This document shows positions 1 to 64,000 of a stretch of 64,000 bases of DNA, piece after piece. Position 1 is the stretch's first letter, and each line of letters starts with the position of its first letter. Source of the DNA: Undaria pinnatifida (Eukaryota > Sar > Phaeophyceae > Laminariales > Alariaceae); the NCBI GenBank assembly GCA_012845835.1, contig JABAKD010000028.1:1743501-1807500 (forward strand). Direction: 5' to 3'. The notes below the pieces were generated by a model. That model ran no database searches, had not been told where the DNA came from, and saw only the letters and a program-made list of their open reading frames with translations. The translations under genes and the position numbers were made by a program.

Positions 1-816
1 GACAACAGCAGTAGCCGTTCGCCAGTTCTCTGTGCATGATGAATGCCGATGCCGCAGATGCTTGCCACCCTTCACTTTCTCTACGAATACCTCGTATCCA
101 GGACGACCTGCCCTAAATGCAGTCAGTTCTGCTCTGCAAAAACTTCCTGCAGGTTGCCTGCCTGATTTGTTCGATACTCCCCCTTTCGTCTGACCGTTTT
201 TTGTTTTGGAAAAACGCCACTGAAAGCCGCTGCGGCGCCGCGCGACCGACCGCCCCTGCCGGCCTCGAGCCCCCCAAAGGGTTGAGGTTGGGGTTAGGGT
301 TATAGAGTCAAGTCTGGGGTCGGGTTTTCTGGGCTGATGTTGAAGATTAAGATTGCAGTTGACCGCGGACAACCTGCGTGAAGGTTTTTGCAGGGCCGAC
401 TTGCGTTTAGGGCGAGCCATCCGGGATACAGCATTCCAGGTACCCTTGTAAAGCATACAGGTACCAGTACCTGGTACCAGATACGTACAGCATACAGCAC
501 ACAGCAGCACAGCAGCGTGCTGCCTTGTTCTTGTTCTTGCTTTGCCGGCGTGACGGTTACAAAGTATTATCGGTGCGTGATGTATGTATGATAGCATATC
601 GTACCAGGTACATTAGTGGTCCCTCTAAAAAGCCGTCATGTGCCTGGAAATACCGGCACCATATAGCGGCAATCGGCGCTATTCCGCATACTGCCTCTAC
701 TGGTTGTTCCTATCTGTGCTCAAACGATTTTGCAGGCACTATAGCGGGCAACCGCCACTACTCAACCGACGCTATGGAGGAACCACTACTCTGTACATTG
801 CACTTTCTATCCACTA
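1..816. other. Non-coding, nothing recognised
   Basis: No frame here looks like a conserved protein. The stretch holds scattered GGTACC-type palindromes (near 440-480) and a short telomere-like run, GGTTGGGGTTAGGGTT, near 284-301. It may contain the promoter of the CobW gene if the candidate first exon at 817 is right, but I see no convincing TATA or initiator element. Confidence 0.4.
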
Positions 817-951
817 ATGTTCGCCGACACCCACCCAGGTCCTTTGCTCAGTCTGAGCGGCGGAGGGCAGCAGGGCAGACCGGCGGCGTCAAGCAGCCTA
901 GCAGCCACTTCATCGTCGTCGTTGTCTTCGACTGCCGCGGGCACTTCTCAG
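817..951 (+). CDS. Candidate first exon of the CobW gene
   Basis: A true ATG at 817 opens 45 codons rich in Ser, Ala and Gly, ending in CAG|GTGCGC at 951/952, a plausible donor in phase 0. The first certain CobW exon (2957) also starts in phase 0, so the two join in frame; the joined start would give a 631-residue protein. The peptide has no recognisable domain and does not look like a clear signal peptide. The link is inference: the first certain exon has no in-frame ATG, so some upstream exon must exist, and this is the best candidate in the window. A transcript read would settle it. Confidence 0.4.
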
Positions 952-1457
952 GTGCGCTATATTATGTATTCCGTACGTATCATATGTAGCAGAGCATTCC
1001 CCCCCCCCATCCCGTGTACTTTCTTAGCGCCTTTTCTCCTGCTCCCTCCCTTTTCGTAACACAGACGCGCGGTCACATAGCAACCCCCCCCCCCCCCCCC
1101 CCCTTCCCACTACGACACATGCCTTCCTTTTTTCCACGGGAAAGGTGCAGCGTTTCCTTCCCTCGTCAACTCGCGTCAAATCGTGCGTACACATGCTATC
1201 AGGCGAGTTCTGCATGTCAATCACTGCACAAGAAAAAGTCCCTCGAAGTCGCGAAATCTACGTTTTAGTATTCACGAAGTCTACCAATGAACCACCGGGG
1301 ACAATATATACCAGGTATATACCAAATGCACACCAGCTATCCGTACGACTTGGGAGATCAAGCTATCATTTAGTAGAGCTTTGAAACGTGATAAAGTTTG
1401 ACATGTTGGAACCGCTTTGGTATAATCCGTTTCCTCGTTTTCATTAGCGCTTTTCAC

Positions 1458-2268
1458 CGTCATGACCCGACCCGCCTGCCGAATGGTTTTCACAACCTCA
1501 CGGGTCGGGTTGGGTCAAGAGGTTTTGAAGTATCACGGGTCGGGTCAAGAGGTGTTGAGATATCACGGGTCGGGTCGGGTCATGACCCGCGAGATACGGG
1601 TAATGTCATAGGTCGGTCCACTTTGCCCGGAGAGTTTTTTTTTTCCAACCGGCAGATAGGACCCGTAGATTTGACCGGTGGGTCCAACACAATCAAATCT
1701 TACTATTCCCTATCCGAGGGCTTCTGTGGTGCTGCTACTCCTTTTGATCATGTTCCTACCTGGTTCGTTAAAACGTCGCCAAATGTATATATTCATGCCT
1801 AGATCCATCCAAACCCATCACATCCGGGTCACATACCACTGCGGGGCACAAAAACACCTGTTAAATCGTTTTGGGAGCGTCGGCTTGCGGATCGGATCCA
1901 CGGGTCGAATCCCTACGTCGGGAGAAAAAACTCTCTGGTCAAGATGACCCGACCCGCGACATGATTTGCATCTCCCGGGTCATTCGGAGCTTGGCGGGTT
2001 GGGTCGGGTCAGGAGGTGTTCACAGTCTCACGGGTCAGGTCGGGTCGGGTCGTAAAATTGTGTCTCGAGGGTCGGGTCGGGTCGGGTCAGAAGGTTTTGA
2101 AATCTCACGGGTCGGGTCAGAAGGTTCTTGAATTGTCACGGGTCGGGTCGGGTCCGGTCTCGGGTCACTTGACCCCACCCGACTGACCCGACCCGACTCG
2201 ACCCGACCCGACCCGACCCGACCCGACCCGACCCGACCCGACCCGACCCGACCCGACCCGACCCGCGA
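1458..2268. repeat. GGGTC array, copy 1, with inverted end
   Basis: Runs of GGGTCGGGTC are interrupted every 40-50 bases by an AT-richer spacer of the type AAGAGGTTTTGAAATCTCAC. Near 2165 the orientation flips and the array ends in a long GACCC run, so the end can fold back on the body. The same family recurs at 43187-43690 and 46186-46556. It lies in the interval between the candidate and certain first exons of the CobW gene. Confidence 0.85.
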
Positions 2269-2529
2269 AAAGGGCTGGTTTTCAGGACAAACTATTTGGA
2301 GTTTGTGTACAAACATTTGTTCAGCAGTGAAAGGGTTTCAATCGGCGAAGCCCGCCTTCACAAGGGGAATTACCAGCTGAAAATTACAAATCGAAACCCG
2401 CATTTAATTGGCGAACAGCGAAAAAATAGTTTCAAAAGCGAAACCTGCCGGTTAAAAAGCGAACACCGCCTTTCTTAAGTCGAAGCCCGCTTTCAGCATA
2501 AAATGTGTTCTCTGCTACAGCCGTGGTCC

Positions 2530-2956
2530 CTCATTGGTGCGGTACCTCGCCCGATAACATAACCTGTTTTATAGTGGGACCCCGAAATATCCTGAGATAG
2601 CGCAGTACACCTTAAGACGAGGTCGTGAGCCGTGACCAGCGATTATCACCGCACTAAGCTTGGGCCCGCAGTACAAAAGGGTATCGGACTCACGCAGGAA
2701 GGTCCTGATAGGCGATTTTCATCGCGCTATACTGGGGTCCCGCGGTAATGGGTACCGTACTATCGTGGGACCACGACTGCATTGATATTAATACAGGTAC
2801 ATGCTCCCTTTTGTATCCGTCTTTCGCGCCTCGAAGGTTGCGGGTTGACCATACTCAAGTGCCACCCCGCGCTAGAGGGTACCGCACTAGCACAGGACCA
2901 GGATAGCATTTTTACTACTGGATGCTTGCTTCGTTCCCGTGTTTCGTGCCTCGAAG
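2530..2956. repeat. Degenerate direct repeats before CobW exon 2
   Basis: Phrases built on 'ggtaccgcactag...gggacc...cgattatcaccgc' recur at about 2540, 2640, 2750 and 2880, and again near 56370-56460 before the last exon of the other gene. The final repeat carries the splice acceptor of CobW exon 2. The one before it (2800-2850) carries a decayed copy of that acceptor and of the first bases of the exon (CGCGCCTCGAAGGTTGCGGG against CGTGCCTCGAAGGTTGCCGG). Confidence 0.6.
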
Positions 2957-3094
2957 GTTGCCGGGTCGTCAAATGAGCTAGGAGAGGAGGAGGAAGGGGA
3001 TGAGGTTGACCGACGTATTCCGATCACCCTCATCAGCGGTTTCCTTGGGGCTGGCAAGACGTCTCTCTTGCAAAGCCTGCTCAAGAATCGGGAG
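2957..3094 (+). CDS. CobW exon 2 (Walker A)
   Basis: Begins after CCTCGAAG and ends at CGGGAG|GTGGGG, phase 0. It encodes an acidic linker followed by RRIPITLISGFLGAGKTSLL, the beta-strand and P-loop typical of G3E GTPases. The acceptor is inferred from phase and a weak pyrimidine tract, so the 5' edge could be a few codons off. The donor is followed at once by a G run. Confidence 0.8.
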
Positions 3095-6000
3095 GTGGGG
3101 GGGGGGGGCACTATCCGTCGACAATTAGTACGAAGTTGTGCTGTCGCTTTGCTTCGTTTCTATTGGGTTTTTTTTGCTTCATGATTTTCTGCAGAACAGC
3201 AGTCCTCGTGATTTTTGTTCATACCGTGTAGAAGATGGTGACGTTACCTGCATGTCATGTTTGACATCAGTCGTGATGCCTTTTCTGCGCAACTTAACAA
3301 CAGCCAGTGGTCGCATCTATTGTTGCTGCACAACATGTTAAATAACCCGTCTTGATGATTTTTCTGCATAGCGTAGCTGTCATGACATTTTGCTGCTCCC
3401 CTGTTTTGCTGCTTCCCTATGTCGAACAAAACGAACGTGTTAAAAACGACTTTTCAGGGAGTTCGAATCGGCATGGTGGTGAACGATATGGCCGAGGTAA
3501 ACGTTGACGCCAAGCTTGTCCGCGACGACCCGAACTCGCAAGGAACCGGCGCTGACTCCGTCGAGCTCCAGAATGGCTGCATTTGCTGGTGAGTGGTGGG
3601 TGACTCCATCTTCCGCCGTTGATTGAGGGATCTCTTAATTCGTCGATTTTGGCGATTGGTTCATTTTTACGGTCGGTCGATGCGTCTATTGGTGGATTTG
3701 TTGATTGATCAATGGGTCGACTTGGCGATCCGTCGATTTGTCAAGTGGTCTATTGGTTGATTGGTCGATTGGATTGGTCTGTTGGTCTATTGGTCGATTG
3801 GTCGATAACGCATGCTATGGTTGAGGCGCACCTAATTTGTCTGGGGCTCTAAATATGAGGGGCGCTGCGCCTACTGTAGCCCGAAAGCTAACCTTGACAA
3901 AACAAGTTGAAAGTGCAACTCGATGAACAATGCCATGACCTAGGTATACGAGTATAACAAATGATAACGAGCGAATGCGAGTTTCTAATCTTGACGGCCA
4001 CACATTCTGACAGAAATTATGGTATGGCTTCCTCAAACAATCAGTTTGGGTTTTATGTCCCCGGGTTTTGCCCGTCAATGAAAAATAACACGAAACGGTG
4101 TCAACAAGCACCACAGCACGCACAATACCGGCCCAGTGCCGCGGACGTGTCGGCCTGAGTGTGCACACAGCAGTGCCTCTAATGGGCACCTCCCGAACAG
4201 CGTTCTTGGGACTCGCTGCTGTCTACTGATTTCCTTGTGGTGCGCAAGATGTCGACAAACCTACCTCGCGGCAGCCTCGATCCAAACACGGGCAGCAACA
4301 ACTCCGAGACAGCATTGTGCATCGCAAGCACCAGCCGACGCACGGAGGGAGACGGAGCGACTGCGGGGCGCGGCTAGATGGGAAGCCCTAAGCTACGTGT
4401 TCATGGTACGGTGGTGGTCATTGTACGGCGGTTTGCTGTGCTGTGGTGAATGATCGCGCGAAAACGCTTTGTTTTAAAAAAGGAGAGGGTTCTTTATCAC
4501 GCGGTACACATGTAGTATACCTAGCACCTTGTGCATACCAGGTACATGATACTTTCGCGCTGGAACATGCTGGCAGAGCCGCCTTAGCCTCCGACGTTGC
4601 TGTCGCCGCCACAGCTGATGCTGCTGCTGGGCTGGGCTGATGGTGCTGGTGCGGTAAATACATATTAATAGTACATTGTGCTGCTGCTGACGGTACCTGA
4701 TAAATACATGGAGGATTTTCCAGAGGTTGCGCGAGAGCAGCCGAAAGCTCCGATTCAGACCAGGTTTTCAGTGATCTTCGAGAAAACTCGAGCTGAGGTC
4801 CACCTCTCGGCGCGCTGTTTCCTGGGCGTGCCTCACCCTGCTCGTCTCTTCCGACCCTGCCATGATCGGCGTCGGTCGTGCTCGCGTCGTCTCTCTGCTG
4901 GGGGTGCTCTTTTTATTTTTTTTTGTCAAAAATTACCAAATTGTCTATTTTTACGTATAAATACCAAGCATTCTGCCCTGGTGATCATGTAAAACGAAAC
5001 GTGTGGTAAGATACTACAGTAGGTTGCGTCCCTTTTGAGTACGAGGTCAGGGGGTTAAATCCCAGCGGGCCCTTGCTTTGTTTTTTGTAGTCACGTAAAA
5101 CAACGTACACGAGTAGTTTTATGTCCCTTTTTAGTTATGAGTACCGGTATGCTGTCTGGGATTCAATTCCCACCGGAGCGCCTCAGTTTTTTTTTGTGTA
5201 CCGTTTTTTTCATCTCTTCTTTTTTGTTAGTCGCCGCCGTGTGTGATGCACAACAGGGAACCTGGACCTGATACGTTAACATTATACTGCTGTACGCTGC
5301 TGTACGACGTACGAGTATGTGTATATGCCCGTGATGTTTTTTTTTCGTGTAAAACAACGTAGTATGGTTAAAAAGTAGCTTGCGTCCCTTTTGAGTTGTG
5401 AGTACCGGTATGCAGTCTGGGGTTCAATTCCCACCGGACCGCTTCCGTTTTTTTTTGTGTGCCGTTTTTTTCATCTCTTCTTTTTGTTAGGCACCGTGTG
5501 AGGTTCACAACAGAGTACCTGCACCTGATGTGTTAATATTTCACTGCTGTACGCTGCATATGTACGACGTCCGAGATGTGTTTGTATCTGCCCGTGGTGT
5601 ATTTCTGCTGCTGCTGCTTCTCTGTGTTGCTATCTTGCTCTTGCTGCTGCTGCGGTGTGCTGCTGCTGTTCGTCATCGTGTGTGTGCCGGATGACGACAA
5701 TTGTTGCTGTGGTTCATTGCACCTAGCTAACAAAGCCATTTGTACTTTACCGCTTGGCAGTACTGTCGCATGTACAGCCTCGATTTACCTGTGATCCTGA
5801 ACTCATAATACATATCATGCATCTTCGAAAAATACGGGCAGGCGCGGAGCCAAGGCGGGTGGCAGCCCGCCGCGGCGAAGCCCCCCCTGGTATGCTGTAT
5901 ACCTGGTCTATACCACTTTGGGCGGAAGTATTGAAGGATCGTTTTGCATTTGTATTGATATGTTGGCGGTGTTGATATTTATGCCCATAGTGGTACGATA

Positions 6001-9000
6001 TACTTTCGTGTCGGTACATAGCAGCCTCAGGAAGAGCCGCGTACGACGCCGCCGCCAATGCTGCTGCTGTTGTGCTCGCGCTGGTACTGCTGATGATGAT
6101 GCTGATGCTGCTCGTGCTGCGGCTGCTGTGTTGCTGATGTTGCGTACTCTCAAAACCTAAGCGTGTTCACCGCTCTTTTTCGTTCGGGCGTTGACCAGGA
6201 AAAGGGATACGTGTGGTATTTTTACGCTATCTGACGGTAGAGAGGCCTGTCCTGTAACCACGGCCTACACTATGGCGATAAGACAACAACAGCTACGTAC
6301 CGTTTTCCATTCACCAACCCACACAGGTTGACGATAGTTACAAACATCCTGCTGCGCGAGTTGCTAGTGACAGCTACAAAGCTTCCTGCGGAGTTGCCAT
6401 AGTTGAGGGTGATTCAAGCAGTAATAACGTAGTAATCAGTACCTCAGCAGCAGGAGAGCACCAACATAACACAAAGCAGCAAAAGCAGCAGCAGCAACAT
6501 CAACGACAGCAGCAAAACAATTTGCTCACCCGAAACAGAGGAGAGTGGCCGGATAAAGCGTTTACACTCAGAAACGATCTAAAGTATACAAAGGGCTTCG
6601 CCGGCGGCCTGGACGGCCGCCGGTCGAAAACTCACATGACGCCCATAGATGTAGAGAATGAGGGTCAGACTCAGTGTCAAGTGTTGAGCGCGTGCGCGTC
6701 GCGCTCCACTCCGAGAAGTGTGTGATGAACTAATTACGTATGTGTTTTTATTATCGGTCAGTTGAGCAACAAATGGAATGTAGATAGGTACGAAGAGCTT
6801 GACGTCGGCAAACGCACTCCGGGCGCACCCTTATGTATAGGTATACTCGCTCTTCATACAGAACGTCCCCGAAAATAAAAACGAGCGCAAGCGCGCGAGG
6901 AAGACACCACAACTGATAGGCCATACAAGTATATAGCTGACACGTGCATACTATATAACGTGGAACGCATCGCCAGGGCTTCCTGACCTTGCAGGTTGCA
7001 GCAAGCTCGAGAAAAATCAGCACATGGAGCACATAGAAAGCGAGTTGAACCCCTCTCGGAAGTGAACGCATGAAAGGGCATGACCGAAAAAGCATGCTAC
7101 TTTGATGATAGCGTGACTAGCTGGACTGTCTTCGCCCTCTTGCTTTGTTCCAAAACACGTGGGCGCAGGCAGTGCTAGCACGGCACGAAACTGAACCCAG
7201 GGAAGAGGAGAATAGCTGGAAACACAAAAAAGGGCGTATTCACCAATTTTCACTCGCTTTGGTCACTTCATTTTCTAGAACACAAAGGTCGGTAATCGAT
7301 ACCGCCCACATAGTAACTGAACTCGTTGTGCGCGGGGAAGACAGCATAACCGAAGCATAACTACTGTAGTGTAACTACTGTAGCTTTTCTTACTGCACTG
7401 TTGTAAGAGAAACACTAGTTATACTGAGCTATTGCGGAAGGCATCGCTAATAACACAGAAAATTACGTACGCGGTCAGGGGAGCACGAAAAAAAAGAATC
7501 GAACCCCACACTCCCTTTTCGAGAGCCCAGGCCAGGGGGAGGGGTGTACTCTGTTTGTGCATGGCCGTAGTCGTATGACCATAGACTCTCGCATCCCTAC
7601 TATGCAGGGACGGAGCACGTCGGGTTTTCACCAACCAGGCAGACATTGCTTGCACCAAGCGCGAAGCCGTGAGGTGTTCGGCGCGTCGCATGAAGGGTGA
7701 ACTGCATCCTTGCAAGAACCGCTCGTAAGAGGGGTATACTAAAACCAAGTTAAAAACACGCCGCAAAAATGTCATTTTCTCAACTCGTACAGAAATCCCA
7801 ACGCTCCAATTGTTTTGTCATTTTAGACTTTCTGGGAGAGTGGCGTGTGGGATTCCGATCCGCGTGCTCCTCTGACCTGGTACATATTTGCTTTACCTTC
7901 AGTATGCTCCAGAAACGCAACGTGCCCAGCACATATGTAGCTTGTGCGCAGGGAAGGGAGTATAAGCGAAAGCATAGCTAGCTTTTCCTACTGCATTTTC
8001 CTAAGAGAAACACTACTTGAACTGAGCTAAGGCGGAAGCGCATCGCTAGGAATACGGAATTTACGTGTAGCGGTTCTACTTACAATATGCCCCAGAAAAC
8101 GAAATCCAGAAACGTAACCCACATAACGTAACATACCAAGCACACACATAGGCACCGGACAGAAATCCACGCGGGGCAGCGAGCGAATTTGGGAACATAA
8201 ACTCCAACTGTACCTGGTACTTGCTAACTGCACTACCGATGCCGACAGGGTTGATACTAAATGCCGACGAGATAGTGCAATAGCAACTGAGCTCAGTGTA
8301 CCTGAGGAGCAGCTAGAAAGGAAATGATCTTCCACTCTGGCGATGTGTTGTAGTCCGCGTTACCAAGCGAGAATGGCGTCAGCGTGTCATAAAGCAGCAG
8401 TAACGGAAGAAGCAGCGACAGCTACTACTCGTGCTGGTATTGGGTAGCTCAGACGTAGCGTTCGGCTGAACCTACCCATCTGCAGTACATTCAAGCCACC
8501 TTATGCGCGTATCGCCAACAGCAGCAACCCAAACGCAGCAGCGGCAGCAGTAGCAGCAGGCACTACAGCAGTATCACATGTACCGACTCGCGCGACCGCG
8601 GGCCCGGTGGTATCAGCTCCGAGGACTTCCCCTCGTAGGCTCGGGGTGCGATTGTCCCCAATGCAATAGCTCGTTCGCTATCACACGGGGAAGTGACATG
8701 CCATCGGCCATGGACCTTCCCGTTCGTGTCACAAGATCTCAAGAGCTCACAAGAAAAGCTAATAACGACAGTGGAACTCCCTGATAAAAGGCATCCAACC
8801 ATTCTATGCACGATAAAATGCCCAATGACACGACCACAGCGGTACAGGACCCTCCAAAATCCTATCTGGGGCTACCAACTACAAGTTGGCTCAGACCGAG
8901 TGGCTTTGATAAACATAGCTGTCCGTACGTTGGGCAATGGTCAAATCCGTTAAATCGTGGTCGTTTCACCACGACCTAAGATTTACCACGTTTACTGGCC

Positions 9001-12000
9001 GTGAACAAGGATTGTTCAGCAGCCGCGTCATCACCGATGAATCTTCAAGCAAACCACGCACCACGCGTCACACCTCCAATTGCGCATGCAACTTGCCGAA
9101 ACCCAGACCACACTTGGATTGTGTAGTTCAGTACAACAGTCACCCGTAAAACGGAAGCATCAACTCCGGACATGCTCTGTCCACACACAACCTCGGCAAT
9201 GAACCGCCAGCTGTGGCTGCGTCAGGTGCTATCAGCGCCCGGCACAGGAATTCCAAGTCAGAAAAAAACTCGAAATTCAACATTTCGATCAAACCGAAAA
9301 TCAGCAATTCAAAATTCGGGATCCCCCCCAAACCACAATACGATCAAAAACGCAGCCCATAACGCTGTACGAGTCCCCGCTTCTGATCCATCTTTAGCCG
9401 CAGCGCCTTGAGCTCTTTTCGCAGCACGGCCGTCGTGCCATCAAACACGCGCGACACCGGCTCCATGGTGCTCTCCGCCTCCTCCGGCCCCTCCCAGGCC
9501 GCCTTGACGACAAACTCGTCACGACCGAGCGGCAGTCGGGGCACGACTCTGCCGCACTCCACCGCAGGCGATTACGTTCAGGTGGGGGCTTCGCCCGCAC
9601 CACCCTTGCCCCTGAATAAAACTGGACCGCCCCAGGCTTCTTGCGTGCATGTGGGTCACCCGACAACGCCCGACATATACGTCAAGGTGCGTGCAAAAAA
9701 CGACATCTCGCAGCATCTTGGCACATTCCGGCGGGGAGCCATGGTCGACAGCGTTATCGACAGCCGTCTCCAACACGCCCACTCGATCCCGCATTTCCAC
9801 CTCGGAATCCTGGAATATCATGGGTCGTTGAGACGGCGGCGTCAGTGCGACCTCATCGTCCACGTCGCCTGGCGCATCACCGCCCGGCACGAACGCTGTG
9901 ACACCCATCGCCGCTCGCAGCACAGCACCATCGGTGGGCTCGCCCACAGAACGAGCTGTAAGCTTATCTCAGCGCCATCTTGACAGTACAGAGGCCTTGA
10001 GCTGCGCCATGACGTCGATACCGAGTTTCTCTCTCAGCGTCTTCTGCCCGATGATAACCACATCGCCTCCCCCAGGGAGCACGATAAACGGCATTGTAAA
10101 TCGGACTGGTCCCCATGGTGTATCGATCGTTAAGTGGAGTGGACACGATTGCGTCTCAATGTCACACTCATGGCTCAACGACGTCACCACACGCGCATGC
10201 CCAACAAACGCCTGCGTTAACGAGGTTTAAGTCATCCCCGGCTGTCCCCGCAGGGCCTGCACCAGCCCCTCCGACATTGCCGTTATGCTTGAACCAGAAT
10301 CCATGAGCATCTTAACCTCAGCAGCCGCCGAAGCACCGGGAACCGCAAGACGTCCCGCGAGATGCTGCGTCAGGACCTCCACATGCGGTTCGTTCTATAC
10401 CGAATTCACGATCGTCTCACCATATCTGCCAGGCTGCACGACCGCGACACGCGCGGAATAAATGGTGCTGGAACCTCCACGCCACTGCTGTGACGCGGTT
10501 GCCGCCGGCTGCACCGGAACGGTGTGAAGAACTGGCGCTGCATTCTGTGGCCCAGCACTTTGGGAAACGTGGTGCTGCACCGTCTCGGTGAGCCCGTTAT
10601 CCACTGGCGCCATCTTCTCCCGCGGCACGCGAATGTACACGTAGTCTTCGTTATACTGTGTAGACGCTCAGGGCGCAGCAGGTTCGATCTTCGTAACCAC
10701 CGCTCTTGAGGCGGTCTGGTACCCACTAGCTCGAGGAGTGGCAGACGCAGGGGCCATCCCAGTTGTCTTGCTCCGGGTATGCTGAGCAGGACTGTTTGTG
10801 GACCGATGCTGCTGTGTGGGGGTCTGGATCTGGTCATGGGCGCCTTTCCCCGCCTTACCCTGCTGGCTTTGGGGGCAGTCCCACTGCTCACGTCCCTGCT
10901 TGCCACATACGAAACACTCGTTGTTGTCGTACCGACGATTCCGCTCTGCTTTCACACCGGCAGCCTTGGTATTCTCGCGTGAGTCGTGCTCGTCAGCAGC
11001 ACTTCCATGCGGCTTGGTCCCCGCAGCAGCCATCGACCTAGCGTCACGCCGTTTTGCTGTTTGCCGACGTTCAGCATCATTGGCCTCAATTACAGCTTGG
11101 TCCCGTTGCTGCTTGGCAATAATGTTGAACGACGCGTCAGGGTCATGCGTTACGAGATGGAAACGCATCTTTTTTCCACCTTGCAGTGGAACTCGAGTGG
11201 CTCGATTCCCGCCGCTATTACCTCAGCCAGCACCTCGCCATGCTTTAGCGTGTTCTACCGACCGTCGGGCCTCATCACCTCCGTGAGCCCGCTGTCAGCA
11301 ATGTTTTTCCGCAGGGCACGTTTTTGCCTGAACACCTTGCTATCTACCGGCACGCTCGCATCCATCTTCAGCACACGGAATATCTGGCCGCAAAAATCCT
11401 CATCACTCGTCTGCTGCATATCAACGCCAACAAACGTTTTGAGCCCTTGCATTAGCTCCTCCTCGGAGAGGTCGACCCAGGGCTTGCCATCGTAGAACTC
11501 ATCAGCCACCATCATTGAGTCGCCGAATCTACCAGCTCTCGCCTCCTCGCAAGTACCCGGTCTCCTCCATCTTGGTTTGTGCTGCTCGTACTCCGAGTAG
11601 ACAACAAGAAATCCACGCATATCTTCGAAGGTAACAACATCACCACCCAACCTAGGCGGTCTATCTCCCCCGATTGTCACCTTGATTTCCGGCTCCAGCC
11701 GGCCGCCGGCTCGGCCTTCATCTCTCGGGTTGCCCAAGCTTGCAGAATGGACTCTGTCACCGCCCTGCGCTCGTGCGCCTCTTGCTGTAGGGTCTTCCAT
11801 TGCTTTCGGCTGGTGTCCCACACCAGCACGCAAAGCAGTGCTTTCCGGCCTCCGAAAAGCAAATTGGTCACGTTTTGGGCAGTAAGCAGAACTTACCCAG
11901 TTCAATTGAATTGTACCGACTCGCGCGACCGCGGGCCCGGTGGTATCAGCTCCGAGGACTTTCCCTCGTAGGCTCGGAGTGCGTTTGTCGACAATGCAAC

Positions 12001-15000
12001 AGTTCGTTATCACACGGGGAAGTGCCATGCCATCGGCCATGGACCTTCCCGTTTGTATCACAAGATCTCAAGAGCTCACAAGAAACGCCAATAATGACAG
12101 TGGAACTCCCTGCTGGAATGCATTCAACCATTCTATGCACGATAAAATGCCCAATGATACGACCACAGCGGTACACACAGGTGCAGAATCAAGTTTTGTG
12201 TGGGAGGATGTGGTGAAAATCGAACATATAGGACCGTGCTCGGGGTAGCGTTTGTTGTGCATCATTTTCAGTTTACTTTCTTCACATTCAACGCAACATA
12301 TGATACGAACAAGCAAAAAAATCAGTAGGAAAAAATGTGGTGTGCGGTTTGCTCGCTAGCCTCAAATCCCCAACCGTCCTCCCTCTGCCCGCATGCCTTC
12401 GATTCGAGCGGAGTGTCCTGTCCTCTCTGGATCTAGAAGGCCCGTTGCCTTCGGCGACGCGGGATGGGGACGCCATTACAGGGAAAAACGAGCTGTAGTA
12501 TTAATTATGGCACACTGAACAGAAATGCCGCAATCGCTGAGATGAATTTCTAACGATCCTTACATTTCCATCCAGAACGGTCTTAAGTAATACCTGGTGA
12601 GAAATAAAAAAGTTATTGACCTCAGGCCCCTTTTCTCCGACCGTCTTGCCTCCTCAAGCTCAAGTCGGTTCGACACAAGACCGGCCGTCTCCCTCCTTCC
12701 TCCCACCCGTCAGCACGCCAGTGCCCGTCAGAGCCCGCCATGGACTCGCTTGTAATTACGAGCTCTTCCGCATGCCTGGCACAGGCTCGCTTCTCTCGGA
12801 AAAAATAACAGCAAAACTAGTATTCGAAAAAATCACCATTTCGAAAAGCAAAAATTACGCGCTTCGAAAAAATATGTTCATGTAGAAACCCCGAAAACAG
12901 CCTGCTGGTGATCTGCTCTTGGGTGTCTGCGACTGCTGTGCAACTACTCCTACATGCGTAGCTTTGTAGGAAGGTTCGATCACAGCTGCTGCGTTATCGT
13001 AGTTCCGGAGACGTTTTATCTGCCAACTGCTGCTGTACGTACTTTGTATAGCTCTGCAGAACGTTCTAAACCTGGTACCTGGTACCTGATGCGAGGTAGC
13101 AGTAGTTACCTGCGAAGCCTGGGTGGCATATGTTTCAGGGGCATTCCAAATATTTCCTAGATCCGAGCACACAGCTGCCTGCGCAGGCCCCCACAAAGGC
13201 GGCGCCGGTAGAGTAGCCGGCGCTTCCCGAGGTTCGGGGACCAGAGAGGAAATGGAAACACACGCGAAGACGTAAACCCTGTCGTGAGGGCATGCGTAAA
13301 ACCATTGGCAGTACAGGGATTTTCGGAGATCGCGTCGTAGATTCCAACGTCGAGGCCTCCCCCAGGCGTTGTGGCGCTGGGCGGGCGGATCCGGGACGGT
13401 GGCAATTGCAGGCGGGGGGGCACGCCCCGGCGAAGAAACCGCGCGGAACGGCGTCAGAGGCGGGAGAGATCTGGCGACCAAAAAGTGTTGGGTCCGCCTC
13501 CGATATAAGATAGGTATATTTACGTGTGCTTTTCCATTCCTTTCCACTGGCACTACTCTACGACTGTTGTATAAAATGCCAGCCAGAGCCACGCGTTCGT
13601 GGGCACAATTACTCCTGCTGTTCGTACATCAGTTTCCTTGTTTGATGCCGGTGTGTGCCAGGCATATATACCGGCAGTATATCATCTCAGCTCCGAGTCT
13701 AGTCGTTCGGTTCTATGCCGACCGGCGTTATCCGTGAATAGTGCTGATTCGACATTATTCACGATTTGGGATTAGTCAATAATGCCGATACCACTAGTTG
13801 CTTATTACTGCTGTAACATTTCGCCGACGCTTTAACTCGTATATAGTTTGAGATCAATGAGGCCTCTCCGCTGCGATCAGCTGGAGACTCTCATCCAGGG
13901 CTACTTCCCCCGCGTTGATTCGATGGTAATCAACGCGGCACCTCGTCGCAGAGAGTAGTTACTGCTGTAACATTTCGCCGACGCTTTAACTCGTATATAG
14001 TTTGGGATCAATGAGGCCTCTCTGCTGCGGCATGAGATCACACCCATGCTTGTTGCCCATTTGCCCTTCTCTCATGGCACAGTTTATTTGTCTCTTGTTA
14101 GCATCCTCCCTTCGGGTTTCTTGCCGTCCTTGTGATACCCAAACTTGTACAGTACTTTGACCCGTAGTAGATTCGGCCTCGATAGTCCCATGCACACGTT
14201 ATGTACGAACATGCAAACTTTGCGGACAGCTGCAGGACGCCCGCTTCTATGAACGCCGTTTGGCGAGAACGCTTCACCCCCGCCACGGCGGCGGTGGCGG
14301 TTAACCCGATGTGTCTGTGTGTGCGACGGTTGCGGACTGTCACCCCACGTACTCCATAAAAATGCCCATGGCCGTACGGTCCATCGTATGGCTCGCCGCC
14401 CCTCCCAACCGAGAGAGCGCACGATGTACCGCTTCATGTCCTCCGTGCCCGCCGCCCGCAAATGGATCTAGAGGTTGGTTGTCATCTGTGCCGGCGTTAA
14501 CTCCACATATATCATATTCCCGCATTCTATAACACTCGGGAACAAGAACCCTGACCTCTATGTCAGTATCCCGTGCATGGATTCCGCCTGTCGGTACTCT
14601 GCCACGGCTGCGACCGTGCAAATTTTGAGGCAGTCTAGGCTCTTCCTTACCACGACTGCTTGGGGGGAACTTCGCAACATCTTCGGCATCAAACAGCAGC
14701 ATAACAGCAATAGCTAGACCATTGTTTCTACGAGTACGGAGAGCGGCACAGCACAGGAGTGTCACCAAGATACGTACTGCTGTTGTTGCTACGGCTATCT
14801 TGGTACCTATGGCGTGTACTCTTCGCGGGCTGTTCGTCACTCAGAGCTTACACCGGTTGGGTGTTTGTCGGGCCGCTTGCAGAGCTGTGTTTTTTTTTAA
14901 TTAATCTAGAAACGTGAGCTGTGAGTTCGACAAATAGGGTCGATACTCATCTTTGCAAGCTGCGTGATTCACCGGCCGCTCGTTTTTGCAGATTTATCGT

Positions 15001-18000
15001 CTTTTGAATGTATATGACTCCTATGTATGTTGTCTATTCGTCACGAAGAGCTGACAAATAACAGCGACCTGATTCTCTTAGACGTAATGAGGTTTATACT
15101 ATGTCACGATTGAATACCAATTGTATTTTAAATATATTGGGTGGGGGAGACTCCTCGGTCAGAAAGCAAAATGATTTCGTAGAAGTCCCGCGCCTATCGT
15201 AGCTCGCGTCCGATGAGTCGCATGGCCGATTCATGGGGTGGTCGATTCGCCGATTGGTCGATTAGATTGGCTAGTGTCTGCTTCCCTTCGCTCGCCGCCC
15301 TTCGTCAAGCTAAAAAATGAAAACGTCGTGCCTTGCAGCTCGATGAGCCAAGAGCTGTTCGTGTCGGTGAACCAGTTGGTGGAGATGGGGGCAGCCAAGG
15401 GAACAAACTACGACCACGTCGTCATTGAGTCCAGCGGCATTTCCGAGCCGAAATCCGTGCGCTCTGTCTTCCAGGACGCGGAGTCGTACGGGATGAGGCT
15501 CTTGGACGAGGTACTTTTGTTTTGTTTTGTTTTTTCGAGTAAACTTTTTTTATTTGCGTCTTTGTCGGGTTTTTTTTTTTTTTTCTCGGTTTTGAGTTTT
15601 GAGTCGAATTTTCGGTTGGTTTGGTTTTTTCTAGTTGAGTTTTGTATTTTATTTATTTTATTGACTTTTTTCGATAGTTTTTTTCAATATCGGCCACGTC
15701 GTCATGAGTCCTGCGGCATTTCAGAGCCGAACTCCACCCAGCCTGTCTTTTTTTCAGGACGCAAAGTCGTACGGGATGAAGCTCATGGACGAAGGGCGGG
15801 CGGCGGCTCCTTTTTTTGTTTTTGTTTAGAGTGGTTTTCGAGTAATGCCTTTTAGTGAAATATCGGACAGTTGTGTGTTTTTTCGATTGTCATATTCCGA
15901 TTGAACTGTATTACGTTTAGGTGCAGGCGTATGAAACGGGGGGGTGGCCCCTTTCGTCTTCTCTTATCCTGTCCCTTCTTCTAATCCCTCCCTCCCCCGT
16001 CTATTCCCCTTCCATGACCCAGGTGCGACTGGACACGATGGTGACGGTCGTGGACGCGGGAGCGTTTTTGGCGGCGTACACGACGGGGGACCGAATGATG
16101 CAACGCCCCGACCTCGGCGTGAAAGGTGAGATCATAAATATACATTTTGTGGGGCTGTGCCCCTGGCAGGTTCTCAGTGGTAAAGTACTCGTGAGAAAGT
16201 TCCGTGCTGCTGCTGCAGCGCTGACAAAGTCAGTCGCACGCGGCGAACCAGATAAAGGAGTCCTGCCCACAACGCCAATGTGGGGCTTGCCCCTGGCAGG
16301 TCCTCTCTTGTGTGGTTGTATTGTGGCGGACACACCGAGGTGGGTTGGTACCTCGGGTCAGCGCGGAACGGTGTCTGGTGGCCCTCTGGTGACCTTGAAT
16401 TTGTGTGTAATGAGGCGGTACTGTCTACGGGAAGGGGGCCTGGTATCCACCATTTTTCTTTATTATTCTTGTCATAATACCTGGTACCTAGTACTGGTAT
16501 GTAGTTACGCCAGCTTTAAAGTTGTTTCGACCGATTGATCATTTTATCGATACATTAGCGTTGCAAGCTGCGTGATGCGTTGGCCGCGGTTGTTGTACAC
16601 TCCTCGTGAAGGGGATAGGTGGGTGACTCTCGTCGAAACTTTCCTGGATACTCTACGGTGTTTTCTTGTATGTAACCGAGGTGCCAAACCTTCCACCTTC
16701 ACCTTCCTCCACCGCTGTGCTGTGGCAATGATTCCCAACCCCCGCCTCCCCGTATTGCTAGTCTGTGGAATCGGAACTAAGCTTTCTCTTTGTGCTGAGC
16801 TGTGGCGTCGGTGCCAGACTTTCCCCTATCGCTTCGCTGCGCTGTGGCATCTGTGGAAAATCTCAACCATGGCCTATCGCTGTGTTGTGGCATTGGTGCC
16901 AAACGTCTCCCTCACCCTATCGCTGTCATGTGGCATCGGTACGAAATCTCAACAAGTCTCTACTTATCGCTGTGCTGTAGCATCGATGCCAAACCTCAAC
17001 TGTCCCATTTCGCTGTACCATGGCATCGGTACGAAACCTCCACTGTTCTCTATCGCTTTGCTCTGGCGTCGGTTCCAAAACCTTCCTCCTTCCCCTCGTA
17101 TTGCTGTATTGTGGCCGCTCGGTGCTGACACCTTCCCCTACGCTACCGTTTTGTGGGTTTGTGTATGTGTATTATTCACATTAAACTGTTCATTGCACAC
17201 ATCGACATGCAGAACACCCAGTACTCGAGGCAGCGATATACACGATGCAAGGGTAGAGGTTAGGGCTTAAAGCCACGGGGGGACCAAAGCGTCCCTTGGT
17301 CCCCGGTGACTCTAATATGTAGATGTTTTATCACAACAGTAAAAAACAAGACTACGTTAACACGCTGCGTTTAGAACTTCGGCTGGTTCGTGGCTTAGGG
17401 TTAGGCTACACCAGGGTCAAGAGTGCTTCATCCACAAATGCTGTGAGTCTCTTCAGATTGGTTTCCTTCCGGTTCTCAGCAGAGGTCCACACCTCGACTT
17501 TGAGGCGCTGCAATGATGAAATTTGGGGTACACAAAACGAGACAAAAAAACGATCCCTAACTGAACGTGTGCACTTCACTAGCGGGCAGCTACAGCCCCC
17601 CACAAGCAACCACGGCCCGCGAAACTGAGGGACGCTCCTGGTGGGGTGTATGACGACGTCGGGTGCGCCAGACAGCAGTCGTAGGCAGCCAGGAGCAACT
17701 CGCGAGATATTTTCGTGATTTCGAACTTGTGAGCCAGCAACACCAAAAGCTCCCGAAATCGCTGAAATATTTCAAGTCACGCGCGGGAGCCTAATACGAT
17801 GGGTACATCACCGATGAAAAAACATTTTTCACCAAAAGCTTGCTGCTCGCCAGGCGGATGATATAGCTCTTCTCGAGTCGTAGGAGAAAAGTCTGAGGCA
17901 AACAGTAAGTCATGCCTGTGAGGGGCAGGAAGTTATGGAGTTCAAAAAGAGGCTGAAAACACCTGAAAAACTCTCTATTATTGGATATTTGCAGCAGTTT

Positions 18001-21000
18001 TTCTAAACTTTGGAATCGAAATAAGGATCTCGGTTGGAAATGCCATACTCTATTTTCAAGTGGTTATATATACGCGAAATGCCTCCATACGGGCTCCTAC
18101 TCAAAATATTCCCGTGGAATCCCCCGTGGCCCTAAAGTTGAGTATGTTTCAAGGCTATTTTGTGAAGGCTGGGCCAAGTTGTAAACACGCCTCCACCGCC
18201 CCACGACCGTTACTCCCCATTCCCTCCCCACCCCAGAGGATGATCCCGCTTTCCAGCAGTCTATGGTGGAGGGCGGTGGAGCCCAAAGGGCGGTTGTGGA
18301 CCTTCTCGTGGAGCAGGTGGGTCTCCATTATTTGTATTTGTTAATAGTGGCGCGTGGCGGGTAAAATCTGTATTATGAGTTCGAAAAATCGAAAATGCCA
18401 AGCCTATGCTCAGTAACGATATTTTAAGACTGCAAAGAGCCGGTCGGTAATGGGCAAACGGCCTTGACTGGAAGGCTGTTTGATAACGAGACACCTCGGT
18501 AAAGACTGGGACGGATTCAATAGTAGTGGGTCGTGGGAATTTTCCACGAACGTTTTTTAATGTGTGTAATAGTACAGCAGTAGTAATAGCGATGGGAGCA
18601 AGTATCCCTGTGCAAACGACTTCATGGACCCGTGAGTACCTGAGCCTTGGTTTGTGGGGAAAACCCTTTTGAACTTATCTCCTTCAGAACTGCGAAAATT
18701 ATCCCAAATTAATTCCATGTAGTTTTTCCCGCCATTGTGGGTGCGTTACTAAAGGAAAGCGTGACGAGCGCAAATGACGAGCCCCCACTCCCCTTCCCCC
18801 CACTCCCTTCCCCTCCGTCTCTGCAACCCTGCCGTACCGCGGAAGGTGGAGTGCGCGGACGTGCTGGTGCTGAACAAGATGGACACTATTGACGAAGACA
18901 AGCAGGAACTCCTCACAGAGGTGAGTGCGTGCGGTGCGCATCTACTCGTGCTGTGTCTACCTCCGCCTCCTTCCCCCCTTAGACGGAACAAACATGGGGC
19001 TATTTTGACCCCCCCCCTCTCGTTTTTATGTCTTGATGACGGTGGTGTCGTCTCTCTGGGGTGTAGATACTATAGTTTTAATAGTGTCAGTGTGTCCTAA
19101 AAACAAATATTCACAATTAAATATCCCACTCCTTAATTGCGATATTAAGAGTATCGTACGGTGTCCTAAAAATAATTTTAAATGTCCCTTTCTTTTTTAA
19201 CTGCCAGTTACCAGGTACTTTTTACATAAGAGCCACCCACCTACCGCCCCACCGCCCCACTACCCCATCGCTCCCGGTAGATCTTGCTGGCGCTGAATCC
19301 CCACGCTAGGGTCATCGGCTGCACATACGGCAACATCGGGCTGCAAGGTAACGCGCGAGTTAGAAGAAACAAAACGTTTTCGTTCCCTTTTGCGACTCTT
19401 TATATTGTTGTCCGGGCCAGAAGGTTGTCATGCAATACACGGCGGGCCGATTCGCCTTTCGCCTTTCCTCCGCCCCCATGATTTCTGGGGCCATGAATTG
19501 GATGGGCTTGACAGCTTCGAGGTAGTTTTTGGTTGGGGGGCTAGGTATGCCGACCACCTGACGTTTGTATTTTGTATCTCTCGATATGAAATACATGACC
19601 AACCATAAATGCACCAGTCAGATAGATACACAAGCGCAGAACTCTGGACACTACCTCAGTTCACTAACTGTTGATACGTAGCCAACCAATAAGTAGTCGT
19701 CGACTGAAAAGAACTAGCTAAGAACTAGTGGGCGACTTGTAGCTAGTCTGTCAACTCACAAAAAAGCCCTGCCGATTGCGGGTTCGTATTGCCGAGAGCG
19801 CGCGCTTTAGCCGGGCTCACCCACCACACGATACGACGACTTCGCCGGCGGATGATTCTCGTATATACCAGGTATACGAAACGTACGAGCTTTGTTTTAT
19901 ACACAAATGTCGCCTCTCAAATAGTGTTTTTGTTACGTACTCTATTTTGACAGACGCCGATCAAGGGATCGAGGATGCCCGCCCCCCGTGACTCTTTTTT
20001 TCTCTGGGGCGAATTCGTTTCACACAGAGAAGGCGGCTTACAAGCCGCCTTCTCAGAGTTTTTGTTTTTCACCACTGCCCCCTCCAACTCCACCCCCCCC
20101 CCCCCCTGTCCGCGTGCCTCCTCCAACTCCACCCCCAATCCCCCGCCACCACCGACACAAAGAGGTACTCGGCGTGATGAACGGGCAAGGAGTGGCGGAT
20201 TCCGGCACCATTGACGACCACAAAGACGTCATCTCAGCGCTCGAGTCAGCCTCCGCAACCGCAGCTGCAACCCCGCCAGCAACAGAGGTCGCTAGTGATA
20301 CTCACGCGCATGAGCACGAGCACACGCACGCCCACGGTCACGAGGAGCCGGACTCGAACGGCGGGATTTGCCAGGAAGTGGCTGAGGCGAAGGCAGGGAC
20401 GGCTGGGGGTGACCACAGCAGCAGCAGCCACAGTCATTCTCACAGCCATGCGCATAGCGACGACCACGCGCACGATGGGGGGCAGGAGTACGACCCGGAC
20501 TGCGCGAAGTGCAACGAGGAGGGTCACGGGCATGTGAGAGCACGGGGGGGGGGGAGGGGGAAGAGGGGGGCATTTGACTCCTGCATATTTGTAACGGGCT
20601 GATGCATTATTGTGTCCTGGGCCCTGTAGTCTGGGCCCTGTCAATGTTTCCTTCAGTCCTGAAATCTGTAGTCTACTGTCTCAGCTTGTTAACTGCGTCC
20701 TGGGTGCTGTGGTTTCAGCGTAGTGCATGTGTCCTGGATCCTGTGGTCTAACTTCTCGGCTTGTTGCCCGTGTTACCAGTTTGTTGTCTTTGTCCTGAGC
20801 CCTGCCCAGTGACCTACATTCTCAACTTATTTTCGATGTCCTGAGCCCTATGGCGTATTTTCTCAGCTTGCGGTCTGTGCCCTGAATCCTATGGACTACG
20901 TTTTCAGCTTACTGTCTTGTGCCCTGGACGCTTTTGTCCGTTTTCTCAGCTTTTAGCCTTGCACCCTAAGTCCTGTGCTCTATTATCTCAGCTTAAAAAT

Positions 21001-24000
21001 CTGCAACGTGGACCGTGTGATTCATATTTCTCAGTTATTGTTGTCTACTTTGTCGGTGTTGATCATCTGTGTCCTGGACCCTGCTGTATATTTTATCGGA
21101 TTGTCTTGCTTGGGTCATGGACCCTGAATTCCCAACGAGAGCAACCCTATCTTCATGCCCCATCTCGCCTTGCTTGTGTCGACCCCTGCTGTTGACTGCT
21201 CCGGCGGCAGGACCATTCTCACAGCCACGGTCACAACGAGGTCGGGGACGGTGCGATGACGGTCTGCTTTATTTTTCAGCTTGCCTTGCTTATGTTGTAG
21301 ACCCTGGGTCCCTAGCGAGAGCTAACTTATCATGCCTTAAAACCTGCTCAATTTTTAGCTCCTTTCTAACAAGATCTACCCTACCTTATTGCGTTCTGCA
21401 CATGTTTAGCTTCTAACGAAGGCTACCCTACGCTACAGCCGTTTGCTTTCTTCTTCAGCTTGTCTTGCTTGCGTCTCGGACGCTGACTCCCTAGCGAAAG
21501 CTACCCCACCTTTGCGTTTTAGCTTACCTTGTTTGTGTCGTGGACCCTATTGTTTGCCCCGGCGGCAGGACCATTCTCACAGCCATGGTCACAATGACGT
21601 CGGGGATGGGACGACGACGGCGGCCAAGCGGTTCGGCATCGACAACTTCGTGTACCGACAGCGGAGGCCGTTCCACCCCGAGCGGCTGCAGAATGTTTTG
21701 AAGGTGAGGTGGTGCTGGCATACGCTACTGCATGTGTTACAGATGCTATCAACCCCTTTCGGGTTATGAACGGAAACAGGGGAGAAAACGTAACGAATAC
21801 GGCACCGCCCATACCAAGCACCCGGGCTGGTATTAATAAAGGATTTGCCTAACATTCAAGGTGAAGACGTGCTGAAGGTGAGCTAGTGCTGGCATGCTCT
21901 ACAGCACGTTCCGTGCAACACGGAAAGTAACACCTCCCCTGGGATGAACTTCCGAGACGCATGTCTCCGACACCAGGGGGGGGCACATGCACCGAAATTC
22001 ATCTCATCGTAAAGAGCTCATCGATATTTTTCATTAAACGCATCGCTCGGCGTTTGCACTCTCCTCGTCGTAAAGAAAAATAGGTTGAAATGTCGTCCGA
22101 GGGGCTATGTTATCCGGCGTGTTGTTCGGTATACGACAGATGCTACAGCAGTAGAAACCTTTTTAGGGTCTTTAAAAGGAAAACAAGGTCGAAAACAAGG
22201 CGCGACATTTGCGTCGGCCACACGAAGCGGCCCGGGCTGCAAGGATAGGGCGTGTGCCCGAACTGCAGCGAAAGGAATTTTACGACACATGCGCAGCATA
22301 TTAATACTTGTACTGGTGGACTCTCTTGCTAGACGGGCGATTAAACCCCGTTTCTCGCCTTTTAAGGTGCCAGGCCTGGGTCCCAACAAGGATCAATCTT
22401 TTAGGGCGTTTCATTTCAAGTCGTGAGTGTTGCTTGTTTTTCTGAAGCGCGACGGAAAGTGGCGTGTTGCCCCTTTCGCTCCAACTGCCTCTCGTCCCAA
22501 CAAGGGATCAATCTTTTAGGGCGTTTCATTTCAAGTCGTGAGTGTTGTTTGTTTTTCTGGAGCGCGCGACGGAAAGTGGCGTGTTGCCCCTTTCGCTCCA
22601 ACTGCCTCTCGCTCTAACTGCCTTTCGCTCCAACTGTGTGTGACCTGATTCAAAAGCGGTTCAAACTGAACCAATGAACTTCAACGCTTGCACAAGTCTG
22701 TGCTTGCGTATTATCTGACACATGGAAGGGGTTGCTGTCCTGAAGGCGTGCCGGCGCTTGCTCGAGGCATCATGATATATTCTGCGCGGCGAACAAAGGA
22801 GAATCGCTGTAGGCGCCGTCGCTTTGTTGAGGACTGACACGTCTCCATTTTCCGTACAAACGGCCGGTGTAGGCGCTCCGTCAACTCTCTCGTGTGTCTT
22901 AGTATATCCCTTCATTTCCGCTTTTTTTTTCGGCTTTCTCCGATTACTCCAATTTTTCCGAGTTTTTCGAGATTTTTTCCACCTTTTCTTCCCGTTTTTT
23001 GTCCAAAACAAAAACATCCCAAACTTTTCCGTTTACTTTCGGCACGGGGTGAAAATACTGCTGGGACGTCGTACTCGGCTTATACCCACGCTAGCGCTCT
23101 CGGAAATGGCGGCGGGTGCCGATGTTTATGATTTTTTCGAGTGTTTTCGATGTGTTTTCCACCTTTCTTTCATTTTGTTTTAGCCCAAAAGTTTTTGCCC
23201 TAAAACACTTTTTTCTTTATTTCCCCCCCTGTGTTCTTTCCGCGCGTACTGCTGGAACGTCGCTTGCAGCTCATGCCTACGTCGGCGAATCTAGCGCTCT
23301 CGGAGGTTGCGGATGCGAAGGGAGTGGCGGCGGGTGGGGGTGGGGGCGAGGGCGGGGAGGAGGCCGTTCGCGCGGCGCTCGGGAAGCTGGTGCGGTCGAA
23401 GGGGTTCATGTGGCTCGCCTTCAGTGACAAGGCCGCCATGTACTGGTCTCACGCCGGTAAGGGTCCTTTTAGGGCTGGGAGTTGGCTAGACTCTCTGGCT
23501 AGCTACTTGTTGGGGGATCTGGGGGTCTGGGTCTGGGGTTTGGGGGGGGTGAGGGAGGGTTGAGGGGGGGAAGTTGGAAGGGTTGCCCGCGTCAGACAGA
23601 TATCGGACAGATCAGCGATCCCCACTTAGTTTAAAACTTTCAGGGAAGATCGTATGGTCTAGCTCATGTTGCCGGGTGAGAGCCGTACGATCTGCATGAT
23701 CTAGCACATGATTTCCTGGGTTTGATCGGTACTCTAGTCTATATGCAGAACCTGCACCACATCTCAACGGCAAATGTCGAATCTACCACCTGCGGATGGT
23801 CTAGATCGTGATCTGACTCATGTGTGAAGGGTTGAGTGGAGTTGGTTTGGGGGGCGGGGAGCGAAGGGGCTAGGGTGCGGATTTCTGGTTGTTTGCACCT
23901 GACCGGTGTAATTGTGGCTGTGTGGTATTGCAGAAGGAGTTTGCTGTCCATGTTCTCTGCGTCTGCCAATCGTTTCCTGGTTGTACTAACTTTATGAATA

Positions 24001-27000
24001 TGTCCTCGTTGTATGATAATTATTGTGTAAATGACTTCCTGGCCGCATCATAATGATTTAAAAATAAAAAATAGTTTTGACGGCGATTATCACCCCTAGC
24101 TGACTTTCTTGTTGTATATTTTATATTTGCGTCTGGGTACAGGCGCGAGTTTTGAGGTGCTCTGCCTGGGGCGATGGTGGGATAGCCTAGAGCGCGCGCA
24201 GTGGCCACCTGAACAGGAGGCGGCCATCACGGAAGACTTCGAGGTGAGATTGGAAGGCGCCATATCCGACCTTGACAATCAACCTTACGAAAGGTCACAC
24301 ACGTCGGACAGAGGATGATTACCTACAGATCATCATGTGTAAACCTCGGACAGATCATGATCTGCCTAACGTAGATCGTACAAGATCTATGGTTTGGAAC
24401 ATGTGTACTGGTCGTACATACTCTGCAGATAAGGTGTACAAACAAGTAGGACAGATTTTGATCTGCCTAACCTAGATTGTACTATGCAGATCAATGGTGG
24501 GGAACATGTGTCGATCGTATATATCCTACATATAATGTGGAAACGTGTACAGATCGCACAGATCGCACCAGATCAGGGTATAAATCACACAGGTCGTACC
24601 AGATCAGTGTACAAAGCACAACAAGAGCCGGATTAAGAATGGGGGCACGAGCGGGACAACCGAAACCAAGCCGATGTTGGCTAATTCAACCATGTATCTT
24701 TTTTTGGCACATTATTTTTTTTTTTCGATCTCCCCTCCATGGAAGCACACTCCATCAGGTAAAATGCAATAAGGATAACACCAGCCGCCAACGTAAAACA
24801 TATCTGGGGGGGAGTAATTTATTCTGTTAACTACGGAATATTATTTTAGGTTGAGTCATTTTTTTCGGGATCCAGGGGATCCACGGAGACGAAATACAGA
24901 GTCGCAATTTGTTGTATATATCTTTCGAACTGCGTTGTATATTATCATTTTCTGTGGCTTAGGAGGGAGAGCAGCTGGCTGACATGTCTACCACAGTATC
25001 CAACTCTGCCTCATACCCACATGTCTTTGCTCATAAACACATCTCCCTCCCTCCACTGTCTGGGTTCTACTGTGCGAATTCTCGGACGACTGAGATACCA
25101 AATGGTCCAACACCATTGACTCCTCCACAACCGAGGTTACTCCGAGACCTCTACAGTTTACCCCATACAGTATCTTGACCTGGCTGTCTTTGCAAACCGT
25201 TGCCAGCTGCTAGTTCACGAGACACCTGTCGTGCATCGTCCGCACCATTCCGGGTGTACACCTTATATGCATCGAATTTCCACCTCCCTCCTCGCATTAT
25301 GACTCGTTCCGACACGTCACCTCTAGCCGCAAGCATCGAGGCACTTGCTATCCTCAGCGTGTGTAGAGCGTAGTCTTCGGGTTTTCGCCCCGACTTTTCA
25401 ACCATCTCTCTCGACGCTCATAACGCCTGACCATATCCCCACACTCTTACTTGCCTCCCTCGACGGTACGAGGAAAGTGGCGCGTGTTCAGGTAGAGCTG
25501 CAAAACATTACAGTAGTGCTACCATAAGAGCAACGGCTCCACCACCTTCACCCAACTCAGAGCACGGGCCCCGAACCTCGCTCCGGGTACGTACAATGAC
25601 GCTACCAACTTGAGCCTGGTCGCGTTTATGGCCGCGGAATAGCACCTCAATCCGATCGACATCAATCCGTTGAAGACGCCTCAACTGTCTGTCGCCAGAA
25701 GACAAAAACGCAACGTCACTTCGCGTGAGACAATGCGCTGGGTTCACCACACCTGAGCCATTGGCAAATACCTCATCAGACCTGGCTACGAAAAAGTAGC
25801 TCATGCCCAGACATAGCCAAAGCACTCTACCCCCAGAACCTCAGGAAGATATCAGTTCCTGCCCCTTGATCAACACATCCCACGATATAGGGAGCCGAAC
25901 CCGTGGCCGTGTTCCCGCCAATGTATGCGATCGTGAGATACCTTGCAATACACGCTTAATCAACGGCGACCGGATCGACAGCTCGATGCCAACATCAACC
26001 GAATGGATATATTGAATCGCAGCTAGCTTACTCGAAATAGATCAGGCTTGATTGTTCTGTAACGCACACCAAGCAGCGAAGTCAATCAAAGACCACACTT
26101 TGGCCTCCTCCGACTCACATGGTCGCATACACCGGTCCTGTGCGGTTAACCAACGAAAAGTGCACCAAGACCAAAAGCCCGACGCGTAAGTTCTGTCAGA
26201 CAATCTCACAACTGATCGACGGAGGTACTGGTGCCCAAAACTCCTGTGCAAAGATCTGCATCCGCTTGCCCCAAGTTCTGCTCCTGGTTGAGAAAACGAC
26301 CCCAACCTCGGCCGTACAAGCTGCACGTCATCCGCTGAAACCCCAGCTCGTTCGGTCGCCAAAGTTGGCCCCGCCAGCTGACGGAGCCCGCACCCCTATT
26401 CGTCGTCACTCTTGGACGAGTAAGCGGAGCTTCCACCTTTTCCGCTCCCGTCTCCGTCTCCCGACGCGGAAGCGCTCGGTACCGTGCGAACACCAGCCTT
26501 GGGTTTCTCGTGTGCGGCCCCACTGGCGCCTCCTCCGCTTTCCATCTGTTCGCGGGACTTGTCGGTCGGATCGTGGCGGTACTTGCACGGATCTCCCTTT
26601 CGTTCGAACCGGCATCCCCCCCGGGAGGCCCAACCGAAGGGCGGAAGCTGAGCGGAGTCTTCGTCCTTGCGCGCACGTTTGACCGCACGCCCTCCTTTTC
26701 CACGAGGTGCGACCGGTTCCTTGTGAACGTCGACGTGCTCCAGCCCGCCAGCGTCAATATAGACGCCAATCTTTGCCCAGGTGGGAACCACCGCTCCTGG
26801 CAATTCGCAGATCCCCGGCGGCTCGTGCCAGTCAGACTTAGCGGCGAGATCTGCGTCGTGAACCGCGGTCGACCAATCCTCTGGATCTTTGTTGATGAAG
26901 CGAACTATCCTCACCTTGTGGACCGGCATTTAAATCGCTTGGTGGTTAGCTTCGCCGTGTGATGTCACCATGTCAACACCGTCCTGGAAATGCGCGCGTA

Positions 27001-30000
27001 GCTCAACCCGCGCGTTTCCCGCCACCGAAGTAATGTCCCGCCCGATGACGAGAAACAACACCTTCGCCAGAATGGCGATCTGCTTTTCGATGTCGATGAT
27101 GCCGGCAGTGCCCGGTTCCGCCCCACGCGGCATAAACGCGGTGACATCATGCCCCGCTAAAGGGTTGACCTGTTCCACTACCGCAGAAGATGCCAGGGCG
27201 GTATTCTTCAATACCCTGTGCAGCTGGACCCTCGGCAATTAACCCCTTTGGCTTCTCACCACAAAGTATCCAAAACGCTCGAAGGTTGGGGTTCTTCCAA
27301 GCCGTGATCCTCTCCTTCAGCCACAACTTATCTGACATGCTACCGCGAGCGGAAGCCGCACCGTTATGCTGTCCCTGGTCACTGTTCCGCTCGTCAGCGT
27401 CTTGGCTGGCATGGATGTCATCCAGCACATTCTTGAGGTGCCCAGGCATGTCCTCAATATTTTCGAGCCGCCCCCCATTCTCGGCGGTACTCTTCTCAAT
27501 CTTTTCGAGCCGCCCCTCCGTTCTCGGCCGCAACGGCCTCGATCGCGTCAAGCCGATCGTTAACCGCCTCGCGGTGCACAGCGTATTCAGCTTGACGGAC
27601 TGAACGTTCGCCCGCGTTGGTGCTAGCACCACCCGACCGGCTGCTCGCACCACTCGACTTGCCGCCCATCGTGGTCGTCTCTGGCCACACCATGTCCTTG
27701 GGTCGAAATTAGATCTCTTGATAAACAAATCAACCCGCGAACGTGATACGAGGCCAGCGTTGATAGTGAGTGCAAGTTGTAAAAGGCCGGCCATAACTTT
27801 GCAGGGGGCCATAACTTCGCCTGTGGAACCAGGGTGACTCGCCATCACTGTAGATGCGGAAATACACGTACTTTTGGTTATTTTCGCTCGAGCAGCCAGC
27901 ATGGGCACAAACGCATATCATATTCGTGTATGTACTCCTTTGCTTATCAGACGAATTGCTTGATTGTTACCACTGCCTTGTTTGCGAACTGGTGTTTCAG
28001 CTAAAAAGTCAGTCAATTCGATTCAGAATATCAAATACTTTTGCGCCCCATCACAACCGCGCAAGGGGTGTCCGCAATAATACTTATATCTCCTGTCTGA
28101 TAACCATTACCACCAACACAAGGTAAATCATATCGAAAGATGGAATCGTACTGCAATTCCATCGTTGTCTTGTCACGACGTCGACACCACATGTATGCAT
28201 GTACCTGTTCCGCTGCTATACGGGGCGAGATTAATGTATCACTTTTTTTTTTAACGTATGCTATTTTTGTTTTTATAGTGCTGTTCAGTTAGGAAACAGT
28301 GTGAACATATTAATCTGCGCCCCATCGCAACCGCGTGAGAGGTACCAGCAAGATTATCCAGTGACAATGCACAGCTATTTAAATCGAGCATATACGTACT
28401 GCTATTCAGCAGACAAAACAATGTGATCATTCTGAAACATTCTGTGCCCCATCGCGACCGCACGAGAGGTGACCAGCCAGAATATAGATTTTCAATTTAC
28501 CCCGCCGCATTTTAGCGCTGTAAGATTTTTGCCGCATTGCCGCGACCTGTGAATTATGCCATTCATTTTCTTTCACCCAACAAGACGCAATTTCTGCCCT
28601 TGCGGTTGACTATGTACAAGTATCCACACTCAATTTCAGCTTGCGCTGCCGGGGTTGAAACGAAGACCACTGATAGGGACAGCTCACGCTATACCTACAA
28701 TGGGATCCGAAGGGTGCGCCAGCTAGCGTTGGGCTGCGAAAGCAACTGAGTCAAATCGACACACGACGCGTATGAAAATACATGGAAGTGTGGTGAGCTA
28801 AAGCTTTGTTTTTCCCCATCCGCCGGAGGATTAAAAAAAAAAAAAAAAAAAAATCTACACTCGAGACCTCTCGAGCGTTTGGCTGTGAAGAATATCTCTC
28901 ACCCAACCATGCGGGTGGGAAGTCATTCATTCATATTGCCACATTATATGCTTGTGTTCGCGCTCAAGAGCCCTCGAGTCGATCGTTTTTGGCTGTGAAG
29001 ATTATCTGTCACCCAGCAGTCCGCATGGGGAGTCACTCATTCATTATGACTCATAATATTTATCGTGCACGTACGATCGTTCAGCTGTAAAGATTATCTC
29101 TCACCCATTAGTCCGCGTGGGGAATCAGTCGTTCATTATGCCACATGATATATATCGTGCACGTAATCTGCAATTTTAATCTGCACCCCACCGCAAAAGC
29201 GCGATAGGTACCAGCAAGAGTTTTTCAGTTGCTCGGGATGAGCAATATATTACACGTATGACATCACGACTCACCCAACAGCAGTAATGTGAAGCGGATT
29301 TTTGTGGTCAACTTACATAATATATTAATTAGTCTGCGCCCAACGTGACGTAAAGCCATACGTATTCAGTTGATATTTCACCCAACAAGACGCAACTACT
29401 GCCCTTGCGGTTGACTATGTACAAGTATCCACCTTCAAGACCTCTCGAGCGTTTGGCTGTGAAGGTTTTCAATCACCCAGCCATGCAGGTGAGAAGTCAT
29501 TCGTTCATATTGCCATGTTATATACTTGTGTTCGCCCTCAAGACCCCTCGAGTCGATCGTTTGGCTGTGAAGATTATCTCTCACCCAGCAGTCCGCATGG
29601 GGAATCACTCGTTCATATGCCACATAATATTATCGTGCACGTACGATCGTTTGGCTGTGACCCAGCAGTCCGCATGGGGAGTCACTCGTTCATTATGCCG
29701 CATGATATTTATCGTGCACGTACGATCGTTTTGGCTGCGAAAGTTATCTCTCATCCAGCAGTCCGCATGGGGAATCACTCATTCATTATGCCACATAATA
29801 TATATCGTGCACGTACTCGTCGATCTGAACCTTTTAATCTGCACCCCTCCGCGAAAGCGCGATAGGTACCAGCAAGAAATTTTCAGTTGCTCGGGATGAG
29901 CGATATCTTACACGTGCAATGTTTTTGCGGCGCCTTGCCGCAACGTATAAACTCCATTGCAATAATAGGTGTAGTATGACATCACGACTCACCCAACAGC

Positions 30001-33000
30001 AGTATGATATCACGACGCACCCAACAGCAGTAATGTGGAGCGGATTTTCGTGGTCAACTTACAGACTATATGAATTAGTCTGCGCCCAACGTGACATGAA
30101 GCCATATTGAGACACCATCCGCCTGCTGCTGTAACATTTTTTTTTACTGCTACATGTGATCGAATGGCGGTAATATCGCAGACGTTTCGACCAACAGCAA
30201 TCCAACGCGTTTGTCTGCGGGTCCTTGTGTTCCAACACACCATGTACGTTTCAGCTATCCAACGCATTTTTCTGCGGGTCCTTGTGGTCAAACACACTAT
30301 GTACTATATAAACAAGTAAAATTTTGGCACAAAAGGTTTTTCGTTTTTCGCCTGATGAACTCCCCCAATGTGATACAAGATGCCATACGTACTCGAAATA
30401 TCGTTGTGTACCCACGCCCAGGCCGCCGAGAGTACGACCAGACATGATCCTTGTCACGACTACGAGCATCATCGTATCTCTGCCTCGATCGGCGGGAGAG
30501 TCCGATGATATCTCGTTGCTCCGATCTGTGATGCGCAGGTGCTTGATCATGATGTTGAATTTGTTGCTATTTCCCCGCTTTTTGTTTGTATGTTTGTTTT
30601 TGCACAAGCAACACAACTCGCTCGAACCGTTTCCAAACGCACACATACGCTCTCGGCCCACCAGCATCGGGGATTGAGTAGACAAATAACAACCCGTATC
30701 TGCACGTCGTATCATACCGGTCAAGGCGAGGCCCGTTGTCGACGCTTCCGCGCTCGCTTCCTGTGCCTCGGATGAAGCGCTTCGCCTTCGATGTTGCTTC
30801 TTGCTCTCGCTATTTGCCCGATTCGCCGTCTAGCGATGAACTCGAGAATCACGAAATCACGAATTATCTGGTCCTGTGAGCGACCGCTGTCCAGTTGTAA
30901 TCAACGTTCTGTCTGTTCGCGTGTTCTACCAGTCTGCCAGCACCGTCCCGTGTGGTATCGTATCTACTTGGTATCTCCACTATTAATAGCGCGATCAACC
31001 AAACAATGCCAGCTGCTGCTGTCACAGTAAGCTACGTACGTACTCCGCCCAAAAAAAGTATGAACCATAACGCCGAATTCTCTCTATGAACAACAAACAA
31101 CATATTATTCTTATCGGTTCCCGATAAGAATAATATTCGTCGTATCATTTAGCATTACGACGCAAGCACTAACTAAAGTTTTTCAGCCGATAGCCTTATG
31201 CGCTTTTCAGCCAACCCGCCTTGTGCAAGGCCTGTGAGTTGGCTGAACTTGGCAATCGAGTAATTTTTTACCTAAAGCCTGGGTGCAATTCCAACGCTTG
31301 TTGATTTTCATCGGATCTGATTACTAGTCGCCCGACTATTAATAGTAATGTATAGGTAGTGAAAAACGGTAATTGGTACCTGGCGGAGTTCGTTCATTTT
31401 GTCTGACTGGTTCTATGTTGGGTGGCGAGGTAAGCCAACCAACTGGTTTTAGGCTTTTGCGGCTAAAGCACATGGCGAACTACAATGATCCAGTCAGATA
31501 CAATAAACGAACTCCGCCAATTACCAATTACCGCTATTCATTACCTACCTGTACATTTTATGTTGGGTGGCGAGGTACGCCAACCAACTGGTTTTCGGCT
31601 TTCTCGGTGTAAAGCACATGGCGAACCACAATGAACCAGTCAGAAACAATAAACGAACTCCGCCAATTACCAATTACCGCTATTCATTACCTATAAATTT
31701 ACTATTAACAGTCGGCGATGTGTAAATAGATTCGGTGAAAATCGACAAGCGTAGGGAATTCTGAATGATACCCCTGCGCGATAAAAACGAAGGCACGTAC
31801 CGAGGGGAATGGACGACACCTGTGACCACGGCTTGTTCAGAAGCTGGAAAGAAAATATGAGATTAAAAGAAAAAAGAAGACAACGTACAGCCTGCCGTAC
31901 CCCTTGTGCTGCTGCCATTCGCTTCCGCCAATCGATTCTTCCGGTCCCTTTTTTCTCGGGCAGCGTCGAACGCGCGTCTTCGTCTTCGTTACTCGGCCTC
32001 TGCTCTGGCAGGGTGAAGACGTTTGCTCTTTTTCGTCGTGTGCCCACTACTTTTTTTTCTTCTTTCGATCGCCTTATGCCTATTGTCAGCCGTTCGCCTT
32101 ATGCTAGCTCTTTCGCTGCTCCTATTCGTTTCCCCATTTCTGACCCTGTTCTTCTTGGGCGGTGGCGGACGCGCGTTCTTTCCCTTCACTTTGCACCTCT
32201 GTAACAAGGCTTAGTTTGGGTAGTTAATTGGTTCACCTTTTACCAGTAGTGGAATGGACTCGTGCCCCATTACGTGCAAAAGATTCTGCCGAGGAGAGTG
32301 TCACAATACGTAACTGTTGTAGTTTGGGTAGATACTTTGTTAACCTCTTCACCAGCAGTAGAGTCCCTCAATAAGATGCTGGTGTGCCAGGGCATATTAT
32401 TGGGGGAAGCCGCCTTATTCATTCCAGGTTCTGAGTGCAGTTCCTCAGTCGCGCCAAGCGATTTTGACCGCCTTCTATCGGGATACCGCTTTACTCAGAC
32501 CGCCTACATTTAATCGGCGTTCCCGATGCAGTAGTAGATCAATACGGCCCCTACGAAAGTCAATGTCGTTATTTAAAATCTCCCCCGAGTGCATACTCGT
32601 GCTCTTGGGGACTTTCCGTGCGTAAAAAAAGACTAGCGGAGAGCGCGGTAGCATCAGTTAGCAAAATTGGATGACGACCAGAAATAGTTGATAAAACAAG
32701 AGGATTGCTGAACCGTACGCACGATAAAAATGGAGGCACGTACCGGGGGGGGGAGGTGAAGAGACCTGGGACAACGGCTTATCCAAAAGGTTGCTTTCCT
32801 CTTACGAGTTGAGCTGAAAAGTAAGGTGGTGATATAACAAAATAAATAAAATGGAGAATCCCAACTGTAGTCCAACGGACTAACACCCTCTAAACCTCAT
32901 CACCTCTGGTCTGGCAGGGTGCTTACGGCGACCGACGGCAAGAGCTGGTGTTCATCGGCCTGGGAATGAACGAGGAGGCAACGCGGGGCTCAATATCCGG

Positions 33001-33480
33001 CGCTCTAGATGCGTGTCTGCTGACGGACGAGGAGATGCGGGTCTACGACGAGATGCGAGAGGTATGTTTCTCTATATGTAAAAGGTTCCCCTTCGCGAAG
33101 TGTTTGGCTTGAAATCGCGGGGATGTCCCAAGTGAAAAAGAGGAACACAGGCGTTCCTATGAACGATACCACTCACGATAACGTTTAAAAGCTCTTGAAA
33201 ACTAACTAAAAACTAATAGCACACGGCGCAAGTAACCGGGAAAGTAGCATCAATCGGCCCAAACGAGTGTACAGTTTAGTTTATATGATGTCCTCGCGAA
33301 TGGCACATCGTAGGGTGTACATATGTTTTCAATTGTCTCTTGCCCTCCCCCCCTGCCCCCACCATACGACTACGGCCATGCACAAGCTGAGTGCACCCCC
33401 CCTGCCCCCCTCTCTTCCTGCAGTCCACGGAGAAGCTTCCCGAGGCGTTCCCAAGCTCGCTGCGCATCAGATTCACATGA
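2957..33480 (+). CDS. CobW/COG0523 GTPase, metal chaperone (ZNG1-like)
   Basis: Thirteen exons: 2957-3094, 3458-3588, 15339-15510, 16023-16125, 18237-18316, 18846-18920, 19281-19347, 20163-20533, 21569-21703, 23270-23456, 24143-24243, 32918-33061, 33424-33480. All introns are GT-AG, phases agree, and 586 codons run to TGA without a stop. Counting from the 2957 codon: Walker A GFLGAGKT 28-35, VVNDMAEVN from about 52, metal motif CICC 87-90, ESSGISEP 120-127, NKMD 218-221, a His/Asp-rich loop about 300-387, the CobW C-terminal domain from about 400 (RPFHPERL 412-419), and a GDRRQELVFIG tail. Family members use GTP hydrolysis to deliver Zn2+ or other metals to client enzymes; the His-rich loop suggests zinc here. 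The true start lies upstream. The gene is over 30 kb because of two giant introns carrying antisense retroelements. Confidence 0.9.
3458..3588 (+). CDS. CobW exon 3 (CxCC metal motif)
   Basis: Acceptor TTTTCAG|GGAG and donor TGCTG|GTGAGT, ending in phase 2. It encodes the switch region VVNDMAEVNVDA and VELQNGCIC; the second Cys of the CC pair is completed by the first base of the next exon, 11.7 kb away. The CxCC motif is the diagnostic metal-binding site of the family. Confidence 0.92.
3650..3815. repeat. GGTCGATT minisatellite, left part
   Basis: An irregular tandem run of TTGGTCGAT-like 8-10-bp units just inside the intron donor. A shorter run of the same motif (GTGGTCGATTCGCCGATTGG) sits at 15238-15275, near the acceptor of the same intron. 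Confidence 0.75.
4985..5540. repeat. Tandem SINE-like units with a tRNA B box
   Basis: Two clear copies of a unit of about 200 bp (about 5090-5300 and 5350-5560) share a T-rich tail, then CATCTCTTCTTTT, and a tract reading GGTTCAATTCCCACCGGA, which matches an RNA polymerase III B box inside a short stem. A third, more decayed head lies near 5020-5070 (GGGTTAAATCCC). The rest does not fold as an intact tRNA, so a tRNA-derived SINE or tRNA pseudogene tandem is likeliest. Confidence 0.5.
5550..6150. repeat. CTG/CAG-rich tracts
   Basis: Imperfect CTG runs at 5608-5670 and 6055-6140 make open frames on both strands (poly-Cys, poly-Leu, poly-Gln) with no domain. A CAG tract follows at 6475-6515. 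Confidence 0.6.
7375..8070. repeat. Direct repeat pair of about 90 bp
   Basis: The block at about 7380-7472 (GTAGCTTTTCTTACTGCACT start) returns at about 7975-8066 with roughly 80% identity by eye. Between them lies a separate dispersed repeat (7555-7735). Confidence 0.65.
7555..7735. repeat. Dispersed repeat, copy A
   Basis: About 175 bp starting TGCATGGCCGTAGTCGTATG are found again at 57325-57495 with roughly 90% identity by eye. Shorter pieces of the same phrase occur inverted near 33360-33385 and 56205-56250. No coding potential is evident. Confidence 0.8.
8579..8846 (-). repeat. LTR, 3' copy for the minus-strand element
   Basis: 268 bp with 7-bp inverted ends (TGTACCG/CGGTACA). It differs from its partner at about 21 sites plus a 4-base gap. 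Confidence 0.88.
9344..10190 (-). pseudogene. Protease and start-of-pol remnant
   Basis: Minus-strand frames read a retropepsin-like tail (10190-9969: HLTIDTPWGPVRFTMPFIVL, then GGGDVVIIGQKTLREKLG), then a linker with FVPGGDAPGDVDDEVAL (9947-9519), then a fragment with VVPRLPLGRDEFVV and LKALRLKMDQKRGLVQRYG (9562-9344) that would lead into reverse transcriptase. Frames shift several times and the catalytic parts of pol are absent. The family assignment rests on layout and on likeness to stramenopile Ty3 elements, not on a search. Confidence 0.6.
10395..11880 (-). pseudogene. Gag-like remnant with zinc knuckle
   Basis: Read on the minus strand, an acidic Gag-like region (11500-11255: DLSEEELMQGLKTFVGVDMQ) is followed after a frame change by a basic region with CFVCGKQGREQWDC near 10940-10900. 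This is a CCHC-type knuckle in which Arg replaces the usual His. It continues through a Gln/Ala-rich spacer containing VYIRVPREKMAPVDNGLTET near 10640. Stops and frameshifts break the reading, so the product is not functional as it stands. Confidence 0.65.
11912..12175 (-). repeat. LTR, 5' copy for the minus-strand element
   Basis: 264-bp partner of 8579-8846 with the same inverted ends, followed by the CACA target duplicate. Confidence 0.88.
12180..13800. other. Intron 3, unique sequence
   Basis: No recognisable gene. The open frames here (for example 12855-13592 minus) show no domain and no repeat structure. A GGTACCTGGTACC palindrome lies near 13075. Confidence 0.4.
13800..14040. repeat. 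Direct repeats flanking a perfect hairpin
   Basis: A block of about 75 bp starting TACTGCTGTAACATTTCGCC occurs at 13807-13875 and 13960-14030. Between them is an 11-bp perfect stem, CCGCGTTGATT/AATCAACGCGG (13910-13938), with a 7-base loop. Confidence 0.7.
15339..15510 (+). CDS. CobW exon 4
   Basis: Acceptor CTTGCAG|C, donor GACGAG|GTACTT. It completes the second Cys of CICC and encodes SMSQELFVSVNQLV and YDHVVIESSGISEPKSV, the family's switch II and Ser-Gly-Ile-Ser-Glu-Pro signature. Confidence 0.92.
15692..15793 (+). pseudogene. Ghost copy of CobW exon 4
   Basis: About 100 bp inside intron 4 copy the 3' half of exon 4 (from GGCCACGTCGTCATGAGTCC to CTCATGGACGAA) at about 80% identity by eye. 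One base is lost at ATTGAG>ATGAG, which breaks the frame, and a run of T is inserted before CAGGACGC. It lies 180-280 bases after the real exon. Confidence 0.85.
16023..16125 (+). CDS. CobW exon 5
   Basis: Acceptor GACCCAG|GTGCG, donor GAAAG|GTGAG, phase 1. It encodes VRLDTMVTVVDAGAFLAAY, the conserved strand that follows the SGISEP motif, and then an insert. Confidence 0.9.
16126..18236 (+). other. CobW intron 5 with its own minisatellite
   Basis: The first 200 bases carry two copies of TGTGGGGCTKTGCCCCTGGCAG (16147-16172 and 16279-16300). A minisatellite of about eight degenerate units of roughly 60 bp, built on GCTGTGGCATCGGTRCCAAAC, fills 16700-17130. From 17130 to 18236 I see no structure. 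Confidence 0.65.
18237..18316 (+). CDS. CobW exon 6
   Basis: Acceptor CCCCAG|AGG after a C-rich tract, donor GAGCAG|GTGGGT. It encodes DDPAFQQSMVEGGGAQRAVV and DLLVEQ, the helix before the NKxD strand. Confidence 0.88.
18846..18920 (+). CDS. CobW exon 7 (NKxD)
   Basis: Acceptor GCGGAAG|GTGG, donor ACAGAG|GTGAGT, phase 0 at both ends. It encodes VECADVLVLNKMDTIDED; NKMD is the guanine-specificity motif. Confidence 0.9.
19281..19347 (+). CDS. CobW exon 8
   Basis: Acceptor CGGTAG|ATCT, donor CTGCAAG|GTAAC, phase 1. It encodes ILLALNPHARVIGCTYGNIG, the end of the GTPase domain. Confidence 0.88.
20026..20053. repeat. Perfect 13-bp hairpin before exon 9
   Basis: GAGAAGGCGGCTT, two loop bases, AAGCCGCCTTCTC: a GC-rich perfect stem about 110 bases upstream of the acceptor of the His-rich exon. 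In the pre-mRNA it could mask or position the acceptor; that role is inference. Confidence 0.8.
20163..20533 (+). CDS. CobW exon 9 (His-rich loop)
   Basis: Acceptor ACAAAG|AGGTAC set by phase, donor GGGCAT|GTGAGA. The exon adds 124 residues between the GTPase and C-terminal domains: an Ala/Thr stretch, then HAHEHEHTHAHGH, a SHSHSHSHAHSDDHAHD tract, and CAKCNEEGHGH with a CxxC. Such loops bind Zn2+ or Ni2+ in COG0523 proteins. Confidence 0.88.
20614..21120. repeat. CobW intron 9 minisatellite
   Basis: About seven degenerate units of roughly 70 bp repeat TGTCCTGRGCCCTG...TCTCAGCTTG. No similar array is seen elsewhere in the window. Confidence 0.75.
21211..21261 (+). pseudogene. Ghost copy of CobW exon 10 start
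   Basis: After CCGGCGGCAG, the bases GACCATTCTCACAGCCACGG copy the first 45-50 bases of exon 10 (21569) with a few changes. The duplication also covers about 50 bases of upstream intron, so the acceptor itself was copied. It diverges after the GGGGACGG step. Confidence 0.85.
21569..21703 (+). CDS. CobW exon 10 (start of CobW_C domain)
   Basis: Acceptor CGGCAG|GACC, donor TTGAAG|GTGAGG, phase 0. It encodes the last His pairs (DHSHSHGHND) and FGIDNFVYRQRRPFHPERL, the opening of the CobW C-terminal domain. Confidence 0.92.
21704..23269 (+). other. CobW intron 10
   Basis: It contains a 110-bp tandem duplication (about 22390-22610, units starting GATCAATCTTTTAGGGCG) and a 190-bp tandem duplication (22960-23130 and 23135-23330) whose second copy reaches into exon 11. 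The remainder shows nothing recognisable. Confidence 0.7.
23045..23122 (+). pseudogene. Ghost copy of CobW exon 11 start
   Basis: TACTGCTGGGACGTCGTACT through GCTAGCGCTCTCGGAAATGG copies the intron end and first bases of exon 11 (23250-23330). The acceptor AG has been lost (TCGGCTTATACC for TTGCAGCTCATGCC), so it probably is not spliced. Confidence 0.75.
23270..23456 (+). CDS. CobW exon 11
   Basis: Acceptor CTTGCAG|CTC, donor ACGCCG|GTAAGG, phase 1. A Gly/Glu insert is followed by LGKLVRSKGFMWLAF, the RSKGF.WLA strand of the C-terminal domain. Confidence 0.9.
24143..24243 (+). CDS. CobW exon 12
   Basis: Acceptor GGTACAG|GCGC, donor TTCGAG|GTGAGA. It encodes FEVLCLGRWWDSLERAQWPP and the acidic helix AAITEDFE. 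Confidence 0.88.
24300..24620. repeat. GATCRTACAGATC-type repeats
   Basis: Short palindrome-rich units such as CAGATCATGATCTGCCTAAC and GATCGTAC recur every 30-60 bases near the intron's 5' end. A sparser set of the same motif lies at 23600-23820 in the previous intron. Confidence 0.6.
25151..26365 (-). pseudogene. Tyrosine recombinase remnant
   Basis: Three minus-strand pieces in order: an N-terminal core-binding part (26362-26042, with RTYASGFWSWCTFRWL), a middle part with the first catalytic Arg region (25825-25508, SYFFVARSDEVFA and LFRGHKRDQAQVGSV), and a C-terminal part (25405-25151) with HTLRI (HxxR), GRWKFDAYKVYTRN holding the conserved G-R-W and the nucleophile Tyr, and a DDARQVSRELA tail. 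The pieces are in different frames, so the gene is broken. Confidence 0.8.
26396..27910 (-). pseudogene. Gag-like protein remnant with degenerate CCCH finger
   Basis: The N-terminal part contains a coiled-coil-like repeat (ENGGRLEKIEKSTAENGG) and KNPNLRAFWILCGEKPKG (27300-27240). A middle part follows (27238-26930, PLAGHDVTAFMPRGAEPG). The C-terminal part (26929-26396) has FGWASRGGCRFERKGDPCKY followed by RH, a CCCH-like knuckle lacking its first Cys, and a basic and Gly/Ser-rich tail. The layout matches Gag of tyrosine-recombinase retroelements; this is inference. Confidence 0.55.
28300..30110. repeat. Two-level tandem repeats in CobW intron 12
   Basis: Units of about 95 bp ending ...ATATCGTGCACGTACGATCG and containing CACCCAGCAGTCCGCATGGG occur in two clusters (28860-29165 and 29440-29820). 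The clusters sit inside a duplication of roughly 800 bp (about 28580-29360 and 29370-30100), which shares CACCCAACAAGACGCAA and the phrase AGGTACCAGCAAG. More decayed copies of the latter phrase lie at 28340 and 28470. Confidence 0.75.
31102..31136. repeat. Perfect 16-bp hairpin
   Basis: ATATTATTCTTATCGG, loop TTC, CCGATAAGAATAATAT: an uninterrupted inverted repeat. It resembles a terminator in shape, but the window is eukaryotic and it lies inside an intron. Confidence 0.85.
31334..31714. mobile_element. Inverted-repeat element (MITE-like) with internal duplication
   Basis: The left end CGACTATTAATAGTAATGTA is matched inverted by the right end, with arms of about 85 bp that include AATTGGCGGAGTTCGTT and TCTGACTGGTT. 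The middle carries a tandem block of about 140 bp (TATGTTGGGTGGCGAGGT start, at 31412 and 31558). No target duplication is obvious and no protein is encoded. Confidence 0.75.
31770..32850. repeat. Direct repeat pair near the end of intron 12
   Basis: A phrase starting GCGATAAAAACGAAGGCACG (31777) returns as GCACGATAAAAATGGAGGCACG (32719) and continues for about 110 bases through CCACGGCTT or CAACGGCTT. Between them lie pyrimidine-rich sequence and two copies of a GTAGTTTGGGTAG-type phrase (32210 and 32320) related to the 62-kb repeats. Confidence 0.6.
32918..33061 (+). CDS. CobW exon 13
   Basis: Acceptor CTGGCAG|GGT, donor CGAGAG|GTATGT, phase 0. It encodes GDRRQELVFIGLGMNEEATR and LDACLLTDEEM, the strongly conserved end of the CobW C-terminal domain. 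Confidence 0.92.
33424..33480 (+). CDS. CobW exon 14 with stop
   Basis: Acceptor TTCCTGCAG|TCC after a C-rich tract. It encodes STEKLPEAFPSSLRIRFT and TGA at 33478-33480. Confidence 0.88.
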   Translation, partial: STEKLPEAFPSSLRIRFT

Positions 33481-33680
33481 GCTGTAGTTCCTGTAGCTCC
33501 AACGACGGTCTGAGGGGACTCCGGCAAACTCAACCCCGCGCGAAACCGGGGCAGAACACGTCAGCTGTACGAGCAGAGCATTGCTACAGCTGTCATCACA
33601 GACTCCAACGATGGTCTGAGGGAACTCTGGCCAACCCAACCGGGGTGGAACATCTGTCAGCTGCTATCGTATGAGTTTAA
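33481..33680. repeat. Tandem repeat directly after the CobW stop
   Basis: Two units of about 115 bp carry CCAACGACGGTCTGAGGGGA and CCAACGATGGTCTGAGGGAA with neighbouring matches (CAGCTGTA, AACCCAACCGGGG). They begin within 15 bases of the stop codon, so they are probably part of the 3' UTR. Confidence 0.7.
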
Positions 33681-33689
33681 CGTTTACTA

Positions 33690-35250
33690 CGGGAAAACAT
33701 TGTCCCACTCTAATTTTAAGTAGTTTGTCCACCCAAACGTGGGTGCAGTTTTAAAAGGGTCAAGGCTACGGTAGGGCGAGAACTTTAAGAGGGTTCATTT
33801 CAGCGCCTCAGAGCTACTGGCGCGAATGACTACCCTATGCTTGTTAAATACAAGAGCTTTTGTGCTTTACAATTTCGCGAAATACGCTGGCATTGAGTTG
33901 TTGGTTACACCAGGTGGAATAAAAAGGGAGGTGCCCTCTCCCTACCGTGGCCTTCGTCTATGGTACGTCTCTAGGCTGACACCACCATCGAACGTGCTTG
34001 CGACAACGAGGGGTGTATCTAATTGCAACTATTAGTAGAGAGCTGCAGGTAGAGCACCCGTGCAATGCTTGGCCCATACTAAGAACTGCGGTAGAGGTGG
34101 TACGTGTGGCGAGTAGCTGGGTGGCTGCTGTGGTGTGTACCATGGCAAGCAGGCGGAACTCGCTTTGTTGTGGGTGTTTTTTAATAATGTTACAAACACG
34201 CTAATTCGTTAGCGTTGAATTCGACACAATTGGCCCATCTTCAGCTTGGTTTTCCAAGCTGCGTGACACGTTAGTGGCGCGTATTCTTCATCCCTTGTGA
34301 GGGAGATGCGTTGGTGATCGATGTCTCACGCCGCTGGGGAAATATTTGCTTAATGTTTTCAACTATTTTTTTTTTAGCGAAACACTCCCGTTTTTGATGT
34401 CGAAATGGGACACGAGAGGAGAAAATTCCACGGTCAGAATCGCTTGCTCCAACATGCCTGAAACCAAACCTTTCCTCTCCTATAACTTATTCTTTGGCTT
34501 TTGTTAAGTGTTATATATTAATTTCGGCGACAGGGTCTTGCAGATTACTGCTGCTGCTTCGAGTAGATATAGAGAGTAGCTTCTGTCGGAAATATGTCGG
34601 AAAAAGAAGAAAAATGTGTTCGCGAGGTTTTCTCTTACGAGAAATCAGAATCTGATCTTCAGGGGTACCACGGTTTAGACCGCCTGAATTACGGTGCCCT
34701 CGACGGCCGGATACGTTCACAACGCAAAATACAGCCTTCGTCTCACATTTCGCAATCGCCAGAAATCACGTAAATACGTTGTTAAACGGTATCACGAGCT
34801 ATTAGCCCGTCCACACCTCTCATCAACATCGACTTCCAATTCTGCGACAGCAAGCACATAACACCCCTAGAGCATCTCGCCTGCGCATATAAGACACATC
34901 CCCATCACCGTGCTGAGCGGTAGACGCGTCCTACCTTAGCGATAGCGCCTATTGGCCCTTAAGGCTTACATTTATTTTCGACGCATTTCCCAAACCCAAT
35001 ACCGTTGGAATACCATTTTTGTTTTAGAGTAGTGTTGGTTATTTCACTATTAATAGGCCATAAGATTGTTCACCTGGTTGTACGCTCAGTCTTGTCTTGC
35101 TCATAGTCAGTTTTTTGGTTATGTAGAGATGCCTCCTCGGGTAAGGAGCCTCAGAGAAATTGGGTGCACGCCTACCGTAGCATGGGTCGGTGACGTATTT
35201 ATTCATCAGCGATGACCGGACCTACGGAAGTAGACAACGTCGCTTATTCA
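33690..35250. other. Intergenic, mostly unrecognised
   Basis: A dispersed phrase (TTTTAAGTAGTTTGTCCACC, 33712-33760) recurs near 18690, 35735, 39570 and 55200. Another (AAGCTGCGTGACACGTTAG, 34257) recurs near 14960, 16565 and 61280. CTCCCTACCGTGGCCTTCG at 33938 belongs to a phrase seen again at 59425, 63130 and 63555. No gene is seen. Confidence 0.5.
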
Positions 35251-35990
35251 AGTCAACATCCACACAAAATGTCGCCGATCATCAGAAGCCCCTGTGAACA
35301 CTGCAACGTATAGTGTCGCGCTTACAACCACTAATAAGTAATCCCAGCTGACCACGTGATTTCCCGGCGATGCTTTTTTTTTTCACGACGGAATGCGAGA
35401 GGCTGAGTTAGTTACCCAGACCCCCAAGATCAGACCCGACGGGGGGGGGAAACCACCCTGCGTTCTGTTGCATCGATGCCGGTGTCTGTTTACAGGGAGA
35501 GAGCCCGCGGCACCTATCAAGCCCGGCATCGAACGCACGACGGCAAATGTCACGTTGGCGGCGTGAATTCGATTATCTGGCGCGGTAGGTCCCGCGCGTG
35601 CTTTCCTTGTAAATAGACAGCGGCGCTGATGCGGCAGGGAGAGGAGAGCGTGACCCTCCGGGATCTGGGATCTGGGTAGGCCAGCCTCTTGTATCACACT
35701 TTCTAGAACTGCGAAACATATTCTACACTAATTTCAAGTAGTTTGTCCCCAAAACGTGGGTGCGTTCTGAAGAGGGAAAGTCGTGAGAAATTCAAATGCA
35801 AGGGCGTTGAGTAATGACACAGTCAGTCCATCGGGATTAGTGGTGTCAAGCACAGCACTTGGATTTGCAGTGTCCCAGACGTTTCCGATTATCGGCGACT
35901 GTAGCTCCGGTTGTCGGTAGCGTTTTAGTTGATATTATCTTGGGAACTGTTTAGCAGGTGACCGGTTTGTCAGGGGAGTCGGGCTGTAGT
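35250..35990. repeat. Block flanking the palindromic array, copy 1
   Basis: From AGTCAACATCCACACAAAAT to the first palindromic unit, this block of about 730 bp matches 39060-39800 in order but with heavy divergence. Shared landmarks are ...CAACGTCGCTTATTC, GCTACCCAGA or TTACCCAGA, GTAGGTCCCG, GCGGCGCTGATGCGGC and TTTCAAGTAGTTTGTCCC. Confidence 0.65.
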
Positions 35991-35999
35991 GTGTAGCAG

Positions 36000-38900
36000 A
36001 GTACCGGTGTCGTTCGTGATGGGCGTTAGTTTTTCCACCACCTACCGCACCACGGAGTGTCGTCTACCGTACGGCCCAGGTGATGGGTTGATACTGAATG
36101 TTTCTTGGACTAGCGCCGCAGACTTTTTTTCGTACTTACAGACTCTTTTACGAAACCATACCCCAACCGGAAGTACTTCTTCTGTGCAACTCCAAGCGAC
36201 ACTACCAACCCATCATTAGGGCTGTACGGCAGGTGAAACTCCGCGACGCCGTAATCGGCAGAACATACACGCAACGATCGCGAGAAACACCCGCACTCTA
36301 CTTATATACTCCTACACCTACTGACAACCCCGCCTCACCAACGACAACCGGAGCTCCAGCACGTTTCACTGCATACTGTAGCTGCGGCTGTCATTGGTGA
36401 TCCTGGCGATACTCTCTTGGAGGCTGGTTTACGGGTGACAAGGTTGTTAGTGGGGGTGGAGCTATGTATAGAAGTAGAGTACCGGTGTTGATCGCGATGG
36501 GCGTTTGCGCCTTCTGCCACTAACGGCGCCACGGAAGTTTCGCCTGCCGTACAGCCATGATGACGGGTTGGTATTGAACGCTTCTTGGGCTAGTGTCGCA
36601 AACTTGTGCTCGTACTTACGGCCTCTATTGCGAGGCCTGCTCCCCACGAGAGGTACTTTTCGTGTGAGTTTCCAAGTGACAATACCAGCGCATTATCATG
36701 GGCTGTACGACAGGCAAAACTCCGTGGCGCCGCTATCGGCGGAACATACAAATATAAATAGCGAGCAACACCCGTACTCTACTTCTATAGTCCCACTCCG
36801 ACTCACAACCCCGTCTCACGCAAACCGGTCCCCAAAAGAAAACCACCAAACCCACTAGCGATAACATAAGCTACAGTCGATATCGTCCCTTGAAGACAAC
36901 ATCGGCGACGTTTCGTGCGGATGTTGCCGTGAAGGTGCAATATCTAGTGCTGTAGCTGCGGTTGTCAAAGGTGGTTTGTTGGTATTCTTTTCAGGGGTTG
37001 GTTTGCACGTGACAGCGTTTCCAGTAGGATTCAGGCTATAGCAGTAGAGTACTTGTATCGACCGCAATGGGCATTTGTATGTTCCGCGGGTAATGATGCC
37101 AAGGAGGTTCGCTTGTCGCACCGTCAAATGATGGGGTAGTATTGGCCATTTCTTGGACTAGCATCGCTTTTTATTATACTTCGAAGTATGTACTTTCACC
37201 TTGTTTTACGAGGCCTGCCTCCCACCAGAGATAGTTCGCATGTGCAGCTCCAACCAACAGAAACGCTCAATACGCATTCGCAATTAGAGCTGCCCGGGAG
37301 GCGAACCCCCGTTGCACCATTAGAGCCCAGAACATAAAACGCCCATCGCGAGCAACGTGTTCTACTGCTATTGCCCGACTCCTACTGACAACCCTGTCAC
37401 CAGAAAATCAATATCCAAGCACATACCAATAAAGCCACCACCGATCGACAATCGTTGTCGGTGGTGGCTTCGCTTGTATTCTCTTGGGGGTTGAGTTGCG
37501 GGTGGCAGGATTGTCAGCGGAAGTTGGGCTGTAGAAGTCGGGCACCGGTGTTAATTACGATGGGCGTTTGTATGCTCCACCGTTAACGGTACCACGGCGT
37601 TTGATCTGCCGTACAGCCCTGATGATGGGTTGGTATTGAGCGCCCTTCTAGCTAACATCGGAAAATTGTGTTTGCATTCACAGCCTGTTTCACGAGGCCT
37701 GCTCTCCAACATATATGTACTTCTCCCGTGCAGCTCTAAGCAACATAAACGCTTAATATCAACCCATTGTCATAGGCTGTACGACAGGCAGTACTCCGTG
37801 GCGTCGTCATAGCCCGGAATATACCAACGCCCTTCGCGCACAACAACGATAATACTACGTTTATAGCTCAAATCCCGACTGACAACCCTATGACCCCCAA
37901 AACTAGTTCCCAACGGAATGTCAGCCGGAACTCTGTGGTGCTGTTAGCGGTGGAGCATACAAACGCCGATCGCGCGCAACGCCGACACTCTTAATTCTAC
38001 AGCCCAACTCCAGACTGAAAACCTTGTCACACGCAAACTAACCGCCGAGAGAATATCAACGAAGTCACCACCAACAGCACCGACAACATTTGTCGGTGGT
38101 GGCTTGGCTGGCGTTCTCTTGGGGATTATTTTGGGGGTGACAGGGTTATTAGTGGGAGTCGGGCTGTAGAAGTACAGCACCAGTGTTCGCGATGGACTTT
38201 TGTACGTCCCGCCGTTACCGGTGCTTCCCGGTCCTTGACGATGGATTCGGTATTGAGCATTCCTTGGGTTAGCGTCGGAAACTTGTGTTTGCACTTACAG
38301 CCTGTTTTACGAGTCCTACTTCCCACTAGAGGTAGTTCAAGTCCAACTCCAAACAGAACTATGCTCAATGTCAAGCCATCAGTATGGGCTGTACGAAGGG
38401 CAAATCTCCGTGGCAAGGTTACAGTCCGGAACATACACACGCCCATCGCGAACAGAACCGGTACTCTGCGTCTATGGCCCGACTCTCACTGACAACCCTG
38501 GCATACGCAAACTAATCTACACGGGAACATCAACAACGCCACCACCAACAAACGTTGCCTGTGGTAGCTTTATTGGTATTGTCTCGGGGGTTGATTTTCG
38601 GGTAATAGGGTCGTCACTGAGAGCCGGCCTGTAGAACTGGAACACTGGCGTTGCTCGCGATGGGCGTCTGTATGTCAGGGCTCTAACAGCGCCACGTGGT
38701 TTCGCCTTTCTGCACAGCCCCTGATGATGGTTTGGTATTGAACATTTCTGTGGCTAGCGTCGCAAACACTTGGTTCGTATTTACAGACTGTTTTATGCAG
38801 TCTGCCTCCAACCAGAGGTGCTTCTAAGTTCAGCTCCAAGCAACAGACACGTTTAATGCCAACCCATCATCAGGGCTGCACGATAGGTGTAGCTTCGTGG

Positions 38901-41620
38901 CGCCGCCAGATTCGGAACATATTCGGAACATACAAACGCATATAATCTCCACCGATATTCTACTGCTATAGCCCGACGCCATCTAAAGCCCCTGTCACAC
39001 ACAAAACCAACCCCGACGACACAATCAATGAAACACCACCGGCATTCAGAGCTACAGCATGTGTTGTGTCTTCAAGGCAACATTCACACAGAACGTCGCC
39101 GGTATATCGGAACTGCCAATGAACACTTCACTTCCTAGTATTGTGCGAAACAAAATACTACCCGCGGCGGACCGCGCGACTACCCGCCAAATGAATAGCG
39201 TTTCTCGTTATTTTATATGACAGGCGGAGCTACCCAGATCCCAATATCAAAGTTGAGTAGGAGCGAGGCGTCCTGTCTTCTTGCCGCGTCAACGCCGGTG
39301 CCATTTACAAAAAAGAACACCCGTGGAAACTACCAAGACAAGAGGATCGATTGCACGACGTCAATGTGCAGCGTTTGGCGTCGTGCGTTGGATCCTCTAG
39401 CGTGGTAGGTCCCGAGGGTGCTCTTTTGGAAACTAAGACAGCAGCGTTGATGCGGCGGGAAGCGGAGAGGGCGGTTCCCTAGCCCTTGGCTTTAATCCGG
39501 GGATGTGGGTAAATCCGCCTCTCGCCTTAACCCTTTTACAACTGCAAGACATGGACCCAATCGAATTTCAAGTACTCTGTCCCCGAAAACATGGGTCCAG
39601 TTCTTCGGCGGTAAAGTCGCGAGATAAACTAACAAGGGCATTGGGTAAAGACGCTGCCCGTCGAGGTTTGTGCTGGTACAACACTAAACATTTCCAGTGT
39701 TCACTGGCGTTTCCAATTGTGGGTGACGTTTGGTGTGGATGGTGTAATACCTACTGTAGCTGCGGATGTCGGTAGTGCTGTTGTTGGTATTGTCTTGGGG
39801 GTTAGTTAGCGGACGACAGGGCTGTCTCTGGGACTGGAACTAATGAAGAAGAGCGCCGGGGTTGTTCGAGATGGACATTTACACCTTCCGCCCCTAACAT
39901 CGTCACGGAGGTTCGCCTGCAGTATGGCCCAGATGATGGGTTGATATCGGGCACTTCTTGGGCTACGGTCATAAATTTGTTTCCGTACTTGCAGCCTCAA
40001 CTATTATTAAGAGGTCAGCTTCCTACCACAGGTAGTTCTTATGTGAAACTCCAAGCGACATTACCAACCCATCATTGGGGCTGTACGGCAGGTGAAACCC
40101 CGTGGCGCCGTTATCGGCGATCGCGAGCAACACCCGTACTCAACTTCTATAGTTCAACTCCTCATCTCACGCAGATCGATTGCGAAGAGAATATTATCAA
40201 ACCCACTCACGACCACCGGAGGTACAGCACGATTCACTACCCCTACTGTAGCTGCGGTTGTCGTTGGTTTTTTTTTAGTCATATTATCTTGGGGGCTGGT
40301 TTGCACGTGACACAGTTGTCAGTGGGGGGTCGAGACATGTATGTAAGTAGAGTCCCGGTGATGCTCGCGATGAGCGTTTGCAAATTTCGTCAGTAACGGT
40401 GCCACGGGGTTGCATTTGCCGTACAGCCATGGTGGGTTGGCATTGAACGTCTCTAGGGCTAGCGTCACAAACTTGTGTTTGTAATTACAGCTTCTATTGC
40501 AAGGCTTGCTTCCCACCGAAAACAGTTCTCGTGTACGTTTCCAACCGACAATACCAAACCATCACCATGGGCTGTACGACAGGCGAAACTCCGCGGCGCC
40601 GTCATCGGCGAAACATATTAACATCTACTGCGAGCAAAGTCCTTACGCTTCTATGGTGCGACTCCCACTCACAAGCTGTCTCACGCCAACGAATCCCGCA
40701 GCGTACGTCGACAAAGTCACGTCTGACAACCGGAGATATAGCAGGCATTGTCCCTTCAAGACAACATCGGCGATGTTTCGTGTGGATGTTGGGGGGAAGA
40801 TGCAGTACCTACTGCTGTAGATGCGGTTGTCAATAGTGGCATTGTTGATATTCTCTTGGGGGTTGGTTTGCAGGTGACAGTGTTACCCGTAGGACTTGGA
40901 CTAAAGCATTAGGGTACGGGTGTTTCTGGCGATTGGCGTTGATATGTCCCGACGTTAACAGCGCCACGGAGTTTCGCCTCCCGTACAGCATAATGATGGG
41001 TTTATATTGCGCGTTTCTTGGTCTACCCCGCAAACAACGTATGGCCACTTACAGCCTATTGTATTGGGCCTGCCTCCCACCAGAGGTAGCTCTCGTGCGC
41101 AACTCAGGCGCCAGAAATGCTGAATACCACGCTATCATCATGGGCTGTACGACAGGCGAAACTTCGTGGCGCCGTTACAGCCCGGAACACACAACGACCC
41201 ATCGCGAGCAACACCAGTCCTTTGCTTATACGGCCCGACTCCCACTGACAACCCTGTCACACGCACGGCGATGCCGAAGATAGTATCAATAAAACCTCCA
41301 CCGACAAGTTGCCATTTAGTGGCTTTGCTGATACTATCTTGGGGATTGGTTTGCGTGTGACAAGATTGCCAGATGGAGGTCGGGCTATAGAAGAAGTAGA
41401 ACACCGGTGTTGCTTGCAATGGGCGTTTGCATGTTTTGCCGTTGACGACGCCACGGAGTTTTTCCTGCCGTGCAATCCTGATGATGGATTGGTGTTGAGC
41501 GTTTCATTGGCCAGTGTCACAAACTCGTGCTCATATATACAGCCGGAATTACGGCGCCTAGAGGTAGTTCTCATGTGGGCCATGAGCTCCAAGTAACAAT
41601 TTGTACAGGTACTATCGTAT
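36000..41620. repeat. Array of about ten palindromic (fold-back) units
   Basis: Each unit of roughly 500-600 bp reads arm, spacer, inverted arm. The arm runs ...GGTGACAGGGTTGTCAGTGG, TAGAGTACCGGTGTTG, GGCGCCACGGAGTTTCGCC, TACAGCCCTGATGATGGGTT. The spacer holds CTTACAGCCTCTTTTACGAG and CTTCCCACCAGAGGTAG. The arm then returns reversed, starting AACCCATCATCAGGGCTGTA. Spacers lie near 36130, 36615, 37190, 37680, 38295, 38785, 39990, 40490, 41050 and 41535. Neighbouring units also meet at short palindromes such as CACCACCGACAA/TTGTCGGTGGTG (37440, 38090). Copies differ by point changes; no reading frame is kept. Confidence 0.9.
39060..39800. repeat. Block within the palindromic array, copy 2
   Basis: Divergent partner of 35250-35990. 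It interrupts the palindromic array after the sixth unit, giving a higher-order period of about 3.8 kb. Confidence 0.6.
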
Positions 41621-43186
41621 ATGAGGCTGTGTATCATACCCCCAGTGATTAAATGTTGGGCTCTAAAACACTCATCACCTGGTGTGGTATACTCCAGAGG
41701 TGTTCTAGAACGGGATCCGGTGATCAATCGGGTGGTCATCGATAAAATTCATTACCGGGCGACACACTACATTCTAGGGAGTGATAACAAGGGGCGCGAT
41801 AACGGTGGTTACAAAGGCCTGCCACACTCCAAGCACGCTGCAGAGTCTTGCGATTGCCCCTACCGCCCTCGCCCCCCCCCAAGGGGTTGTGGTTAGGGTT
41901 AGGATTAGGTGTGGTCCTGTATCGATCTGGCCCGACATACAACATTGAAGTTGACCATAAACGAACGGTACGAACATTGTTGCCGTGCTCGTCTATCATC
42001 TCGGAGGTGCAGACTGGGGGTGTCATACCGGCTGTTATGGGGCATGACACCGCAGGGGGTGCGGTATACAGCGAACCCGGGTGATAAATCGTGTGGTTGT
42101 TTTTAGATTAAAAGTATTTCATCACCCGGGTGGTATACTCCAAGGGCGTAATATACAGCGTCCCGGCTGATATACACTGTCATATAGGGTAGGCAGTATG
42201 ATCCTAGGGACCGACCACTGCTAAGTAGGGCGTTTCTGGCTCTCTTTTCTGGTCACTCACACAAGGAGGGTGCTCGCTCGGTTGATTGAATGTTGTATCT
42301 TGCATCATTATGCTCTTGTTGTCGTCTGCTTTCTAAACGAAGGGAGCCGGTTCATCCTCATCATGATGAGGCACTACAAATTATAACGCCGTGGGGAAGA
42401 CGGGAGATACTCCTAACAACCGTTTAATACCAACCCAACACCGGTACTCTGTTGCTGCATACCGGTATAAGCCCGACCCTCACTGGCAAATCAAATCCTG
42501 ACACACGAAAACCAATCTCTCAGAGAACATCGAAAAATAAATATTGTACCAACAAAGACATATTGTACCAACTACTGTACGTACTTAATGCGAGTTGCCA
42601 GTATGCACTTACTTATGTTTGTCTTTTTCCTGAGTGGGCTCGGTTGGTACACCCCTGGCCCTTCAAGACCTCCCACTTGAACACCGCCTCCTTCCACTGC
42701 TTGCGGGAGGGTTCAGCTTTTCTTTGATTTCTGGTCACTTTTTGTTTTTTACTTGCACGAAGTATCATCATACCGGATCCCAGCTGAGCTCAGCTTGGTT
42801 GGTGTCGCGCGGTGCCGTGCCCTGCCGTGCGGCGCGGCGTGGTGCAGTGCGGTGCGGTGCCGTGCTGTGTCGTGCAGCGTGCTTTGCTGTATTCATTCTT
42901 CGTACCAGTATCATTCAAAGTATCATACCAGGTGCCGGTACTATTACTGTACACCAGGCTAGTACGAACACATTGTTGATAAACAAAAAATGCATCCCCA
43001 GCTCAACTTAGCCCAGCTATAGCTCAGCAGCGCAGCGCAACCGTGCGGTGCCGTGCCTTTCCCTGCGGTAGGGTGCTGTGACGTGTTGCGCTGTGATTCC
43101 TTTCTAACATAAAGCAACAGGTATCATGCGAGTACCAGGTACCAGGTACCGGTATGTACGTACGCTCGTTTTTTTCAGGGCTTTTC
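41620..43186. other. Intergenic with short low-complexity repeats
   Basis: A telomere-like GGTTAGGGTTAGGATTAGG lies near 41890. GTGCGGTGCCGTGC-type decamers run at 42810-42890 and again at 43020-43090. GGTACC-rich phrases (CAGGTACCAGGTACCGG) lie near 43135-43155. Phrases of the type TGGTATACTCCARGGGYG recur at 41685 and 42130. No gene is seen. Confidence 0.5.
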
Positions 43187-43690
43187 ACGGGTCATGACCC
43201 AACCCGCGGGTCGGGTCAAGGGGGTTTCAAAATCTCGCGGGTCGGGTCGGGTCGGGTCAAAACGTTTCAAAATGTTACGGGTCGGTCGGGTCGGGTCGGG
43301 TCAAGAGGTTTCAAAATCTCGCGGGTCGAGTCTGGTCGGGTCAATAGTGTTCAAAATATCGCGGGTCGGGCCAGGTCGGGTCGGGCCAGGTCGGGTCGGG
43401 TCAGGTCGGGTCGGGTCAAGAGGTTTCAAAATCTCACGAGTCGGGTCGGGTCGGGTCAAGAGGCTTTCAAAATCTCGCGGGTCAGGTCGGGCTATGACCC
43501 GCGAGATACAGGTCACTCGCGGGTCAAGCCCCCATGACCCGCGGGTTATTTTTGGCTGACCCGCGGGTCGAACCCAATCTGGCCTGCGTATTCGCCTTTT
43601 TCAAACTTATAGCTGCCTGCCGGAGGGTCCATGCCGTGCCGTCGCCTCGCAGGTCGGGCCCGCGGATCCGACCCGCGGGTCCGAAAATGA
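43187..43690. repeat. GGGTC array, copy 2
   Basis: Opens with CGGGTCATGACCCAACCCGC, a near-palindrome, then repeats GGGTCGGGTC with spacers of the type AAGAGGTTTCAAAATCTCGC, and closes with oppositely oriented GACCCGCGGGTC blocks. Same family as 1458-2268. Confidence 0.85.
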
Positions 43691-44990
43691 CACAAATCTT
43701 TCCGCTTCCGGCATGAAAACCTCTCTAGCCCCGATACTCCGATCGTATGTTATCATAGCGTCCAGAAACATCAACCAGACAGCAACGTCTCGTATCAGGC
43801 ATAAAGCATTACTACGCGAATCCCCGTGTCGGATGAAGCCGTAAGTATTATTCAGGTATGATGCCATCCATCCAAGTCCACTAGAACAAGCCAGGCCACA
43901 CACTCTTGCTGCATTGCAGGGGGCAGCAACAAAGACGACAGATGGCAGTATAAGAACCCGTGTACGACACATACGTACACATTGGATGCCCGGTATGAAA
44001 TTTATAGGGCTGGGCCCTGGTAGCTCTAGCCAGCACAGCATGTACTGGCTGCGTCATATGCCAGTACACTGGACCCGACAGTGCACTAGTGGTGGCGGCA
44101 AAGCCGCGACCCTTCCCCCCCCCCGGCTGGTGAGGGGGGCCCGCCGGAGGCGCCCCCGGAGGGCCCCGCTGGAGGCGCTCTGCCGGAGGCCCGTTTTTAC
44201 GCGTTTTGGCTTCACTAGAGCTGGAAAAAACGGCGGTTTTGGACAAGTTTCAACCGAAACTTGTTGGTAGATTGACTAAAAAAAAAAAGGAGAAGAGCAA
44301 ACGCGAGCGAAGCATATATATATCGTATGATGGACAGGAGTGCGCGGAAATACGGCACACTTCAGCACACAGCCTAGATACCGAGAAGGTGGAACATGTT
44401 TGAAGTGCGCCAAACCGAATCGCTACAAAATAAAATTGCGAAATGATGGCCTCAGAGACGTCTATATTCACGTACACATCCATTTATTGTATTATTCCAA
44501 ACATATGTTTATTCAGATTCTCCGCCGAAAACAAGAACAGACCGGAAATCCCGACTTATCGAGGTAGCGCTGATGGCAACACATACCACGTAATAACAAT
44601 TCTGACAGCCATATAGTTCAAACCCTTGAACACAGGGGAGACTCCCACCTGCACTACAGAATACCAAAAAACAAACATCCTTAGCAATACAAAATTGAAC
44701 AAAACACGAGATGCAGCTCGAAACGTTGAAGAACTACTGTCAGCAAACCATAATGCGACTTCGTCCATTGTGCTCACGGCCTCCCTCACTGCCTCCCTCA
44801 CTCCCCTTTCTACGCGTTCTGCGTGCCCTCTCTGCTCTTAGCTCTTACGGGGTGAATTTGGTTGGGTTTCCGTTTTTAATTTGGCGTTTCGTAGAACGTA
44901 CGTAAAGTGTAAGTACTGGCACCCTGGCCGCCCCCTCAGCCAGTACCGTAATACTGCCAGTACACTGACAGTACATACTGGACCAGGGCC
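43690..44990. other. Intergenic, GC-rich patch and unique sequence
   Basis: 44095-44195 holds a GC-rich run with repeated GCCGGAGGC. The rest shows no gene or repeat I can name. Confidence 0.4.
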
Positions 44991-45239
44991 CAGCTCTAGA
45001 AATTTCTCATACCAGTACGAAATGTGACCAAACATAAAAAGGCAAGGGCAGTCGTCGTCGAAGCAGCAGCAGCAGCACTGGCAACAGCAAGCACCAGCAG
45101 AGGACCCCGGATCCTCGCGGATCGCAGCCCCTGCTGACAGATCCACCGCCCCAGTTGTGGGCTTGCTGCCAGAAGCGGCTCAGCTAGGCTGCTTGCTGGG
45201 GCCGGAGACTGCATACGATACGTAGATAAATAGATAGAG

Positions 45240-45322
<83 letters not shown>

Positions 45323-45390
45323 CAGATAGATAGATAGATAGATAGATAGACTAGATAGATAGATAGACTAGATAGATAGATAGATGGACG

Positions 45391-45464
<74 letters not shown>

Positions 45465-45571
45465 ATATATGGACAGATAGATAGATAGATGGATAGATTC
45501 GTAGATAGATATATAGATAGATGGATGGATAGATTCGTAGATAGATGTATATCTAGATAGATAGGTAGATG

Positions 45572-45663
<92 letters not shown>

Positions 45664-45912
45664 CAGTAAGTAGCTAGCTCGACAATTATCATACCAGTAA
45701 GAAATGTGACCAAACGTAAAAAAGCAAGAGCAGTCACTCGTCGTCGAAGCAGCAGCAGTACAACAGCAGCAGCACTGGCAGCAGCAAGCATCAGCAGCAG
45801 ACAACGCATCCTCGCGGATCGTACCCCCTGCTGACAAATCCACCGCCTCAATTGTGAGCTTGCTGCCGGAGGCGGCTCAGCTAGGCTGCTTGCCGGGGCC
45901 GGAGACTGCATA
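44990..45912. repeat. GATA microsatellite between direct repeats
   Basis: An almost uninterrupted (GATA)n tract spans 45226-45661. On both sides lies the same block of about 220 bp: 44997-45210 and 45685-45910. Each begins near ATACCAGTAMGAAATGTGACC, carries CAGCAGCAG, and ends GGGGCCGGAGACTGCATA. The two blocks are about 85% alike by eye and point the same way. No LTR-type ends or target duplication are apparent. Confidence 0.85.
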
Positions 45913-46185
45913 GAGAACTAGCTCGCTCGTCCTGTCGCTCGTCGGGTCGACCCGGTGGTCCAGCGCTACGGGCGTGGCCATTTGCCCATGCGTGGGTTGC
46001 GGCCTCTTTCTCATTTTTCGCGCGCACACCACATCGTAATGCTGCAAACAACGCCGGTAAAAAAAGCAGAGAGCACGACATCCTGGGAAAAGTACGAGGG
46101 ACCAAGGACCAACCAACCGACCAAGGTATATAGACTATATATATCCAGACATGTTTGACCTGTGACTTTTCGACTTTAACCCGTG

Positions 46186-46556
46186 AGATATATCACGGGT
46201 CCAGTCGACTCGACCCGCATGAACCCGCACCTCACGGGTCACTCGGAGTGTGGCGGGTCGGGTCGGGTCGGGTCAACAGGCTTTCAACATCTCGCGGGTC
46301 GGATCGGGTCGGGTCAGGAGGTTTTCAAAACCTCACGGGTCGGGTTGGGTCGGGTCAAGAGGTTTTAAAATCTCGTGGGTCGGGTCGGGTCCGGTCAAGA
46401 CGTCTCGAAATTCTCGCAGGTCGGGTCGGGTCCGGTCAAGACGTCTCGAATTCTCGCGGGTCGGGTCGGGTCAGCTGACCACTGACTCGACCCGACCTGA
46501 CCCGACCCGATGCGACCCGACCCGACCGGCGAGATTTGACCTGACCCGTGAAAAGC
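46186..46556. repeat. GGGTC array, copy 3
   Basis: About six units of GGGTCGGGTC plus AT-richer spacer, flipping at GGTCAGCTGACC (near 46473) into GACCCGACCC and ending CCCGTGAAAAGCCCTG. Its two ends are inverted relative to each other, as in copies 1 and 2. Confidence 0.85.
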
Positions 46557-48058
46557 CCTGTTTATTTTTTGCCTTCTTCATTTGATTGTCCGCACTCGGT
46601 CCTTTGCATGTTTTTCCCCCCCGCAAAATTACACCCGAACTGCCAATCAGAGCGTGACATCGCGACATCGCCATCAAGCGCACAGCATAGCACAGGGCAA
46701 TCAGCTCTGCACAAGTGGCTCTTGGCATTATCAAAACGCTGGTTGCACCAAATCATGGACCTCTTCTTCCTGCCCCCTTCACATTAAGTTGTGTTCTTTG
46801 TTGCGCTAAGCCGCCCGCGGTGCGGAGCTCTTGTAACCTTGTACGGCAAACAACGGACACATGCCAATGCATGTATTTGCATGATCCGTGGGATCCGTTT
46901 CACAAGAACGACCCGCACTATTTTTAAATATTTTAATCCTGGTCTCCATTTTCAGACATCATGGAGGAACCGCTTGCCGGCGTACACAGGTGAACGGGAA
47001 TCGCAACGGCTAAATCAGGCGTTCGGTGAGGATCAACCGGACGGAGTGATCGTGGTGACCTTGGGTATCAAGAACCGGACGAAGAAACACACACACGAGA
47101 TCCAAACTGCCACTACCACGACGCCGCTACTAGAAGCAGCCCCCCCCCCCCGAAAGCTGACGGAGGATAATAGCCTCCATGGGCAGTGCCTAAGGCAAAC
47201 CAACTAGCAACGTCACTGAACCTTAGGCGCCGGCATGTCCAACAACTGCTGCATGGGTCACGACCCGAAATTGCCCACCGCTCGTGGTTCGGCCGAGTAT
47301 CGGCGCTCACCTTCTGGATGCAAGAGGCCCCGCGCACCACAAGAGCGCGGCGTGAGGACGTGGGAGGTCCAGACCACCACCGATCTGAAGTTTTTTTCTC
47401 TTCTGTCTTCGTTGTCAGCGCGCCTGCTCAAGCGCAGGCAAGGGCATGGTATGCTGGGACAGGCACGGGCGCGGAAAACAGCGAAGTGGAAGACGAAAAA
47501 CGAAAAACGAAAAACGAAATAACAAAAAACTGGAATCATGTCGTAGTCCCCCTGCTCCCTGCTAAGAAAGGCTCTTCAATATTAACTCCACATTATTAAC
47601 CGACCGCCGACCGCCGACAGCGGCAGCGAACAGCAAACTCGGACAGAGTTGCTGCATGCTGCTGAGCGAGGGGGAGAAAAGTGGCTAGTTTCCGACTCTC
47701 AGCATAGGATAGCAAGATTATTTATGTTGGTGATTACACATATCATCAAGTATCCTCGTCATAAGTACAACATTATTATAGGACAGAGCTTACAGCACAG
47801 AGCTTGGCTCCAGCTGAGGATTGTGTAAAAACAAATAATGGAACCTGGCGATTCATTACATGCGGTGCAATTGTCATGGATGTTCGAATCATCATGTGTT
47901 GTCATCTATGATCGCAGCCGCTCCCGTGAAACAGCGCACACGCAGCGTAAGCAGCGTACAACAACGCACGGAGTGGGCTAAAGGGTTACCACCTCGAAAG
48001 TAAAGGGAAACTGAGGCGAGCTCTGCAAAGCCCACCCCACAAGAGCGTCTCGGAAAAC
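46557..48058. other. Upstream region of the dehydrogenase gene
   Basis: No gene or clear repeat is recognised apart from a C run (47140) and an AAACGAAAAACG tract (47495-47520). The promoter and 5' UTR of the following gene must lie in its last part, but I see no definite core element. Confidence 0.4.
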
Positions 48059-48403
48059 ATGTCCAAAGTCTCCTCAACACTGGCCTTATGTCTTGCTCGT
48101 ACGACAGCAGCACTCTTGCTGGCAATGCTCGTCGTTTCCACTGCGGAAGCATTCATACCCGCCGCCACCACCACCACCAGGACAGCGCGGTCATCAGCCC
48201 CCAACCTTGCCAGTACCGACCGTCAGTTCTCCTCTCGATTTCCCTCGAGGATGTCGGCGGAGGTGGGAGATCTAGAAGGCACCGTTGCGGTCGTAACGGG
48301 GTCGTCTCGCGGCATTGGCAAGGGGATAGCGATTACCCTCGGGCAGCGTGGATGCACCGTGTACGTTACGGGCAGGTCTGCGGGAGGCACCACGACGGAA
48401 CAG
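48059..48403 (+). CDS. SDR exon 1 (pre-sequence and cofactor motif)
   Basis: ATG at 48059; donor GAACAG|GTGAGC, phase 0. It carries the signal peptide, the Ser/Thr-rich transit-like stretch and VAVVTGSSRGIGKGIA. A second Met at residue 65 (MSAEVGDLEG) sits just before the fold and could give an untargeted form. Confidence 0.92.
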
Positions 48404-51400
48404 GTGAGCAAGTGCTCGGTACTCGAGGGGTTAGAGTACTCTGATTGTGGACGCGTGTGGTGCGGTGTGCCGACAGGAACTGGACTGGACGACACGTTGG
48501 AGCCCCTGTACTTACATAGCTAGAAGGTTCTCAAGGTGTGCCCGTTTGCTTGTGCGAACACGACGCTGTTTTTTTGTTTGGTCTGGTTTGGTGAGTACAA
48601 ACAAAGCAAGAGTTACCGTTACATGGCTCACATATGTACTTCGTTGCTTCGAAGTACTCGTGCATGAAAATGTTTAACTTGTAAACATGACCATATAGTC
48701 TAAATGAGCATCAACCGGAATCTCTTTCTCCTGCAGGAACTAGGAGGAACCTTGGAGGAAACCGCTGCCGCGATCGATGCCGCTGGGGGCAAGGGGATTC
48801 CGGTGGCTTGCGACCACGCTGACGATGCGCAGGCAAGAGATATACACACACTGCCTCTTTGCGGCACCGCTCCTTGTCCGCACCCCGAAGGATGTGCCGT
48901 GGGTTCGACCTCACTCGTTTTTTTTCTTTGCGAGCGTGCGCGCTGGAGAATTAAGAATTGTCATGATAGTTTGTTCGTAGCCACTACCATAGCACTGGTA
49001 CGTGGCGAAGGGGAGAGCGCCGGAGATCAATGCTACACGGAAAGATTCGTCGAATCCGAAAGGGTACAGCTTTATAACCATCTCCCTCCCTCCCCGCGGT
49101 CTACGACCTCCTGTATCGAACCAAAGAGTGCTTAACTTTCGGTGGGTGGCCCCCCTGTTGGGTAACATAGTACGAAGTGCCAAGGTCCACAGGACGATTC
49201 ACTACAAAGGAGTTAGTTCGGTCAGCGGCATCCGAACGTTAGTGGATCCGGTGGATACCGCGTGGGAAACGCTCGAGAAACAACTACATCACGCCGCGCC
49301 CACACGCCGCGTGCGCTTCGGGCCGCGTCGTGTTGAGATAAGAATATCCCTCCCATTTAAATAAACTTTATCGCAACCTGGATTGGATAGTAAAGCTGCT
49401 CTTCTTTATCTCTTCCCAACGCACAAGTGAGTGACAAAGGGGACGCCTTTAATAGGCTAACCTGGCAGGGGGTACTCTGTGTCCCCATAGCAATCTCTTT
49501 AACAATGAAGCATGGAGGCATGCCCGTCTATACAAAACAAACATAGTGTGTTTTTTTCGTATTTTCCTCTCTCTAGGTCAAGGCCCTTTTCGAGAGGGTG
49601 GAGTCGGAACAGGGCAAGCTTGACGTACTGGTGAACAACGCGTTTACGCTGGGGCCGGGCGATCAGCTCAAGACCAAGTTTTGGAAGCAAGGGGTGAGGG
49701 CCGTGCAGTAATGGTGCGCGAAGAAAAGTAAGTAAACATCGCGGCAAGGAGACCCGCGGAAATGTCTCCTGTGCCTTCCAACTGCTCCGCAGGAAATAAT
49801 ACCTCCCGACAGCCGATATATTCAATACCCCAGATACAGCGGTCGGGATTGCCCGGAATACCGTGACATTCCCGAGGCAATGACGGCAAAGTACGGCTAT
49901 TAATTGCCGGTGTTTTTTTTCTGGAGTATAGGAAAATGCATGGTAAGCGCGGGTATTGTTTAACATATTGACCGTACTGTTATCGACTCCGGTATCCATC
50001 ATTGCTATCTACCGCCCGCGCCACAAGGATTGCCTACCGATCGCCCGTCACAAGGATCGCCTACCGACCGCCCTTCACAAGGATTTCCTATCGCCCGCCC
50101 GCCACAATGACCATCTACCGACCACCCGCCACAATAATTTCCTACCGACTTCGCACACTGACCGTCTACCGCCCGCCCGCCACAACGATTGCCTACCGAC
50201 CGCCCACCACAAGGGTTTTCTACGGACCGCCCACCACAAGGACTTTCAACCTACTGCCTGCAGCAACAAACACGTGCCGACCACCCCGCATGAATTATTG
50301 CCTACCGCCCGCCCGCCGCCTACCGCCCGCCCGCACAGTGATCGTCTACCGACCGCCCCCGCTGACCATCTGGTTGTGCGTATAATTTTTTCTTATATTT
50401 GTCGCAACTCCCTGACCCTCAGGCAAACGCGTGGGACCCGTTGATGACGGTGGGTCTCCGGAGCCACTACATGGCCTCGTGCTTCGCTGCCCCCCTGATC
50501 ATTAAGTCGGCCAAAGATAGGGATAGGAAGCCGGGGATGATCGCCTGCGTGAGCTCGTTCGGCGGTCTGACTTATACGTAAGAGAGGGAGGGGGGGGGGG
50601 AAGGTGAGGGGATGGGGGGGGGGGGGGGGGGGGCAGAGAGAGAGGAAGAGAGAAACAGAGAGGGAGAAGGAAAGGGGAAGGGATAGACGAGAAGGAGCGA
50701 AAAAGAGGAAAGAGAGGGAGCGAAGGAGAGAGAGTTTTCGAAGAGAATGATGATTGCCCGCACGGCGCATTTTATTTTATTTTTCTTGGCAGTTTCAGTA
50801 GCAGCAGGAGATAAGGTATGACGGCACCCTGACCATCCGCTGCAATATTGAAATATGTGTATGGCGTTCGCTTCGGGGGTCAGCGTCGGCCACCAACCCA
50901 CCCGCTCACCCCCCCCCTCCTTCACTCTCTCGCTCGTTCCGCTCTCCCGCCCCCGTTGTACGTCAGATTTAACGTGGCGTATGGGGTGGGCAAGGCGGGA
51001 GTGGACAGGCTGGTGAAAGACATGGCGATCGGTAAGGCTCAAAAGGAGGCAAGCCGACAAATTACATCCAGATAATCTAGGTCCTATATTAGTCGACATA
51101 TACCGATGTAGACCATCTAGATTGGTATATATTGCACACCTCGAATAACGTAATAATCAACATTTGGCGTAAATGTTACGGGTACAGCGAAAACAAATTG
51201 TAAAATTACAATACTACGTTTACTACTTTCTGGGTTGTGTGATAACACAGTCTTTGTGTGTTATGCTATTGACGGGCGATCGCGTAACATAATGTTAGAG
51301 TGTTACCTTGATTCTGTATTAACCGCAGTATACGTGCTACGGTGTTAGGGTAGGCAACCCATAATGATTAACGCTATGTTAGTGTGTTAGCGGAATTACT

Positions 51401-54079
51401 GGTGGCTATCGTAACACGCGTTGAAAGGATAACGTACATGGTCAATTAAGCGCTAATATTATGTTGCCGTGTTAGCTACATCAGTCAATTAAACGTTAAC
51501 ATTATGTCAGCGTGTTAGCGACAGCAGTCTGTAGCGAGTAGCGTTATGTTAGGGTGTCAGCGGAGTTCTTACTTGCTACCGTAACACAGTTTAGACGGAC
51601 AACGTACATGCCGAATTAAACGCCCACCTAACACTGCTGTTAGTGTGTTAGTGGAAGTCCTAGTGGCTATCGTAACACGCGTTGAAGTGACAACGTACAT
51701 GGTCAATTAAACGTTAACTTTATGTTACCGTGCTAGCGACAGCGGTCAGTTAAACATCATGTTAGCGTGTTAGCGACAGCAGTCCGTAACGAGTAACGTT
51801 ATGTTACGACGCCAGCGGAATTTTTGCCTGCTACCGTAACACGATTTAGACGGATAACGTACATGCCGAACAAAACGCTTGCATAACACCATGCTAGTGT
51901 GTGAAAGGAATTCCTAGTGGTTATCGTTACACACGTTAGAGGCATATCGTGCATGGGCGATATCACGTTAATTACCATTATGTTACTGTATCAGCAGCAG
52001 TTCGTATCGAGTGACATTATGTTAGGGTGTTGGCGTAAGTCATAGTACCACAACACACGTTAAACAGATAACGTACATAACCGACTAAAAGCTACCATTT
52101 TGTCACCTGTCACCGTGTTAGGTCCTACCCAAACGTAGTTGAAATACACACGTTAATAAATCCATCTCTTATAATAGGGTACCGAACAGAGAACTTTTCG
52201 AAAATGAGATGGAGTTACGGGTCGCAGAATCAAACGGGCACAATCGGATGGACAACCCTGATGGTGAAATCCGAACATAATACAGTTTTGTTTTTTTTAA
52301 CAAAGTTATCGCGAAATATAATCAACAGCGGCGACCGCTCGACTACGTACATACACGCAAGAATTCGCTGCACCAGAGCATCTCAGCGCATGCACAGATG
52401 AGGCTTTGTAGGTGGGACAAGGGAAACCACGCCGTGTGCGCTTCAAACAAGGAGGACTGTCTGCCCCCTTGCTCAAGTCGATCTCGAGCATCAACAACGA
52501 CATGTCGCAGAATGCGGCTGTCCTCGCCCTCGACAAGTACGAGTAGTGTGTGTCTTGCGTTTGGCGAATGCGCAATCGCGACTGCGAGGAGAGTGGCAGG
52601 GCTCTCGTAGTCGTGGCCATTACTATCCGATCCCAGCGGTTCGTGGTGAGGCCCGAGGTGTGTGCCAGTGGATAGCTGGACACAGCAGCAGCACCACGAG
52701 TACGCCTATGATACGTGTTGCTTGCTCTGCAGACTGATGCGCCTGATGCGTGTCTTGCGTCTTGCCGTACTACTGCTGTTTTCGGCACATATATGTGCTG
52801 GTACTACACAGCAGTACTACTGCTGTTTTCGGCACATATATGTGCTGGTACCGCACAGCACTACTGCTTTTTGCGGCACATATGTGCTGCTGATACACAG
52901 TACTACTGCCACTGCTGCTGTTTTCGGCACACAGCCACCGGGATCTCGGCGAAATGCGATAACACGGCTAAATTATCTTACTCCGCGCACCGGGATCTCG
53001 GTTAAATGTATTAACACGGCTACCTGATGTTACTCCGCATGGCCGCTTTACTGCTAACACAGGCAACACGTGTTAGGTCCCGAGAAGGCCGAAAGGGTAA
53101 CGTTAAAACGACCTCGGCCCCAACGGTAACGCAGTGACATAATGTTAGAACGGGATTGGTTGCTATGGTAACACAGTAACAAAACGATAGAATCAAGTAT
53201 TTAATGACAGTAACACCGTAAGATAATGTTACAGGGACGTCGGCGTTTAGACTAACATCCTAACATAGTGTTACGTACCGGCCGGCTAAGACCGTAATGT
53301 TGCTAACGTACGTCAAGTGTAACGTTATTCGACCCGAAGGCAATAGACGGGGGGTCCGGATAACGTAAATGTTAGTAGTGCGGGTCACTATGTTAATAGC
53401 ATGTTGGTGTGTTTTATGTAACACAATGTCAAGTGTTAGTGGTCCTGGCCAACGTATTAACATTATGTTAGGACGTTGTATCTAACGCTCCAATATGAAT
53501 AGCACAATGCTGGGGTGTTACGTCTAACGCTGCGTAGACAGTAACATAATGTTATCACGTTAGCAAAAAATCTACGGACATCGATCTGGGCATGTTGGAG
53601 CGATAACGAATGCCTATGGTAAAAGCCTAACATTATGTTACCGTGTTGGTACAAGGGCGGAGCACCGCGTAACATAATGTTACTGTACCAGAGCTGGACG
53701 AGATCTAACCCTAACATAACGTTATGGCGTGTGCACGTTCGTGGGTTTCTAGTTAACACTATTTTACCGCGTTACCGTGATTGCTCCTGCCGTGCCAACA
53801 CTATGTTAGGACATGGCCAAGCGCCTACGTTAGGCCCCATAACGTAGATAAGCGTTATCCGAGTGTTACGTTATCCGAGGTGTGATATATTGCCCGACAA
53901 ATCACGATCCATACCGTCTAAGATTCTACATTGCGGTTTCGATATGTTGTGCAAAGGCCGTATCTTACTTATTCCACTCGGCAGACTTGTGCGCAAGAGC
54001 CGTTTGTCGAACACATCCTGCCCGGAAAGCATCGTCTAGATCTTGCAAATATCACATATCAGGGGTAAATATATCTGCC

Positions 54080-54152
<73 letters not shown>

Positions 54153-56720
54153 ATTTGTTGTTGTTGTTGTTGCTGCTGCTGCGGTCGTCGTTGTTGTTTC
54201 TGTCCTCCAGGGTGGCCATTACTGACGGTCTGGCGGTTCCTCGTCCCCTGTTGTCCCCCCCCCCCCCCCCCTTTCCCGAAGAGCTGGAGGAAGAAAACGT
54301 AGCCGTGGTATCGCTGTACCCAGGAATCGTGGTAACGGAAAAGATGGACAGCCTCATGAAAACCCCTGATGTTTTTGAAGAGAAGGTGAGAGGAGGAGGG
54401 CGAGAGGGGGGGAGGGAGTGGAGCAAGGGGGGGAAGGGGTGGGGAGAAGGGAGAGAGGGAGGGGTGGAAGGGGGGAGAGAGGAAAGAAAGGAAGGAGGGA
54501 GGGAAAAAAGGACGGAGGGAGGGAGGGAAGGAGAGACAGAGAGAGGAGGTGAGGGAGGGAGGGTCGGAGGCTGGGAGGGAGGGAGGGAGGGAGGGAGGGA
54601 GGGAGGGAGGGAGGGAGGGAGGGAGGGAGGGAGGGAGGGAGGGAGCGAGGGAGGGGCGGAGGGAGGGAGGGACGGAGAGAGGGAGGGACGGACGGTGGGT
54701 AGATGGCTATTACTTCACGACCGGACTTCTGACGATGGGCGTTATTTTACGTCCGAAAAAATGAGCGTTGAAAATGTCTTGACGCCGAAAAAATGAAAGT
54801 TGGACAACTTTTACGACCGAATCTTCTAGCGTTGGACGTTCGTCCACCACCGAAACTTTCTAAAGGTAGACGGCAGTTTCTTCCGGCCGAAAAATCTACG
54901 TAACGTCGGACATTTTTCAAGACCGAAAGTTCCAATGTTGGACGTTTGCTTCACCACAGACGCTGCGTACCTGGTATGGTTCTAAGATCTAAAAAGTGAA
55001 ACGTTTAACAGTTTCGTGGACGGTAGTCTACAACTGAAAATCATATCGATTGCGGCGGGCCCCAGTCTTTGCTGGCCTCGCTAGTCTGGGGCGAACACAC
55101 AAGGCCTGCTACTATAGGGGTAATCATTTTTTGGTTGAAGCGTTTTCTGGACGACGGGGCTCCTTAACCCCTTCAGAGCCCCTAAACCCCTCCCCACACC
55201 AATTCCGAGCAATTTTGTCCCCGAAACGGATGTCCAGTTGTAAAGGCGTTAACCCCAAAACGTGGGAAATTATGCTCTTGCTTTGCACCATGTTCCGGTA
55301 TATACGCAGGGTATGGGAGTGTTCGTCGGGCAGAAGCTTTTTTTGTTCTCCAGATCAGGTTTTCGGGTATCGTGTTGAGGCTCAGAAAATATAGGATGCA
55401 TCTCTACCGTAGGAAACGTTACACAGCGCATGAACAACAGGCGGAGTGGGGTAGCTCATATTAACCCCTCTAGCGCTATAGAGGGGTAACACGTCGAACA
55501 TATCTAATTGACGATTGCAGCATTTTGCAACACCAAGCAGCTGGGGCTGCCGGGGTACATGGGTGGGACAAGGGTCCAAAGAGCAGTGTAGGGAGATGTA
55601 AGACAAGCCCGCAGCATGATTATACTTGTATTGTGTTGCTGGCGTGGGTCGCTGCTGCGTTTACGGGCACCCCTATATGTTATCTGCTACGGTAGTAAGT
55701 GCCTCGTGCTGTTCATTGTCCACCGATCGATGTATTGTTTCGTTGCCCCGTCTCGATATTTTTAACGGCAGACCGGTATTCCGATGTGCTCTCCCATGGA
55801 GACCCCCTTCTTCACGGGCCGTGCGGTCGCGGCTCTCGCCGCGGATGAAGGCATCATGAAGAAGACGGGGAAGGTAGACGGTTTGGGGTGTCGGGGATGG
55901 GTCGGTGTCTGTGCGCTGAGGAGGAGGCTGGGTCCGCGTTTTTGTTTGTTCGCTGTTCTTCTTTTGTCTCTCGCTGTTTTTCTGCGTTCGCTTTTGTTTT
56001 GATGGTGGATGAGAGTCACGAAATATGCAAACTGGCAAAGACTACTTATGGTACGCGCCATGCCTACTCACCGATGAAATGCGTAGGCAGGTGAAGAACA
56101 TGGGCGTGTACCCTGGATCGGAGACCTGTCTTTCCATACCCACCTCCCCCCAACGCTTGTCGTTGAAAGCCCGACGTACTCCGTCCAGGAGTTGTTGTGG
56201 TGCGACGGTCTATGGGCATACGACTACGGCTATGAATGAAACGAGTACGCCTCCCCAACGCGCTTTTCTCCTTCGCTGTATAGTCGCAGTACCTTGTCAG
56301 TGCAGTGCCTTGCCAGGTAACCACACTAAGACGAGACGCTCAACTGGAATATCCCGGGATATGATAGTTTGATACTCTGTAAGACGAGGTCGGTCGAAAC
56401 AAGCGAATATTCACCGCAATACACCAGGACTCCGCGCTAACGGGTACCAGGTGCCGCACTAACACTAACCCCGGGCGACGACTGTGTCTGCTTGTTTTGC
56501 TGGCGACCAGGTGCACGTGGTGGCGGAGTTGGCGAAAGAGTACAGCTTCGACGACGTCGACGGCGGCCGCCCCCCCTCCATCCGAAGCCTCCGGTTCCTC
56601 CTCCCGACTTACCTGTTCCCGAAGGTGTTGCCGCCGAAGGGCGCCAAGGTGGCGGCATCATTCGTGCCTAATTGGCTCCTGCCGATGGATATCATGCGCG
56701 GTGGGAAACCCTCGTCGTGA
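48059..56720 (+). CDS. Short-chain dehydrogenase/reductase, DHRS1-like, probably plastid-targeted
   Basis: Eight exons: 48059-48403, 48737-48832, 49577-49693, 50423-50577, 50967-51031, 54282-54385, 55772-55873, 56511-56720. They join in phase into 397 codons from ATG to TGA. Residues 1-31 form a signal peptide with a hydrophobic core (LLLAMLVVSTAEA), then FIPA and a Ser/Thr/Arg-rich stretch to about 65, the layout of bipartite plastid pre-sequences in algae with secondary plastids. The Rossmann fold follows: TGSSRGIG 80-87, NNA 167-169, catalytic Ser230, YGVGK with Tyr243 and Lys247, then SLYPGIVVTE near 269-278 and a TGRAVAALA helix. These last features resemble DHRS1. The enzyme should use NAD(P)H to reduce a carbonyl; substrate unknown. 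It is longer than animal DHRS1 (about 310 residues) by the pre-sequence and a C-terminal tail. Confidence 0.92.
48737..48832 (+). CDS. SDR exon 2, with GC donor
   Basis: Acceptor TCCTGCAG|GAAC. It ends GCGCAG|GCAAGA, a GC-AG intron donor, phase 0. It encodes ELGGTLEETAAAIDAAGG and VACDHADDAQ, where the Asp follows the second-cofactor strand. No usable GT lies nearby in the right phase. Confidence 0.88.
48833..49576 (+). other. SDR intron 2, GC-AG type
   Basis: Starts GCAAGAG and ends CTCTCTAG. The +1 to +6 bases after CAG fit the strong flanking consensus that GC donors need. No repeat structure is evident. Confidence 0.85.
49577..49693 (+). CDS. SDR exon 3 (NNA motif)
   Basis: Acceptor CTCTAG|GTCA, donor CAAGGG|GTGAGG. 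It encodes KLDVLVNNAFTLGPG and TKFWKQG; the NNA motif and the Phe/Trp insert are DHRS1-like. Confidence 0.92.
50000..50385. repeat. SDR intron 3 minisatellite
   Basis: About a dozen units of 25-30 bp, CACAAGGATYGCCTACCGAC-like, with CCGCCCGCC spacers. It makes open frames in two phases but no protein is meant. Confidence 0.8.
50423..50577 (+). CDS. SDR exon 4 (catalytic Ser)
   Basis: Acceptor CCCTCAG|GCAA, donor TATAC|GTAAGA, phase 2. It encodes LMTVGLRSHYMASCFAAPLI and IACVSSFGGLTY. The donor is followed by a polypurine G/A tract to about 50745. Confidence 0.92.
50580..50745. repeat. Polypurine tract
   Basis: Almost pure G/A on the + strand, including a G run of about 20 near 50615-50632, directly after an exon donor. 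Confidence 0.85.
50967..51031 (+). CDS. SDR exon 5 (YxxxK)
   Basis: Acceptor ACGTCAG|ATTT, donor GATCG|GTAAGG, phase 1. It encodes FNVAYGVGKAGVDRLVKDMA, carrying the catalytic Tyr and Lys. Confidence 0.93.
51100..53880. repeat. TAACATWATGTTA palindrome array
   Basis: Dozens of copies of the near-palindrome TAACATWATGTTA and of GTAACAC/GTGTTAG are spread through the intron. Between 51340 and 52100 they are set in a longer period of about 245 bp with landmarks ACGTACATGSYSAATTAAACG and GTGGCTATCGTAACACGCGTT. A second, looser set runs 53050-53880. The density is far above chance, and no reading frame is kept. Confidence 0.9.
52760..52935. repeat. 50-bp tandem with internal hairpin
   Basis: Four units carry CTGCTGTTTTCGGCACATAT and ATGTGCTGGTACCGCACAGC; GCACATATATGTGC can fold. 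Confidence 0.75.
54080..54170. repeat. GTT microsatellite
   Basis: (GTT)n of about 30 units just before the acceptor of SDR exon 6. It makes poly-Val, poly-Leu and poly-Cys frames of no meaning. Confidence 0.9.
54282..54385 (+). CDS. SDR exon 6
   Basis: The acceptor after TTTCCCGAAG is chosen by phase and by the family's sequence. Donor GAGAAG|GTGAGA. It encodes LEEENVAVVSLYPGIVVTEK and the helix after it. Confidence 0.9.
54386..54700. repeat. Polypurine GGGA tract
   Basis: Directly after the exon 6 donor: G/A-only sequence with a long (GGGA)n core at about 54575-54645. The long Gly-Arg-Glu open frames here are artefacts. Confidence 0.88.
54720..55770. other. Rest of SDR intron 6
   Basis: 54720-54960 holds degenerate 40-45-bp repeats with GTTGGACGTT and GACCGAAA. 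55060-55440 is a dispersed repeat shared with 59040-59350 (landmarks AAGGCCTGCTACTATAG, GACGGGGCTCCTTAACCCC, TTCTCCAGATCAGGTTTTCG). The remainder is unrecognised. Confidence 0.65.
55772..55873 (+). CDS. SDR exon 7
   Basis: Acceptor AACGGCAG|ACC, donor GGGAAG|GTAGAC, phase 0. It encodes SPMETPFFTGRAVAALAADE and GIMKKTGK, matching the 'E-S-P-x-F-T-G-R' helix of DHRS1-type enzymes. Confidence 0.92.
56511..56720 (+). CDS. SDR exon 8 with stop
   Basis: Acceptor GCGACCAG|GTGC. It encodes VHVVAELAKEYSFDDVDGGR, then an extra tail with SLRFLLPTYLFPKVLPPKG and MDIMRGGKPSS before TGA. Confidence 0.9.
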   Translation: MHVVAELAKEYSFDDVDGGRPPSIRSLRFLLPTYLFPKVLPPKGAKVAASFVPNWLLPMDIMRGGKPSS

Positions 56721-56853
56721 TGATCTAGTGAGGCCTTCGACTGCCTGCGGTGAAGGTTCGATTGCGTGAGGGGCCGGTGGCGAAAAATGAGGCGTTTGGG
56801 GCGGGGGGGTTTGACATCCACATGGCGTTCTTTGCTCTGTTTTTGTTGTTTTC

Positions 56854-57300
56854 TTGCCGAAGGGCGTCGAGGTGCCGGCGACATCCGCGCCTAGTTGTCT
56901 CCTGCTGATGGGTGTTATGCGCGGTGGAAAGCCGCCGTCGTAATGATGCCCCCGGCAGGTGTTTCGTCCCCCTGCGGGACCACAAAATGAGGCGTTTTTG
57001 GCGGGGTTTTAGACATCCACATAATGCTTTTTGCGCTGTTTTTGTCGTTGTCTTGCTATAGGGCGTCGAGGTGTCGGCACCCCCCCGCGCTGGATTGGCT
57101 TCTGCTGATGGATGTCGTGCGCGGTGGGAGGCCGCCGTCGTGATGAAGCCCCGGTGGGGTTTCGACCGCTTGTGGGGGCGCAAAATCAGGTGTTTTGTTG
57201 GGGGGGGGGGGAGTCGACGTCCATACGGCATTTTTTGCTCTGTTCTGTTGCTGTCCGCGATTGGCTGCTGCCGATGGAGCCAAGGCTATGGTGAGCGGGG
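56854..57300 (+). pseudogene. Tandem ghost copies of SDR exon 8 end
   Basis: Two fuller copies (56854-56946 and 57053-57145) and a stub (57255-57290) repeat the last 90 coding bases and the following 3' UTR, with a period of about 200 bp. Landmarks are GCCGAAGGGCGTCGAGGTG, CTCCTGCTGATGGGTGT, ATGCGCGGTGGAAAGCCGCC and GACATCCACATGGCGTTCTT. The second copy has a one-base shift relative to the real exon. Some copies keep an AG just before GGCGTCGAG. Confidence 0.88.
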
Positions 57301-57324
57301 GGCGGGGGGGGTTCTCAGTTTTGC

Positions 57325-57495
57325 ATGGCCGTAGTCGTATGACCATAGACCCTCGCATCCCTACTATGTCGGGACGGAGCACGTCGAGTTTTCACCAACC
57401 AGGCAGACATTGCTTGCACCAAGCGCGAAGCGCCGTTGCGTGTTCGGCGAGTCGCATTAATGGTGAACTGCATCCTTCCAAGAACCGCTCGTAAG
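57325..57495. repeat. Dispersed repeat, copy B
   Basis: Partner of 7555-7735; same orientation. Confidence 0.8.
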
Positions 57496-57499
57496 ACGG

Positions 57500-58745
57500 A
57501 CTTCGGCACCTTGTACCTACTTTCTTGCTTATGGATGACAGCGCCAATGCGTTACTTTGTTTTCTGGTGTGGCCACTCGAGAGACGGCAATGGGTATTAC
57601 TACGTAATTGCCTCGTGGGTGCCTTACCATACTCACACTACGTGATACGATCATTCCCCTTGTACGGAGTTAGGATTCTCCACCTCGCACAAAATGATCT
57701 AACTCGGTAACCATGAAGGTGACCGCCAAAAAAGAAAACAAAGAAAACGGTACCCTGGTTGTCTAGCTCACGCAGTGACTGGCAGGTTTTACAGCGTCGT
57801 TGCCAACCAATCCAACGCCAACCCCATTGTAAATATAATGTTTTACGGCGTCGGTGCCAACCGAGGCCAACTATTATATCTATGGTGAGGGGGGTAAGTG
57901 GGGGAGGGGTACTCATATATTGCTCGCCTTGGCCATTTGACCATTGATCACTGTTAGTTATAGAGCACTATCCACTAGACTACTTAGTAACAGCAGTGAC
58001 TCAGTGGTCTACTGTTGGTGGATAGTGCTATTTAACCAACATGCGTGTGTCGTAGGTTCGAATCTCACCGACTTCGTATTTATTATTTTTAAGGCGTGCG
58101 CGCTTGAGAACATTATGAATAGTCATGATAGTGTATTCCTATTAATAAACACTTATCCAGTGGTGAGGGGAGGTCCCCGGAGATCCATGCTGGCGAGATC
58201 GGTGCTACAAGCTCCAAAGTTGCATTTTTGTTAGTTATACAGCACTAACACTAGACATATGACTGAGTGGTCTAGCAGTCCTATATAACTAACAATCACG
58301 GTGCCATTCGACACGGCGCATTTACGGCGAGGGGAGGGGGGGGCGTACCCATTTGTTGCTTGCCTTAAGTCGTATGTCCATTGATCATGCATGCCTTTCG
58401 AGATAGCACTTACCATGAGGGGAAAAGCGTACCCACTTGTTGCTTGTCTTAGGCACGTGACCATTGGGCACGCGTTTTTACTTCTCGATCGAGATCATTG
58501 GAACACCGTTCCTACTTCTAATAAATGATACCTCCAACATTTGAGCGCTCATTACTTTTTCTTCCATATATAACACAGAGGGGCTCTTTATTTCCGCGGC
58601 CGAGGGTCACTAGCGCGATTGGCTACTGGCTACACTTTCTCGCGATACAGTGGGAACCCCGATTTAAGAGTGCCCCTGACAAGCCGAAACAAACGCTCTT
58701 CACTACGCATTGCTCTGATCTGTAGTGGGCAATATAAAGCTTTTA
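57500..58745. other. Downstream region with short fold-backs
   Basis: GTTAGTTATACAGCACT...TATATAACTAAC (58211-58290) is an inverted repeat. A related, longer fold-back at 57953-58035 contains CAGTGGTCTACTGTTGG and is followed by GGTTCGAATCTCACCGAC (58056-58073), a good B-box look-alike. No intact tRNA cloverleaf could be built. Phrases near 57895 and 58330 (GAGGGGWGGGGGGG) also repeat. Confidence 0.5.
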
Positions 58746-58746
58746 G

Positions 58747-59007
58747 TACTGACGGGACATGCCGATTTGACCGCGTACTGACGGGACATGCCGATTTGAC
58801 CGTGTACTGACGGGACATGCCGATTTGACCGCGTACTGACGGGACATGCCGATTTGACCGCGTACTGACGGGACATGCCGATTTGACCGCGTACTGACGG
58901 GACATGCCGATTTGACCGCGTACTGACGGGACATGCCGATTTGACCGCGTACTGACGGGACATGCCGATTTGACCGCGTACTGACGGGACATGTCGATTT
59001 GACCGCG
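58747..59007. repeat. 29-bp minisatellite, nine copies
   Basis: TACTGACGGGACATGCCGAT plus TTGACCGCG repeats nine times with two single-base variants. The unit is not a multiple of three and has no spacers. Confidence 0.95.
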
Positions 59008-59039
59008 CTCTTTAAGTGCCGAACGCTCTTACCCTGGGC

Positions 59040-59350
59040 TCTCTTTTAAACGGGGGTACGAGGCCTGCTACGATAGAGATGGCAGTTTTCGTCGAAATTA
59101 TTTCTGAATGACGGGGCTCCTTAACCCCAAATCGTCGGAATTAGGCCATTATTTTGCACGATTATCGTCGTGTACCTCGGCCATGGGATGTTTTATCCGG
59201 TAGCAGTTTTTAGTTCTCCAAATCAGTTTTCGGGAGAGGTCTTAAGCTCCCGAATTGAGGGGTAGTATTAGAAAAAAACGTGGTGCACCTCTATCGTAGC
59301 ACGCGTCGTAACCCACTGCATGCGCTACGCCAACAAATAGTTTGGAACTC
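59040..59350. repeat. Dispersed repeat shared with SDR intron 6
   Basis: Divergent partner of 55060-55440 in the same orientation: GAGGCCTGCTACGATAGAG, GACGGGGCTCCTTAACCCC, TTCTCCAAATCAGTTTTCGG, then TGCACCTCTATCGTAG. Confidence 0.7.
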
Positions 59351-59440
59351 CGTTCTGACTGAGGGTAGGGCCGCTCGCTCGATTTTTGTCGTGGACTAAT
59401 CCATGTAGTGAGCACGGGAGTACCTCCCCCTACCGTAGCT

Positions 59441-59720
59441 TGGGGAATGGATGTCATGCGCGGTGGGAGGCCGGGGAGGTGATGATGCCGTGTGGGGTTT
59501 CGACTGCCTACGGGGCCGTGGATGAGACGTTTTTCGGGTGGGGAACCCATGTTCACACGGCTTTGTTTGCATTTTTTTTTTCTTGGGGGGGGGGGTGACA
59601 TTCACACGTTTTGTTGTGCGTTCTTTTTGTTTTGTACTCCGACGGGTGTCATGTGCGGTGGGAAGCCGCCGTCGTGATGATGCGGTGGAGGTTTCGATTG
59701 CATACGGGCTTCGCTAAGAT
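59441..59720 (+). pseudogene. Two further ghost copies of SDR exon 8 end
   Basis: GGATGTCATGCGCGGTGGGA (59448) and GGTGTCATGTGCGGTGGGAA (59644), each followed by the same GATGATG...GGTTTCGA UTR phrase, show that the tandem of exon-end copies once reached or jumped about 2.7 kb beyond the gene. Confidence 0.75.
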
Positions 59721-59779
59721 AGACGTTTCTTTTGGGGGTGGTAAGTTTGGTATAGATGAACGGCGTTTTTTATCATTGT

Positions 59780-61600
59780 CCTCTTTGCATTCTTCGTTAT
59801 ATTTGTGATGTACGCCTTTTTTGCGCGTTGCCGGATGGAAAAAAATAGTGGAAAGTGCCGTGGCAGTAGTAACAGGCAAATTTACGGATGTAAGTGCTTA
59901 TAGGCCACCTACCGTTATAATAAAGAAGAGCTACCCATGGGATTTTGAAGCCCCACAACAGGCAGATCGTGTACATGTACGAAGTATGTACGCTGTTAAT
60001 AGGTGTTGACGGTGTCTCCAGGAAAAGCTGCACAGAGTTAGTTCCGTGTATAGCTAACGTACAGAGACATGTTTTCGTAGTGGACAAGGCAGGAACAGTA
60101 GAAACGTATGGAGGCATGTTTCTTCTGGTGGTTGGGGCGGGGGGGCTGTAAAGCTGAATTCAGGTAGGCAGAGGAAGGTTCACCATGTTTTGTTTTTGTC
60201 GTGCTTCTCTTTTGTGTGGGCGTTGCCTAAGAAGGCCTGCACAGGTCGAGGACTAGAGTGTTACTATTCTTCTAGAGTAAATATAACAACGCACACACAA
60301 CCTGCTGCGTGAAACAACCGAACAGATCAAATGTTGGGACCCAGAGACAGCAACCACACAAGACATATTTTTTGCTCAACCCGAGTCTGAATGCACGGGG
60401 TTCCGGACCTGCCTCGACCAACCCTCGACGACTTGAAAGGAAAATGTCACGAGGAGGATAAATGTAGTCGTTCGCGACCATGGATTTGGTGACGTGTGCG
60501 CTGAGAGTTGACGTGGGCAAATACCTGTGGACATATTAACGGCAAAAAAAACAAAATGTTTGCGTATAAACAAATTAAAAGCTACACCAGTTGCCTAACC
60601 TCGTATTATGGCTGGTGATCCACCATATGAAGAGAGAGGTTTATTTCTTGGGAAAAGAAAAAAAATGAGGCTCAAATTTTCGTGCTCACACGCCTCATCT
60701 TCATCCCTACGGAGAAGGTATTTCCCAGACACGAAAATGCCTTGGTGCGTGTACGCGATATCACAGAAGCCCCGAACCTATGCATCCCTTGCCTCACACG
60801 ATCCATGACGAATTGGTGCCCTGCCGCGCGGATGTCGGCAGCCCACACAAACACAAGCGGGCCCCTCCAGCTCTGCTTGCCCAAACAGATACCAGCGGGG
60901 CCCTCCAGCTCTGCTTGCCGCTATTTCGAATAGCATTTTTCTCTACTTACTCTTCGCTTCTTTCTCGTTTTTTTTTTCAATCCAAAATTTGTGTTGTGTT
61001 AACATCAATACACTCTTCGTTCCGATTTACCCTTCGTGTCTTGCTTCTTGCAATATATCACCTCTACTTATTTCGCCCACCGCCTAAACGACAAAAACAT
61101 ACAACACTTTGATGAACAAGCATGGTGACTGTTTGCCCCCTGTTTATTCCTGCCATGTTGTTGAGCGTTAAAATCAATACACCCATTATAATATAATTGT
61201 AATTTTCCCTTTATTTTACAAAAAAAATTAAGGACGTCAGCCGTGAGTTCGACGAATTTCAGGTCAATACTCATCTTTGCAAGCTGCGTTGTTGGTACTT
61301 GTAATATACCATGTGGGTGAGTATTTTCTTAATTAGAGGGGTCTATTCTTTTGTTTGATATATATATTGTTTTTCTCCACTATAATGGTTATTGTCCGGC
61401 TTCTTGCATTATATCGTCTGTGCTTGCGTCGACCGCCACAACAAAAAAAGGCTATACGGTAGGGGGGTAACCTCTTTTGCACGGCCGGATTTGGGCCACT
61501 CGCACGATTTACTGGCGCCTCACTGAAAAACGTATGTAGGTGGTTTGTTTGGCGCAGCGTTGCCAACTATTTCATGGCGGTGTCCCACCGCAAAAAAAAA
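59780..61600. other. Intergenic, nothing recognised
   Basis: No gene is seen. 61228-61285 carries the dispersed phrase GTGAGTTCGACGAATTT...CTTTGCAAGCTGCG found also near 14925-14965. 60850-60920 holds a short tandem (GCGGGGCCCTCCAGCTCTGC). Confidence 0.4.
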
Positions 61601-62002
61601 AAAACTCCAGAGCTTGAGGCCGCAAAGGAACAGGCGGGTCACTCGCGCGAGTAACCCCGGGAGCCAATCCGAACAAAGGTCCGAAAAGGGACACCCCTAC
61701 CGTATCTCATTGGTCACACCGAGGCTAAATGAAAGACAACACGCATGGTGACTCAACAACAATTAGGTGCGCATTTCAGGAATTCGTTTTGTATCTACTA
61801 TTAATACTACTGTGGCCAGCCCAAGGCTACACTAGGGGCATCACCTTTGGGGCCTTTTGCTGCAGTGGCTCGGGGTCACCCGCGCAATTGACCCCCTTTC
61901 CTTACGGCCTTTAAGCTTTCGTGCAGTTTTATTTTTGAGATGTGAAAATCCGCAATGGAATGGTAAGCTACGCTGCGCCAAGAAAATTGTTTATAACATT
62001 TC

Positions 62003-62660
62003 ATGTTATAAGGCTTGTAGTTTGGATAAGCAATTGGTTAACCTGTTGCAAGTGGTCAAGCGGACTAGTACCCCACTTGAATCCTTAACAAATGACGCCG
62101 TCGGCAGACCATGTTTTTTTTGGGCCGTGGGTTCAAATCCCACCATCCACAATAGTAAACTTTTTCAGACTTTCCCCGTGTCGAACTTGAAAACTACTCT
62201 CCCCGGTATCCCCAGGAAATGATCCCGCTTGGATATTGACAGGTTCGCCCGTATATCTGGCCGACCTGCTATCCCGCCGTTTCAGGGGGGGGGTGTTATA
62301 AGGCTTAGTTTGGGTAAGCTATTGGTTAACCTTTTGCAAGTGGTCAAACGGACTAATACCCCTCTAATTCCTTAACAAAGGGCGTCGTCGACAGATCATG
62401 GTTTTTTTGGGCCGTGGGTTTAAATCCCACCATCCACAATAATAAACATTTTCAGACTTTCCCCATGTCGAACTTGAAAAGTACTCTCCCCGGTATCCCC
62501 AGGAAATGAAACGGCTTGGATAATTGACAGGTTCGCCCGTATATCCGGCCGACCTTGTATCCCGTCATTTCAGGGGGGGGTGTTATAAGGCTTAGTTTGG
62601 GTAAGCTATTGGTTAACCTTTTGCAGGTGGTCAAACGGACTAATATCCCACTAATACCTC
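62003..62660. repeat. Three tandem tRNA-derived SINE-like units
   Basis: Units of about 290 bp start at about 62003, 62296 and 62581 (the last truncated), each opening GTTATAAGGCTTGTAGTTTG or close to it. Each has an A-box-like TGGTCAAGCGGAC; the first two also have a perfect B box in a stem, GTGGGTTCAAATCCCAC, and end before a G run. The A-to-B spacing is too long for a plain tRNA-Leu or Ser. Related heads lie at 32205 and 32325. Confidence 0.6.
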
Positions 62661-63009
62661 AACATTCACGTCCGCGAGGTATGGAGTCACTCGTGCGAGT
62701 GGCGAATGACTCAAGAGCCGGTAGTGTCAAGATACGGCCTCGAAAGGCCTGTAATTATCCGTATTGAGATAAGTTGGATGGGTTTCGTATGATAAGGTTG
62801 GCGTTTTATATATGGGATAGTCAAGAAATAGATCGGAGGCACAAGGAAATAGATCAGAGGCACGTGCCTCCGATCTCGGAAAGCCATCCGAGGCTCTGTT
62901 GGAATCGAATAAAGCTACGTCTCTACGAAGGCTACGAAAGTAAGCACTCTCCGAGGACCTGCTCAATTGGCAGACCTGCGGGGGACACTCTGTGTCTCCG
63001 CCCATTTTC

Positions 63010-63120
63010 TTACACTAGTGTAATTCCTTACACTTACACTAGTGTAATTCCTTACACTAGTGTAATTCCTTACACTAGTGTAATTCCGTACACTAGTGTA
63101 ATTCCTTACACTGGTATAAT
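63010..63120. repeat. 18-bp palindrome tandem
   Basis: TTACACTAGTGTAA followed by TTCC repeats about six times, the last copy altered to TTACACTGGTATAA. Each unit is itself a palindrome. Confidence 0.92.
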
Positions 63121-64000
63121 GGTGGTACCTCCCCCTACTCTAGCCTTTGTCGCCGGGAGATTGTTCTTCGGGTTGTCGTTCCATATTCCTCAAAGCCAAG
63201 TTTTGCGACGGCAAGTATTGAGCTCAGCAAGTGAAGGAGCCCCGGACAAAATTAATTTACACAGATACAACCCTACACCCTACCGCACAGCATACTTTTT
63301 GCGGCCTTTCTTTTTTCCATTGGCTTGAGAGTGACCCCCCCGTTTTCTTTTTGCGGTCTTAAGCCTTTCGTGCTGTTTTAATTACGCAAAAAGCCTTATT
63401 TTTCCCTATCCGCCGGAGGATTAAAAAGGAAAAAAAAGAAAAAAAACTACGCTGCGCCAAACCATCGCCTAAAGTGTTATTCTCGGCGAGGTGAATAGAG
63501 TCACTCGTGCGAGTGGCTAAACCTGGTTGTGTGAAGAAGGGGGTAAGAGGTATCTCCCCCTACCGTAGCCTTGGCCCTTCTTTAAATAAAGAAAACGCTT
63601 GCGGTTTTAACTCAGCGGTTAAGAAAGACAGAAACATCACATTAGCATAAACAAAAAACAAATTCGACACGCAAGAGCGTGCATTTCCATTTTCTCTTCG
63701 GTAATTTATTTATTTCATCCGCCCCGTCGTTTGCCCTCCCCCTGCCGACTTTAATCCCCTTCCCCCCTACACGCCACCACCACCGCTGAACATGCAGTAT
63801 GCATCGGTTGCAGAGGCCGTACAGAGGGGAGCGTGAGGGGGGCAAGAGGTGGACGGGAAAACACGCTACCTTACCCCTCTTCGCACCCATTTTTTCCCTT
63901 TTCTTTCGTCCCTATGCTCTGCCCAACCACCCACCACACGGACGACAAAAGAGCGAACGACCGATTGAACGTTCCCCGAAATCGTTTCGTTCGCTTAGGT

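Follow-up and report, generated by a model that had tools for sequence, protein, structure and literature searches.

Short tandem duplication as the probable source of decayed exon-edge copies in the genome of Undaria pinnatifida

Exons of two genes in a 64,000-nucleotide stretch of the Undaria pinnatifida genome (hereafter the window) are accompanied by decayed copies of their own edges, here called ghosts. These ghosts are very probably the product of ordinary short tandem duplication that is frequent, blind to exon edges and followed by ordinary mutational decay. This explanation is supported by the direct orientation of the copies, the lack of dispersed ghost copies among the genome matches listed, their random placement relative to exons, the continuum of identities and the pattern of decay. 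The genome holding the window comprises 511,146,479 bases in 68 contigs, with a G+C content of about 51% and long introns.

Peptides joined from the exons of the first gene matched the Pfam families cobW (1.5e-42) and CobW_C (1e-16), and those of the second gene, designated SDR, matched adh_short (2.1e-28). Exon ends in the window were set by eye, which placed CobW exons 4, 10 and 11 at 15338..15509, 21569..21700 and 23270..23452, and the last SDR exon at 56492..56720, all on the + strand. A conserved CobW C-terminal exon (GAYGDRRQELVFIG...), overlooked in the earlier note, was located on the + strand at about 32918 to 33062 by motif search, sequence and the CobW_C match, with its ends likewise set by eye. 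The donor that closes it suggests that more exons lie beyond. The donor of CobW exon 12 was read by eye at about 24244, and the interval used for testing this exon (24143-24265) runs about 22 bp past it. Since the conserved C-terminal exon follows 8.6 kb downstream, the supposed CobW stop at about 24316 falls within an intron some 8.7 kb long. CobW exon 9 (20163-20533) carries a histidine-rich stretch, HSHSHSHAHSDDHAHD; histidine-rich loops are known in metal chaperones.

Each exon and its candidate copy were aligned locally and scored against 200 dinucleotide shuffles. Pairs were confirmed for CobW exons 4, 10 and 11 and for the last SDR exon, all on the same strand, with 61-82% identity and z scores of 21 to 43. 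For exon 4, positions 15411-15509 aligned with 15691-15792 (84 of 103 columns identical, 82%, z 36.6); this ghost (15691..15792, + strand) represents the 3' end of the exon, has lost the donor GT and shows three indel events in its exon part. The exon 10 pair, 21455-21620 against 21096-21262, gave the highest z score (127/170, 75%, z 43.1), and the ghost (21096..21262, + strand) holds upstream intron, the acceptor at about 21210 with its AG intact and 52 bp of the exon. The weakest of the confirmed pairs was that of exon 11, 23131-23316 against 22952-23119 (120/196, 61%, z 20.9), in which the ghost (22952..23119, + strand) covers upstream intron and the 5' part of the exon and the acceptor AG is gone.

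The earlier note, which had listed these ghosts from reading the sequence, was partly confirmed: its observation is largely correct, with two of the listed places wrong. One is CobW exon 2, where a pair does exist (2742-2845 against 2869-2966, 76/105, 72%, z 21.7), but both members are intronic. The upstream copy (2742..2845, + strand) begins with a dispersed repeat, window positions 2700-2792 matching 36 other places in the genome, and the downstream copy (2869..2966, + strand) stops short of the exon start, read by eye at about 2985; therefore no exon boundary was copied. The other is the tandem repeat said to start no more than 15 bases from the CobW stop, which does begin at 24320, but inside the intron described above.

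At the last SDR exon the copies form an array. Positions 56633-56823 aligned with 56856-57022 (131/191, 69%, z 30.4), and tandem ghosts of the coding end and 3' flank occupy 56856..57249 on the + strand in units of about 200 bp (period 200). Further ghosts lie at 59447..59785 on the + strand, identical to 56908-57249 in 223 of 366 columns (61%, z 30.6). The array is split by a dispersed high-copy repeat of about 590-655 bp (57297..57951, no strand assigned), for which at least 44 other matches were found, 43 of them within query positions 9-673, with 40 of 13,402 candidates scored; identity to most copies was 85-90% among the matches listed. A 29-bp unit repeated nine times with 98% matches was observed at 58746-59007.

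If a ghost drifts freely next to a constrained exon, the exon part of a pair should gather differences at roughly half the rate of the non-coding part, in which both members drift. In eight pairs, four from the window and four from three CCT (chaperonin) genes, 92 of 564 sites were mismatched in the exon parts versus 179 of 651 in the non-coding parts (Fisher 3.4e-6); the exon part was the less diverged in all eight, and the Jukes-Cantor ratio, calculated by hand, was about 1.9. A set of 15 CCT pairs from 14 exons, which includes the four CCT ghosts just mentioned, gave 141/836 versus 145/543 mismatches (P 1.3e-5), corresponding to distances of 0.19 and 0.33 and a ratio of 1.7. Six CCT pairs offered 20 or more sites in each part, and in all six the exon part was less diverged (Wilcoxon 0.031). 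One CCT pair runs the opposite way (5/31 exon versus 2/14 non-coding), with only 14 non-coding sites. By codon position, the mismatches numbered 23, 28 and 41 in the eight pairs (evenness P 0.059) and 37, 41 and 63 in the CCT pairs, a mild third-position excess that would be expected if the real exon adds silent changes. Ghosts decay like neutral copies beside a constrained exon.

Retention of the copies as alternative exons or splice sites under selection is very unlikely. The acceptor of the exon 10 ghost is intact and, when seven ghost splice edges were read by eye, five kept their dinucleotide, but neutral decay at about 15% per base by itself predicts about five of seven. The two edges that lost it belong to the ghosts of exons 4 and 11, which also carry indels, and the exon parts of the CCT ghosts contain 17 indel events. 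No copy with an open frame and both splice sites was found among the window ghosts, all of which are partial.

It is similarly improbable that the matches stem from insertion of mobile or dispersed repeats close to exons. Such repeats do account for part of the exon 2 pair, and one breaks up the SDR array, but the ghosts hold exon sequence of their own gene. A genome search with exon 4 and its ghost (15300-15972) gave no other match, nor did one with exon 10 and its ghost (20950-21760). The sole other match of 22900-23460 was to the coding part of exon 11 (23315-23395), the ghost part having none. For the SDR ghosts no dispersed copies were present among the matches listed (40 of 94 candidates scored), all other listed matches of this stretch falling at window 57270-57350, in the dispersed repeat at its far end. 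Because no dispersed copies of the exon 4, 10, 11 and SDR ghosts were listed, these are taken as local duplications. An introner or mobile-element origin of the four was not supported by the matches listed in these genome searches.

Local duplication extends well beyond these exons. As a self-BLAST of the whole window listed no near-diagonal repeats, an alignment of tiles was used instead. With 150-bp tiles and a score of 60, 145 of the 838 window tiles had a direct copy within the next kb and 55 an inverted one, as against none after shuffling; even at a score of 40 or more, 0 of 838 shuffled tiles had a copy, so local copies exceed chance. After masking of short-period repeats and at a score of 50, direct copies outnumbered inverted ones in the window (145/793 versus 63/793), in eight CCT regions on five other contigs (158/1453 versus 23/1453) and in ten random 4-kb pieces (29/362 versus 2/362). 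Besides the window, every one of the eight CCT regions and eight of the ten random pieces held direct copies, which were sparser in the random pieces than in the gene regions (29/362 versus 158/1453 for CCT). Inverted matches, fewer overall, are not rare in the window. Nine large imperfect palindromes lie at 36200-41505, each with about 185-475 columns aligned to its own reverse complement at 64-72% identity, and probably raise this count.

Merging of the alignments gave 190 events in 191 kb, or about one recognisable event per kb, with a spacing of 64-669 bp (5th to 95th percentile) and an identity of 59-94%. The aligned span reached at least 0.7 of the spacing in 89 of the 190 events; the other 101, for which a strict tandem origin is putative, fall short of full-length head-to-tail pairs and may have decayed or never adjoined. 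The continuous range of identities suggests a steady process, and this range would reflect a range of ages.

Other repeats were also observed in the window. A long TAGA tetranucleotide array of about 110 copies occupies 45223-45663. Related minisatellites built on CGGGTCGGGTCAAGAGGT... occur at 1498-2149, 43207-43491 and 46253-46472, up to 44 kb apart, and the minisatellite segment 1995-2167 matches 43208-43488. No Rfam family was matched in the window at gathering thresholds.

The earlier note had read the ghosts as the trace of short tandem duplications that strike exon edges throughout the genome. In support of a mechanism that targets exon edges, perhaps one tied to transcription or splicing, all ghosts in the decay comparisons reach an exon edge, and a direct copy within 1 kb accompanies 4 of 20 window exons and 14 of 69 CCT exons. 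The 69 CCT exons are the profile matches lying wholly inside the fetched regions, out of 82 at E ≤10 with 13 outside dropped; their edges are profile-match ends and not proven splice sites, and a few of the weaker matches may not be exons. Segments of non-exon sequence fared alike. At a score of 50, 66 of 237 window intron segments of like length had a direct copy and 7 of 237 an inverted one. In the CCT genes, 86 of 414 same-length non-exon segments had a direct copy and 18 an inverted one, versus no inverted copy at the 69 exons; a first CCT set had given 5 of 33 exons versus 46 of 198 segments. None of five proteasome exons examined (5 of the 30 matches listed, outside the 89-exon set below) had a ghost.

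A rotation test, in which exon positions were rotated 1000 times within each region so that the clustering of duplicates was kept, gave the same picture. For 89 exons at a score of 50, 24 edges were touched versus 24.2 +/- 3.7 expected, and 20 whole exons versus 22.5 +/- 3.6 (P of as few 0.30). At scores of 40, 60 and 80, the edges touched numbered 31, 17 and 10 versus 29.8, 19.4 and 12.8 expected. The first 53 exons gave 13 edges versus 16.0 +/- 3.4 and 10 whole exons versus 15.1 +/- 3.1 (P of as few 0.054), and five further settings for them agree in showing no edge excess. Duplicates covered 11.0% of 13,008 exon bases versus 16.3% of all 167,008 bases, a difference that may indicate mild avoidance of exon interiors.

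Exon edges are thus ordinary targets in this sample, without preference. With exons of about 150 bp, most duplications that touch one necessarily cross an edge, and a process aimed at edges is very unlikely. Of the claim in the earlier note, the widespread occurrence of short tandem duplication stands for the sampled parts and the singling out of edges does not: counted against controls, they show no excess, being no more often copied than random positions, an outcome that the note itself had named as refuting its claim. The impression of an edge effect would be one of ascertainment, because exons are recognisable and a ghost departs from its exon more slowly than two intronic copies depart from each other. 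Assembly error through mis-joined or collapsed haplotypes can practically be dismissed, the window pairs being only 61-82% identical and the events varying widely where allelic copies would be far closer, with the same pattern on other contigs.

Under ordinary short tandem duplication, short stretches would be copied head to tail, leaving copies mostly 60-670 bp apart, and a duplicated stretch would sometimes happen to span an exon edge. The copy still attached to the rest of the exon would then stay under selection, and the other would drift as a ghost within the intron or the 3' flank. Slippage or unequal exchange could then turn some copies into arrays. As to the initial event, there is about an even chance that the duplications originate in error-prone repair, with fill-in, of staggered double-strand breaks rather than in slippage or unequal exchange.

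About 16% of the sampled genic DNA lies in local duplicates (score 50), and about one fifth of the sampled conserved exons have a ghost. We tentatively propose, at somewhat less than even odds, that in this lineage short tandem duplication ranks among the leading sources of growth in introns and 3' flanks and that ghosts provide a built-in clock, since selection holds the exon copy while the ghost drifts. If true, this clock could allow both neutral divergence and the age of a duplication to be estimated from a single genome, with no need of an outgroup. Exons also act as unique markers of a process whose products might elsewhere be taken for dispersed repeats. Exon-edge tandem duplication has been put forward as a way in which new introns and alternative splice sites arise, and with copies of widely differing divergence at about one fifth of the sampled conserved exons, this genome would be a good place to gauge their rate of origin, lifetime and splicing. 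Gene predictors and human readers should expect exon-like intronic scraps here, some with intact acceptors or donors, which are not by themselves proof of alternative exons.

Boundary-crossing tandem duplication, taken as a direct nearby copy holding exon and intron, was found at CobW exons 4, 10 and 11, and at the SDR gene, where the copy takes in 3' flank instead of intron; direct copies at CCT exons amount to the 14 of 69 given above. Single cases, and intron gain by tandem duplication, have been reported (PMC4974935, PMC3443670, PMC2891723). In a potato RdRp gene, a tandem duplication across an intron-exon boundary is reported to have given a new, detected intron (PMC4974935); the structure is similar, but here the copy has decayed and any intron formation is putative. 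A review covers the gain of introns when an exon segment bearing AGGT is duplicated in tandem, and holds tandem duplication of gene parts to be widespread (PMC3443670). Such duplication is common to both, whereas the present copies lengthen introns already in place, or the 3' flank. Break repair by CST and Pol alpha-primase is described as forming small tandem duplications, mostly under 100 bp, at induced breaks in mouse and human cells (PMC8355091). As far as that description goes, these too are head to tail and need no pre-existing repeats, but most spacings here are longer than those duplications, and the junctions of the old events have decayed. Direct repeats near splice sites, described elsewhere as 4-30 bp pairs at both ends of one intron, were taken as insertion scars (PMC11782384); direct repeats near exon-intron borders are shared with the present case, in which longer copies of one edge are found instead. 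No entry among the literature matches listed, as far as their abstract openings show, reports copies at exon edges this dense within a single genome. The exon-edge tandem copies described here are of a known kind, and in this one genome they may stand out by their density.
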